NCBI GenBank assembly: GCA_026874595.1
Contig: CM049309.1
Span: 51,992,079-52,056,078 of the forward strand
Direction of reading: 5' to 3'
Length of the DNA: 64,000 nucleotides
Origin: Sipunculus nudus
Taxonomy: Eukaryota > Annelida > Sipuncula > Golfingiida > Sipunculidae
Below, in pieces: positions 1 to 64,000 of the stretch. Position numbers and translations under genes: made by a program. Numbering within the stretch: the first letter of the stretch is position 1; every line of letters begins with the position of its first letter. The notes below the pieces were generated by a model, which was not told the origin of the DNA, ran no database searches, and saw only the letters and a list, made by a program, of their open reading frames with translations.

Positions 1-462
1 CTTATGCACAGCATCCATCTGTTAATCTGCCTTGGGATAAAATCACTCATATCTCGGCAGTGGTTTGACTTATCCACCTGAAATTTTGCAGGTTTATACA
101 TCCTGGAAAATTTTCTCGATTTTATGACAGGTGGCACCACCCACATTCACGTTTAAGCTGCAGACATCCATGCTAATATGCAACACACCACGCTCTATTC
201 CCCTTGCCACTTAATCCATGCCTCACTTCACCCGTCCCACTCTGATTTATGTGGATACACCTAGTGGCTTGTCGACTGACCATATTCTGGTTTTAAAATT
301 TTCTAGTCTGAAACTTGCAGGTCAGAAACGTCCATTTCGCTGAAATCATAATGACTAAGGTAGATATGCAGGACTAAGGAGGATCAATATTAAATTTTAA
401 AAATAAACCTCCATTCATACTCCTAAACTTTGCACAGGTTCGCATGAGGCCTGTAGGCCTTG
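1..462 (+). mobile_element. HD-family element, 3' part (runs off the left edge)
   Basis: The sequence closely follows the 3' part of the full HD copy at 42369-44538, including the unit that begins near GCACAGCATCCATCTG and the terminal block CACAGGTTCGC followed by an AGGCC-TGTA-GGCCT hairpin and TTG|TT. No coding potential is seen. It lies in the intron upstream of the first recognised exon of the RING gene. The rest of the element is outside the window. Confidence 0.75.
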
Positions 463-776
463 TTTAAGATTCTTGACAATTTTACCTATGGCTACCTGTC
501 TTTAACAGAAGTTCAGGAGTATGTGTTCAAGAACAGATACTAGTATAGTTGGTTTATTGTGTGTTTATTTTAATTTCAACTGGATTTTAAACTCTTGATT
601 CCTACAAATAATAATTGTGAATTTGTGAATAAATTGTTAATAGCTGATTCTGCCTCATAATCAGTCATTGCCCCAATATCACATTGGCAGTCTTTCAAGA
701 TCTACAAGATGTCTAATAAAAAGGCCAGTGAGTCCAAGTTGTTAATTATAATCAGATAATTATCTCACTATTTTAG
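463..776. other. intron sequence, nothing recognised
   Basis: AT-rich sequence between the HD fragment and the acceptor of the exon at 777. It ends in a short pyrimidine run and TTTTAG. No gene or repeat is recognised. Confidence 0.5.
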
Positions 777-942
777 GAATAATGCAGATGGTGTACGACT
801 CAGCCCTATACCGGAGCACCGCCATCTTCACCACCACCTCCACCACTATCACCATGGAATGGCCAGGGTTGGCATGCACCATGGTAACGTGGCTCCCATG
901 CTTGTTGTACCTGGAATCAACATAAGTATAGAACCATCCATA
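777..942 (+). CDS. RNF111: Arkadia/RNF111-like E3 ligase, His-rich exon (internal)
   Basis: Internal exon of the RING-H2 ubiquitin ligase completed at 29490. It follows TTTTAG and ends at ATA|GTGAGT. One base completes a codon from an upstream exon outside the window, then 55 codons run open. The peptide has SPIPEH followed by a histidine cluster (HRHLHHHLHHYHHG) and then MHHGNVAPMLVVPGI. Low-complexity His/Pro segments ahead of the C-terminal RING are usual in Arkadia-type proteins. It ends in phase 0, matching the phase-0 start of the exon at 9925. Upstream exons, the start codon and the promoter are not in the window. The assignment rests mainly on linkage and phase with the RING exons. 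Confidence 0.8.
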
Positions 943-2048
943 GTGAGTACCTTGTTACATCAATAGACTTTATCCACCACACTGGTGCCACCTGGCAACA
1001 ATGGCTGACACTGAATGTTTGGGTTGTGAATATTGACAGGAAAGATAAAACTTTACTATATTTAAAATGATAAAAGTAAAAATGTTCCTTATCTTTTATA
1101 TCAAGGTTTTGATGCAGCCTGTTTTGTATTCTATATTCACTTAATAATAAATCAGCAATACTAGCTCACTTGACCAAAACACAAAAGTTTTCATTACTAA
1201 TTGTGATGATGCCCCTGGAAAAGATATATTATTATTGATTGAAATGGATACAGTGAGTTTTTTATAATTAATTGTCTGTGACACTGTTGCTTTTCAATTA
1301 ACGTGCTATTGGTAAAAGTGCAAGATAAGAGACCTACCCAAAAGATCATTTGGTGACAGTGGGCGGCCCTTATTTTTGCCCAAGTAACATGACTGCAGGC
1401 AGTGGCTTGGTGTCGGCAGGCCCTCAGGTCTGTTTTTGGGTCAAATAAAAATATGCTGAGCATACTTCATGAGAGATATAGCCGCAAGCCCCGAGATGAA
1501 AGGACAAATGCACCAGCTATGTGTAAGTTTACAGTGAAAAAGGCCTCCTTGGCCCTGGGAAGGCTGGTTGGGTAGCTGAAGGGCAGATCTTTTATACTGC
1601 ATCTTTGCCGTGCCATGTTCATCATATGGATCTTTTCACTTGATCAAGATTTAATGACACTTGGTTGACTTTCCTATTGTAACTAGTTTTACTGATTTTG
1701 CCATTTTGACGTTTAACTTTTCATATGTGACATACTATCTTATTAACTGTTACTCAGTTCTGATACTAAATAAGTTCTAATGTAAGCTGGGAGATGCATC
1801 TGATGGTTTTCATATTCATTGAAAGCAAAAGTGAAAATTTCTCATGTTTCAACTCACCAGAGAATGTGGTCCTTAAGTCAACATACTGCTATTTATCATA
1901 CCGTTTTTAAAAGGGATAAGGACCAAGGGTCATATTGCTACCAAGAGAAGCTGAAAGCATCCGGGCTCTCACTTACTCTTGTATTTTCCTATGAAACAAA
2001 ATGTCTCCTACAAATTCTTCCATTTAGACCATAGTCTCCTATATTTTT
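943..2048 (+). other. intron, no gene seen
   Basis: Begins with donor GTGAGT. Short open frames here have no recognisable domain and no coding-like continuity. No dispersed repeat was identified until the HD 5' end at 2049. Confidence 0.5.
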
Positions 2049-2537
2049 AGCAAACCTGTGAGCTTATGCGATGGTGTGTCATCTTGCATTGTGCGTCATC
2101 TGTACGTTAACCATAGCTAACTCCAAAACGGCAGAAGCTAGCATCACCAATATTTTTGCAAATAATCAGTATTCTGAAAAACTTTATCGGATTTTGTTTA
2201 TTTTTTTCTAACTGCATTTTCTTAGATTTTATAGGGAAAAAGCTAAAAAAGCTTTAAAAAACTTCTTCTCCTAAACTGTCCAGCCAAATGTCCCCTATTT
2301 CACAGAAATGATCCCTGGAACAATCAAGTTGTTCTCAAGTTTGTTCGAATGGTTCCAGTTCAGAGATTTAGGCTGAGTTACAGGAGGTTGAACTTAGTCA
2401 TCTGTCCAAAAATGCATATTAAAATTTCAGTCTCAGAAACAGCTGGTGCTATCATCACCAAATTTACGGGAATGTTGGCCATATGAGTCATATCTAAAAT
2501 TTAGGTATTGGTGGCACCACCTGAATCTGCCTTTTTT
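2049..2537 (+). mobile_element. HD-family element, 5' part
   Basis: Starts after a T run with AGCAAACCTGTGAGCTTATG, which matches the 5' end of the full HD copy at 42369 with one change. It continues collinearly with that copy (ACTTCTTCTCC, GTCCAGCCAAA, GGAACAATC) until an HB element interrupts it at 2538. Related sequence resumes at 3558-3883 and 5066-5110, and an HD 3' end in the same orientation lies at 9587. All these pieces may be one element broken by later insertions. Confidence 0.75.
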
Positions 2538-3557
2538 AGCCCTCAGCCCTTAGACTGATGGGCTATTGTCGTCACCCAAGCTGTCCGTCCGTCCGTCCGG
2601 CGTCTGTTAATTTTTACCTTGTGAGCCGGATATCTTGAAAAGGATTCACCGTCAGAATTTTATTTCCTCGGTAAACATGTTTATCGACAAAATCTCAGTC
2701 AAGTTCGAAGATGGGTGACCTTGACCTATTTTTCTACATTTTAGAGCTGATTATAGAAAAACACTAAGATGCTTATTACTCAGGAACCATTTGGTTGATT
2801 TTCACAAAATTACTGTGATTATTAGGACTGATAGTCTGTACCTGACAACAAGTTTGGTGGCACCACCTACAATTTCTGATTTTTAATGAATTTTTCTTGG
2901 ATTTTTCAACTTTGGACTTGTGAGTGGGATATCTCTAAAAGGATTCACTGTAGGAATTTTCTTTTTTCGGTGAAGATGTATGTTGACTAAATCTCGGTCA
3001 AGTTTGAAGATGGGTGAACTTGACCTATTTTTCTACGTTTTAGAGCTGATTATAGAAAAAACATTTAGAAGCTTATTTCTCAGAAACCATTGGGTGGATT
3101 TTCACAATACTTACTATGATCATAGGGACTGATGGTCTGTAACTGCTGCACAAGTTTGGGGGCGCCACCTACAATTTCTGATTTTTAATGATTTTTTCTT
3201 GGATTTTTCAACTTTGGCCTTGTGAGCAGGATATCTCTAAAAGGATTTACAATAGGAATTTTATTTCTTTGGTGAAGATGTATATTGACAAAATCTCGAT
3301 CAAGTTCGAAGATGGGTGACCTTGACCTACTTTTCAAGGTCACAAAGCTTATAATAGATTAAACTTCGAAGCTTATTTTTCTGGAAGCATTTGGTGGATT
3401 GTTAATAATCATGGTAATAATAATTTTGAATTTATAACTGAGACATGTACAGATATACATCCATGTGAGAAAAGATATTTAGTACTTGTTACTGATACCA
3501 CCTCCAAACACTGTTCTTTTGGCTGAGGGCTTTTGTCAGCTTCTGCTGATATTCTAG
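2538..3557 (+). mobile_element. HB-family Helentron-like element, copy 1
   Basis: 5' end is T|AGCCCTCAGCC with an imperfect hairpin whose second arm is CTGATGGGCT, followed by a (GTCC)n tract. Near the 3' end are GGCTGAGGGCT (inverse of the 5' end, 11 bp), hairpin TCAGC-TTCT-GCTGA, then TATTCTAG|TT. The core is about three tandem units of roughly 300 bp. Each has GGATATCTCTAAAAGGATTC, TGGGTGACCTTGACCT and GGTGGCACCACC-type blocks (unit marks near 2620, 2920 and 3221). There is no ORF. The termini fit non-autonomous Helentron/Helitron2 elements (inference). It is inserted in HD-related sequence. Confidence 0.8.
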
Positions 3558-3883
3558 TTGTACAGGGTCATCAGTGCCTATATCGCACTGAGGGCTACAA
3601 AAAAACTTCTTCTCTGAAACCATATGGCTAAATTGTTGAATATTGCACAGAAATTATCCTAGGACAGTGCTTTCTGAAGTTTGTTCAAATGGTCTCTGTT
3701 CAGTGACTTTTGGCTGAGTTATGGGAAGCTGAATTTAGCCATATGCTTTATAGCCCATTTTAGCTCAGTAGCTACAAAGATCTTCTTCTCAAAAACCATT
3801 GGGCCAAATTCTTAAATCTCACACATTAATTATCCTCAGATGTTGATAATTCAGGTTTGTTCAAATGGTTTTGGTACTTTTTT
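3558..3883 (+). repeat. HD-related host sequence between two HB elements
   Basis: Contains two degenerate versions of the block seen at 2260-2400 and 42595-42730 (ACTTCTTCTC, CAAATTGTTGAATAT, GTTTGTTCAAATGGT, GGCTGAGTTA). It therefore reads as the continuation of the HD element cut by the HB copies on both sides. Confidence 0.55.
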
Positions 3884-5065
3884 AGCCCTCAGCCCTTAGG
3901 CTGATCGGCTATTGTCGTCATCCAAGCTGTCCCTCAGTCTGGCGTCCGTTAACTTTTACCATGTGAGTGGGATATCTCTAAAAGGATTCACTGTAGGAAT
4001 TTTATTTCTTTGCTGAAGATGTATATTGACAAAATCTCGGTAAAGTTCGAAAATGGGTGACCTTGACCTATTTTTCTAAATTTTACAGCTGATTATAGAA
4101 AAACACTTAGAAGTTTATTTCTCAGGAACCATTGGGTGGATTTTCACAAAACTTACTATGGTCATTGGGACTGGTGGTCTGTACTTGCTGCACAAGTTTT
4201 GTGGCGCCATCTACAATTTCTGATTTTTAATGAATTTTTATCAGATTTTTCAACTTGGTCTTGTGAGAGGGATATCTCTAAAAGGATTCACAGTAGGAGT
4301 TATATTTATTCGGTGAAGATGTTTATTGACAAAAACTCGGTCAAGTTCAAAGATGAGTGACCTTGACCTATTTTTCTACGTTTTAGAGCTGATTATAGAA
4401 AAACACCTAGAAGCTTAATTCTCAGAGACCATTGGGTAGATTTTCACAAAACTTACTATGATAATTGGGACTGATGATCTCTATCTGATGCACAAGTTTG
4501 GTGGCACCACCTACTATTTCTGATTTTTAATGAATTTTTATAGGAAATTCAACTTTGGCCTTGTGAGTGGGATATCTCTAAAAGGATTCACCATGGGAAT
4601 TTTATTTCATCGGTGAAGATTTATATTGACAATATCTCAGCCAAGTTCGAAGATGGGTGTCCTTGACCTTTTTTTCTACATTTTAGAGCTGATTATAATA
4701 AAAAACCTTAGAAGCTTAATTTTCAGTGACCATTGGGTGGATTTTCACAAAACTTACTATGTTCATTGGGACTGATGGTCTGTACCTGCTGCACAAGTTT
4801 GGGGGCACTACCTACAATTTCTGATTTTAATGAATTTTTCTTGGATTTTTCAACTTTGGCCTTGTGAGAAGAATATCTCCTAAAAGCATAAGGTGGATTG
4901 TTATGAAACATGGTACATACCTCATCAGTTTAAATTTATAACTGAGACATACACAGTCAGATATACATCCATGAGAGAACAAATATTTTGTACTTGTTAC
5001 TGTTACCACCTATAAACACTGTTCTTTTGGCTGTGGGCTTTTGTCAGCTTCTGCTGATATTCTAG
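3884..5065 (+). mobile_element. HB-family Helentron-like element, copy 2
   Basis: Same termini as copy 1: T|AGCCCTCAGCC, the (slightly altered) GGCTGTGGGCT block, the TCAGC-TTCT-GCTGA hairpin and TATTCTAG|TT. The core has four units of about 300 bp (GTGAG...ATATCTC marks near 3962, 4262, 4563 and 4864), one more than copy 1. The flanking sequence rejoins sensibly as HD-related sequence when the element is removed. There is no coding capacity; open frames inside are repeat-derived. Confidence 0.8.
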
Positions 5066-6577
5066 TTATTTGGCTGAGTTACAGGAAGCTAAACTTAGCC
5101 AGTTTGTTGTATCTTCCTATATGATTTATAAACCAGCAAAACATTTTTTCAACTGATGCCACTGAAGCCAGTTTGTTGAATATTTTTCAAAAATATTCTC
5201 CTGAATAATTCTTATAATAATTGTCTTTAAGGTAGCAGGACTGGTCAAAATCCTGAAAATTGGTGTTTTTTCAATAAAAGGTATACATAATATTGAATAC
5301 TGGGCAGATCTAATGCAGCTGAGCACATTTTGGGTCGCCGGTTGCATTTTGTGAAAAAAAAGGGTAATTTCTATTCAGTAAACACCAAGATGTGTTGACA
5401 GGGTGTTTGTTAACTAACTCCAGCCCTGCCACAGGCCTGTCATCACTCTGCCCTAAGCCCTCACCTGGGTCATTCAGCCAATCGTGAGGTGCAAGAGTTT
5501 AATGAATGCATGGGCCATGTACCTCCGTGCAGGAGGTGGCAAGTACTGACGGTCGACGTTTGTTTGCCCAATCTAATCAGCTGAGCATACTTCTGATAAG
5601 CGTTGGAGAGCAACCCTAACTCTAGCTAATTAGTGTGCAAACAAACCTGTCCTTGTGAATGATCTGTTAGTGTCATTGGTCTTTCTGTCTTTTGTCGGGT
5701 ATGTTACGCCGAAATACAAATTTTCACTTGACATCATGTTATTTCTGCTATATCCTGAGCCTATCGACAGATACGTAAAATTAATTTATAATAAGCTGCT
5801 TCATATCCCAACCATAACGTCTATGATATTCATACTGTCAACACCGCAACAAATAAATATTACGCCAATACCAAACGAAATTACGAGGGGCCGACGATGC
5901 AAATCCAGAATGCCACTTAAAAACTGCAGCAGTTGAATGATATCAAGAAGCCTCAGCGGGCCTAACCTACTTCCGTGATCAAACTGATGGCCAGCGACGA
6001 TGAATCGTCAGATGACAGTATCTCTATGTTTACGCATAAAGGAAAACTTGAGGCCGACACCTATCAACTTTGGCACTAAATTGGCAGTGTTATCAACTAA
6101 ACGCGCTAATGTCAGCCTCTGTTGTGCTTTACTCCAATAAACAATAAGTCCAGATTTCACATATGACTTGTATGTGTAAGCGAGATTTAAATATAAACTT
6201 TATTTATTTTACATGGATTGTACAACTATTTATAATAACTAATACGAGGCACTCTCCATGACACCGATGTTGATGCTCGGTAGTCGGTAAATATATAATT
6301 TATTTTTTTACGAGATTTTTATGATCCTTATAAACTCGTCTCTATTGTCAACTCCAAAATACCTATAATGTATGTAAACCGTGATAAGTAAATCAATCTT
6401 CGTTCTCCTTGAATAGCCATATATCCCGCTCCCCTTGTTCTTGTGTAAACACGCGGTTACCTATTAGGCCCGGCTATGCACCTGTTCAGCCGCGGGTCCC
6501 GGTTGTTGAGTGTTCAGCGCACCTTGGCACTCGGCCAAAACTGTAAACTCCGCCTACTGAAGTCCATGCACGTGGTG
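5066..6577. other. intron stretch with a GC-richer island of unknown origin
   Basis: The first 50 bases continue the HD-related host sequence. From about 5370 to 6577 the composition is less AT-rich than its surroundings, with unusual words (GGTCGACG, GGCCGACG, CCGCGGGTCCCGG). A short open stretch near 5975-6080 would end SDDESSDDSISMFTHKGK... before TAA. I cannot identify it: it could be a decayed transposon or retrocopy. The right edge coincides with the 5' truncation of HA copy A. Confidence 0.35.
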
Positions 6578-8810
6578 CAGGAAAGATATTTGATCACTTA
6601 ACACAAAACATGTTAAAGCTATGGACTTTTTTTCCAGTAATATAACTTTAATTTATCAAAATTAAATTGTATACCCAAAATTAGATCAAAATCTTTTAAA
6701 TTTTTTAAAATATTAACAAAAATAAAAAATTTGTACCTTAAATTTTGCCCAACTTTGACCATGGCATGTTTTTTTCCTGTAAGTACTGTGGATTTAATTT
6801 TCACAGCATGTTTTTGTTAGCATTTTGTCTGTTAACAACAAAAATTTGAAACCAGTTGATCAAAAACTGTAGATTTTATTCAAGTTTTCAAGCACCATGT
6901 ATCATATTGTTTACATCAAGCTAGTGTTATACAGTTTGCAAGAGCTCAGCTTCCCAGCTTCAGCTCTCAGTTTGCTAAAATTTGGAATACAATTAGATGT
7001 CTCCAAATCCCCTACCATGCCAAGAATTTGGTCACTAGGACTTAATACCTTTGAGATATTAATGAAAAACTTCATTTTTCCATTAAAAACCCATTGTTAC
7101 ACTTCAAGACTGCCTAATATCAAAACCACTGATCTGACTTTAATCATATATAATATACATATTTTTCTGTACATTCGCTATGCACATGCCAGAAATGATG
7201 TCAGTATTGCGTAATTGTTTTAAGTTATGGGCCCAAACATAATGCACTTTGTAAAAAAATCAAGAAATATATTTACTCCCTTAACAAGGGGATTGCTGAA
7301 GCCAGAGATTTTTTGTCAGGGATGTAACATTATTTAATCAAGATTCAATTGAATACCCAAAATTAGTTCTGAATTTTTGAAATTTTATAAGTTATTAGTA
7401 TAAATATAAAATTAGTACCTTAAATTTTGCCCAACTTTGACCATGGCACATTTTTTTCCTGTGAGCACTGTTGATATAATTTTCATATCATGCACACATA
7501 AGGATTTCAGCTTTTTAGTTTAGAAAGCTGGAAGAAATTGGCCAAAAATTGTAGCTTTTATTAATGTTTTTATGAGACCATGTCAGACCTTGGCTCTCTC
7601 CAGCCCCTCTTGAGTCACATGTATGTTGACCTTGTTGAACTTTCAGCATATTATGCATGCTTTCAGCAAATTATGCATGCTTGAGGCGAGGCATACACTT
7701 GGGCAGCCAGGCAGCTTATGGCCAGCCACAGTTGATCCAGGTGTCCAACCCAACCCATCTAGTAGTTTTAACCAACAACATAACAATACAATAAATTAAT
7801 AAGTTTTATTGGTTTTTAATAACAAATTTAAGAAAAATTAATAGAAAAGGAATTTGTTAGTTTATAATAACAGGAAATTAACTTGCAGATACTGATGATA
7901 TAAGAATCTTGTATCGATGGATAGAATGTCACGTATTCCAAATAACACCATGCAGTCACCTATGGTATTTTTCAGTTCACTTTTAATGATAAAAAAGTAA
8001 ATCATATTATTCATTACTAATCATTTGGGATCATATGAAGGAAATTAATGATAGACAAAGATGCAGTTGATAATATTAATCTAGATTCCTACTGTGTCTA
8101 GTGTGTACATTGATGTGAAATTAGTCCAAAATGAATATGTTACATTTATATTTTTTTATATATAAAAACCATAAAACCAGATATTTATGATCATTATTTA
8201 AATGTGTGAATTTTGTAAATTCTGGATTCTCAACATCATTGTTTGTGAAAAATGAATAAATACCAGATATGGTGCAAATTCTTTGCAATTGTATTTAAAC
8301 ACGAATATGAATATGTACTCCATTATAAAATTTCTTGCATAAAGAATGGGAATTCAGGTAAAAATGAAAGTATATGAATACCAGTGCAAATACTTTCAAA
8401 ATGTATTCATGAATATATTCTTTAATATTATTTTAATAATCATTTCAGTTATATTTCATTTTAAAAAATCATACGATTCTCTTATATTTTTTAATAAAAA
8501 TTATATTTGGGACAATATTTGTAATTTTTTTTAATAAATAGTTAAACTCTTATATTATATGTTCTGCTTATAAGTTATATGGCCAAGTCAAAATCTGTGT
8601 GACAATAGTACTCCATTTGTTAATAAAATAAATGAAATCAATCCTGTTCCCTGTCTGCAAAGGTACTATCAAAATCATACATAAGCTAAACAACAACAAC
8701 TCCTAATACAGCTTTATTTATTACCACACAAAACCAGCATGTGCCTCATTCCGAAATCATATTTTTTTATCATATATAACAGCTGAGCGCCGTGACCCAT
8801 AGGTCCCTTG
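6578..8810 (+). mobile_element. HA-family element, copy A (5'-truncated)
   Basis: Matches full HA copies from CAGGAAAGATATTTGATCAC to the 3' end ACAGCTGAGCGCCGTGACCC...CCCTTG|TT, and lacks roughly the first 430 bp. The core has two diverged tandem units about 0.7 kb apart, each with TTGCCCAACTTTGACCATGG (near 6747 and 7428). A single-copy right half follows, with CAGCTTATGGCCAGCCACAG. There is no credible ORF. The 3' palindrome is slightly degraded (GACCCATAGGTC). Confidence 0.85.
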
Positions 8811-9587
8811 TTTATAAAAAGTCAGCTGAAAAGCATTTTGTATTGAGAAAATTTATTTCAATGTTATTTCAAGTCGGGACCACTTTTGTGAACAGATGGC
8901 AGCACTTGGTTTACCACTGGCAGATTGCCAGTGCCTTGATGTTGGCCATTAGCCAAGATGGTGTCAGCTCTATAAATAGTTTTGGCACAGTGCCAGGATT
9001 GGAAGAAGTTCAGTCAGGTATAGGTCAAGGGTTCACTCATTCTATTTATAGCTTTGACAGATTGTCCACTGCATCAGATTTGGCACCAAACGTCAGCCTG
9101 TATCTATTTATAGCTTTGGCAGACTGCCAACTGTGTCAGATTATGCAACAGGTCAAGAGTTCAATCAATGCAGCCAGGTACAGTTCAAAAGTTCACTCAG
9201 TTTAGCTAGGGGTAGGTCAAGAGTTCACTCAGTGTTGTAGCTTGAGCCAGCAATTTGTCACAGATCACTCGGGGGCAACTGCCTTACTCATCTAAGCCTG
9301 GTCAGCCCAGTGCATCAAACTCAAGGGAATATATGTAATTTTTTATGTATATATCTCTTTGTTGTATACAAGACTGGTGGTGCCAGCTACAATCATTTTT
9401 GTGTTGTGTGCACCCATGCCAGAATTTCAGCAGTGATGTTTGTGTAATTGTTTCTTGTTCAAAGTGTTTAGTACTTGAATTATTCATATACATGTTACCC
9501 ATGTTATTGAAAAGTAATGGTCCAGCATTGAAGCATTACACCAGTGTAATCCCATAGCACAGGTTCACATTAGGCCTGTAGGCCTTG
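8811..9587 (+). mobile_element. HD-like 3' fragment with degenerate minisatellite
   Basis: Ends with CACAGGTTCACATTAGGCC-TGTA-GGCCTTG|TT, the HD 3' terminus. The preceding 200 bp resemble the HD core (ACTGGTGGTGCCAGCTAC). Between about 8880 and 9300 there are degenerate direct repeats built on CTATTTATAGCTTTGGCAGA and GGTCAAGAGTTCACTCAG. The open frame over 8792-9205 is repeat-derived and shows no domain. Confidence 0.6.
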
Positions 9588-9924
9588 TTCTGGAGTTTTT
9601 TCATCGCACAAGGATGTTGCTGATATAACTTTTATTGTTGGATAATTATTGTTTCATATGGTAATTGTTATTTGTTAAAACATTATTTGTAGAACAGTGC
9701 ATTTAAGTAATATAGTCATACAAGACATGTAAAGCTGTATAAAACACTCAAACAGACCTTCATGTACTGCTATGAGAACTTAGGCAGCCAACTTTGTTTG
9801 ATATGAATGGGGATTATTTACATACTATATGGATTTGCCTTATACTAAAATCCACAATCTTTTTTACTTCCCTGCCTGGTATGGGAGAGATACTGATTTG
9901 CCTTTTTGTTTAATTTCTGAGCAG
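9588..9924 (+). other. intron 3' end ahead of exon 9925
   Basis: Unremarkable AT-rich intron ending in a pyrimidine-rich tract and GAGCAG. No repeat is recognised. Confidence 0.5.
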
Positions 9925-10005
9925 CCAGCGATGCCTGAGATGCCTCCATTCCCCCCATTCCCAGTTCCCAGAGTTTATCATAGATTTGGTCACCTATTCC
10001 CAGAG
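9925..10005 (+). CDS. RNF111: Arkadia/RNF111-like E3 ligase, Pro-rich exon
   Basis: An 81-base phase 0/0 exon bounded by TTTCTGAGCAG and GAG|GTAAGT, both strong splice sites. It encodes 27 residues, PAMPEMPPFPPFPVPRVYHR then FGHLFPE. This is a proline/aromatic linker between the His-rich region and the TIER-box exon at 27044. Low-complexity linkers here are usual in Arkadia-type ligases. Direct joining to 777-942 and 27044-27130 keeps frame, but an additional small in-phase exon in the long flanking introns cannot be excluded. Vertebrate members have a conserved acidic helix just upstream of the TIER box that I do not see here. Confidence 0.85.
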
Positions 10006-10140
10006 GTAAGTACTTTTTTCTTCCAAAGATATGTGGTCAAAGAGAAGATGTTCATTGAGAAGTTGTTGCATTCCTGATTCTGTGATAAAAATCTTGTTTA
10101 TTTCAGTAATGTGACTTGTACATTGTTGTAATTATGTCAA

Positions 10141-10850
10141 CCCCGTCCAGGGGAGACATGTTTTCAGTGCCTTCATCTGCAGTTGTCATCAGTCCTTGTC
10201 TTTAATAACTTGTGAATGCGATAACATTTGAGGGGCTGAAATTTGAAACACTCAATGTTCTTCCCAAAATCTTGACAAGTTTGAATCCCTGATGACCTTG
10301 ACCTTTATCTTCAAGGTCAAATCTGCAGAAATGTGAAATTTTTGTGAACCTCATTTCTTTTGAAGTATTTATCATTTTTGTCCTCAAAATTGATGCACCA
10401 ATTTTTCCTACCAAGTTCTTGGAGGAGTTAGAAAATGGGTGACCTTGACCAGGATCTTTAATTACAAATCAGAATTATAGTTATTGTCATATGAAGGGGA
10501 TAACTTTTGAAGGGCTGCATGTTTTCCTCCAAAATTTTACACTCATTGTTCTTACCAAAATCTCAGAGGAGCTTGAAATAAAGTGACCTTGACCTTGATC
10601 TTCAAGGTCAAAATTATGCAATTCTTGGATTATTGTGACCCCATGCCTTTGGAAGTACTGAAGATTTTTTCTTCAAATTTGCATCACCAGTCCTTTCTGC
10701 CAAAATCTCATCGGAGTTGGAAAAGTGGTTACCTAGACTGTCAAGGTGTAATCTGCTGAAATCTAGAATCAATGTTGTGAGATATATTTTACACCTAAGG
10801 TTTTGGGAAGACCCTTTGGGGGAGACATCTGTTTTTGAAAGCCATTCTAG
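10141..10850 (+). mobile_element. Helentron-like element with ACCTTGACC-type core, 5'-truncated (HE)
   Basis: Contains CCCCGTCCAGGGGAGACAT at the left, which looks like the second arm of a 5' hairpin. About four units of 150-180 bp follow, each with GTGACCTTGACC...TCAAGGTCAAATCTGCAGAA. A related GGGGGAGACAT block then precedes CCATTCTAG|TTTT. The ending CTAG|TT is the one used by HB and HC. The first arm of the hairpin is missing. It lies in the intron after exon 9925-10005. Confidence 0.55.
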
Positions 10851-11344
10851 TTTTATATCTTTTGAGACCCCTTAAAATATCATCATTGTTTACTTGATAT
10901 TTTGGCTTGCTCCTGAGCTTGATCCTAAAATTATGCAGGCCCTAATCTAAATTTTCAGACATAGTATTCATTTTATGGTTTCATGAAATTTGCATTAACA
11001 TCTTTAAAACTTTTGTCAAATCTGGAGCTTTTAATATTTCCTGTTTTAAAAGAAAAAAAATATCATCGTAAAAAATATAATAATCATTTTAAGATCCACA
11101 TCTGGTAAGTATTTTCTTGTGGACAGGGTCAAGATATCTATTCAATAATATACATTGAAACAGAACAGCGATAACTTATGAATGACATTTAATAAAGTTA
11201 AGCTATTTCTTATCCAGGCTGTTGTTTATTTAAATTTATCAGTAATGGGTATTGGTACAAAGATTTGAACCAGGGTTCCATTAAATTGTTCCTATTCTAT
11301 GTTACTAGAGGGCAGCAGTAATGTTCTGTTGGAGTGTTCATTAA

Positions 11345-11784
11345 GGCCAACCGCGGTCCCCCTAAACACCCAAATCACCGGTGTTTTGGGTACCTATGAC
11401 AAAACACAATGAAACACCCACTTAACTTAAAATTTTAAGCAAAAAAGTAACACCAACCGATATATATTCAACAGTTAAACTTGTTTATGCAATATTGTAT
11501 CATAAATTAATAACATAAAGATAAATTGGAGTGTTTCCTTTTGCATTTGGTTCACTGGCCCACATAGCAGCCATTTATGTCAGCTTTGATGCTGCCCCCT
11601 AGTGGTGCAAGCCGCAATCAAGCTGAGTGCTCGTCAGGTGTAAAAAACACTCTTTGTTTTTTTACTAAGTATTGGCACATACCAGTTTTCTGCTTTAAAT
11701 TTGAATTTAAAAGAATTTTTCATGGTGTTTCGTTACAGGTAGGCAAAACACCAGTGAATTAGGTGTTTAGGGGACCAACTGTCC
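11345..11784. mobile_element. 440-bp MITE-like element with long inverted termini and TTAA flanks
   Basis: The left end (GGTCCCCCTAAACACC, then GGTGTTTTGGGTACCT) and the right end read in reverse complement (GGTCCCCTAAACACC, then GGTGTTTTGCCTACCT) match over about 60 bp. TTAA borders both sides (11341-11344 and 11785-11788). TTAA duplication is the mark of piggyBac-type insertion, but the terminal GG is not the usual piggyBac start, so the superfamily is uncertain. The inside has no transposase. It carries a CTCF-like core at 11590-11606. Confidence 0.65.
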
Positions 11785-11788
11785 TTAA

Positions 11789-14347
11789 ATTCTTGTTTTA
11801 TCATTGCATATACAGGGTGTCAAATGAAATAATTTCTCATGAATATGTCTGTAGTTTAATTCAATTTCTGTAAATTATGCTTTTTTTTAAAGGAATACTT
11901 AAAATGTCATTATTTTGGAGGAATTTTCAAAAATTCATAAAAATTCATGAAAAGTTGATCTCCTTGGAGTGTAGGAACCCAGATATATCCAAATTGTCAT
12001 GCATGGATGAGCAAAATTGCCTGTTTAATTTGTGGTGGTTTTTGTCAAAGTTGTGGTGAAAAAGATCATGAATTTTCATTTAAAGGCATGAAAAGTCATG
12101 AAAACTTCATCTGCTGAAAGTGTGGGAGCCATGTAATGTAAAGCAACTCGAAGTTGTGGCAGTGTGGAAGAGTGAATGTAAAACTGTTCTTTCTTTCCAG
12201 TACTGTTAGACTATGTTGTTTGCAAAGAACATGTGCAATAGACAAGACCTACTTACTCAAAAAGTTTGTTGACTTTCATATAGATCCATTTCTGTCTTTT
12301 AAACTCACAAAATTAATTTTTGTCCATTTATGTATTATAAATATTGAGAATTGACCTGTGCTATAATTGAATTACAAGTAGCATTCCAGATATGCTGACT
12401 ATATTTATAACAAAAAGGCATATATTATGAATTTCCTAAATATTTAAAAAGATTTTTTTGTAAATAAGCATTCCTTATGATAAATTAATATTTCCCTGCC
12501 TACAAGCGCTGACCTTTATGGTGTATATACCTGAAAATGTGAAAACATCTTGTTGGATCATTCACAGATGAAATAAAAGTTCGCATGTTTGTTGGATGAT
12601 CATCAGGGATGGCTTTTGCTCTCATTTAGAGGAGATTAATGGAAACATTACAGCATACATCAGTGATATCAATAAAACTAGATGACTAATCATCCAGCAG
12701 TCTCTAGAGTGTGCCCCCAGTGCCCAGAACAGGGCAATAATGGGGAAGTGGCTGTGGAGTGTTTGACCATGGAATTCGGTCAAGGGAAAAAATAAATAGC
12801 TGATGTCACTGTTGAGCATTGATCAAAACTATTGGGCAGTTGTGTGCCCAAAGCTCAGTTTTTTGGAAATCAGCCTTATTTTAAATCAAGAGCGAACACA
12901 GGTTGAAGAAATAAAAAAAAAAAAGATACAAAAAAGAAAAGACAGTTTTGTAATCTAAGGTATTGCATGCTGGGGAACCTATGAATGCCTACATATATGG
13001 CACTCATTTCAATTAATGCTAAAGAAATGAAATATTGACAAAACAATTGTAAGCAGTCCACCTGTACAAGGATTTTAACACAGGTATGCTATATATTCAC
13101 TAGAATACTGACAGGTCAGGAAGGGCCTCGTAAAAGGCCAATTGACTGCCAGTGCGGGTTAAGTGATGCCTGAAAAAATATATTAAAGGACCTGATTATG
13201 TGCATAGATTGAGGGAACTGACTATAAACATTATTAAAACATCTGAAGCAAGATGTTAAGGTTTGAATTTAAGATAGTTTTGTATGAAAGTGTAAGAGTG
13301 GAGTGTCCCAAGCAATAGAGGCATAATTACATCTGATGTATTAAACTGTAGTCCTGGTCAGCATATAAATCAGTAGGATGGTCCTGTGACCTTGACCTTT
13401 GAACTTGTGATGTTTAAATCAATATGGTTCTTCCCCTATTGTTAGGTAATCCAAAAGTAAACTATTTTGAATGAAACATTGACAATGCCTCCACAATCTT
13501 TTTAAAGATGTCGGTCCTGTGTAACAGACAGATGAACAGGGTGCCTACTAAAGGGCACTCGCTTATTCAATATCAGTTGGGTTCTTGCTTTAGTGATGGG
13601 CCATATATAAGTAAAGTTTGAAATCCATATGTCCATCCCAACTAGAGTTATCATCAGGAAACAAATTTGTGGACGGACAGACAGACATACAGACAGAGAG
13701 ACGCACAGGGTGATAGGGCCCCCGCTTATCCAATGGGGCCCTTATAATTAAGGGTCAGGGCAGGTGAACACCTATGTTAGTGTTAAAATCAGTTGACAGA
13801 TGGCAGAAGGTAGCATACTGCAAGAGTAATTAAGCTCAATCCTACCCTATCTACCCCTTTATGGAGATGTCCAACCCCTATGCACAAAGGCTCATGGAAA
13901 TTGGTACAGTACTTATTGCATTGTCTTGCTAATAAACAAAAACAAATGTAAAGACAGGGATGAAAGCTTGGCAGAGGTAATTAACACATGTATGTCAATA
14001 TAAACATGCAACATGAAGCACTACCTGTTTTATCATATACTACATACCACCAGTGGGCACCAATCAGTTATTGATGATAATAAACTATAAAGCAAATTTA
14101 TTTTGAAAAATTACACCAGCAATTATTTATAAGGAAACCACCACCATACCTTGCAAAGAATGTGAGTGACAGAATTAATTTAATATTTGAGAAAACAGTT
14201 TTTTGACAGACATTGATTAGATTATTGAAGTACTGATTAGCATAAATATGATAAAATACATGGTCAGCTAAAAAACACTATCCTGCACAGTCAGTTCATG
14301 AGAGAACTTTTATAAAGTTGCACAAACATACATTAATAAGATTTTTT
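11789..14347 (+). other. intron stretch, no gene; one dispersed repeat scrap
   Basis: No exon with paired splice sites and an open frame was found. About 13370-13770 looks like a fragment of a dispersed repeat: GTGACCTTGACCTTTGAAC, then AACTAGAGTTATCATCAGGA, then a GGACGGACAGACAGAC run and GGGCCCCCGCTTATCCAATG. The remainder is AT-rich and unassigned. Confidence 0.45.
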
Positions 14348-17300
14348 AGCTCAGCTGACTATAAGTCATCTGAGCAATACTAATGGTCCATTGTCCGTCT
14401 TCCGTCCGTCCGTCTGTCCATAGATGAGGCATGTTTTGAAACCGTAAGACCTAGGAATCCAAAATTCGGCATAATGTTAGATGTCCCAAAGATCTCCTAC
14501 CAAGCTGAAAACTGGGTCTTTGTGACTTTGTTCCTTTGAGAAATTAAGGAAAAACCTCAATTTTTTTTAGCTCAGCTGACTTTCAGTCATGCTGGGCTAT
14601 AGCGATGGGTCTTTGTCCGTTGTCCTTCCGTCTGTCCGTCCGGACGGATGGCCGGCCATCCGTCCATTAGCAGGGCACAAATTGTAACCATAGGGGCTAG
14701 GGCCATGAACCCTATGCAGTCTTAGAGGTTCTAAAAAGATCTCCTTGCAAGCCTGAAATTAGGTCACTGTGACCTATATTCTCGAAGTTATGTGTTTGCA
14801 CCCCCCCCATAAATAATTCTTTTAGCCAAAATTTTCATCCCAAACCTTACATCTTTCACATACAGCTCACCTACCAACAGGGGAAGAACCATAATTATTT
14901 TGAGGTCACAAGGTCAAAGGTCAAGGTAACAGAACCAACTTCTTTGAAAAGCCTGTGGATGCATTTTAAGCCAAACCTTTCATCCCAATTCTTTGATCTT
15001 TCACATATAGCTCACCTACTAAGTGGGAGAAGAATCCTATAGATGTTGAGGTCACAAGGTCAAAGGTCAGGGTCACAGGATCCACCTTTTGAAAAGGTTG
15101 TGGACACATTTCAAGCTAGACCTTTCATTCCAAACCTTTCAGCACTGATATCGCTTCTCTGCCAACAGGGGAAAAGACCTGTTGATTTTGAGGTCAAAGG
15201 TCAAGTTCACAGCACCCTCTTCTTGCGTGGAGTCATTTTCAGGCAAACTTTTCAATCTATACTTTCCATCTGTCATATATGGCTTACCTACCAATAGGGG
15301 AAGAAGCCTATTGATGTTGAGTTCAAAAGGTCAAAGGTCAAGGTCACAATATTGTTCTAAATGCTTGTGAACATATTTCAAGTGAAACTGTTCAACCCAA
15401 ACCTTCAGTCTTTCACATATGCCACATCTATGCATCACTGAATGTGATTCAAACTTCATATTTATGGGTCTTTTTGCATGAAGAAATAACTAATGTTGAG
15501 GTCAGCTGGTCAGGAGGTTAAAGGTTGCAGGTCTAAGTTATTCACTCATCAGTTGCCAAGTAATTACACCCGGCCAGATGTAATTGGTTAGTAGTTACCC
15601 ATCATTTAGAAAGAATCCAGTTGATATGTGGGCAAAAGGCCAAGGTCATAGGTCAGGTCAACTTATTTTGTAGACCATCTCTATTTTTCTTGTATATATA
15701 AGCTTGCACTCCAGCTGGTACATCTCACCGTGTGGCTGTAATTGTGAGTGACACTGGTGACATATGACTCCCTTTTGTATCAGGCTATTAAGTGATAAGG
15801 CTGAGTGATAAGTACCTCGTTACTGCATAACAAAACACTGTTGTTGGAATACTTCAGCCAGGAATTAACACTATGAGAGTATAGTATTAAGGTTTAGCTA
15901 CTGATTTATAAGATGATGGGAACATTTTGCAGTTTATATCATGGAATCATAGCAATAAACTTAGTTTCCTTGATATCTGAATATTTTTATATAAATCACC
16001 ACATATAAAAGCAAGTGTTTGTTCTCATAATATGTGGATGTGTACTTGATTTAGGATGGCTTTATTTTATTACAAGACTCTTAGTCATGCTTTCTGCATT
16101 TCTTTTCTTTCAGGTTTTGCAGTTTACCAACCCTGCTGACCCCATTGAAAAGCAGAATGATAATAAAAAATATTGGACTTACACTTTTACATTTGCATAT
16201 CTATAAATCTGATATGAGCGCCTGAACATGCCTTTTGAATTGTTTTGGACATTCATTACTGTAACATCATTTGGAGAATTTGCCCCAAGTTTGGTCTCTT
16301 ATTGGAGGATGTGTGATATTAAATGTCAGACTTGTCAGAAATCCATTATGTCTGCCAGTTAGCCACCTTAGAAATCCTTTTTTCAGTGCAGTTTCAGTAA
16401 TTTTCCTTCAATTTTTGGTCTGATTTAGAGAATGGTTGTTGTCTGATTTCAGACCTGTCAGAAGTCCAAAATGGCCACCAGGCAACCATCTTTAAATTCC
16501 TTTTGATCATATTATCTCAAGAACTGTTAAAGTGAAGGCAGTCGGACGTATATTAATGTAATCTTGCAAAGGATTGGGTCAAATATTTCTTAATAAATAT
16601 TATCATCATATATGAAAATGCAGTACAGTTGGCTAGTATTGAATAAAAATTCATACAGAAGCACCTGTTTCTCAATAATTCTTGCATGGATTTTCTTGAT
16701 ATTTTGCTATATATTTTGATCTTATATTTGCCCTTTGTGGTGTTCCTTTTGAGACTGACAGGTATCAAGTAAGCTATGGGAATAGTTCTGGATACCTGAA
16801 CAATCAAACATTTTCCTCAGACCATCAATTCATTGTGTTTTAACCAGACATAGGTGATATATATTTCTGTAGTCGTAGAAAATTTCGGCAAATTGGTTCT
16901 TCAAAATTTGACTGGAAGTTGTGAATCTCAGCCCATGATATCGCAGGTCATGCTTGGCAGCTGAGCGTCATGACCCATGGGTCACTTGTTAAAATCCTAT
17001 TTTAACACTTCAGGACTGCCTTAAATCAAAACTACTCATCTGTTTTTCCTCATATTTACCATGAATATTCCCCTATATAGTTTCTATGTACATGCTAGAA
17101 ATTATGTCTGTATTATATAATTTAAAAAAGTTATAGGCCCAAACATAATGCATTTTGTAAAAAATCAGAAAAGATATTTGATCACTTAACACAAAACATG
17201 TTAAAGCTATGGACTTTTTTCCCAGTAATATAACTTTAATTAATCAAAATTAAATTGTATACAAAAAATTAGATTAAAATCTTTTAAATTTTTTTAAATA

Positions 17301-19269
17301 TTAACAAAAATAAAAAATTGATACCTTAAATTTTGCCAAACTTTGACCATGGCATGTTTTTTTTCCTGTAAGTACTGTGGATTTAATTTTCACAGCATGT
17401 TTTTGTTAGAATTTTGTCTGTTAACACCTAAAATTTAAAACCAGTTGATCAAACACTGTAGATTTTATTCAAGTTTTCAAGCACCATGTAACATATTGTT
17501 TACATCAAGCTAGTGTTATGCAGTTTGCAAGAGCTCAGCTCCCCAGCTTCAGCTCTCAGTTCCTAAAATTTGGCATACAATTAGATGTCTCTAAAATCCC
17601 TTACCATGCCAAGAATTTGGTCACTAGTACTTAATACCTTCAAGATATTAATGAAAAACTTCATTTTTCCATTAAAAACCTATTGTTACACTTCAAGACT
17701 GCCTTATATCAAAACCACTGATCTGACTTTAATCATATATAATATACATATTTATATTCTCTATGCACATGCCAGAAATGATGTCAGTATTGCGTAATTG
17801 TTTTAAGTTATGGGCCCAAACATAATGCACTTTGTAAAAAATCAAGAAATATATTTACTCCCTTAACAAGAGGATTGCAGAAGCTAGAGATTTTTTGTCA
17901 GGGATGTAACATTATTTTATCAAGATTCAATTGAATACCCAAAATTAGTTCTGATTTTTTCAAATTTTATATGTTATTAGTAGAAAGCTGAAAGAAATTG
18001 GCCAAAAATTGTAGCTTTTATTAATGTTTTTATGAGACCATGTCAGACCTTAGCTCTCCCCAGCCCCTCTTGAGTCACCTGTGTGTTGACCTTGTTGACC
18101 GTTCATCAAATTATGCACGCTTGACGGGAGGCATACACTGGGGCAGCCAGGCAGCTTATGGCCAGCCACAGTTGATCCAGGTGTCCAACCCAACTCATCT
18201 AGTAGTTTTAACTAACAACATAACAATAAACAATAAATTAATAATTTTTTTTTGGTTTTTAATAACAAATTAAAGAAAAATGAAAAAGGAATTTGTTAGT
18301 TGATAATAACAGAAATTAACTTGCAGTTACTGATGATATAAGAATCTTGTATCGATTGATAGAATGTCACGTATTCCAAATAACACCATGCAGTCACCTA
18401 TGGTATTTTTCAGTTCAATTTTAATGATAAAAAAATAAATCATATTATTCATTACTAATCATTACGGATTATATGAAGGAAATTAATGATAGACAAAGAT
18501 GCAGTTGATAATATTAATCTAGATTCCTGCCTTATCTTGTGTGTACATTGATGTGAAATAGTCCAAAATGTATATATTACATTTATTTTTTTTTAATATG
18601 AATAAAAGCCATAAAACCAGGTACTTATGATCATTATTTAAATGTATGAATTTTGTATATTCTGGGTTCTCAACGTCATTGTTTGGTGAAAACTGAATAA
18701 ATACCAGACATGGTGCGAATATTTTGCAAATGTATTTGAATACGAATATGAATATGTACTCCATTATAAAATTTCTTGCATAAGAATGGGAATTCAGGTA
18801 AAAATGAAAGTATATGAATACCAGTGCACATACTTTCAAAATGTATTCTTGAATGCTTTCATTAACATATTCTTTGATATTATTTTAATAATCATTTCAG
18901 TTGTATTTTATTTTAAAAAAATCATATGATTCTCTTATTATTTTTAATAAAAAATTATATTTGGGACAATTTGTAATTATTTTTAATAAATAGTTAAACT
19001 CTTATATTATATGTTCTGCTTATAAGTTATATGGCCAAGTCAAAATCTGTGTGACATTAGCACTCCATTTGTTAAAAAAATAAATGAAATCAATCCTCTT
19101 CCCTGTCTCCAAAGATACTATCAAAATCATACATAAGCTAAACACCCACAACTCATAATACAGCTTATATTTATTATTATTTCCACACAAAACAAGCATA
19201 TGCCTCATTTCTAAATCATATTTTTTTATCATATATAACAGCTGAGCGCCATGACCCATGGATCCCTTG
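14348..19269 (+). mobile_element. HA-family element, copy B, split by an HA2 insertion
   Basis: The 5' piece 14348-14568 starts T|AGCTCAGCTGACTATAAGTC with the HA hairpin and GTCC tract. It runs to CCTCAATTTT and is cut by the HA2 element at 14569-16988. The HA sequence resumes at 16989 (AAAATCCTATTTTAACACTT) and reaches the HA 3' end GCTGAGCGCCATGACCCATG...CCCTTG|TT. Removing the insertion gives about 2.5 kb, like copies C and F. No coding capacity is visible; open frames such as 17585-17797 recur in every copy and are repeat-derived. Confidence 0.85.
14569..16988 (+). mobile_element. HA2 subfamily element nested in HA copy B
   Basis: Starts T|AGCTCAGCTGACTTTCAGTC with GGGCTA closing the hairpin. 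Next comes a GTCC tract with a GGACGGATGGCCGGCCATCC palindrome. Tandem units of roughly 150-170 bp follow to about 15400, each containing GGTCAAAGGTCAAGGTCACA and CAACAGGGGAAGA-like words. The right half is single-copy and ends GGCAGCTGAGCGTCATGACC followed by CATGGGTCACTTG|TT. The termini are those of HA but the core is different. A related, more decayed copy is at 25648-26833. An exon-like stretch after TTTCTTTCAG at about 16114 lies inside this element and has no donor. Confidence 0.8.
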
Positions 19270-19444
19270 TTTTTCATTTTCTATAATTGCCAGGGTGCTC
19301 ATAATTTCCTGCTATTGTAACATACTGAACAAATATATCAGCATTTCATTATTATTGCCAAAAACAGATGAGTGCCCCTTAGTTGGACAAACTGTAACAG
19401 TCCACTTCATTCCAAAGCTTTGCTTGATATTTTGTACAGAAGTA

Positions 19445-22400
19445 CTGTATTTCCTTGATCAGACGCTGGGCCTTAAATAGTGACCTACCTTGTTTTGTCG
19501 CTAGGGCAAAACAATGTCCCAGAAAAATAAACGCTGGCCTTAAATAGACACTGGTCTTGTTCACAGCCCTGGTGTCAGAGTAGTTTGGATGTTTGCCGCT
19601 CGATGTTTTTTCCTTTCACTATAATGGGTTTATTATCAAATTTAACATAGATTGTTGTATGAATTTCGGTTTGTGTTGTATTGATAATATAATAAATTCT
19701 TCTATAAATCATTCTTTTATCTTATGTGAATGCCTGTTTCCACGAGGGACACCAAATATTCCCGATTCATCCATTATGATTAAAGCAGAATATAATCCTA
19801 ATAAAACGCTAAACAGTTTGTCAGCAGTGAGAAACCAAACACAAGCAGTATAACTTGGTATGGTGAAAGTCTACCTCACGGATGGTTGAACAGAATTGTT
19901 CAAATACATTTTTGCACATGTTTCTTGTGTAGCATAGAGACAATGATGGTGTCAAGCGGTACCATTTGTAGTTACTGTCATGCCAATTTTTGCTCCTTGC
20001 TTTCATTTTAGAAATGCGCGAGTCCCCACTGTTACCAAAACCACGCTTCTGATATATCTTTTAAGTTGGTAATAGTATTAACTCTTGTCCATAACTATTT
20101 ATTCTCTAATATTCCCTGCAGTAAATGTCACATACCAGTATATACCAGGTCAGAAACGCTTGAATACACTGTATTAAGCTGAATCAATTAAAATTTGGAC
20201 AGAAAGTGGCATGAAAACCAATTACGCAGTGCCCTTATATGTACCAACCCCCTGTATTTCGATGGAACCGATATTACCAGTTGTACGTGGAGAACACTTA
20301 ATGGAAGAGCCACCCCGTGTTCAGAGGGAAACTTGTTACCAACTGCACACAGTGTAAAATAAATGGAATAGCCACATGAAACACCTGGGTACCTTGTTTC
20401 AGGAGGCCCACGCAGACAGATTCTTGTGGACAACTGCAATCTCTCGCTGTGATTCCCCGTTGATTCCTATTATGATGCGTGATTGTGGAGATTGCGCTTA
20501 TCCCATATCCCTATGGCATCTAAGGAAATTTGGTAAACACAAGCCGTGTACCAGCCATGTTTGCATTTGTGTTCATAAGTAGAGACCGGCGGGTTTATTG
20601 TTTCAGCGTGTTCTATTTATTTTGTTTGTCTAATGAGCCTGATAATGTATTTTTAGCTCAGCTGACTATAAGTCATCTGAGCTATAGTCGTGGTCCATTG
20701 TCCGTCGTCCGTCCGTCTGTCCGTCCGTCCGTCCGTCCGTCCGTCCGTCCGTCCGTCCGTAGATGTGGCACATTTTGAAACCGTAAGACCTAGGAATCCA
20801 AAATTCAGCATAATGTTAGATGTCCCCAAGATCTCCTACCAAGCCAAAAACTGGGTCTTTGCAACTTCATTCCTTTGAGAAATTAAGGAAAAACCTCAAT
20901 TTTTTATTAAAAACCTATTTTCACACTTTAGGACTGCCTAATATCAAAACCACTCATCTGTTTTTCCTCATATTTCCTATAAATAATCCTCTATATAATT
21001 CCTATGTACATGCCAGAAATTAGGTCTGTATTATTTAATTTAAAAAAGTTATGGGCCCAAACATAATGCATTTTTTAAATAATCAGGAAAGAAATTTTAT
21101 CACTTAACACAAAACTTGTTAAAGCTAAGCACTTTTTTTCCAGTAATATTACTTTTATTAATCAAAATTAAATTGTATACCCAAAATTAGATCAAAATCT
21201 TTTAAATTTTTAAAAATATTAGCAAAAATAAAAAATTGGTACCTTAAATTTTGCCCAACTTTGACCATGGCACGTTTTTTTGCTGTAACTGCTGTGGATT
21301 TAATTTTCACAGCATGTTTTTGTTAGCATTTCAACTGTTAACACCAAAAATTTGAAACCAGTTGATCAAAAACTGTAGATTTTATTCAAGTTTTCAAGCA
21401 CCATGTCACATATTGCTAGTGTTATGCAGTTTGCTAGAGCTCAGCTCCCGAGCTTCAGCTCTAAGTTCCTTAAATTTGGCATACAGTTAGATTTCTCCAA
21501 AATCCCCTACCATGCCAAGAATTTGGTCACTAGGACTTAATTCCTTCGAGATATCAATGAAAAACTTAATTTTTCCATTAAAAACCCAATGTTACACTTT
21601 AAGACTGCCTAATATCAAAACCACTGATCTGACTTTGATCATATATAATATACATATTTTTCTATACATTCACTATGCACATGCCAGAAATGATGTCAGT
21701 ATTGTGTATTTTTTTAAGTTATGGGCCCAAACATAATGCACTTTGTAAAAAATCAAGAAATATATTTACTCCCTTAACAAGGGCATTGCTGACGCTAGAG
21801 ATCTTTTTTGTCAGGGATGTAACAATATTTAATCAAGATTCAATTGAATACCCAAAATTAGTTCTGAATTTTTCAAATTTTATAAGTTATTAGTATAAAT
21901 ATAAAATTAGTACCTTAAATTTTGCCCAACTGTGACCATGGCACGTTTGTTTCCCGTGAGCACTGTTGATATAATTTTCATATCTTGCACACATAAGGAT
22001 TTCAGCTTTTTTAGTTTAGAAAGCTGAAAGAAATTTGCCAAATATTGTAGCTTTTATTAATGTTTTTTATGAGACCCTGTCAGACTTTGGCTCTCTCAAG
22101 CCCCTCTTGAGTCACCTGTATGTTGACCTTGTTGACCTTTCATCAAATTATGCACGCTTGAGGGGAGAATCCAGGCAGCTGATGGCCAGCCACAGTTGAT
22201 CCAGGTGTTCAACCCAACTCATCTAGTAGTTTTAACCAACAACATAACAATAAACAATAAATTAATAAATTTTTATTGGTTTTTAATAACAAATTAAAGA
22301 AAAATAGAAAAGGAATTTGTTAGTTTATAATAACAGGAAATTAACTTGCAGTTACTGATGATATAAGAATCTTGTATCGATGGGTAGAATGTCACATATT

Positions 22401-23384
22401 CCAAATAACACCATGCAGTCACCTATGGCATTTTTCAGTTCATTTTTAATGATAAAGAAGTAAATCATATTATTCATTACTAATCATTAAGGATTATATG
22501 AAGGAAATTAATGATAGACAAAGATGCAGTTGATAATATTAATCTAGATTCCTACTGTGTCTAGTGTGTACATTGATGTGAAATTAGTCCAAAATGAATT
22601 TTTTACAGTTATTTTTTAATATAAATAAAAGCCATAAAACCAGGTACTTATGATCATTATTTAAATGTGTGAATTTTGTATATTCTGGATTCTCAACATC
22701 ATTGTTTGGTGAATAAATACCAGACATGGTGCGAATACTTTGTAATTGTATTTAAATACGAATATGATTATGTACTCCATTATAAAATTTCTTGCATAAA
22801 GAATGGGAATTCAGGTAAAAATGAAAGTATATGAATACTCGTGCAAATACTTTCAAAATGTATTCATGAATGCATTCATGAATATATTCTTTAATATTAT
22901 TTTAATAATCATATCAATTATATTTCATTTTAAAAAATCATATGATTCTCTTAATTTTTTTAATAAAAATTATATTTGGGACAATATTTGTAATTTTTTT
23001 AATAAATAGTTAAACTCTTAAATTATATGTTCTGCTTATAAGTTATATGGCCAAGTCAAAATCTGTGTGACAGTAGTACTCCATTTGTTAATAAAATAAA
23101 TGAAATCAATCCTCTTCCCTGTCTCCAAAGGTACTATCAAAATCATACATAAGCTAAACAACAACAACTCATAATACAGCTTATATTTATTACCACACAA
23201 AACCAGCATGTGCCTCATTTCTAAATAAAATTTTTTTATCATATATAACAGCTGAGCGTCGTGACCCATAGGTCCCTTGTTTAATAAAAGCCGGCCTTAA
23301 ATAGAAGCCAGCCTGGTTTAGATGCTGGGTCAAATCAGGGTCTGAAAAAAATAAACTCGGGCGCATCTGTTCAAGGAAATACAG
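19445..23384. mobile_element. TA-flanked inverted-terminal element, split by HA copy C
   Basis: The left end at 19445 (CTGTATTTCCTTGATCAGAC) and the right end at 23384 in reverse complement (CTGTATTTCCTTGAACAGAT) are matching inverted termini. Both are bordered by TA (19443-19444 and 23385-23386). Subterminal GGCCTTAAATAGA repeats occur on both sides (19470 and 19534 on +, and 23289). Removing HA copy C leaves about 1.3 kb without a recognisable transposase. TA duplication suggests a Tc1/mariner/pogo-type non-autonomous element. Confidence 0.65.
20655..23279 (+). mobile_element. HA-family Helentron-like element, copy C (full length)
   Basis: About 2.6 kb and the most complete HA copy. The 5' end T|AGCTCAG...CTGAGCT forms a 29-nt hairpin: 7 bp, one mismatch, 5 bp, ATA loop. 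A (GTCC)n tract follows at 20700-20760, then two diverged core units (CCATGCCAAGAATTTGG near 21510; CCAACTTTGACCATGG near 21254 and a variant near 21930). Near the 3' end are ACAGCTGAGC, inverse of the 5' end, and the palindrome GACCCATAGGTC before CCTTG|TT. There is no ORF beyond short repeat frames. It sits inside the TA-flanked element 19445-23384. Confidence 0.88.
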
Positions 23385-23386
23385 TA

Positions 23387-24970
23387 TATATTTATGTAGC
23401 ACTGTGAGTCACCGATTCAGGCACCATAGGAATCACTTTAAAAAAAAACAGCCACCAGTTGCTTTACTTCCGGATCTTTATACCTGTTTGACAGTGCTGT
23501 AACCCTAATACCCTAAGTTATGATACCCTGACTCATGTGAAATATGTTAGTGCTCTTTTTCTCACAACTGATAATATTTCATCATGAATACCTTTGCAAG
23601 TAGAGTGCATCTCCTGGTGTTAATTTTCCTCACTGATCAAACTTGTAGAGATAGGTCGAGGGCACATACCGTTACTTTATGCCTGAACCATATGCAATAC
23701 TTTCAGTTTTTAGCATTCCCAGACGATGTGCTCAATAAGAAATTGTGAGTGTTCCGTTGAGTTCCTGTGTTCTCCAGTTTACTGCTGACCTACTTTTAAA
23801 AACTGTAGGAAAACCCTGAATTTTGCCATTACATGTTAGAATTGAACCCTGTTTGAAACTGTTTTTGTATAATAAACAAAACAATTTAGCAACTTTCTCT
23901 CGCATTTGCTAATTGTTGATAAATTTTTATGTTTTGAAAGAAAATGTGCTAACTGTAGAGAGCTTTCAGTTATAATTATGTGAGGAATGTCTCACCTGGA
24001 GCATGGCTTACTAATGAATTATTTATCATCGAGGGCAGCTAATATTAAAGAGGTATGAAAGGCTGATGCTAATAATACAATAGTCATGTCATATGATGGC
24101 CCTGGGCTTTTATTCAGATCAGTTTATGTACAAGGTTTTATAGCCCTGTCCCACATGCATGTTTTACCAGCTATGAGGAAATAATAAATTTAGCACCTCA
24201 GTTCCACATCTGGCATACAACAGTGACTAACTCAACACAGTCACAGAGAATGGATGGAGACTCTAGGCTTTCTCTTCTTTTATCGTGCTCCCTTTGTAGG
24301 GAGAAACCTGGGCATTGTAAGTTGTCAGCAGATGTTATACTTTTAATATATTTCATGTTATGTAATAACTGATAGGCAGGAGTTAAATCAGTGGACTGCG
24401 TGCTGCTTTAGGAATAATCTATACATGCGTATAAAGGTAAAATACACATCATGCAATTGTCTGACAGTTACTGATTTTATGCAAATTTCACAGAAAATGA
24501 TGATGACCACCTTGTTGTATTTATTTATTTATAATATAATACATCATGGGAGATCATTAGAAAAGGAGACAAAATTGACTTTCATGACTGCATATGAGTC
24601 TGATTGGAACTACTAATAATTTACAGAAAAGCCTTCTCAAATTTGAAAGTTTAGTCTTAACAATTTGTGTCATATAACAAGCCAAAATTATTGCCTAACA
24701 TTACATATGTGTGATATGTTTGACCTAGAACATATTTGCAAGCTTGACTACTAAATGTGTAACATATCAAGTGACTGAAATATTGATCTGTTTTTGTGGG
24801 TTTCACCACTACATCAGATTGTCATGTTCAACATGTAATATGTATATATAAAGGTCAGCTGCCAGTCACAACAGCTTTCCTTTGTAACATTCAATGCACA
24901 TGCAGTTCTTGTTGGTTTTGATTAATATGGGTTTAACCCAGCAAAATATGAATTATATTTCACATTATTT
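23387..24970 (+). other. intron stretch, no gene recognised
   Basis: AT-rich sequence without paired splice sites around an open frame. No known repeat boundary was seen. Confidence 0.45.
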
Positions 24971-24974
24971 TGTC

Positions 24975-25300
24975 AGGTTCTGTTTTGACAAACAAGATCT
25001 GGTTATTACATCTGTGGTCTACTTTGGCCAACAAGGACTTTGTATTTTCTCAGATTATTTATTCAGGGCATTCCTTGGCTAACAAGGTCTGTCTGTGTCA
25101 GAAATTTCTGCATGATTTACATTTCCTTACAATGTCTATGCACTGTTTGCACTCTCTCAGATACTTTATTCTGGCTACCTTTTGGTCAAAAATGTCTACT
25201 CAGTGTTTGCATTGTTTCAGATTATCATATTCAGAGTCAGTTTTGGCCAACAAGGTCTGCTGTGTTTGTACTGTTTCAGATTATTTTATACATGCTCCAT
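24975..25300. repeat. degenerate minisatellite, units of roughly 75 bp
   Basis: Recurrent words TTTCAGATTAT, TTTATTCAG/ATATTCAGAG and GGCCAACAAGGTCTG / GGCTAACAAGGTCTG / GGTCAAAAATGTCTA repeat about four times with drift. Overlapping frames over this stretch look open only because of the repeat. Confidence 0.55.
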
Positions 25301-25647
25301 ATTACCTTATCTGATGCCCTTAATTAAACATGTCATTGCCCTGGGCACACTCAGTACACCCTTATACATACGGTTATCTGTAACATAAACCTGATTTAAC
25401 ATAGAGGGACCATCATGTTTTGGTCATATGTTGCCTGTATAAATATAATGGTGACATTGCATACATTGGAACTATGTTTATCACAGTTATATGGTAACAC
25501 TAGATGCATGCCATGTGACAGGTAGTACACCATTGGTTCACACAGAATGACACATTTTGGCAGTGGGGGATGCCAGCTTGTCACATCCTGCTGAGCCATG
25601 CATCACTTAATTGCCATTTCATGGACCATGTTATATTTTTCGTATTA

Positions 25648-26833
25648 AGCTCACCTACTTTCAGTCATGCTGGGCTACTATGGAGACTGGTCCTGTATAG
25701 CCATCAGGTTGCCTGACTGTCCATTAGCAGCGTGCAGATCATAACTGTGGGACCGTGAAAATCCTTGCTTTGCATCCATTTAGGTCTTAGTTAATATCCT
25801 TGTAAACCTTAAATAAAGTCATGATAAAATGCCTTTCAGCACCATGAAAGTCCTCAAGGTCAAATCTGCAGAAATTTAGGATTTCTTGTACACGTTATAA
25901 CTTTTGAGGTACTGCATATTTCTCCTCAAATTTGATATGCAAAATGTTTAAATAAATTTCACTGATGAGTTTGAAAACTGGTGACCTTGACCTTGGTCTC
26001 TAAGGTCAACTCTGCAGAAATACTGACTTATGAATCCCATATCATTTGAAGTATTGCAATTTTGCCCCTTAAATTTGATACACACATACATTATTTCAGC
26101 TCAAAAGCTTGTGAACGCTATCTTGTAGGCCAGTGTCAGATTTGTGGAAATATAGGAGTTCTTGTGAAATACCATAACTTCTGAAGAACTGCATAGTTTT
26201 CCCTCAAATTTTACACACAATTGTTTCAATAAAGTTCTCAGATGAGACCTTGATGACCTTGAATTTGCCGAAATATAGTCTTGTTTAAATATAGATTAAT
26301 TTTAAATATGAAACGATCTAACAGTACTCGCGTGCACAGTATTTGAAAGCAGAGCTTTCGTCTGGTCTCTACCAGACTTGTTCACTGAATGGTGTGAACA
26401 AGGCCAGGGGAAATCCTTAGTTTGTTGTTGACACGTTGCCGTGATTAATTTTCTCTGTTTTTCGGGATGGGTCCTTGGATCATGATCTGCATGCTATTGC
26501 AACTGTGAAAAAAATTCAAGTTTACCCGTATCCCAGTCAGCATGCAAAATTTGAACAAATTTGGCCTGACCGCTCTTCAGAAAAATTATTCTTCTCACAT
26601 ACAACCTGTATACTAATTGTGACTGCCTTGTACAGTGATTAATAGGATTCAGCCTTCACATATGTGTGATGCTTCATTAAAAGGAGAAAAATATTATATT
26701 TTTGTTAGAAGGTCAAAGTTCAAGGTCATATTTAGTTAATCTCAATTTGGTTTTCAGATGATAAATTCCTGTTAAGAATATTAGGATATAAAATTTTGAT
26801 AGTCAACTGAACGTCATGACCCATGGGTATATA
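25648..26833 (+). mobile_element. HA2 subfamily element, decayed copy
   Basis: Begins AAGCTCACCTACTTTCAGTC followed by ATGCTGGGCTA, as in the HA2 element at 14569. The core has about four divergent units with TTGACCTTGGTCT / CTCAAGGTCAAATCTGCAGA. It ends AACTGAACGTCATGACCCAT then GGG. The final CTTG|TT is lost. No coding capacity. Confidence 0.65.
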
Positions 26834-27043
26834 GTTAATAAAAGGGGTAAATCTGGAAATGATTGCAAATAGACAGCTTGGCAAAGGTGGGTACAATCGC
26901 TACCTCACACTTAAGGAATTCATTACAACAATATTTTGGTAAAAAGTGAGAAATTTATCATGTAAGACTTTATGGAATTCTACGAGGAAGGTCCACTATG
27001 ATCTGCCCCTGAACTTATACTTTATTTTTATCTGTTTTTGTAG

Positions 27044-27130
27044 GAATTTGGGCTGAATGACCATCTAACAACCCGTGGTGCAAACCAGAGTACAATTGAG
27101 AGGAATACCTACCCTCATAAATATAAAAGG
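27044..27130 (+). CDS. RNF111: Arkadia/RNF111-like E3 ligase, TIER-box exon
   Basis: An 87-base exon in phase 0/0, bounded by TTTTTGTAG and AGG|GTAAGC. It encodes 29 residues: EFGLNDHL, then TTRGANQSTIERNTYPHKYK and R. The RGA-x-Q-x-TIER-x-T(Y/F)PHKYK signature is the hallmark just upstream of the RING in Arkadia/RNF111 and ARK2C. In vertebrate Arkadia this region is needed for acting on SMAD-pathway repressors and phospho-SMADs (family knowledge). That signature separates this gene from other RING-H2 ligases such as RNF38/RNF44. It leads directly in frame into the RING exon at 28666. Confidence 0.95.
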
Positions 27131-28665
27131 GTAAGCATCTGTACTGTAGGGGTTCCTCATCAAATTTCATATTTGACCCTGAGATGTGAAGAGTGATGCC
27201 CTCTCTGTTTGTAATTGTTACTGACTTATAACCAGAATGCTACATTGCCGGAAAGAGTGTCCTTTTCAAACTGTAATTCACAAATATGCGTGATTTATTT
27301 TCAAAAGTGTACAGTAATTAAAGGTATTTAAAGGTTGCAGAATGAAAAACCTGCTGTTAATTGTCTAAACTTTTGTCGTCAATATTCTGTTGTAGTTTAT
27401 ATAAATACATGTGTAATCTTATAATAAGAGAAAAAAGGAAATCAGGTTCAATCAGTGTCTTATTTATGCCATATAATCCCTGATATTGATGGTCCTCAAT
27501 AATAAACTGTACCCTCAATGTGATGTTCAGCCATGCATGTATATTCACAGCCAGGTAGTTTATTTAATTAATTAGATTATTTGGTATCTATCATAAGTTT
27601 ATTTAAAATTTTAGCAGTATATTCTCTTCAGTGAATGTCACACATTTTAAATTGATATGAAAACAAGGAGGCAGTGAACCATGGGTTCATGAATACATGA
27701 GGAGTCATTCTGTTCATGGTCAGACCATGACCCATATACACCTATTGGATCATAGGATGCACTGTAATACCGTAGAACTTCAAATTTCCATATCTCCTTT
27801 TTCCCAAAATTTGTTTTACCGAAAATAAAATGGAGAAACCGAAATTTACCTCTATTAATAGAAAAGTAGAAATAGGATATTCAGAAAATATGTTTTTTTT
27901 CCCAAATTACCACATGCGACTCAGAGGGTAACTGATTGAGTGGCATTTACTTGTCCATGAAGAATAACAAACAGCTTAATCTAATTAAGTTTAATGGGTT
28001 TGATATTCTTACATGTACCGTCCTGTAGTACTAGTTTAGTATGTTTATTGAAAAATATGCGTACCTAGCATATCCGTAACATCAAATGTCCGAACGTATT
28101 TTATGTCCCCCAAACTATTCAGATATTCAGGGTTCTACTTTATATGAATATTAGAGTATATAAATGCTGGTTGACTGATGTGATTATTAATTAATCTGAA
28201 AAGAATCAGTACCATCTAAATGAAATGGATACAATTTTACCAGAAGCTAGTACAACAGACAGAACATATTTTAGTTCTCTTTTCTTTGTGTAAGACATCA
28301 CAGTTATTTTCCATAATGGCAAATTCATTACACAACTTGCTGATCTTAGCTGAATGTTAAGGACAAACTGTTGTAACAAGATGACAGGGTTCTAATAAAC
28401 TCAGCCAAGCCAGTTTTGCTGCTCAAAAAAATTATTGAAGTAAAACTTTTTAATATTTTATGTTTTTGTAATGCACATCTGAGTAGTATCACACTGTAAA
28501 GTTAACAATATATATATACATTAATAATAAAAATAATAACTTAGAAATCCTCTGGTCTTACATATATTGATATTTTATTGATACTCAATTACCAAACTTG
28601 TGCTTATAATCAGTATGAACATTACTGGCAATGGATAGCCCTAACGGATTATGTATACTGTTTAG
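27131..28665 (+). other. intron, repeat-poor
   Basis: Separates the TIER-box and RING exons. AT-rich, with none of the dispersed families that fill the upstream introns. Begins GTAAGC and ends ACTGTTTAG. Confidence 0.7.
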
Positions 28666-28751
28666 GTGAAGCGAACCGGCAGCGATGTCAGTGAAGAAAA
28701 GGACAGCTGCACGATCTGTCTTACTGAGTTTGAAGAGGAGGAGGATGTCAG
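28666..28751 (+). CDS. RNF111: Arkadia/RNF111-like E3 ligase, first RING exon
   Basis: Follows CTGTTTAG and ends AG|GTTAGA. Its 28 codons plus two bases give VKRTGSDVSEEKDS, then CTICLTEFEEEEDV and the start of a split Arg codon. CTIC supplies the first two zinc ligands of the RING-H2 domain. The isoleucine between these cysteines is the usual E2-contact position. The acidic, Ser-rich spacer before the RING is typical of this family. The split codon is completed by the exon at 29364, giving DVRRLPC. Confidence 0.95.
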
Positions 28752-29346
28752 GTTAGACCACTGATGGCTTATGAGTTTTTCTGTAAATTTGCCATATATC
28801 CTAATCCATTAATTGGGAGTATTTTATATTCAGTTCTTTGTGTATAAATTTTGTCTTCCTATCTGTTTTACTGTGAGAATTAATATTTTGTATTTGATAA
28901 AACTACAGCTCTTCTTTTATCAGATTAAATGTTTACAAAGCTTTCAGACAGATATCAGTAAAATCTCCATCCAGATTTGAAATTAGGTCACCATCACCCA
29001 GTTTCACTCATCTTTTGATGAAGAGCATTATTTTACCTTCATTATAGTTATACCTAATATTCATCAGGTTTGAACTTCAAATTTGGTGGGCATGTACCAG
29101 AGAGAAAGTTCTCATGCCAAATCTAAAACTAGGTCACTGGTCTGGTTACATTTTACCGGACAAAAACGTCCCTTCATGAGAACACTAGTAGAAAGTAACA
29201 GATTACTAATGAATAGCTATGGGCCAGTTTTCTTCAGAAGGTTGTTTCTTAAGTTTAAATCTTGGTAAGATTGTCAGCTCAAGAGTCATCACCCTCAAAT
29301 CAAGCACTAAAACAAGAATACTGTGTTACCTACTCATTCACAGTAA

Positions 29347-29490
<144 letters not shown>

Positions 29491-32400
29491 ATATGCCAAT
29501 ACATATCAGAACAGTACATGAGCACTCTTCACTTTTATAACCTGGATGTGACAATAACTGTGATGCTGGTATGTACAGGTGCGCTCAGAGCAGTGGACTT
29601 AAATTCTCTGTGAATGAAGACTGGATTACCTCTCATTAGCAGTTGTGAAGTCTGTCCATGTTGAATTGTTTGCTAGTGTTTCAAGTCAGTGTGCCCTGGT
29701 TTGAGCAAGCCCCAGATTAAGTGACCACCTACAGTGAATCACCATTTTTCCCGGTCACAGTTTCCCTGCTTTGTACAACCATTTTCAAAACAAACTGACC
29801 ACAATCTGCATGTAAGTGAGCAATAATGGGGTGATACAGGCATTGTCATCGTTCTTGAAGATCATAATTGGCAGTAGATGTTGGCACTCCTACCTTGCAT
29901 TGCATAATATGGCCATGAATTTTAAAAAGGTGATTAATAAATTGTGAATTCATGATATTTAAAAAATTTTTAATGGTCATGAAAAAGTAATGAAATTAAC
30001 AGTTTCACCAATTTTCTCTTATCAAAATTTTAAGTTACTTTAAAAATTTTAAAGTATTTAAGTCTAATTTTGAACCATTATTACAAAATAGATTTTCCCT
30101 GTGAAATGACTTTAGTCTGGAATCTTTGATGAAGGCCTACCAGTTAACCCATGTGTCATACCAATAAGGTCATTGAGTTTTTGAAAAGATCTGTAACATT
30201 CATGAAAAAAACCCATAAAATATAATGATATCTTGTTTGTGAACCTGTGTTGCTAATAAGATATTAACAGGTATCTAACAAGCACATTTGCCAGTATGAT
30301 GAGTATACCCTGAGTACCTGAGTTTGGCTAATTATATTGTTTCTGTATGTAGAAGTAAGCATATGCAGATTCATACAATGGAAATTAGTTCTCTCCTCAC
30401 CAAAATTGCTCTGCTTGAGTCATATGTTTGACATCAGAATTAGCCATGCTTGAACCATTACAAAAAGTCTGTGTGGCATTTATTCAGCAATTTGTTATTA
30501 TACTTATTTTCAAACTAGTCAGGATACAATATATGTGGGAAGAATATCATAAGCTTGGCTCTTTCTGATGTCAAAATGGACAATACCCTGCAACCTTACG
30601 AGTAATATGACTTGTATCCAGTTACAAGTGTAGAGGCAGTTGCGGATAATTCTATGAAATATTACAGTATAATGTTCAGGAAGTGAAGATACTTTTAAGT
30701 AAAAATTCTACGGTATGAAATGTTATGTTTTAAGTATATCTGAATTTATCACCAGGCCTGCAAATTATTGAGGCAATGAAAGAAGTGACCTGTGAATCCC
30801 ATGCATAATCCATTAACTGGTAGGCCTATATGATTTACATGTAGGACTATTTAAAGACCTAGACTGAATCTTAGTATTTAACCATCCATCATGTAGGTGC
30901 GCATGCATTATAGGAGGCAAAGCCACTAATATGGTGTATTAGAAAACAGTTTCTAGGGACAGTCCCCAAGTACCTGTATTTGATGGTTGTCCTTGTCAGG
31001 GAGGTGTCTTTAATGAGAGGTTCCATGGTGTATAGACATACATTGATCCATTGGAAAATTTAGAACTGTAAAGAGGTTAAAGGGTGAAGAATATTATGTA
31101 CTATAATTAATACAGAGTGCCAAAAATGTCACCATATAACTATATAATGTATATTAAAGGTATGCTTACATACATATGCATACTAACTGGTCCTTAAACT
31201 GTGCCCATAACCTAGTTAAATGGGTTAAGCATGCACATGAATGGATAAAGTTTTGGTATTACTGTTGCTCAAAATCTGAATGACTATACTATGTATATAA
31301 GATATATATATATATAAATGAAACATGCTTATTTTACATAAACATATTTTACATGTGTATTATTTATTGACAATAGAGTTGCTTGAATTGATAGATGTTT
31401 ATTAGTAAACAGCATATTTCTGTTTGTAATCAGTACCTTCATATGGCTGAGTAACATACATAATAGAGCACATTTTCCATAGGTTCAGTCACATTGACTG
31501 TTGATCAGTTAAATGTATAATGAACTGCTGCATCATGCAAAAAAAAAAACTCAAATGCCTTACTTGTGCTCAAATATATTCACTTTTATCAGCTTTGTTC
31601 CACATTTTGCTGACAGAAATGCTCCCATATTATGATAGGGGTCAGCTGCATGTTTACTGATGAGCAGGGACAGGCTAGTTAAATTTGCCTGTATTATCCA
31701 TCACCAGATCTAATAATTGCATGCTGCAAATGTGTTTATGCCAAAATCCTCAAGAAGAGGTGTTGTTCTAAAAAGTGAAATAAAATCATGGAATGGTGTA
31801 TATACCATCCTTCTTGGCTCATAAACAACATATTAAATCTCCCAGTCTTTATAATGGTATTTATGATTTATAAATAGTAAATTATATCCTGTTGTATTTT
31901 GTTTGGCCTGTTCCCTGTACTTTTTGAAAATGTGCATTTGGTTCAGATCTAACAAATCTAGCTAGTACAAAGTTTAGTCAGGAGGTGGCACCAGTTTCTT
32001 GTTGACACGAAAGCTCAGGGAGAGGAGGTCATATGCAAATGAGAGAAAATTATAATCACTGATTGAACTGGATGATGGTCAGAGCTTGGACCATAGATAC
32101 TTTGGCTCTGGGAAATGTTGTCTAAATCTAAGGAACATTTGAGAAAACTATACTGGAGTTTGTGTGTCTCAGTGAAAACCATACTTGAATATCATGTTTT
32201 GTATCTCCACAAAGGCAAAGTTTTCAGGATCTCTTCATTATATGACATGCATGCTCTACAGCACCTTCTGTAGGCAGAGCTTGAAATTATGTGGAAATAC
32301 ATGGGGAAAGATGTAATACTTGTCCTACTGTTCCACTCTGATGCCATGAAAGATGTATTAATGTGAATGGACATTTATAGTAAAACCAATGTATAATGGT

Positions 32401-34002
32401 TGTAAGAAGTATTTTCTTTATGACCAGATGCAATTAGTTTGTACTTGAGTTTAAATCTTAAAATTGATAATATTTCTAATTCAGTTTTAATGAAATACAC
32501 TTTTCCCTGTTGGTAATATGTATTAGCATGCTGTAAAGGTAAAAAGGTCAGTGCTAAATTTTTTTATTACCATAAATGATGTTTTAAAGAAAATTGTAAA
32601 ATAATCTTACAGTATTGGTCCTGTTATTAATTTTTTTACTCTTGCGCTATACCTGGTGGTTTTCAGTTTTGTTTTTCTGGGTTGAATATGTTTGGAATTG
32701 TCTTATTTTCAGTTGTTCATTTATTGTGTATATTCGTACTGATAGGCCCGTTCCTCTGTTGCACTTGGGGATAGATAGGAAATCAGTTTGTGGAGAAATT
32801 ACTATTATGCTGTTCTTTCCATCTCAGTCTCATGTAAATCCTTTCATTAAGAAAATCACAAATATTCTTGCATCTGTAATAACAGACACAAAGAGGCAGG
32901 GTGCACTTGCACAATGAAATTACTGGATTTATGTACAGTGCACATATTAGTTACCTAATGAGAAAAAAATGATAATTGTACTCAATGAATTTAAAAATTG
33001 ACAATTTATCTTCATTGGTAAAGGATAATGCATTTTATAAGCTGAAAAATTTATTGATGAAATTTTTCCCCGAAAATTAATCATGTTTGCCTGTTTTTGA
33101 CAGTTACAAAGTTACATCATTAAATATTCATTTAAACATATAAAGGTGAATTATATTTCAACATAATGATTCTGCTATTAATCCTAAGAAAACCTACACC
33201 TTTTGAACATCATTAATACATGTATATCATTTCAAGAAACAAGTTATGGTATTAGTTAAAACTTGTAATACTTTGAAATTTTTTTGTTTCTTTGCATTCA
33301 TTATAAACATCCTGAGTTTCATTATAATCATAACAAGTAGAAGAGATGTACATCCTTTGCGGGAAAGATCCTTGACAATAGTTCAATATTGTTAACACTC
33401 GGGAAAAGGCATTTAATCTCAGTGTAGTAACCTGAAAATCAGTTTATCTTTTTTTTGATTATTTATACAGTTATCACAAAAGTTAAACATAATTAGAATC
33501 ATACATTAATAAATTATAATGGCCCTTCTCTAATGAAATTTTAGACTATTTTATGACATTTAGATTAAGAGTCATATACAAGGCTTATTAACTTATATAT
33601 TTGTCATTGGTATGTCATGGTCTATTGCATTTCGATAAGATTTATATTTAAAACCAAATGGAATTTTTAATGCATACACATAAAATTATTTAGATAATAA
33701 GTTGATCTTATACTGATATTTATATAATATTTATTGGTGTGGTTGGGGCATGGTTTTCAAACTGGCATTATTACAAAGATATGCAAAATATGCATGTAAT
33801 TCTATCAAATTTAGGCCTTAGTCATCCATTGATTGGTTTATGTGTATTAGCAGCACTGCATTTTATTAATATTTAGATTCTTAATGTTATATATGGTTTT
33901 GGACCCTTGGTGTTATTGTAACATATGTTACTGTAGCCACTTATACATAAATATTGTTTCTTTTGGAAAATATGTATGATATTGTCATGTATTCACAATA
34001 AA
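29491..34002 (+). other. probable long 3' UTR / repeat-free downstream flank
   Basis: About 4.5 kb of AT-rich sequence with none of the transposon families seen elsewhere and no credible ORF; the 100-codon frame at 32615-32917 has no domain. AATAAA hexamers occur at several places, such as near 29935 and 33509, and a strong one is at 33997. The absence of insertions is consistent with transcribed, constrained 3' UTR, but where the transcript ends is not shown by sequence alone. Confidence 0.5.
33997..34002 (+). promoter_or_regulatory. candidate polyadenylation signal AATAAA
   Basis: AATAAA followed within 30 bases by a TGTTTT/TCTTCTCGTT-rich stretch, the usual arrangement of a cleavage and polyadenylation site. 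It marks the right edge of the repeat-free tract after the RING gene. Earlier hexamers could give shorter forms. Confidence 0.4.
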
Positions 34003-35559
34003 TGTTTTCAGGCAGTCTAGCCTCTTCTCGTTATGTATATAGAAATATTACATGGTTATTGTTTACGCAGAAACAAAGTTCTCAGCTGAGTTCCCCTCAC
34101 TTTTGTAGGACTCTAGTCCCTTAAAGAACTCTAACTTGGACTCACGGGTCCTGGACTCAAATATTTACTCCGACTTAGAGGTAAGAACTCAAGAATTCAG
34201 GCTGAGTCCTCTGGAGTCCAATAAAAAAAAAACTTCTTTACACTATATATACCAAGCCTTGGCAACCTTCAGGGGTTAAAAATGTAATTAACCATTATAG
34301 TAAACATGTGTGAACTACTATAAGTATAAAACCGGTTGGGTAATACCCGGGTTGGGCAATAAGTCTTAAAACCCACATGCGAGTTATATTGGCAATACGA
34401 TATGGACCTTTCTTAAAACTATTTGTGTTTATATATAAATTCCTACGTATAAAGCAGTGTAATATAGGATATCCTGTGATATATTACACCTTTAAATACA
34501 TAATATCACTGTTTACATGTGATTGAATTTTTAAGAATTAAGTCATTATTTGTGCAGAAAAGTGAATTAAGATGAGCAGTGTCATCAATTCTTCATGTCA
34601 GAGTTCCATATCAGAGCCCTATGGAAAACTTAAACTAGGATGCAGCAAAGTCTTCTTTGACCCAGTCAATGTGTCTTACTTTAATGTGCATTGTTGTTAC
34701 ATTCAGCACAGATAACTAGAAAAGGTGCATTAGGGCTAGCCAGTCATGACAGCCTGACAGGAGATGTTTAAATTGTATCAAGGTAACTGAAGAAACCCCT
34801 CCACACCCACCACTTACAACCATAACTTAAATTGTCCTTTAAGGATATTTGTTTTGGAATTGGGTTCCAAATGACTGGGACTTAAAAGTGGACTTGAACT
34901 GGAACCTAAAGGATTCTTGACTTAAGCTGAGACTTGAGTGGACTGGTCTCAGACTTGCACTTGGACTACTGCTGGAGTATTCATTTATAGTGTCCTCCCA
35001 GGAGACCCTGGACAGAATTTCCCAAAACATGGCATCATTAAAGGGTCACATGTGAAATGTTGCTTAACAAAGATTGGTGGCACAAACAACAATTGTTTTA
35101 TTTGGTGTCCATTTGTGCATGTGTTTTGGGTGAAAGTAGCACATATCTCAAGAGTGTTATGATGAATTTTGTGTTCATAGATCTTGGATACCTTTAACTG
35201 GTTTGTGGTGCTACCTGCAATCATTTTGGTGTGGTGTCTTCTCTAATTTTACATCTTTGTTGAAGAAAATCTGCTGATGTTATTATTTTGTTCATACTAT
35301 AAGACCTTGTACATCAATACATGTACGTGTACTTCATGCCATAAGTCTAGGGACCATTCCTGTCTTATCATTACACTGAAATGCACCACACAACATTTGG
35401 TATAGATCCAATCTCATTTGGGTTAACCTTATCTTGCAGCTCCATATCCCGTTTGCTTTGATCAAGGATTCCATTCTCATCATACTTCGGTATTCACTTC
35501 TGGGGGGCCACTTGAGGGAAATGAAAAGTAGCTTTAAACAGATCTTTAAACTGGACAGG
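34003..35559. other. intergenic, with degenerate GGACT/GACTT repeats
   Basis: Around 34100-34230 and 34840-34975 words such as GGACTC, GGACTT and GAGTCC recur in both orientations, forming a degenerate simple repeat. 35040-35300 resembles an HD-type unit (TGTGAAATGTTGC, GGTGCTACCTGCAATCATTT). No gene is recognised. Confidence 0.45.
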
Positions 35560-36602
35560 GTTACATTTCCCTCACTGGCACCACACACCTTCACCCTGAA
35601 AATTAGTTTTGTTTCACTCACAGGTACTAAACAACTCCTCTTTACACTGATAAGTTGGTTCATTTCACTCAAAGGCACCACACAACTCATTTTTACTCTG
35701 AAAAATTGTTTCATTTCACTCACAGGCAGCATACAACTCATCCTACACTGATAAGTTGTTTATTTCACTCACAGGCACCATACAACTCATCTTCACACTG
35801 ATAAGTTGTTTATTTCACTCACAGGCACCATACAATTCATCTTTACACTGAAAAATTGTTTCATTTCACTCACAGGCACCTACAACTCATCCTACAATGA
35901 TAAGTTGTTTATTTCACTCACAGGCACCATACAACTCATCTTCACACTGATAAGTTGTTTATTTCACTCACAGGCACCATACATCTCATCTTCACACTGA
36001 TAAGTTGTTTATTTCTCTCAGAGGCACCATACAACTCATCTTTACACTGAAAAATTGTTTCTTTTCACTCACAGGCACTATACAACTCATCTTTACACTG
36101 ATAAGTTGTTTATTTCACTCACAGGCACCATACAACTCATCTTTACACTGGAAAATTGTTTCATTTCACTCACAGGCACCATACAACTAATCCTACACTG
36201 ATAAGTTGTTTATTTCACTCACAGGCACCATACAACTCATCTTCACACTGATCAGTTGTTTATTTCACTCACAGGCACCATACAACTCATCTTTACACTG
36301 AAAAATTGTTTCATTTCGCTCACAGGCACCATACAACTCATCCTACACTGATAAGTTGTTTATTTCACTCACAGGCACCATACAACTCTTCTTCACACTG
36401 ATAAGTTGTTTATTTCACTCACAGGCACCATACAACTCATCTTTACACTGAAAAGATGTTCCATTTCAATTACAAATACCACAAAACTCATCTTTACACT
36501 GAAAAGATGTTTCAGTTCACCCATAAATAAAACACAACTCATCTTTACACTGAAAAGTTGTTCCATTTCACTCACAAAGATAACAAAACTCATCTTTACA
36601 AA
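35560..36602. repeat. satellite array, 50-bp unit with 150-bp higher-order period
   Basis: About 20 tandem copies of a 50-bp unit containing AAGTTGTTTATTTCACTCAC, AGGCACCATACAACTCATC and a variable ACACTGATAAG or ACACTGAAAAAT end. Each unit holds AGTTGT and ACAACT in inverted orientation. Variants CCTACACTGATAAG, CTTCACACTGATAAG and CTTTACACTGAAAAAT tend to cycle in that order, so the CCTACACTG variant recurs about 150 bp apart (35738, 35890; 36190, 36340). The last three units are more diverged. Long open frames on both strands here are artefacts of units near 48-51 bp. Confidence 0.9.
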
Positions 36603-37027
36603 GAGTTTGTTGTATTTTTTTAGCGAACCTATGGTAATTACTACACCAATCAGACAAGGTACAGAGTGATGTCATCAGTGTTAGTGTATAAGGAATTTCA
36701 TGAGTGGAGGTTTAAGGTAACATTTTAAGTAGAATTTAAATTCTAAACTAAAGGATTAAATTCTAATAAATAAAGTAAAAACATTAATTAAATATCAAGA
36801 TAAATTAAACTGTTGTGTCTTCAGTAGATCAAGTATGCATGTTAAAGGAGCCTAATCACCTATCTGACCTTTATAAACTAAAGATGATCCCTAAAAATAG
36901 GCCAGAAAATTTGAATATCACTGCACACAGGCTGCTTGTTTTGTTTATATAAACGTGTTAATAATATGTTGGGGGCCTGCCAAAATAATTAAAACCAATT
37001 CAACAAGGGCATCTGGTGGCAAGTTAG

Positions 37028-37724
37028 TACGCTCTTTACAAAGGGCTTTACCTGTAGGGCCACTACCTATATCGTAAGGCGCTGTTTGTTATGACCTCGT
37101 ATCCTGAATTGCTACACCAGAGGGGAGCACTGTATTTTTGTCCAATCAGATGAGACTGTGCTGGAAGACAAAGCCAAGCGAGGAATAAACGGAGCCAATC
37201 ATGTTTATTTCGTTTTGAGTGACAGCTCATCGCCCTGCGTAACTGTCTGAACAGGCCACTGGCTCAGAGAGAATTGCCCCTGACGTGGTTTGCTTAGGGC
37301 CTTGGGCACACAGGATGCTCGGCCGGTGAGATGTAATTCAAACGAAACGTAACAACAAAGGCTGCGTGCATACCTCGCTGGCTTGTTTCAGTTCTGCAGA
37401 CAACAGATACATGGCTACGCTAACACAGTCATAATGTCATAATCCAATCGGTCGATGATGCAAGAATGCAGAGGGAGCAATTTAAATTCGACCGGAAACT
37501 CATCAAGTGGCGCTTGAAGCGCAGCAATGGGTGGAGCCAGGATGCTTGTCGAGTGTTTGTTTATTGGCATCTGATTGGCTACCTGTCATATCATACGCAC
37601 ATTTATTTCAGCGGACAACGAACCGCCATCTGGTGTCTAAATATATCATAAACGGTCAAAGCTGGCAGCGTGAAAATCAGTTGCTTCTTTAGAAGCGCAA
37701 GATTTCGGCTGCCTCGGGAGCGTA
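37028..37724. mobile_element. 697-bp insert with 9-bp target repeats and short inverted ends
   Basis: Begins TACGCTC and ends GAGCGTA. It is bordered by GCAAGTTAG (37019-37027) and GCAAGGAAG (37725-37733). The right arm of the inverted duplication has a single GCAAGGAAG at the corresponding place, so it looks like the empty site. A 9-bp duplication would fit a MULE-like or related cut-and-paste element (inference). The inside is GC-richer than the neighbourhood, contains several CCAAT-type words (TCCAATCAGATGAG, GCCAATCATG, CTGATTGGCT) and has no transposase. An alternative is that the right arm lost it by recombination between the repeats. Confidence 0.6.
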
Positions 37725-37733
37725 GCAAGGAAG

Positions 37734-37928
37734 ATAAGCCAGAGCTTTGCAAATGGCTTTTGCAACAAATGGCCTTTCTGTCTCCACATATATGCAACCT
37801 ACCGCCTTAGGTTACATGTTTTTCCTGTTTGTCAGCATTGCTGTTTATAAACACGTTGTTGATAAACAAGTTCATACAGCCTTCACAGAGGCATATCAAG
37901 AACTTTTCACAACCAGAATTACCCTTAG

Positions 37929-37974
<46 letters not shown>

Positions 37975-38058
37975 GAGGAAGCCAAAAATTACATAAATTC
38001 TTTTTCAACTGGTAGGTAAATTTGCACCTTTAATTAAAAATACTGACATATACTTGTT
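37734..38058 (+). other. duplicated unique sequence with (AT)n, no gene assigned
   Basis: Part of the inverted duplication. A frame opening near 37747 (MQMAFATNGLSVSTYMQPTA...) runs through hydrophobic residues into the (AT)19 tract. The right-arm version has indels and substitutions in it, and no homology is recognised, so I do not call a gene. Confidence 0.4.
37932..37969. repeat. (AT)19 microsatellite, left-arm allele
   Basis: Pure AT tract preceded by CTTAGATC and followed by GCACAGAGGAAGCC. The same microsatellite in the right arm (48593-48666) is about twice as long. Confidence 0.95.
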
Positions 38059-41000
38059 AGCTCAGCTGACTATAAGCCTTTGTCCGTCGGCTGTCCGTCC
38101 GTCCGTTAAACTGGCATGTTTTGAAACCGTAAGACCTAGGAATCCAAAATTTGGCATAATGTTAGATGTCCCCAAGATCTCCTACCATGCCGAAATCTGG
38201 GTCTTTGCGACTTCGTTCCTTTGAGAAATTAAGGAAAAACCTCAATTTTTTATTAAAAACCTATTTTCACACTTCAGGACTGCCTAATATCAAAACCACT
38301 CATCTGTTTTTCCTCATATTTACCATAAATATTTCTGTATATAGTTCCTATGTACATGCCAGAAATTAGGTCTGTATTATATAATTTAAAAAAGTTATGT
38401 ACCCAAACATAATGCATTCTGTAAAAAATTAGGAAAGATATTTGATCACTTAACACAAAACATGTTAAGGCTAAGGACTTTTTTTCCAGTAATATAACTT
38501 TAATTAATAAAAATTAAATTTTATACCCAAAAATTGGTACCTTAAATTTTGCCCAACTTTGACCATGGCACATTTTTTTCCCGTAACTGCTGTGGATTTA
38601 ATTTTCACAACATGTTTTTTTTTAGCATTTCATCTGTTAACACTAAAAATTTGAAACCAGTTGATCAAAAACTGTAGATTTTATTCAAGTTTTCAAGCAC
38701 CATGTCACATATTATTTACATCAAGCTAGTGTAATGCAGCTCAGCTCCCCAGCTTCAGCTCTCAGTTCCTAAAATTTGACATACAGTTAGATGTCTCCGA
38801 AATCCCATACCATGCTAAGAATTTGGTCACAAGGACTTAATTCCTTTTAGATATTAATGAAAAACTTTATTTTTCCATTAAAAACCCATTGTTACACAAG
38901 ACTGCCTAATTTCAAAACCACTGATCTGACTTTGATCATATTTAATATACATATTTTTCTATTCATTCGCTATGCACATGCAAGAAATGATGTCAGTATT
39001 GCGTAATTGTTTTAAGTTTTGGGCCCAAACATAATGCACTTTATAAAAAATCAAGAAATTGATTTACTCCCTTAACAAGACGATTGCTGAAGCTAGAGAT
39101 TTTTGGTCAGGGATGTAACATTATTTAATCAAGATTCAATTGAATACCCAAAATTAGTTCTGAATTTTTCAAATTTTGTAAGTTATTAGTATAAATATAA
39201 AATTAGTACCTTAAATTTTGCCCAACTTTGACCATGGCACGTTTATTTCCTGTGAGCACTGTTGATATAATTTTCATATCATGCATACATAAGGATTTCA
39301 GCTTTTTAGTTTAGAAAGCTGAAAGAAAATGGCCAAAAATTGTAGCTTTTATTTATGTTTTTATGAGACAATGTCAGAACCAGGCTCTCCAAACCCCCTC
39401 TTCAGTCACCTGTATGTTGACCTTATTGACCTTTCAGCAAATTATGCTTACTTGAGGGAGGCATATACTGGGGCAGCCAGGCAGCTTATGGCCAGCCACA
39501 GTTGATCAAGGTGTCCAACCCAACTTATCTAGTAGTTGTTTTGAATTTTTATTGGTTTTTAATAACAATATAAGGAAAAATTACAGAAAAAAAAATAGAA
39601 AAGGAATTTGTTAGTTGTTGAGTAACAGGAAATTAACGTGCAGTTACTGATGATGTAAGAATCTTGTATGGATGGATAGAATGTCAAGTATTCCAAATAA
39701 CACCATGCAGTCACCTATGGTATTTTTCAGTTCAATCTTTTAATGATAACAAAAATAAATCATATAATTCATTACTAATCATTAGGGATCATATGAAGGA
39801 AATTAATGATAGACAAAGATACAGTTGATAATATTAATCTAGATTCCTACTGTGTCTAGTGTGTAGATTGATGTGAAAGTAGTCCAAAGTGAATATATTA
39901 CATTTATTTTTTTAATATAAATAAAAGCCATAAAACCAGGTACTTATGATCATTATTTAAATTTGTGAATTTTGTATATTCTGGATTCTCAACATCATTG
40001 TTTGGCTAAAACTGAATAAATACAAGACATGGTGCAAATACTTTGCAAATGTATTTGAATACGAATATGAATCATTATAAAATTTCTTGCATAAGAATGG
40101 GAATTCAAGTAAAAATTAAAGTATTTGAATACCAGTGCAAATACTTTCAAAATGTATTCATGAATGCATTCATGAATATATTCTATAATATAATTTTTAT
40201 GATCATTTCAGTTTTATTTCATTAAAAAAAAAACATGATTCTCTTATTATTTTTAATAAAATTATATTTGGCACAATATTTGTTATTAAACTTTAATAAA
40301 TAGTTAAACTCTTATATTATATGTGCTGCTTATAAGTTATATGGCCAAGTCAAAATCTGTGTGACAATAGCACTCCATTTATCAATAAAATAAATGAAAT
40401 CAATCCTTTTCCTTGTCTCCAAAGATACTATCAAAATCATACATAAGCTAAACACCAACAACTCATAATAAAGCTTTTATTTATTACCACACAAAACCAG
40501 CATGTGCCTCATTTCCAAATCATATTTTTATGCCCCCGCCACAAAGTGGCCGGGGCATATAGTTTTACCTATGTCCGTCATTCCGTCCTTCCGTCCTTCG
40601 GAAATCAAACAGTTGTACGGACTTTTTTTCGCAATGCCTGCAGATATTGGCCTGATTTTCGGTGTGGGCAGATAATGACCAGTTACAGATCAAGTTCGCG
40701 TTTCGTCCCAGTTTACCTACCTTTGACCGTTTTACGGGTCCTAAACTTAGAAAATTTTATGAAAAATAGAAATTTTCATGATAAATACACATGTACAGAC
40801 TTTTTTTTGCAATGCCTGCAGATATTGGCCTGATTTTTGGTGTGTAGGCAGATAATGACCAGTTACAGATCAAGTTCGCGTTTCGTCCCAGTTGACCTAC
40901 TTTTGACCGTTTTACAGCTCCTAAACTTAGAAAATTTCATGAAAAATAGAAATTTTCATGACAAATACACATGTACGGACTTTATTTCGCAATGCCTGCA

Positions 41001-41951
41001 GATATTGGCCTGATTTTTGGTGTGTGGGCAGATAATGACCAGTTACAGATCAAGTTCGCGTTTCGTCCCAGTTTACCTACCTTTGACCGTTTTACGGGTC
41101 CTAAACTTAGAAAATTTTATGAAAAATAGAAATTTTCATGATAAATACACATGTACAGACTTTTTTTTGCAATGCCTGCAGATATTGGCCTGATTTTTGG
41201 TGTGTTGGCAGATAATGACCAGTTACAGATCAAGTTCGCGTTTCATCCCAGTTGACCTACTTTTGACCGTTTTACAGCTCCTAAACTTAGAAAATTTCAT
41301 GAAAAATAGAAATTTTCATGACAAATACACATGTACGGACTTTATTTCGCAATGCCTGCAGATATTGGCCTGATTTTTGGTGTGTGGGCAGATAATGACC
41401 AGTTACAGATCGAGTTTGCGTTTCTTACCAGTTGACCTACCTTTGACCCTTTTACAGGTCCTAAACTAAGAAAATTTTATGAAAAATAGAAATTTTCATG
41501 ACAAATACACATGTACGGACTTTATTTTGCAATGCCTGCAGATATTGGCCTGATTTTCGGTGTGTGGGCAGATATTAACCAGTTACAGATCGAGTTTGCG
41601 TTTCGTCCCAGTTGACCTACTTTTGACTGTTTTACGGCTCCTGAACAAAGAAAATTTCATGAAAAATATAAATTTTCATGACAAATACACATGTATGGGT
41701 TTTTTTTCACAATGCCTGCAGATACTGGCCTGATTTTTGGTGTGTTGCTTGATAATCACCCGTTACAGATCAAGTTTGCATTGTGCCCTTGTTGACCTAC
41801 TTTTGACTATACGACACCTCCTGAACTTAAACAATTTTTCAAAATTAAACAAATGTTTCTAATTTGCCCCAGGCGGGGGCATTCGTGTCGTTCCGACACA
41901 TCTAGTTTTATCATATATAACAGCTGAGCGCCGTGACCCATGGGTCCCTTG
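38059..41951 (+). mobile_element. HA-family element, copy D, with nested HC element
   Basis: Starts ACTTGTT|AGCTCAGCTGAC with a shortened 5' hairpin region (the CATCTGAGCT arm is missing here). It carries the two core units and the single-copy right half, and ends CAGCTGAGCGCCGTGACCCA then TGGGTCCCTTG|TT. It is interrupted at 40530-41905 by an HC element. Without that, its length is about 2.5 kb. The matching right arm of the inverted duplication reads CATACTTGTTGTAAATTAAA, uninterrupted, which defines the insertion point exactly. Confidence 0.9.
40530..41905 (+). mobile_element. HC-family Helentron-like element with 180-bp tandem core
   Basis: The 5' end T|ATGCCCCCGCCACAAAGTGG...GGGGCAT forms a 29-nt hairpin: 7 bp, one C.C mismatch, 5 bp, AAA loop. 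Near the 3' end are GGCGGGGGCA (inverse of the 5' end, 10 bp), hairpin GTGTCG-TTC-CGACAC and ATCTAG|TT. Between them are about seven units of exactly 180 bp (near 40621, 40801, 40981, 41161, 41341, 41521, 41701), each with GCAATGCCTGCAGATATTGG. No Rep-helicase is encoded. It is inserted in the T run near the 3' end of HA copy D. Tandem-repeat cores between conserved ends are known in bivalve pearl-type elements. Confidence 0.9.
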
Positions 41952-42368
41952 TTGTAAATTAAAGTAATATGTAATCTGATGGTATTTTTATTATGTTTAT
42001 CTTCCTGTAATTCAAAATCTAAATCTTTTACTTGAAGTTCTTTTACTAGTATATAGTCAATGAAGGCCTATGCATTTCTTAATGTAATTGTTTCAAAGAA
42101 CAGTTTAACTCAAATCTCCAGTGCTGCCATTTTGAAATTTTCATGTATTTTTCCTTTTTATATCATGGGCCTTCTGTTTCTTGAGGGGGCAGGTGGACTT
42201 GTAAAAGGGATGAATTGAATCAATCTGGTAAAATAAGGAGTTGTAATTTGAAAAAAAATTACATTTACAAAACAAAATGACAAAAAATGTTAATTTGGTA
42301 ATTCATCAGCTATGGGCCAGATTTTAAACAATTCTTCCATTTAGGTTGCAGCAAGAAATACAATTTTT

Positions 42369-44538
42369 AGCGAACCTGTGAGCTTATGCCCTGGTGCAGC
42401 GTCGTCTGTTGTGCGTTGTGTCGTGCGTCATCTGTACGTTAACCATAGCTATCTCAAAAATGGCAGGAGCTAGCATCACCAAATTTTTTGAAAATAAACA
42501 GTCATCTGAAAACCTCTTTCAGATTTTGTTTATTTTTTTTCTAACTGCATTTTTTGAGTTTTTATAGGGAAAAAGCTTAATAAGCTTTAAAAATCTTCTT
42601 CTCCGAAACTGTCCAGCCAAATTGTCCAATATTTTACAAAATGATCCCTGGAACAATCTTTCTCAAGTTTGTTGGAATGGTTCCAGTTTGGAGATTTTTG
42701 GCCAAGTTTTGGAGGTTGAACTTACTCATCTGTCCAAAAGCACACTAAAATTAAAATCTAAGAAACGGCTAGAGCTATCATCACCAAATTTTATACCAAT
42801 GTTTGTCACATATGTCATATCTGAAATTGAGGTATTGGTGGCGCCACCTACATTGATCTGTTTTTTTAAAGGCGAAAATGTAATTTTAGATGCTTCTAGC
42901 TTATACACTGTTTATGATGAAACTGTTAAGCTGATTGGTTTAAACTTTACGAGAATTATTCTATGGTAGGGTTCTGTCAGTTTTATAAGAATAGATTGGG
43001 TAAATGCAGCTTTATAAAAGCAGTGTAGCCAATTGAAAAAGGCTTTTTGTGTTTGAAAACAGATTTGACAACATGCTCAGTTTCAGCAGCCAAGTCAAGA
43101 GGTCACTCAGTACAACCAGGTGGGGTCCAGACATCACCATGGCAACTGACCTGGCTCTGTCTGGTGTCAAGACAATGTGTCTAGATGTCTAGACACAGCA
43201 TCTAGACTTCTAGACACAATGTCTAGATGCAGAATTCCCAGATTATTGGAAATATATCTTTCAGCTGTTTGAAAAAACTTGGTTTGCATTTTAAGTGAAT
43301 CGGGTTTATCTTCAGGTCACATGTGAAATGCTGCGCCCTCATTTTTGGTTGACCTCTGACCTTTTCTTCACTGCCCAGCATCCATTTGTACATCTGTTAC
43401 CACACATAAACCGACATATCTCGGGAACCGCTTGACTGATCAGGCTAAAAATTTTGCACAAATGTAGCCCTTTGATAGCTTTATAACATACACTAAGATT
43501 GGTAGCGCCACCTGCAACCATTTTTGCACAGCCTCCATCTGTTCATCTGCCTTGGGATAAAATCACTCATATCTCTGCATTGGTTGGACATATCCTCCTG
43601 AAATTTTGCATGTGTATACATCCTGGATATTTTTCTTGATTTTTATGACAGGTGGCGCCATCTACATTCACATTAAGACTACAGACATCCAAGCTCATAT
43701 CACTGAAACTGTCTCACCGATTGGGCCAACATTTTGCACATATATAGATCTCACATAGCTCTTTGTCATACTCAAAACTGGTGGTGCCACCTGCAAACAT
43801 TTTTGCACAGCATCCATCTGTTCATGTGCCTTGGGATAATATCACTCATATTTCAGCAATAATTTGACTTATCCACCTGAAATTTTGCAAGTTTATACAT
43901 CCTGGACAGCTTTCTCAATTTTATGACAGGTGGCGACACCTACATTCACGTTACTCTGCAGAAAACCAAGCTCATATCTCGGGAACCGTTTGACTGATTG
44001 GGTAAAAATTTTGCATGTGTATAGATCGCATAAAGTGCTTCATCATACACAAAACTGGTGGCCCAACATGCAACCATTTATGCACAGTGTCCATCTGATC
44101 ATCTGCCTTGGGATAAAACCACTCATATCTAGGCAGTGGTTTGATTTACCCACCTGAAATTTTGAAGGTTTAAACATCCTGGACAGCTTCCTTGATTTTA
44201 TGACAGATGGCACCACCTACATTCATGTTTACACTGCAGACATCCATGCTAATATACAACACACCTCACTCTATTCCCCTTGCCACTTAATCCATGTTTC
44301 ACTTCACCTGTCCCACTCTGATTTTGGCAGATACACGTAGTCGCTTGTCAACTATCCGTATTCTAGTTTTAAAACGTCTGAGTCTGAAACTTGCAGGTCC
44401 GAAATGTCCATTTTGCTGAAATCATAATGACTAAGGTAGATATGCAGGATGTAAGAGGATCAATATTGAATTTTAAAAATAAACCTCCATTCATACTCCC
44501 AAATTTTGCACAGGTTCGCATTAGGCCTGTAGGCCTTG
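42369..44538 (+). mobile_element. HD-family element, full copy
   Basis: Starts T|AGCGAACCTGTGAGCTTATG and ends GCACAGGTTCGCATTAGGCC-TGTA-GGCCTTG|TT. GCGAACCTGTG and CACAGGTTCGC are perfect 11-bp inverted partners near the two ends, and AGGCC-TGTA-GGCCT is the 3' hairpin. The 5' third is single-copy. 43330-44500 holds tandem units of about 278 bp (GCCTCCATCTGTTCATCTGC-type words near 43530, 43808 and 44085). TAGACAxxxTGTCTAGA words cluster near 43165-43230. A 115-codon frame at 42622-42969 is not conserved in the other HD copies and is not called as a gene. Confidence 0.85.
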
Positions 44539-44543
44539 TTTTT

Positions 44544-44945
44544 GAATAAATACAGGCAGTAATTATTGCAAAAACAACTTTGATGTTTTGAAACAGGCCT
44601 ATCACCATATGGATTTACCAACTAAACAAAATGATGAATTTCATGCTATTTTCAACCTTTTTCCAATTAGTTTTGATGTATTTTTGTGAATAAATGCAGA
44701 CAGTAAATATTGCAAAAACAACTTTGAAGTTTTGCAACAGGCCTAATCACCATATGGATTTACCAACTAAACAAAATGATGAATTTCAAGCTATTTTCAA
44801 CCTTTTTCCAATTAGTTTTCATGTATTTTTGTGAATAAATGCAGAGAGTAAATATTGCAAATATAACTTTGAAGTTTTGCAACAGGCCTAATCACCATAT
44901 GGATTTAACAACTAAACAAGATGATGAATTTCAAGCTGTTTATTC
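44544..44945. repeat. tandem repeat, 144-145 bp unit, 2.8 copies
   Basis: Units start at 44544, 44688 and 44833 with GAATAAAT(A/G)CAG(G/A). Each contains CACCATATGGATTTA, CCAACTAAACAAAATGATG and ATTTTCAACCTTTTTCCAAT. The array begins only five bases beyond the HD 3' end. Confidence 0.9.
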
Positions 44946-45048
44946 GTTAAGATATCATAATCCTTATATCCTGCACTTCAGAATTCAGAGGCACAAAGGG
45001 TAGTACTTTGCCCAGTTTTTTATATTTCTTTACACAAGCTCTTTAAGA

Positions 45049-45050
<2 letters not shown>

Positions 45051-45124
<74 letters not shown>
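45051..45124. repeat. compound microsatellite (AT)25(GT)12
   Basis: Uninterrupted AT tract passing directly into a GT tract. Confidence 0.97.
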
Positions 45125-46060
45125 ACTATATGTACTGTGTACTAGTATATAGGTCTTGAATAAATAGGCCAACAGCTATTTTTATGAGATGTGTATCTGT
45201 GTTACATAGTTATTAGACTTGTCGGTACCCCAGCACCACTATTTGTTCTCATGCTTGCTGATACAATACGAAGTATGATGGATTAAATATAACGAGAGCC
45301 ATTTATCAACATGTCCTTTGTATTCTTAAACCCAGGGTCAGCTTGAAGAAACACACAGCCTTTAAGGCACCAAAACCTACAAAACAGTACTATATAGACA
45401 CTGCAATATAAATACATGGTCTATCATAACACTTGTCACCCCTCTTGTGGAGGTATGTATCCTGAGAGCTGGTGAACCATAAAAGAACAAACTATGTAAA
45501 GCTGCCCCAAACAGAATGAAATGCCCACAGAATTGAGTAATTGAGTCCACTATACTCTGTTTCAAATATCCCTGTGCACCTAATTTTTTTGGCGCAATTT
45601 CTGAAAAATCTATTTCATCAGCTACTATACAGTGCAGCTTTTATCACAGGAGACAATGTGGCAATTTACATTAATTTAAATTTGTATGAAATAAATTTAT
45701 TTACATTGTGGTGCCAGGGCTGTGTTGACATGTCTAGAAAGAGCTGCAAAAACAAATCTGCCATTTTAATTGGCCATATATCTGTTTATTTCTGTTATCC
45801 AGGAAAGACATGCATGTGATCCTACAAATGAGATTCATCCAAATACCATTGTGATCTCATCTGTGTGTACCACCAAATGCATGTTGTTTAAGATTGTCTG
45901 CTTAGGTCAGTATAAATATGTTGCAATGATATGATATCTGTTAGTCAAAATGCCTTTTAAATTAATAAGAATTTTTTTTAAAAATCAAACAAGGCTGGTT
46001 TTAATTTTTTTGCCAGATTTTGTCATGGGGCCAAGAAGGGTAAGCTTTAGGGTGTTTAAA
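45125..46060. other. intergenic, nothing recognised
   Basis: No repeat boundary or coding exon could be supported. A CTCF-like word CCACAAGAGGGGTGAC is present on the minus strand near 45437-45452. Confidence 0.4.
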
Positions 46061-48078
46061 CAGGGGACCTATTGGTCACGGCGCTCAGCTGTTATATATG
46101 ATAAAAAATATGATTTAGAAATGATTAACAAATGAAGTACTATTGTCACACAGATTTTGACTTGGCCAAATAACTTATAAGCAGAACATATAATATAAGA
46201 GTTTAACTATTTATTAAAAAAAATTACAAATATGTAATATATTCATTTTGGACTAATTTCACATCAATGTACACACTAGACACAGTAGGAATCTAGATTA
46301 ATATTATCAACTGCATCTTTGTCTATCATTAATTTCCTTCATATGATCCCTAATTATTAGTAATGACTAATATGATTTACTTTTTTATCATAAAAAAATG
46401 AACTGAAAAATACTGCATGGTGTTATTTGGAATATGTGACATTCTATCCATTAATACAAGATTCTTATATCATTAGTAACTGCAAGTTAATTTCCTGTTA
46501 TTATAAACTAACAAATTCCTTTTCTATTTTTCTTTAATTTGTTATTAAAAACCAAAAAAAATTATTAATTTATTGTTTATTATTATGTTGTTGGTTAAAA
46601 CTACTAGATGAGCATGCATAATTTGCTGAAAGTTCAACAAGGTCAACATACAGGTGACTCAAGAGGTGCTACAGAGAGCCAAGGTCTGATATGGTCTCAT
46701 AAAAACATTAATAAAAACTACAATTTTTGGCCAATTTCTTTCAGCTTTTTAAACTAAAAAGCTTAAATCTTTATGTGTGCATGATATGAAAATTATATCA
46801 ACAGTGCTCACAGGAAACAAACATGCCATGGTCAAAGTTGGGCAAAATTTAAGGTACTAATTTTATATTTATACTAATAACTTATTAAATTTGAAAAATT
46901 CAGAACTAATTTTGGGTATTCAATTGAATCTTGATTAAATAATGTTACATCCCTGACGAAAAATCTCTAGCTTCAGCAATCCTCTTGTTAAGTGATCAAA
47001 TATATTTCTTGATTTTTTACAAAGTGCATTATGTTTGGGCCCATAACTTAAAACAATTACGCAATACTGACATCATTTCTGGCATGTGCATAGAGAATGT
47101 ATAGAAAAATATGTATATTATATATGATTAAAGTCTGATCAGTGGTTTTGATATTAGGCAGTCTTGAAGTGTAACAATGGGTTTTTAATGGAAAAATGAA
47201 GTTTTTCATTAATATCTCGAAGGTATTAAGTCCTAGTGACCAAATTCTTGGCATGGTAGGGGATTTTTGAGACATCTAATTGCATGCAAAATTTTAGGAA
47301 CTGAGAGCTGAATCTGGGGAGCTGAGCACTTGCAAACTGCATGACACTAGCTTGATGTAAACAATGTTACATGGTGCTTGAAAACTTGAATAAAATCTAC
47401 AGTTTTTGATCAACTGGTTTCACATTTTTGGTGTTTACAGACAAAATGCTAAAAAAAAATGCTGTGAAAATTAAATCCACAGTACTTACAGGAAAAAAAC
47501 ATGCCATGGTCAAAGCTGGGCAAAATTTAAGGTACCAATTTTTTATTTTTGTTAATATTTTAAAAAATTTAAAAGATTTTGATCTAATTTTGGATATACA
47601 ATTTAATTTTGATTAACTGGAAAAAAAGTTTATAGCTTTAACATATTTTGTGTTAAGTGATCAAATATCTTTCCTGATTTTTTTCACAATGCATTATGTT
47701 TGGGCCCATAACTTTTTAAATTTACATAATACAAACATAATTTCTGGCATGTACATAGGAACTATATAGAGGAATAATTATCGTAAATATGAGGAAAAAC
47801 AGATGAGTGGTTTTGATATTAGGCAGTGCTGAAGTGTAAAAATAGGTTTTTAATAAAAATTTGAGGTTTTTCCTTAATTTCTAAAAGGAAGGAAGTCGCA
47901 AAGACCCAGTTTTCGGCTTGGTAGGAGATCTTGGGGACATCTAACATTACGCCGAATTTTGGATTCCTAGGTCTTACGGTTTCAAAACGTGCCACATCTA
48001 AGGACGGACGGACAGACGGACGGCACGACGGACAATGGACCACGACTATAGCTCAGATGACTTATAGTCAGCTAAGCT
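46061..48078 (-). mobile_element. HA-family element, copy E (internally deleted, minus strand)
   Basis: Reverse-complement HA. The 3' end CAGGGGACCTATTGGTCACG is at 46061 and the 5' hairpin (AGTCAGCTAAGCT) is at 48078. At 2.0 kb it is about 0.6 kb shorter than copy C, with gaps near 46125 and 46225 in the right half. Both core units are retained (TTTGACCATGG words at about 46825 and 47505). The 5' end abuts the inner edge of the right arm of the inverted duplication. Confidence 0.85.
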
Positions 48079-48587
48079 AAAAATTGTATATCTTGCTGCA
48101 ACCCACTTGGCACATGAAAGAATTGTTTAAAATCTGGCCGACGTCTGATGAATTACCAAATTAACATTTTTTGTCATTTTGTTTTGAGAATGTAATTTTT
48201 TCAAATTTCAACACCTTATTTTACATGATTGTAGATTGATTCAATTCATCCTTATTACAAGTCCCTCTGCCCCCTCAACAAACAGAAGGCCCAAGATATA
48301 AAAAGGAAAAATACATGAAGAGTTCAAAATGGCAGCACTGGAGATTTGAGTTAAACTGTTCTTTGAAACAATTACATTAAGAAATGCATAGGCCTTCATT
48401 GACTATATACTAGTAAAAGAACTTCAAGTAAAAGATTTAAATTTTGAATTACAGGAAGATAAACATAGTACAAATACCATCAGATTACATATTACTTTAA
48501 TTTACAACAAGTATGTCAGTATTTTTAATTTAAGGTGCAAATTTACCTACCATTTGAAAAAGAATTTATGTAATTTTTGGCTTCCTC

Positions 48588-48669
<82 letters not shown>

Positions 48670-49271
48670 CTAAGGGTAATTCTAGTTGTGAAAAGTTCTT
48701 AATATGCCGCTGTGAAGGTTGTATGAACTTGTTTATCAACGTGTTTATAAACAGCAATGCTGACAAACAGGAAAAACATGTAACCTAAGGCGGTAGGTTG
48801 CATATATGTGGAGACAGAAAGGCCATTTGTTGCAAAAGCCATTTGCAAAGCTCTGGCTTATCTTCCTTGCCACCAGATGCCCTTGTTGAATTGGTTTTAA
48901 TCATTTTGGCAGGCCCCCAACATATTATAAACACGTTTATATAAACAAAACAAGCAGCCTGTGTGCAGTGATATTCAAATTTTCTGGCCTATTTTTAGGG
49001 ATTATCTTTAGTTTATAAAGGTCAGATAGGTGATTAGGCTCCTTTAACATGCATACTTGGTTGATCTACTGAAGACACAACAGTTTAATTTATCTTGACA
49101 TTTAATTAAGTAATGTTTTTACTTTATTTATTAGAATTTAATCCTTTAGTTTAGAATTTAAAATTTTCTACTTAAAATGTTACCTTAAACCTCCACTCAT
49201 GAAATTCCTTATACACTAACACTGATGACATCACTCTGTACCTTGTCTGATTGGTGTAGTAATTACCATAG
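48079..49271 (-). repeat. inverted duplication, right arm (lacks the left-arm insertions)
   Basis: Reverse complement of the left arm without the 0.7-kb insert, HA copy D or the HC element. In reverse complement, GACATACTTGTTGTAAATTA is the empty site of copy D, and GGTGGCAAGGAAGATAAGCC is the empty site of the 0.7-kb insert. Small substitutions, 3-bp indels and a longer (AT)n tract distinguish it from the left arm. It contains no supported gene, but transcripts from the exon at 49389-49697 would end inside its outer edge. Confidence 0.9.
48593..48666. repeat. (AT)37 microsatellite, right-arm allele
   Basis: Same locus as 37932-37969 on the other arm of the inverted duplication, expanded to about twice the length. 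Confidence 0.95.
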
Positions 49272-49272
49272 C

Positions 49273-49278
49273 TTTATT
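49273..49278 (-). promoter_or_regulatory. candidate polyadenylation signal AATAAA (minus strand)
   Basis: TTTATT on +, AATAAA on minus, about 110 bases downstream of the stop of the minus-strand exon 49389-49697. It is two bases outside the breakpoint of the inverted duplication, so the cleavage site would fall inside the duplicated arm. Confidence 0.4.
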
Positions 49279-49388
49279 ATAAACCTTTTGTCTGTTCACT
49301 GTGATATTCAGAAAGAGGGATCACCTGTCATATTATATTACTAAACTAAGGGACAGGTATATTCAGGAGTGTACATAAGTGAAAGTCC

Positions 49389-49697
49389 TCATTCATGCCA
49401 CAAGCATTCCCATGCAGCTGTCACATTTGCTGGTTTGATTCCATAGGGCTCTGCTGTAAAAAGTACTTCTGTAAATGATGTGTTGTGTACATAGTACCTT
49501 GAATGTTGATCTGTGTTACAGGTATGCATTTTACAGACATTAGTAAAGTCAACAGTATATTCAGCAGAAAGCCCATTTTCTTTGGTATAAATCCTGATAT
49601 ATGACACAGGTCCTAAGCTGAGGAATCTGATAGATCCAGCGGGTTTCTCCACAATTATTTGTGCAGAGAAAATAAACATAACTACATGTGCCTTAAT
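49389..49697 (-). CDS. probable last exon of an unrecognised minus-strand gene
   Basis: On the minus strand a strong acceptor (CTTCTGTTTTTCAG) is followed by 102 open codons in phase 0 and TGA (49391-49389). The peptide starts IKAHVVMFIFSAQIIVEKPA and ends YGIKPANVTAAWECLWHE. It has three cysteines, spaced VCKMHTC plus a later WECLWHE, and N-glycosylation sequons (NTS, NVT), suggesting a secreted or extracellular beta-rich domain. I do not recognise the family. A poly(A) signal lies about 110 bases on. Upstream exons would lie at higher coordinates, within or beyond the window, and were not found. Composition is unlike the surrounding repeats. Confidence 0.5.
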   Translation of the reverse strand: MKAHVVMFIFSAQIIVEKPAGSIRFLSLGPVSYIRIYTKENGLSAEYTVDFTNVCKMHTCNTDQHSRYYVHNTSFTEVLFTAEPYGIKPANVTAAWECLWHE

Positions 49698-49739
49698 CTG
49701 AAAAACAGAAGTTGCAGCAAACTGACCAAGCACCACATT

Positions 49740-49960
49740 GCATGGCCATGCTGACTTTCACAGTACTGTGCACACTGCACAGCTGGTATATCAGCTGATT
49801 TTGTACACTGCACAGCTGATCTGACCCATGTGTACATCACACAGGGCAGGCTAAATTCACACTAAAGTCAGAATATGGAGAATGAGGCCATCAGCTGGTT
49901 AAGTCCAGAGTAGACCTACTTGTACAAGTTGCAATAATATCTGGCTAACTTTCTTGAAAA
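49740..49960. other. minus-strand intron or intergenic, nothing else recognised
   Basis: Short direct repeat CTGCACAGCTG(G/A)T near 49775 and 49806. No gene. Confidence 0.4.
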
Positions 49961-51507
49961 CTAGATGTGTCGGAACGACACGAATGCCCTCGCCTTGGGC
50001 AAATTAGAAACATTTGTAAAATTTGGAAAATTTTTTAAGTTCAGGAGGTGTCGTATGGTCAAAAGTAGGTCAACAAGGGCAAAATGCAAACTCGATCTGT
50101 AACGGGTCATTATCAAGCAACACACCAAAAATCATGCCAGTATATGCAGGCATTGTGAAATAAAGTCCATACATGTGCATTTTCCATAAAAATTTCTGTC
50201 TTTAATGAAATTTTCTATGTTTAGGATCCGTAAAACAATCAAAAGTAGGTCAACCGGGATGAAACGCAAACTCAATCTGTAACTGTCATTATCTGCCCAC
50301 ACAAAAAAAATCAGGGTGGTATCTGCAGGCATTGAGGAAAAAAAGTCAGTACATATGCATTTGTTATGAAAATTTATATTTTTCATGAAACTTTCTATGT
50401 TCAGGAGCAGTCAAATGGTCAAAAGTAGGTCAACTGAGACAAAACAAGAACTCGATCTGTAACTGGTCATTATCTGCCTACACACCAAAAATCAGGCCCA
50501 TATCTGCAGGCACTGCGAAAAAAAGTCCATACATGTGCACCTATTTATGAAACTTTCTATGTTAGAGCACCGTCAAACGGTCAAAAATAGGTCAACTGGG
50601 ACAAAACGTGAACTTGATCTGTAACTAGTCTATATCTGCCCACACACCAAAAATCAGGCCAATATCTGCAGGTATTGTGAAGAAAAGTCTGTACAAGTGT
50701 ATTTGTCATGAAAATATATATTTTACATGAAATTTTCTATGTTCAGGAGCCGTAAAACAGTCAAAAGTAGGTCAACTGGGACGAAACGCGAACTCGATCT
50801 GTAACTGGTCTATATCTGCCCACACACCAAAAATTAGGCCAATATCTGCAGGCATTGCGACAAAAATTCTGTACATGTGTATTTGTCATGAAATTTCATA
50901 TTTTTCATGAAATTTTCTATGTTCAGGAGCAGTAAAATGGTCAAAAGTAGGTCAACCAGGACGAAACGCAAACTCAATCTGTAACTGGTCTATATCTACT
51001 CACACACCAAAAATCAGGCCAATATCTGCAGGCATTGCGAAAAAAAGTCTGTACATGTGTATCTGTCATGAATATTTCTATTTGTCATGAAAATTTCTAA
51101 GTTTAGGAGCCATAAAGCGGTCAAAAGTAGGTCAACCGGGACGAAACGCGAACTCAATCTGTAACTGGTCTATATCTGTCCACACACCAAAAATCAGGCC
51201 AATATCTGCAGGCACTGCGAAAAAAAGTCCGTACATGTGTATCTGTCATGAATATTTCTATTTTTCATGAAATTTTCTAAGTTTAGGAGCCGTAAAACGG
51301 TCAAAAGTAGGTCAACTGGGACGAAACGCGAACTCGATCTGTAACTGGTCTATATCTGCCCACACACCAAAAATCAGGCCAATATCTGCAGGCATTGCGA
51401 AAAAAAGTCCGTACAACTGTTTCATTTCGGAATGACGGAAGGACAGAAGGACGGAATGACGGACATGGGTAAAACTATATGCCCCGGCCACTTTGTGGTG
51501 GGGGCAT
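49961..51507 (-). mobile_element. HC-family element, minus strand, 8 units
   Basis: Reverse-complement HC with both ends. CTAGATGTGTCGGAACGACA at 49961 is the 3' hairpin end, and GGCCACTTTGTGGTGGGGGC|AT to 51507 is the 5' hairpin. About eight units of 180 bp (one about 165 bp because of a deletion near 50545) carry AATATCTGCAGGCATTG (marks near 50322, 50502, 50664, 50844, 51024, 51204, 51384). Flanking AA on the left and AAA on the right agree with T|T insertion on the minus strand. Frames on either strand are periodic artefacts because 180 is divisible by three. Confidence 0.9.
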
Positions 51508-53376
51508 AAAAAAGTCAGTACATATGCATTTGTTATGAAAATTTATATTTTTCATGAAACTTTCTATGTTCAGGAGCAGTCAAATGGTCAAAAGTAGGTC
51601 AACTGAGACAAAACAAGAACTCAATCTGTTACTGGTCATTATCTGCCTACACACCAAAAATCAGGCCCGTATCTGCAGGCACTGCAAAAAAAAGTCCATA
51701 CATGTGCACCTTTTTATGAAATTATCTATGTTAGAGCACCGTCAAACGGTCAAAATAGGTCAACTGGAACAAAACGTGAACTTGATCTGTAACTGGTCAT
51801 TATCTGCCAACACACCAAAAATCAGGCCAATTTCTGCAGGCATTGTGAAGAAAAGTCTGTACAAGTGTATTTGCCATGAAAATATATATTTTACATGAAA
51901 TTTTCTATGTTCAGGAGCCATAAAACAGTCAAAAGTAGGTCAACTGGGACGAAATGCCAACTTCATCTGTAACTGGTCAATATCTGCCAACACACAAAAA
52001 ATCAGGCCAATATCTGCAGGCATTGCGAAAAAAAGTCCGTACATGTGTATTTGTCATGAAATTTCATATTTTTCATGAAATTTTCTATGTTCAGGAGCTG
52101 TAAAACCGTCAAAGAAGGTCAACTGGGATGAAACGCGAACTCGATCTGTAACTGGTCTTTATCTGCCCACACACCAAAATTCAGGCCAATATCTGCAGGC
52201 ATTGCGAAAAAAAGTCCGTACATGTGTATCTGTCATGAATATTTCTATTTTTCATGAAAATTTCTAAGTTTAGGAGCCGTAAAACGGTCAAAAGTAGGTC
52301 AACCGGGACGAAACGCGAACTCAATCTGTAACTGGTCTATATCTGCCCACACACCAAAAATCAGGCCAATATCTGCAGGCACTGCGAAAAAAAGTCCGTA
52401 CATGTGTATTTGTCATGAAATTTCATATTTTTCATGAAATTTTCTATGTTCAGGAGCCGTATAAGTCAAAAGTAGGTCAACCAGGACGAAATGCGAACTC
52501 GATCTGTAACTGGTCTATATCTGCTCACACACCAAAAATCAGGCCAATATCTGCAGGCATTGCGAAAAAAAGTCCGTACATGTGTATCTGTCATGAATAT
52601 TTCTATTTTTCATGAAATTTTCTAAGTTTAGGAGCCGTAAAACAGTCAAAAGTAGGTCAACTGTGACGAAACGCGAACTCGATCTGTAACTGGTCTATAT
52701 ATGCCCACACACCAAAAATCAGGCCAATATCTGCAGGCGTTGTGAAAAAAAGTCTGTACAAGTGTATTTGTCATGAAAATATATATTTTACATGAAATTT
52801 TCTATGTTCAGGAGCTGTAAAACCGTCAAAAGAAGGTCAAGTGGGACGAAACGCCAACTCCATCTGTAACTGGTCTATATCTGTCCACACTCCAAAAATC
52901 AGGCCAATATCTGCAGGCACTGCGAAAAAAAGTCCGTACATGTGTATTTGTCATGAAATTTCATATTTTTCATGAAATTTTCTATGTTCAGGAGCCGTAA
53001 AACGGTCAAAAGTAGGTCAACCAGGACGAAACGCGAACTCGATCTGTAACTGGTCTATATCTGCTCACACACCAAAAATCAGGCCAATATCTGCAGGCAT
53101 TGCGAAAAAAAGTCCGTACATGTGTATCTGTCATGAATATTTCTATTTTTCATGAAATTTTCTAAGTTTAGGAGCCGTAAAACAGTCAAAAGTAGGTCAA
53201 CCGGGACGAAACGCGAACTTGATCTGTAACTGGTCTATATATGCCCACACACCAAAAATCAGGCCAATATCTGCAGGCATTGTGAAAAAAAGTCCGTACA
53301 ACTGTTTGATTTCGGAATGACGGAATGACGGACATGGGTAAAACTATATGCCACGGCCACTTTGTGGCGGGGGCAT
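51508..53376 (-). mobile_element. second HC array sharing the same 3' end (duplication), minus strand
   Basis: Directly abuts the previous 5' hairpin. It starts with a unit (AAGTCAGTACATATGCATTT) almost identical to the one beginning near 50343, and the following units match in the same order for several hundred bases. It has about ten units, then its own 5' hairpin (GGCCACTTTGTGGCGGGGGC|AT) ending at 53376, but no CTAG 3' terminus of its own. It looks like a tandem duplication or rolling-circle read-through product rather than an independent element. Confidence 0.85.
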
Positions 53377-54913
53377 AAAAAGGTCTTTCCAAGGTATAAA
53401 AACATTTGGGTGATAAAAATTCCATGATTTTTCCATGAACTATTATTGACATTAAAATATAAATAACAGACCGGAATTTTGAGTTTTTTTCTGTTTCCAT
53501 GTATGTCCAATGAAAAGTTTATAATGAGTAATAATTGAACACTGTGAACACTTGATAAACCAAAAAGAAATTTTGATTAACATTCAATATCTGTATCATG
53601 TATATATATTTTCTTCCTTATCTAGGCAAGCTCTAATACTATTATTTATAGTCTTCTCAATGAATTATAGGTCTGTTCACTTGATTCACTGTGAACCAGC
53701 TTAATCTCTTCTTAGCACAGGTTTTTTAACCTTTTGGCTGGACAACCGGTGGTGCTAGAAACAAGCTGATTCTGTTTGTCAGAAAATTGTGGTGTACCTT
53801 ACATAAAAGACAGACAGTGCATGCTAATTGCATGCATATTGTTAATAAGGTACTGGCATTAAAAATAAATTCAAGATAGTGATCTCTAATTCTCTACAAT
53901 ACGTGGCACATACTGTAGTCAGTTTCATATTCACAGGGTTAAAATTTTGTGATTTTCACTTTTTCAGTGTTTCGCTAGGGTTCTATTTAAGTAATCTTAT
54001 GATATAAAAGACCTATACACAGAGTATAATGATTTCAAATATAATGTGCACAAAATCTAATTAACAGAAATATTGATCGCTTTTTGTCCTTGGGTGTCAA
54101 TTAACAGTTAAAATAAGAGAATGCTCTCTCTGCCCATTCTGAAAACACAACAAACAAAATACTGAAATATTCTGATAAAAAAAACTGTTATGGTAGTAGA
54201 AAGGTACATGACTCATGAGGCATCTTTTAATTTTATAAAACAAAAAAAAAATATTTGTTCAGCATTCTTGGACACTCAAAAGAGTCTGACTTTCAAAGTA
54301 TTAAAAACCATGTTTTGATCTGCAGCCAACAAAATTAAGGTCACTGTGACCAAAATTGGGGGTTTCATGGAGATTGGCCAGGGTCTCCCTGTATGTTTTA
54401 TATTTCTAGTGTCTTTTATGGTTTGGTTACAATTTGTGCCCTGTTATATTGGCAACTAACAGAGGGTGATTTGTATACTAAAACATATCTCTCACAACAA
54501 GAATCTCTCTGAAGTTTCACTCATTCCTTCATGTGTCAAATAAAAAAATTGTATCTGTTGATCATGAAAGCATGCTGTGATTTACACTTTGTTCTGAAAT
54601 ATAGGTACCGGTATGTATCAAATAAGAAAATACTTATTTTTTAGAGTAAATGCTCTTTATTCCATATACTGAAGTCTAAGGTATTAAAGGTAACAATACA
54701 TTTATCCCTATAAATAAAAGAACATTCTATATTTAGACATGTCATCTGCAGCCCTCATATTTCCAGTCACAAGTCAGTCACCACATTCTATATTCTTCCT
54801 CATGAGACCAGATTTTTCACTTTATTTTGTTGAATATTTTACAGCATCTGAGATTCTAGGAAGACTAGCAAGTCTTTGATTATTAACAAATCTGTGAATA
54901 TTAATAACACTTT
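53377..54913. other. intergenic or intronic, one decayed repeat
   Basis: No coding exon supported. 54290-54460 on the minus strand resembles the 5' portion of the HA2 core (GGGCACAAATTGTAACC, TTTTGGTCACAGTGACC), probably a decayed HA2 scrap. Confidence 0.4.
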
Positions 54914-55089
54914 TTAGAATTTGTTCCATTCTGTGCACTTAAGCGTTTTCCAATTTACAAACCGTCCTCTGTATATTGTCCTCTGACATGCATGTTTATA
55001 AACTTTGGGATAATGCATAAGGATTTTTGACCCATCAAAAACAATGTCATCATGTAATTCTTCTGTGATAAGCATACAGCTACACTGAT

Positions 55090-55090
<1 letters not shown>
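54914..55090 (-). CDS. possible minus-strand terminal exon, weak
   Basis: Minus-strand frame from just after a TCAATCAG acceptor-like site gives CSCMLITEELHDDIVFDGSK and continues to GRFVNWKTLKCTEWNKF and a stop. AATAAA follows about 90 bases later. The residue mix is protein-like, but there is no pyrimidine tract (an AT microsatellite precedes it) and I recognise no family. It could be chance. Confidence 0.25.

Positions 55091-55091
<1 letters not shown>

Positions 55092-55148
<57 letters not shown>
55092..55148. repeat. (AT)n microsatellite
   Basis: Uninterrupted AT tract of about 57 bases. Tyr-Ile repeats read through it are artefacts. Confidence 0.95.
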
Positions 55149-55154
<6 letters not shown>

Positions 55155-57006
55155 ACTTTTGCAAAACAAAACACCATGCATCTTATACTATATTACCTAT
55201 ATACATTAAAATAATTCACTAATGTGTAAATATATGAAAAACTAAGGAATGTACTACTTCTTATATAAACAATTGAGTTGCAGCAATATTACTTTTTCAT
55301 ATAATAAAATTGCTCTGCAACAAAATATCTCTGTTACACAGATACAAATAATATACTATCTCTTTCTGTTACACAGAATAAAACCAATCAGCTGTACATG
55401 ATGTCCTATTAAATATAATGAAAGATTTATTCCACAAATCAAAACCTTCATTTGCTGTCATAACATACATGTCATGTTTCCAGATATTCAGCGGATAAAG
55501 TAGAGAGTATTAAATGTAGCCAGGTCATTCCTGAAAATTTGGCCACACTGACCCAATTACGACCCAATATATTCTAAGCTGTTTTATCTAATTATTGCAT
55601 CTTTAGTATATTACCAGAACATATAAAACTTTTATGTGAACAGTAAAAATCGATTCCAGGACTTACAACATTAGTTTGTATTAATTTGCAGAAATCAGAT
55701 CACTTGTTCTCTCTTCAAAAACTAATAGTCCTGAGGACAATCTATATATCTTGTAATTCTATTACTACAGAGCATTTTACAACATCAGCTTTATGATAAT
55801 TTCAAAGGTCTGACCTGAAAACAGCACCATGCAATGCTAGATTAGATAGCGAGTTACTTATTTATTGAATACAAGCTAACCACATTAATTTCAAACTATT
55901 ATCAATTCAAATGAGCATTCATGAAACAATCTAAAATGTTTCTTAACTCAGAAACACCAAAATGTTTTGAACTACAACAATGATGGCAATTAAAAATACT
56001 TCCAATTTCGAGACACCAGAATTTCAAGACATCAAAATGTTTTTAAACCTCATATTGATTTGGTTTCAAATGTTTCAATGTAACCTTGGTCTATTTATGT
56101 TTGGTTTCTTAAACCTGTATCCATCTGTGTTTTTAGAGAGTTTATATTTTTCAATAATTTCCTAGAAAGCTGCAAATGGAAGTGATGGCTGTATATGGCA
56201 ATCATTAATTTTATTATAAAACTCCAGTTTATGTTTCACAACTCTGCACCCTTGCCAATGATCTAAACTATCAGATGTGTCCTTGTATGAGAGCCATCTT
56301 TGTTTTAGCTAATCATATTTTTTTCAAGTGTTTACATCACATCATCCAATCAGCAGCTGTCAACTGAGGCTGTTTTTGCATATGACCAATGACCTTGAAT
56401 ACCATAAGTGGGTCTGATATGTAGTAAAATTAAAGCTTATTTTTCATATTTAAAACAATTCTGTTTCTTAAATAGTGTGAAAAGTATGTTTCTATTGTTG
56501 AAAATCACTGCCATAAATGTTCTACCTTACCTCACCATTTTCTCTCTTAAAATTTAACTAATAACATTTTCAGAGCAAAACATTGGTTGAAAACATACTT
56601 TTTATCAACATCCCAGTCGCCTGGTAATTGGCCTGAATGCTGCTCTTTTATAAAATGAATCCCTTTTTAACTTGTTGCTGCAGGACAAGGGTAGATAGCC
56701 ACTTGCAACTGGAATAAACTGTAACTTTGTTAATACATACAACAATTTTGAAACAATTTCAGTATATTAACATAGCTCAAGACAGTGTGAAAGGGATATC
56801 ATCATATAAAGATGATTGTTTTCTTGTTTGGCTTGTAAGCTTAAACAATTTCCATGACCAGGTAATATTAGTGGAAGATAATGACTGTTATTGAAAGTAT
56901 CTGGATTGATAAAAAACAAAATCTAAAACATGCAAAGCTGGAAGCCAGGAGGGTTTATCTTAATGTGTAAGAAGTAAAATGTTAATATGAATTTCTCCCA
57001 GAAAAA

Positions 57007-57014
<8 letters not shown>
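55149..57014. other. intergenic, nothing recognised
   Basis: AT-rich sequence. No family-specific repeat ends and no exon with splice sites were found. Confidence 0.4.

Positions 57015-57055
<41 letters not shown>
57015..57055. repeat. poly(A) then (AT)n microsatellite
   Basis: A14 run followed by about 20 AT repeats, directly abutting the left end of the pogo-like element. Confidence 0.95.
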
Positions 57056-57058
<3 letters not shown>

Positions 57059-57139
57059 TGGAACCCCGCCTTGCAACCACCCCACAATTGCGACCATTTT
57101 GCTTGGTCCCAAATTTTTGTTTAGTTTATTAATGTTTAA

Positions 57140-59736
57140 CAAGGGACCTATGGGTCACGACGCTCAGCTGTTATATATGATAAAAAAATATTATTTAGAA
57201 ATGAGGCACATGCTGGTTTTGTGTGGTAATAAATTTATATAAGCTGTATTATGAGTTGTTGTTGTTTAGCTTATGTATGATTTTGATAGTACCTTTGGAG
57301 ACAGGGAAGAGGATTGATTTCATTTATTTTATTAACAAACGAAGTACTATTGTCACACAGATTTTGATTTGGCCATATAACTTATAAGCAGTACAATACA
57401 AATATTGTCCCAAATATAATTTTTATAAAAAATAATAAGAGAATCATATGATTTTTTTAAATGAAATATAACTGATATGATTATTAAATTAATATTAAAG
57501 AATATATTCATGAATGCATTCATGAATACATTTTGAAAGTATTTGCACGAGTATTCATATACTTTCATTTTTACCTGAATTCCTATTCTTTATGCAAGAA
57601 ACATATAATGGAGTACATAATCATATTCATATTTAAATACAATTACAAAGTATTCACACCATGTCTGGTATTTATTCAGTTTCACCAACCAATGATGTTG
57701 AGAATCCAGAATATACAAAATTCACACATTTAAATAATGATCATAAGTACCTGGTTTTATGGCTTTTATTTATATTAAAAAATAACTGTAAAAAATTCAT
57801 TTTGGACCAATTTCACATCAATGTACACACTAGACACAGTAGGAATCTAGATTAATATTATCAACTGCATCTTTGTCTATCATTAATTTCCTTCATATGA
57901 TCCCTAATGATTAGTAATGAATAATATGATTTACTTCTTTATCATTTAAATTGAACTGAAAAATGCCATAGGTGACTGCATGGTGTTATTTGGAATATTT
58001 GACATTCTACCCATCGATACAAGATTCTTATATCATCAGGAACTGCAAGTTAATTTCCTGTTATTATAAACTAACAAATTCCTTTTCTATTTTTCTTTAA
58101 TTTGTTATAAAAAAACAATAAAAATTTATTAATTTATTGTTTATTGTTATGTTGTTGGTTAAAACTACTAGATGAGTTGGGTTGGACACCTGGATCAACT
58201 GTGGCTGGCCATAAGCTGCCTGGATTCCTGTATGCCTCGCCTCAAGCGTGCATAATTTGATGAAAGGTCAACAAGGTCAACATACAGGTGACTCAAGAGG
58301 GGCTGGAGAGAGCCAAAGTCTGACAGGGTCTCATAAAAAACATTAATAAAAGCTACAATTTTTGGCCAATTTCTTTCAGCTTTCTAAACTAAAAAGCTGA
58401 AATCCTAATGTGTGCATGATATGAAAATTATATCAACAGTGCTCACAGGACACAAACGTGCCATGGTCACAGTTGGGCAAAATTTAAGGTACTAATTTTA
58501 TATTTATACTAATAACTTATAAAATTTGAAAAATTCAGAACTAATTTTGGGTATTCAATTGAATCTTGATTAAATAATGTTACATCCCTGACAAAAAAAT
58601 CTCTAGCTTCAGCAATGCCCTTGTTAAGGGAGTTAATATATTTCTTGATTTTTTACAAAGTGCATTATGTTTGGGCCCATAACCTAAAACAATTACGCAA
58701 TACTGACATCATTCTGGCATGTGCATAGAGAATGAAAAAATATGTATATTATTTATGATTAAAGTCAGATCAGTGGTTTTGATATTAGGCAGTCCTGAAG
58801 TGTAACAATGGGTTTTTAATGGAAAAATGAAGTTTTTCATTAATATCTCGAAGGTATTAAGTCCTAGTGACCAAATTCTTGGCATGGTAGGGGATTTTGG
58901 AGACATCTAACTGTATGCCGAATTTAAGGAACTAAGAGCTGAAGCTGGGGAGCTGAGCTCTTGCAAACTGCATAACACTAGCTTGATGTAAACAATATGT
59001 TACATGGTGCTTGAAAACTTATTAAAATCTACAGTTTTTGATCAACTTATTTCAAATTTTTGGTGTTAACAGTTGAAATGCTAACAAAAACATGCTGTGA
59101 AAATTAAATCCACAGTACTTACAGGAAAAAAACGTGCCATGGTCAAAGTTGGGCAAAATTTAAGGTACCAATTTTTTATTTTTATTAATATTTTAGAAAA
59201 TTTAAAAGATTTTCATCTAATTCTGGGTGTACAATTTAATTTTGATTAATTAAAGTTATATTACTGGAAAAAAGGTCGAAAGCTTTAACCTTTTTTGTGT
59301 TAAGTGATCAAATATCTTTCCTGATTTTTTACAAAATGCATTATGTTTGGGCCCATAACTTTTTTAAATTAAATAATACAGACATAATTTCTGGCATGTA
59401 CATAGGAACTATATAGAGGAATATTTATGGTAAATATGAGGAAAAACAGATGAGTGGTTTTGATATTAGGCAGTCCTGAAGTGTGAAAATAGGTTTTTAA
59501 TAAAAAATTGAGGTTTTTCCTTAATTTCTCAAAGGAACGTAGTTGCAAAGACCCAGTTTTCGGCTTGGTAGGAGATCTTGGGGACATCTAACATTATGCC
59601 GAATTTTGGATTCCTAGGTCTTACGGTTTCAAAACGTGCCACATCTACGGACGGACGGACGGACGGACGGACAGACGGACGGACGACGGACAATGGACCA
59701 CGACTATAGCTCAGATGACTTATAGTCAGCTGAGCT
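57140..59736 (-). mobile_element. HA-family element, copy F (full length, minus strand)
   Basis: Reverse-complement HA of 2.6 kb. The 3' end CAAGGGACCTATGGGTCACG is at 57140, and the 5' hairpin AGCTCAG...CTGAGCT ends at 59736, with a (GGAC)n tract at 59642-59690. Both core units are intact. It sits inside the pogo-like element, with TGTTT on the left and AAAAATGAC on the right. Confidence 0.88.
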
Positions 59737-60365
59737 AAAAATGACTCAAAATTACGACCACCCCTGAATTCAGAATTACAACCAGATTATCTGGCCCCAG
59801 CGCTAATGCGACCCCGCTTATGCGACCACCGCCGAGAAACAAGTACCGAAACAACATTTGTCACGAGTCAATGGCTGCGTCTTGTCACAGGCGCCTTAAC
59901 GAAAGATCAAAGCGGGTAACAAGGTTTCTTAACCCGAGTGTTAATCTGGTCCCTCATATCTTCCCGACTCGGTGTCTTTGCTGAGACTCGTTGAGGTGTA
60001 GGTTATAGATCAAAGAGGGTAACCATCGGCCTGATTACTTAATGAGCCGGTATGACCAAGGGTCAGATGCTAATTGCCCCTCAGTGATCACCTGTATTAC
60101 AGCTACCCTAAGTGTGGGGTTGCGGGCTTAGTATTTCAACTCATCACATATTGTTCGATCATCATTGGTAAAATAAACGACCTAGTTAATCCTGAATGTG
60201 TTCATACCTTACTGACACTGAGTATTGAGCAGTCAGTAAAATGTTTAAATAAAGCTTGCATAGGGGGAAAATCCCTCACATTAACTTGCCTTTTCTGATA
60301 GATCGTTGTCAGTTTATTTCTCTACTGGTTAAGTTTGCATTTAAATTGCTTGCTGTTAGGCAACC

Positions 60366-60557
60366 ATGCCTCTGAAAGAGCTCTCCTTGAAGGATAAAGT
60401 GGCGTTAATCAAGGCGGCAACACCACGCGCAGTCAGCACCAAATGGCTTAGCAGTTTAGCGTTGGGAAAACTCAAGTGCACGCAATATATACTCAAGCAG
60501 AAGGCTAAATATATGACAGCCACATTTTATGTTCAATATGCATTCAGTAAGTTGTAA
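60366..60557 (+). pseudogene. pogo-like transposase remnant (CENP-B-type N-terminal domain)
   Basis: Opens with MPLKELSLKDKVALIKAAT, then a helix-turn-helix-like stretch ending LKCTQYILKQKAKYM. (K)xLSLxDKVxLIK followed by a second helix with Q-x-ILK-x-K is the pattern of the psq/CENP-B N-terminal DNA-binding domain of pogo, Tigger and jerky-type transposases. After YMTATFYVQYAF it hits a stop, so the second DNA-binding half and the DDE catalytic domain are missing. The window therefore has no active transposase for this element. Confidence 0.65.
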
Positions 60558-60862
60558 TAGTATTGCCTTAGTGTTTTTATTTGTTAATCATCAGTCACTA
60601 CGTATGTGTACATGTATATTAATTTTCATCATGAATAAATATGTTCAGCTTCACACAAAAAACATTCATAATAAGGGTCCGCTGCTAAGTACAATATTCT
60701 GTTATAATTCACATTAAAGATATGCAATAGATAAACTCTGATACACATTAAATATCAGCGTGTTATATGCGACCACGGTAAGAGTTTCACAAATACGACC
60801 ACCCCCAAATTACGACCACTTTGCTCAGTCCCCAGGGTGGTCGTAATTGTGGGGTTCCACTG

Positions 60863-60894
<32 letters not shown>
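60863..60894. repeat. (TA)7 then (GA)n microsatellite
   Basis: TA repeat directly after the pogo-like right end, passing into GAGAGA. Confidence 0.9.
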
Positions 60895-63429
60895 CTTGAA
60901 ATAAAGGTATATATAAAACTAAATGAAATTCATTACAATAATCCCTCAAGCAAGCTTTTCTTCAGAAATGCTTAATTAGGTCTAAATATTTGTTGTCAAG
61001 AAAAGAGTTGTAAGTGTAATATATTTCAATGTGAAAAGTACATCTTATCATAAAATGTTAGTTAACACTAGCTATGAAGTAAAACTTTGATGAAAAATAT
61101 TCATATTTTGGAAATTTAGGTCATTGGCAACAATATTAGATATATACATTGTTCCTCAAGATTTTATTTATATTTGCATCATCATGGACAATGGCCTCTC
61201 ATTCTGTTCCATCTTTATTCTCTCCCTGTCTTAATGTTCTCAAGGAATATAACTAAAAAAATATTATATTAAGTCATGAGCACATGTTAAAAGGTTTTAG
61301 TGCAAACACCCTGAGCAAATGAATTTACAAAAATCTGACAAATGTAAATTTCTGATATGTCTTGGGTAAATTAAGTGTAGGTTTCTTTTTCTGGCCTGAA
61401 GTGAGAAAAAAAGAGAAGCAAAACATATCTTCAGTGCAATTCTGTATCAAAGAAATGAGCATGTTTTTTGGTGAGTCAATCAAAAACAAATATGGTGGAT
61501 CAAATGATTTGCCTGAATGTTTCTGCTATTTATCTGAAATAAAAAATAAAAAATTCTAACATGGTCGCACCATTGAATCAGGGGTACAACAATGCTCTGA
61601 ACATTGATCCATAAATTAAAAAGCACACAAAATAATTAATTCCAATTGCATATACAGTCATTTTTTTTTTTACTTATATTATCATCTCTAACTCATTTCA
61701 AAACACTTCTTCTCATCTCTAACTCATCACTACAGACAGATACACAAAATGCATGATGGTGCACTACTGATAACAGGAAGAGTCACCTTATAGCATAATT
61801 CAGATGCTAAAACAGCAAATGCATGAGAGGATTTACTAATGTGTAAATTATCTTCATCTAAGCATCAATCAGGCAAAAACGTTCGGTATTAAGTAGAAAT
61901 ACATTTCTGAAAGAATATCATATTATTTTTTGAATAGCCAAAACTAGAATAGAATTGAAAGGCAATAATCAACAATTAAAATGAATAACAGAAACCTTAG
62001 AAATTCATGTGTCTACACTGGATATTAACAGTTACTCAAACTTTATCCATCTACAGAAAAAAAAATTCAACCACCAAATAAGAATTACTTATTCCATATA
62101 CTGAATCCAGGTACAATTAGAATAAGATATATTTTTTATTGTTCTCAGACACCATCATTACTAGCAATATGATTAATCAAGAATGACTGATGACTAATGC
62201 TATTTCTGACCCTACTCTTCAATAACTAATTCTTAGATTGCAAAATATTCTTGCATTCAAGATATTTGTATGACTGCTTGTCTTTTGTACTGTGTTGCTC
62301 ATTGAGCAACGAGTTTGTATTAAGAAACCACAATAATTGTACTATTAAGGATACAACAAGCATTTACTACAATAACTGGTTATTTTGGTGTAATATAAAT
62401 TATTTTATCCCCTTCTGAATTTCTTTATACTCCTATTCAATTCTATACTTCAAAACAATTTACCCCTAAAGAGGTCCTACAAACTATTCTAAGGAGCACT
62501 TCTAAGCAACAGATGTGTGACACACACATGCTCTCCACAAGGACTTATCAGCCTGGTCAGTATATTAAGGAAAAGTTATGTATCCTTGCTTTAATACAAA
62601 GATACCTAAGTCAGAGGATATGAATAGACAAGTCCAAAAGCTATAAAGAATTTGTCTGAAACAGCGTATGATTTTCTAGTAGATTTAATAGTAATTTGAT
62701 GGGTGTTTATTTGTGTTTTTTCCCCAGTTTTTCAAATGTTTTTTTTATATAATTGCCCAAACTCATTTGGACCAGACTTACCTTACTGAGAACTCCTTGG
62801 CTTCTCAAAATAAGTTAATTATAAACAATATTTTTCTTTGGTAAAGGAAAATATAACTACAAAAAACAAAATAATTGGATTAGACTATTTTTTATGTAAT
62901 ATTCTAACTAGTCATAAATCAATAATAATCATGTTGATAGGATATATCTGACCTAAAATCCAACCAAGTCAAAATATATTACCAAACATAATATGTTATG
63001 TTTTCTTGGTCAAACCATCCATAACCTTGAAATGCCCAACCTGAACTGGTCACGAACCACACACCTCTGAGCTTGATCTCTAAATCATAATGACCAATGC
63101 TAAGTTGATTGATTGTCTAAGCGTCAGTGATGTGCTGGCCTTTTTGTGCTGGTATCAATACTGCTCAACATACTGAATTAAATATATTCTTAAAGTTGAT
63201 AACTATATTGAAACATTTCTGTGACTTTCCTAAAGCATTCCACCCTGTTAACATCTATATTCACACTAAATGCAGTTCTGTAAATTATTATATTTACCTA
63301 GTCTATACTAAATAATACTGGCTATATTTTTCTGACTTTTTTCTTCTGTCTAGGTAATACACCATCTCCAAACTAAATGCAAAAGAGAGAACAGTTAAAA
63401 ATGTTTCATGGAAGCTCAGCTTACCTTCT
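60895..63429. other. intergenic, no gene or repeat recognised
   Basis: AT-rich. No supported exon, and none of the HA-HE families detected. Confidence 0.45.
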
Positions 63430-63910
63430 CTCCTCAAGCAGCAGTCTCATTCCATTCCTGCTAATCCATTTCATTTCGACACTGCTTTCATGGGGAGCTT
63501 CTGCTGTAGACTGCCACCAGGGGGAGCATGACTGTCTGAGCAATATTTTGGTGATCACTTGCCTTACACCTGGGAATTTTCAACTGCGCATATCACTACA
63601 CCATTCTCATTGCTTGAGACAACTTTTTATTTTGTGTATCACCCAGACATCAATAGCTTGACTTACACCTTAGAATGCAACCCGACATTGTTAAAACTTA
63701 ACTAACCCCAGGGATTGTACGCTCTCTTAGATCAAAATATTTTGTTATTGTGTGACATCTCCCAGAGGGCAGCCTTGGCATAGCACCAATATATAAAGCT
63801 CCCCCTGGTGTTGATCAATCTTAAGCAGATGTTCAGTGTGAAAGAGCTGTGTCAAAATGAAATGGATTACCAGTAATGGAAGGCAACTGCTGCTTGTGGA
63901 GAGTTTCCTT
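63430..63910. repeat. inverted repeat, arms about 105 bp, with CTCF-like words at inner arm ends
   Basis: 63430-63531 and the reverse complement of 63798-63905 align at roughly three quarters identity: CAAGCAGCAGT, TAATCCATTTCATTT, GACAC and ACCAGGGGGAGC are shared. Each arm ends in CACCAGGGGGAGC (63515-63527 on +, 63798-63810 on minus). The spacer is about 270 bp. It may be a foldback MITE with no clear target duplication. Open frames on both strands here follow from the arms. Confidence 0.6.
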
Positions 63911-64000
63911 ACCCTGCAGCTTCTGGTCATCATGGACGCCTGCTTTATGTCAGTATAAGGCAGATACAGAACTATATATAAAAATAATCAATTATGATTA

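Follow-up and report, generated by a model that had tools for sequence, protein, structure and literature searches.

The question raised by this locus is why repeat families of different sequence should share a single design of their ends, and what kind of machinery such ends would serve. A preliminary description of the window (the whole 64-kb stretch of DNA that was analysed) had proposed that four families, HA, HB, HC and HD, begin with A after a run of T, end with CT(A/T)G before TT, carry a small 3' hairpin and possess an inverted pair placed asymmetrically (ATIR), and had ascribed these ends to related Helentron/Helitron2 machinery. Our comparison of the copies confirmed that these four are repeat families with sharp ends of this form, and added a fifth element, HE, which was absent from that description and is nested inside an HA copy. 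The window is crowded with short gene-less mobile elements, and the features to which we refer are as follows.

20655..23279, plus strand: full copy of HA, with the 5' hairpin at 20655-20683, a GTCC microsatellite at 20700-20760, the 3' ATIR at 23249-23257 and the terminus CTTG before TT
57140..59736, minus strand: full copy of HA, with its 5' end at 59736
46061..48078, minus strand: internally shortened copy of HA, with its 5' end at 48078 and the terminus CCTG before TT, adjoining repeat X
38059..41951, plus strand: copy of HA with the 5' hairpin deleted, split by HC at 40530-41905 and sitting in repeat X
48630-48358: paralogue of repeat X without interruption, the counterpart of the X that holds HA 38059..41951
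14348..19269, plus strand: copy of HA split by HE at 14569-16988
6578..8810, plus strand: copy of HA without its 5' end
14569..16988, plus strand: HE, with a 5' arm and 3' end like those of HA and a 30-nt 5' hairpin with a T bulge at position 22
2538..3557, plus strand: HB copy 1, with a 27-nt 5' hairpin, tandem units of ~300 bp and the terminus CTAG before TT
3884..5065, plus strand: HB copy 2, sitting in an HD-like unit
40530..41905, plus strand: full copy of HC within the 3' end of HA, with a 29-nt 5' hairpin at 40530-40558, 180-bp tandem units and the terminus CTAG before TT
49961..53376, minus strand: HC composite, with 5' ends at 53376 and 51507 and a single 3' end at 49961
42369..44538, plus strand: full copy of HD, with the ATIR at 42370-42380 and 44509-44519, 277-bp tandem units and the terminus CTTG before TT
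2049..2522, plus strand: 5' part of HD, 15 bases ahead of HB copy 1
1..462, plus strand: 3' part of HD, truncated by the start of the window
9557..9587, plus strand: 3' end of a third HD copy

Thirteen 5' ends were counted among the window copies (5 in HA, 2 in HB, 3 in HC, 2 in HD and 1 in HE); all of them open with an A preceded by two or more T, and in 12 the T run is five or longer. Among the 14 counted 3' ends (HA 6, HE 1, HB 2, HC 2, HD 3), TT follows in every case and the terminus is CT(A/T)G in 13, the exception being one HA copy that ends in CCTG. The asymmetric inverted pair of 9-11 bp was found in all four of the families for which it had been proposed, except that the HC pair (positions 1-11) is one longer than described. 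The 5' ATIR occupies positions 2-10 in HA and HE, 1-11 in HB and HC, and 2-12 in HD. In all five reference copies it is 9-11 bp long and lies 0-1 nt from the 5' end, while its 3' copy is separated from the 3' end by 19-26 nt (19 in HD), which we judged to agree with the Helitron2/Helentron-HINE definition of an ATIR of ~8-15 bp placed 0-2 nt from the 5' end and ~20-30 nt before the 3' end. Pairing is perfect in 8 of the 12 pairings from copies with both ends readable; the HA copy at 48078 and HB copy 2 have one mismatch each, and the HC composite has one or two, depending on the 5' end chosen. Each of the five families complements its own other end over 9-11 nt, compared with 3-7 nt for ends taken from different families, apart from HA and HE, which share the arm. 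In addition, a combined search for a T-run start, an ATIR and a 3' stem returned seven 5' sites in the window, whereas 20 Markov sequences gave 0-2 apiece; 5 of the seven are true ends and 2 are unrelated sites paired with HA or HE 3' ends, and the rules of a 5-bp stem and an exact ATIR lost several true copies.

The ends can also fold. A 29-nt 5' hairpin of one layout (7 bp, a mismatch, 5 bp and a 3-nt loop) had been reported for HA and HC, and this layout is exact in the reference copies of both, reading 8, 1, 5, 3 in 31 nt when the flanking T-A pair is counted. However, the assignment of 5' hairpins to two families was incomplete, because HB (27 nt) and HE (30 nt) have them too. Among the HA copies, 2 of 5 have the full hairpin intact; a third retains it by way of one G-T pair, a fourth is short of the outermost pair and the fifth carries a deletion in it. 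The hairpin is intact in one of three HC copies. The 5' hairpins of all 10 folded copies of HA, HE, HB and HC (two of them identical in sequence, and HA48081 folded with two flanking T in front) beat nearly all shuffles, an equally low energy being reached by 0-5 of 500. In the HD copy at 42369 the 5' fold did not surpass shuffles (314 of 500 as low), and the second HD 5' copy, at 2049, gave a weak 5' fold when folded without shuffles. The window contains 25 singly interrupted hairpins of at least 11 Watson-Crick pairs, and those with a G+C content of at least 35%, a list from which the HB and HE hairpins are missing, number only 4, at the 5' ends of HA (3) and HC (1). At the other end, the small stem proposed to lie 2-8 nt from the terminus is present in HA, HB, HC and HD, and a 3' stem of 4-6 bp occurs in all five elements; of the 3' stretches, folded as ATIR plus stem, those of HB and HC alone beat nearly all shuffles, with 50-95 of 300 as low in HA, HE and HD.

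Of 11 joined-flank constructs, 4 had an empty site for comparison (HE in HA, HC in HA, HA 38059 in X and HB copy 2 in the HD-like unit), and these revealed T-rich targets with no duplication longer than TT. Nine T are present where HC sits in HA, versus seven in 4 of the 5 HA copies that lack the insertion and six in the remaining one; for HA in X, the filled site has two T more than the empty one; and HE in HA has one base more, with the target A missing. If the repeats were MITE-like and moved by cut and paste, duplicating 2 bp of target as TT, a gain of two T would be expected, as is seen for HA in X and, against those four empty copies, for HC in HA; moreover, Pearl, a bivalve element, was originally named a MITE according to the passages of PMC7492417 consulted. 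However, a TT duplication at these empty sites is indistinguishable from T carried by the element, and the extra T is equally explained by an element's own terminal T, as the accessible published accounts describe for Helentrons. The HE site, with its single extra base and lost A, and the asymmetry of the inverted repeats in all five elements also stand against cut-and-paste movement. To our knowledge, a 5' hairpin and a 3' stem are not MITE features, and we counted them against this origin, which we consider very unlikely.

A GTCC-type microsatellite follows the 5' hairpin in HA, HB, HC and HE. Central tandem units measure ~300 bp in HB, 180 bp in HC, 277 bp in HD and 145 bp in HE, and HA has just two diverged halves. 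Repeat X was considered as a further element, and its right part after HD did not match that after HA. There was no ORF of 150 aa starting with ATG, GTG or TTG anywhere in the window, and 10 ORFs in or overlapping the elements, drawn from the 43 stop-to-stop ORFs listed, gave no Pfam match above the curated cut-off and one weak match (E 0.29). Copies outside the window were sought as exact matches in collections of viruses and prokaryotes. The viral_contigs collection yielded 0 exact matches to the HC, HA and HB 5' patterns or the HC tandem-unit pattern. Three exact matches to the HC 5'-hairpin pattern in genome_contigs were rejected as chance, being on bacterial contigs and followed by no post-hairpin microsatellite; one (L001), examined in detail, codes bacterial proteins, and the other two were viewed at the match alone. 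A second, inverted copy of the motif is present at L003.

Canonical Helitron1 elements, defined by a 5' TC, a 3' CTRR and insertion between A and T, are another alternative. The CTAG terminus of HB and HC fits CTRR, and the 3' stem lies close to the end. However, only these two end in CTRR, the terminus of HA, HD and HE being CTTG, the 5' end is not TC and the target is TT rather than AT; on these defining ends Helitron1 was already refuted. In addition, ATIRs are present and four of the five elements carry a 5' hairpin. We regard a Helitron1 identity as extremely improbable. On the other hand, the ATIRs, the 5' hairpin with the 5' ATIR, the 3' stem and the TT target match published descriptions of Helentrons and Helitron2, and so do the absence of duplications longer than TT, the GTCC microsatellite and the central tandem arrays; these matches support ends of Helentron/Helitron2 type. 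HA, HB, HC, HD and HE are very probably gene-less Helitron2/Helentron-type elements (HINEs). The explanation of the set as such HINEs, which would depend for their movement on Rep-helicase proteins supplied in trans from other loci, is in our view highly likely; movement would be single-stranded and rolling-circle, driven by a HUH Rep-helicase.

The set of five elements matches a kind already known, the design having been described in oysters, flies, mites and algae. The repeats presumably resemble molluscan repeats, an assumption whose sole backing is the published oyster anatomy. In the passages on Cg_HINE of Crassostrea gigas (PMC7492417), an 11-12 bp 5' subTIR is followed by a complementary 7-12 bp IR 1-12 nt off, similar to the arrangement here, and the likeness extends to the microsatellite (GTCY, GTCC, GTCK), central tandem repeats, a 3' subTIR with a palindrome, T-rich/TT insertion with no TSD found, and several families with unrelated flanks and no autonomous partner linked. 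Compared by description, most oyster elements differ in having one subTIR mismatch, and HD differs in having no clear IR. The sections of PMC3627910 on Helitron2 describe a hairpin at each end, ATIRs of 8-15 bp, of which the 5' one lies inside the 5' hairpin and the 3' one immediately precedes the 3' hairpin, and, in Helitron-1N1_CRe, a T-run target, all as here, but also autonomous members and three Chlamydomonas families with 7-19 bp TSDs, neither of which was seen in the window. Excerpts on Helentrons, HINEs and DINE-1 (PMC4067079) likewise report subTIRs, an IR nested with the 5' subTIR, a 3' stem-loop, a TT target, variable terminal T and a microsatellite; in the mite elements of the same source, the distance from subTIR to terminus is 2-4 nt at the 5' end and 38-60 nt at the 3' end, whereas here it is 0-1 and 19-26 nt.

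While the published anatomy of the ends bears out the Helentron/Helitron2 reading of the preliminary description, its further proposal that the ends are read by structure and not by sequence was unsupported. Covariation in the 5' hairpins, the check it had suggested, was absent among window copies: 0 of 35 pairs within families had both sides changed, and 6 vary, 5 being broken in one copy and 1 kept as G-T (the set comprised 4 of 5 HA 5' copies, the one at 38059 being left out for its deleted hairpin, with 3 of HC, 2 of HB and none of HE). HD also lacks a 5' hairpin, and HA and HE share end sequence. The common geometry of HA and HC could itself be a coincidence, imperfect 29-nt hairpins easily looking alike. 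The layout is identical in 4.7% of the pairs among the window's 25 interrupted hairpins, which include related copies, and because there are six family pairs, one match is unsurprising and a geometry common to two of the four families is not improbable; moreover, the HB and HE layouts differ. Against coincidence, hairpins are present at 5' ends beyond chance and the odd base falls on position 22 in each of three different layouts; we lean somewhat away from coincidence.

The like ends might instead reflect descent from one ancestral end with swapped interiors, and not a structure-reading protein. HA and HE have the 5' arm and ~31 nt of the 3' end in common but show no match in the interior. 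ATWG directly after the hairpin, TGTCCGT, and CTWG before TT at the 3' end recur in HA, HB, HC and HE, and the alignment scores of their 26-nt post-hairpin stretches were reached by 5-66 of 300 shuffles (six pairs). The hairpin sequences, HA/HE aside, are nevertheless no closer than shuffles (42-294 of 300; nine pairs). We hold such descent to be an almost evenly balanced proposition. If it did occur, the unlike letters of the hairpins imply that pairing was kept while letters changed, and ancestral descent and structure reading can hold together. A precedent for like hairpins with differing letters is found in the passages of PMC5148889 consulted: in Fusarium oxysporum, the subgroups FoHeli1 and FoHeli2 have short hairpins that resemble each other, with a GAA loop, but stem letters that partly differ. 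These elements depart from ours in their ~5 bp stems, autonomous members and a target between TNAT and T.

Bao and Jurka 2013 (PMC3627910, in the sections consulted) put forward a switch between ATIR and hairpin. The 5' arm of the displaced strand would fold into an imperfect hairpin; on arrival at the 3' end, this arm would pair uninterrupted with the 3' ATIR beside the 3' stem, which would bring the ends together and mark the stop. In the reference copies of HA, HB, HC and HE, no gap interrupts the pairing of the 5' arm with the 3' ATIR, and the odd base of the hairpin is position 22, in its 3' arm. The predicted ATIR duplex is stronger than the hairpin in all five elements: -11.6 vs -9.6 kcal/mol in HA, -11.6 vs -9.2 in HE, -15.5 vs -6.4 in HB, -17.0 vs -12.1 in HC and -14.6 vs -1.8 in HD, as calculated with DNA parameters for the ATIR alone as short naked DNA without protein, and the order is the same with the side pairs of HA, HE and HC included. 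The switch as drawn cannot hold for every family, since a 5' hairpin is missing in HD. The lack of compensatory change within families and the ATIR mismatches in 4 of 12 pairings were also counted against it, and we offer the switch tentatively, as a role for the ends that falls somewhat short of probable.

The position-22 pattern fits the published switch model and, by analogy, resembles the reading of an unpaired base by bacterial HUH transposases; an odd base at this position together with a gap-free ATIR is possibly a new addition to that model. It comes from three independent families and was noticed afterwards, and a chance of a few percent is our guess, not a computed value. Mutated copies depart from it in their predicted folds, with unpaired bases at 21 and 24 in HC53376, 21 and 22 in HC51507, and 22 and 23 in HB3884. 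In the passages of PMC8266576 and PMC5934647 consulted, the HUH enzymes IS608 TnpA and TnpA_REP make contact with a bulge or unpaired base of an imperfect DNA hairpin, and mutations restoring a regular REP stem abolished activity; however, these are bacterial Y1 enzymes, one group also uses perfect-palindrome REPs, and the parallel to a Helentron Rep is an analogy. By this analogy, Helentron-type 5' hairpins might be built faulty, with an unpaired 3'-arm base 21 nt from the cleavage junction and the 3' ATIR as a gap-free partner, and it would be the layout, rather than the letters, that is preserved across families. Such a fault would have two uses: the base could be read by the HUH Rep domain, like T17 of IS608 or the REP bulge, and the hairpin, weakened there, could give way to the 3' ATIR, so that replication ends. 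We consider this proposal speculative and rather unlikely. No discussion of the position of such a fault was found in the passages of the literature searched.

In the parts of the published accounts consulted, end recognition and the replication stop of Helitron2 and Helentrons have so far been inferred from sequence, the one experiment being the demonstration of joined ends for a Fusarium element. As a catalogue entry the set is ordinary, such elements having been described as abundant in oyster and Drosophila; bringing together five elements, four of which have hairpins, the window is a compact test set for the position-22 fault and the ATIR switch.

The four gene-less repeat families of the preliminary description, whose motifs were found where it had placed them, were delimited by self-comparison and a tandem-repeat search of the window: HA (about 2.6 kb by self-comparison), HB (1.0-1.2 kb, tandem units of about 300 bp), HC (1.4 kb, units of 180 bp) and HD (2.2 kb, units of 277 bp). 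With a fifth element, HE, included, flanks allowed 13 ends to be read on the 5' side and 14 on the 3' side. Every 5' end is an A following TT or a longer T run (13/13), TT comes next after all 14 of the 3' ends, and 13 of these terminate in CT(A/T)G. An asymmetric terminal inverted repeat (ATIR), with one copy near each element end, is present in all five and measures 9 bp in HA and HE and 11 bp in HB, HC and HD; in the reference copies one arm lies 0-1 nt inside the 5' end and the other 19-26 nt inside the 3' end. It is perfect in 8 of 12 copy pairings, with 1-2 mismatches in the remainder, while 5' and 3' ends of different families pair over only 3-7 nt, except for HA with HE. The shared terminal design was correctly observed, and on this anatomy the assignment to Helitron2/Helentron-type non-autonomous elements is also correct; published elements of the same kind come from oysters, mites, flies, algae and fungi.

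The window was searched for a T-run start, an exact ATIR, a small 3' stem and CT(A/T)G followed by TT. This search recovered HB copy 1, HC at 40530, HD at 42369 and, at 14348 and 14569, two starts of HA type; a further two sites were partnered with HA or HE 3' ends, and other true copies were overlooked. Applied to 20 Markov sequences, the identical search yielded 0-2 sites per sequence. A separate element begins at 14569:

14569-16988: HE, nested in the HA copy at 14348-19269

The 5' arm of HE is that of HA and its 3' end is near-identical, but the interior of HE does not match HA anywhere, and the 3' arm of its hairpin is also unlike that of HA.

Ends were folded with DNA parameters against 500 shuffles (5' ends) or 300 (3' stretches). 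All ten 5' ends of HA, HE, HB and HC, two of them identical in sequence, beat nearly all shuffles (0-5/500 as low), and the 5' fold of HD at 42369 was no better than shuffles (314/500). The window contains 25 singly interrupted hairpins with at least 11 Watson-Crick pairs; G+C is 35% or more in four of them, three at HA 5' ends and one at an HC 5' end. For the 3' stretch, only HB and HC were clearly better than shuffles (0-7/300), and HA, HE and HD were not (50-95/300). At 41865-41882 the HC 3' ATIR has a second possible pairing partner, TGCCCC immediately upstream, so that both ends would have local hairpins able to swap partners.

The preliminary description had suggested that the ends are read by structure and not by sequence, citing the equal hairpin layout of HA and HC. 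That layout (7-1-5-3) is indeed common to both, but it is weak evidence, because 4.7% of pairs among the window's 25 interrupted hairpins have the same layout and there are six pairs of families; HE has 8-bulge-5-3 and HB 5-bulge-6-4, where the 6 includes one C-A in copy 1. Within families 6 of 35 pairs vary, 5 of these being broken in one copy, and none changed on both sides, so the suggested covariation test was not passed here; the copies are few, and their decay seems free. From one family to another the letters change and pairing is retained, which is the real support for structure. Against structure alone, HA and HE have letters in common, HD lacks a hairpin, and short motifs recur (ATWG after the hairpin, TGTCCGT, and CTWG before TT).

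In the HA, HB, HC and HE reference copies, the unpaired base of the hairpin 3' arm is position 22 (T, T, C and T, respectively) in three different layouts; in mutated HC and HB copies, other or additional bases are unpaired in the predicted fold. Pairing of the 5' arm with the 3' ATIR is uninterrupted in each reference copy. In 5/5 elements the predicted energy favours the ATIR duplex by itself over the hairpin, by 2.0 (HA) to 12.8 kcal/mol (HD). In a model proposed earlier by Bao and Jurka (PMC3627910), the 5' hairpin is destroyed when the ATIRs pair, which sets the endpoint; they also described compensatory changes in two Culex elements. The position-22 fault may be a new detail; it might be likened to the hairpin faults read by bacterial HUH enzymes (PMC8266576), such as the unpaired T17 of IS608 and the REP bulge, whose repair abolished activity.

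For 11 elements the flanks were joined and matched against the window; four had an uninterrupted relative:

Empty relatives of insertion sites
HE: HA
HC: HA
HA at 38059: repeat X, a further repeat in the window
HB copy 2: an HD-like unit, about 73% identity

The HC-in-HA site has nine T versus seven in 4/5 uninterrupted HA copies and six in the fifth, the HA-in-X site exceeds its empty counterpart by two T, and the HE site has one base more than empty HA, with one target A absent. No duplication longer than TT was found at these four comparisons. The pattern agrees with Helentrons as described in PMC4067079, where the target is TT and the terminal T is part of the element, but TT may instead have been duplicated.

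Repeat X occurs twice:

36626-38058 and 41953-42368, + strand: copy one
48079-49274, - strand: copy two

Their matched parts are 87-94% identical, and 37050-37721 has no match. The same T run (ATACAATTTT) is present in both copies, followed by HD in one and HA in the other, but the right-hand sides after HD and after HA do not match. Next to repeat X, a 50-bp unit is repeated about 19 times (35608-36576), and a 145-bp tandem array (44539-44941) starts immediately after the HD 3' end.

One HC locus is composite:

49961-53376, - strand: HC composite; 5' ends at 53376 and 51507, a single 3' end

Of the two 5' ends, the inner one (51507) lies within a T run of a tandem unit. Either one insertion was nested in another and part was later lost, or this is a rolling-circle tandem whose inner copy is truncated at its 3' end, as has been reported for Helitrons (PMC7492417).

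In its composition the window looks eukaryotic, with a G+C of 32-38% in 4-kb steps and no ATG/GTG/TTG open reading frame of 150 aa. Of 43 reading frames listed for the window, the ten scanned, which lie within or overlap the elements, gave no Pfam match above cut-off; ARAGORN detected no tRNA, and no Rfam family reached its gathering score. An exon-like stretch at 28667-28753 reads SCTICLTEFEEEEDVR, which we take to resemble the start of a RING-H2 domain.
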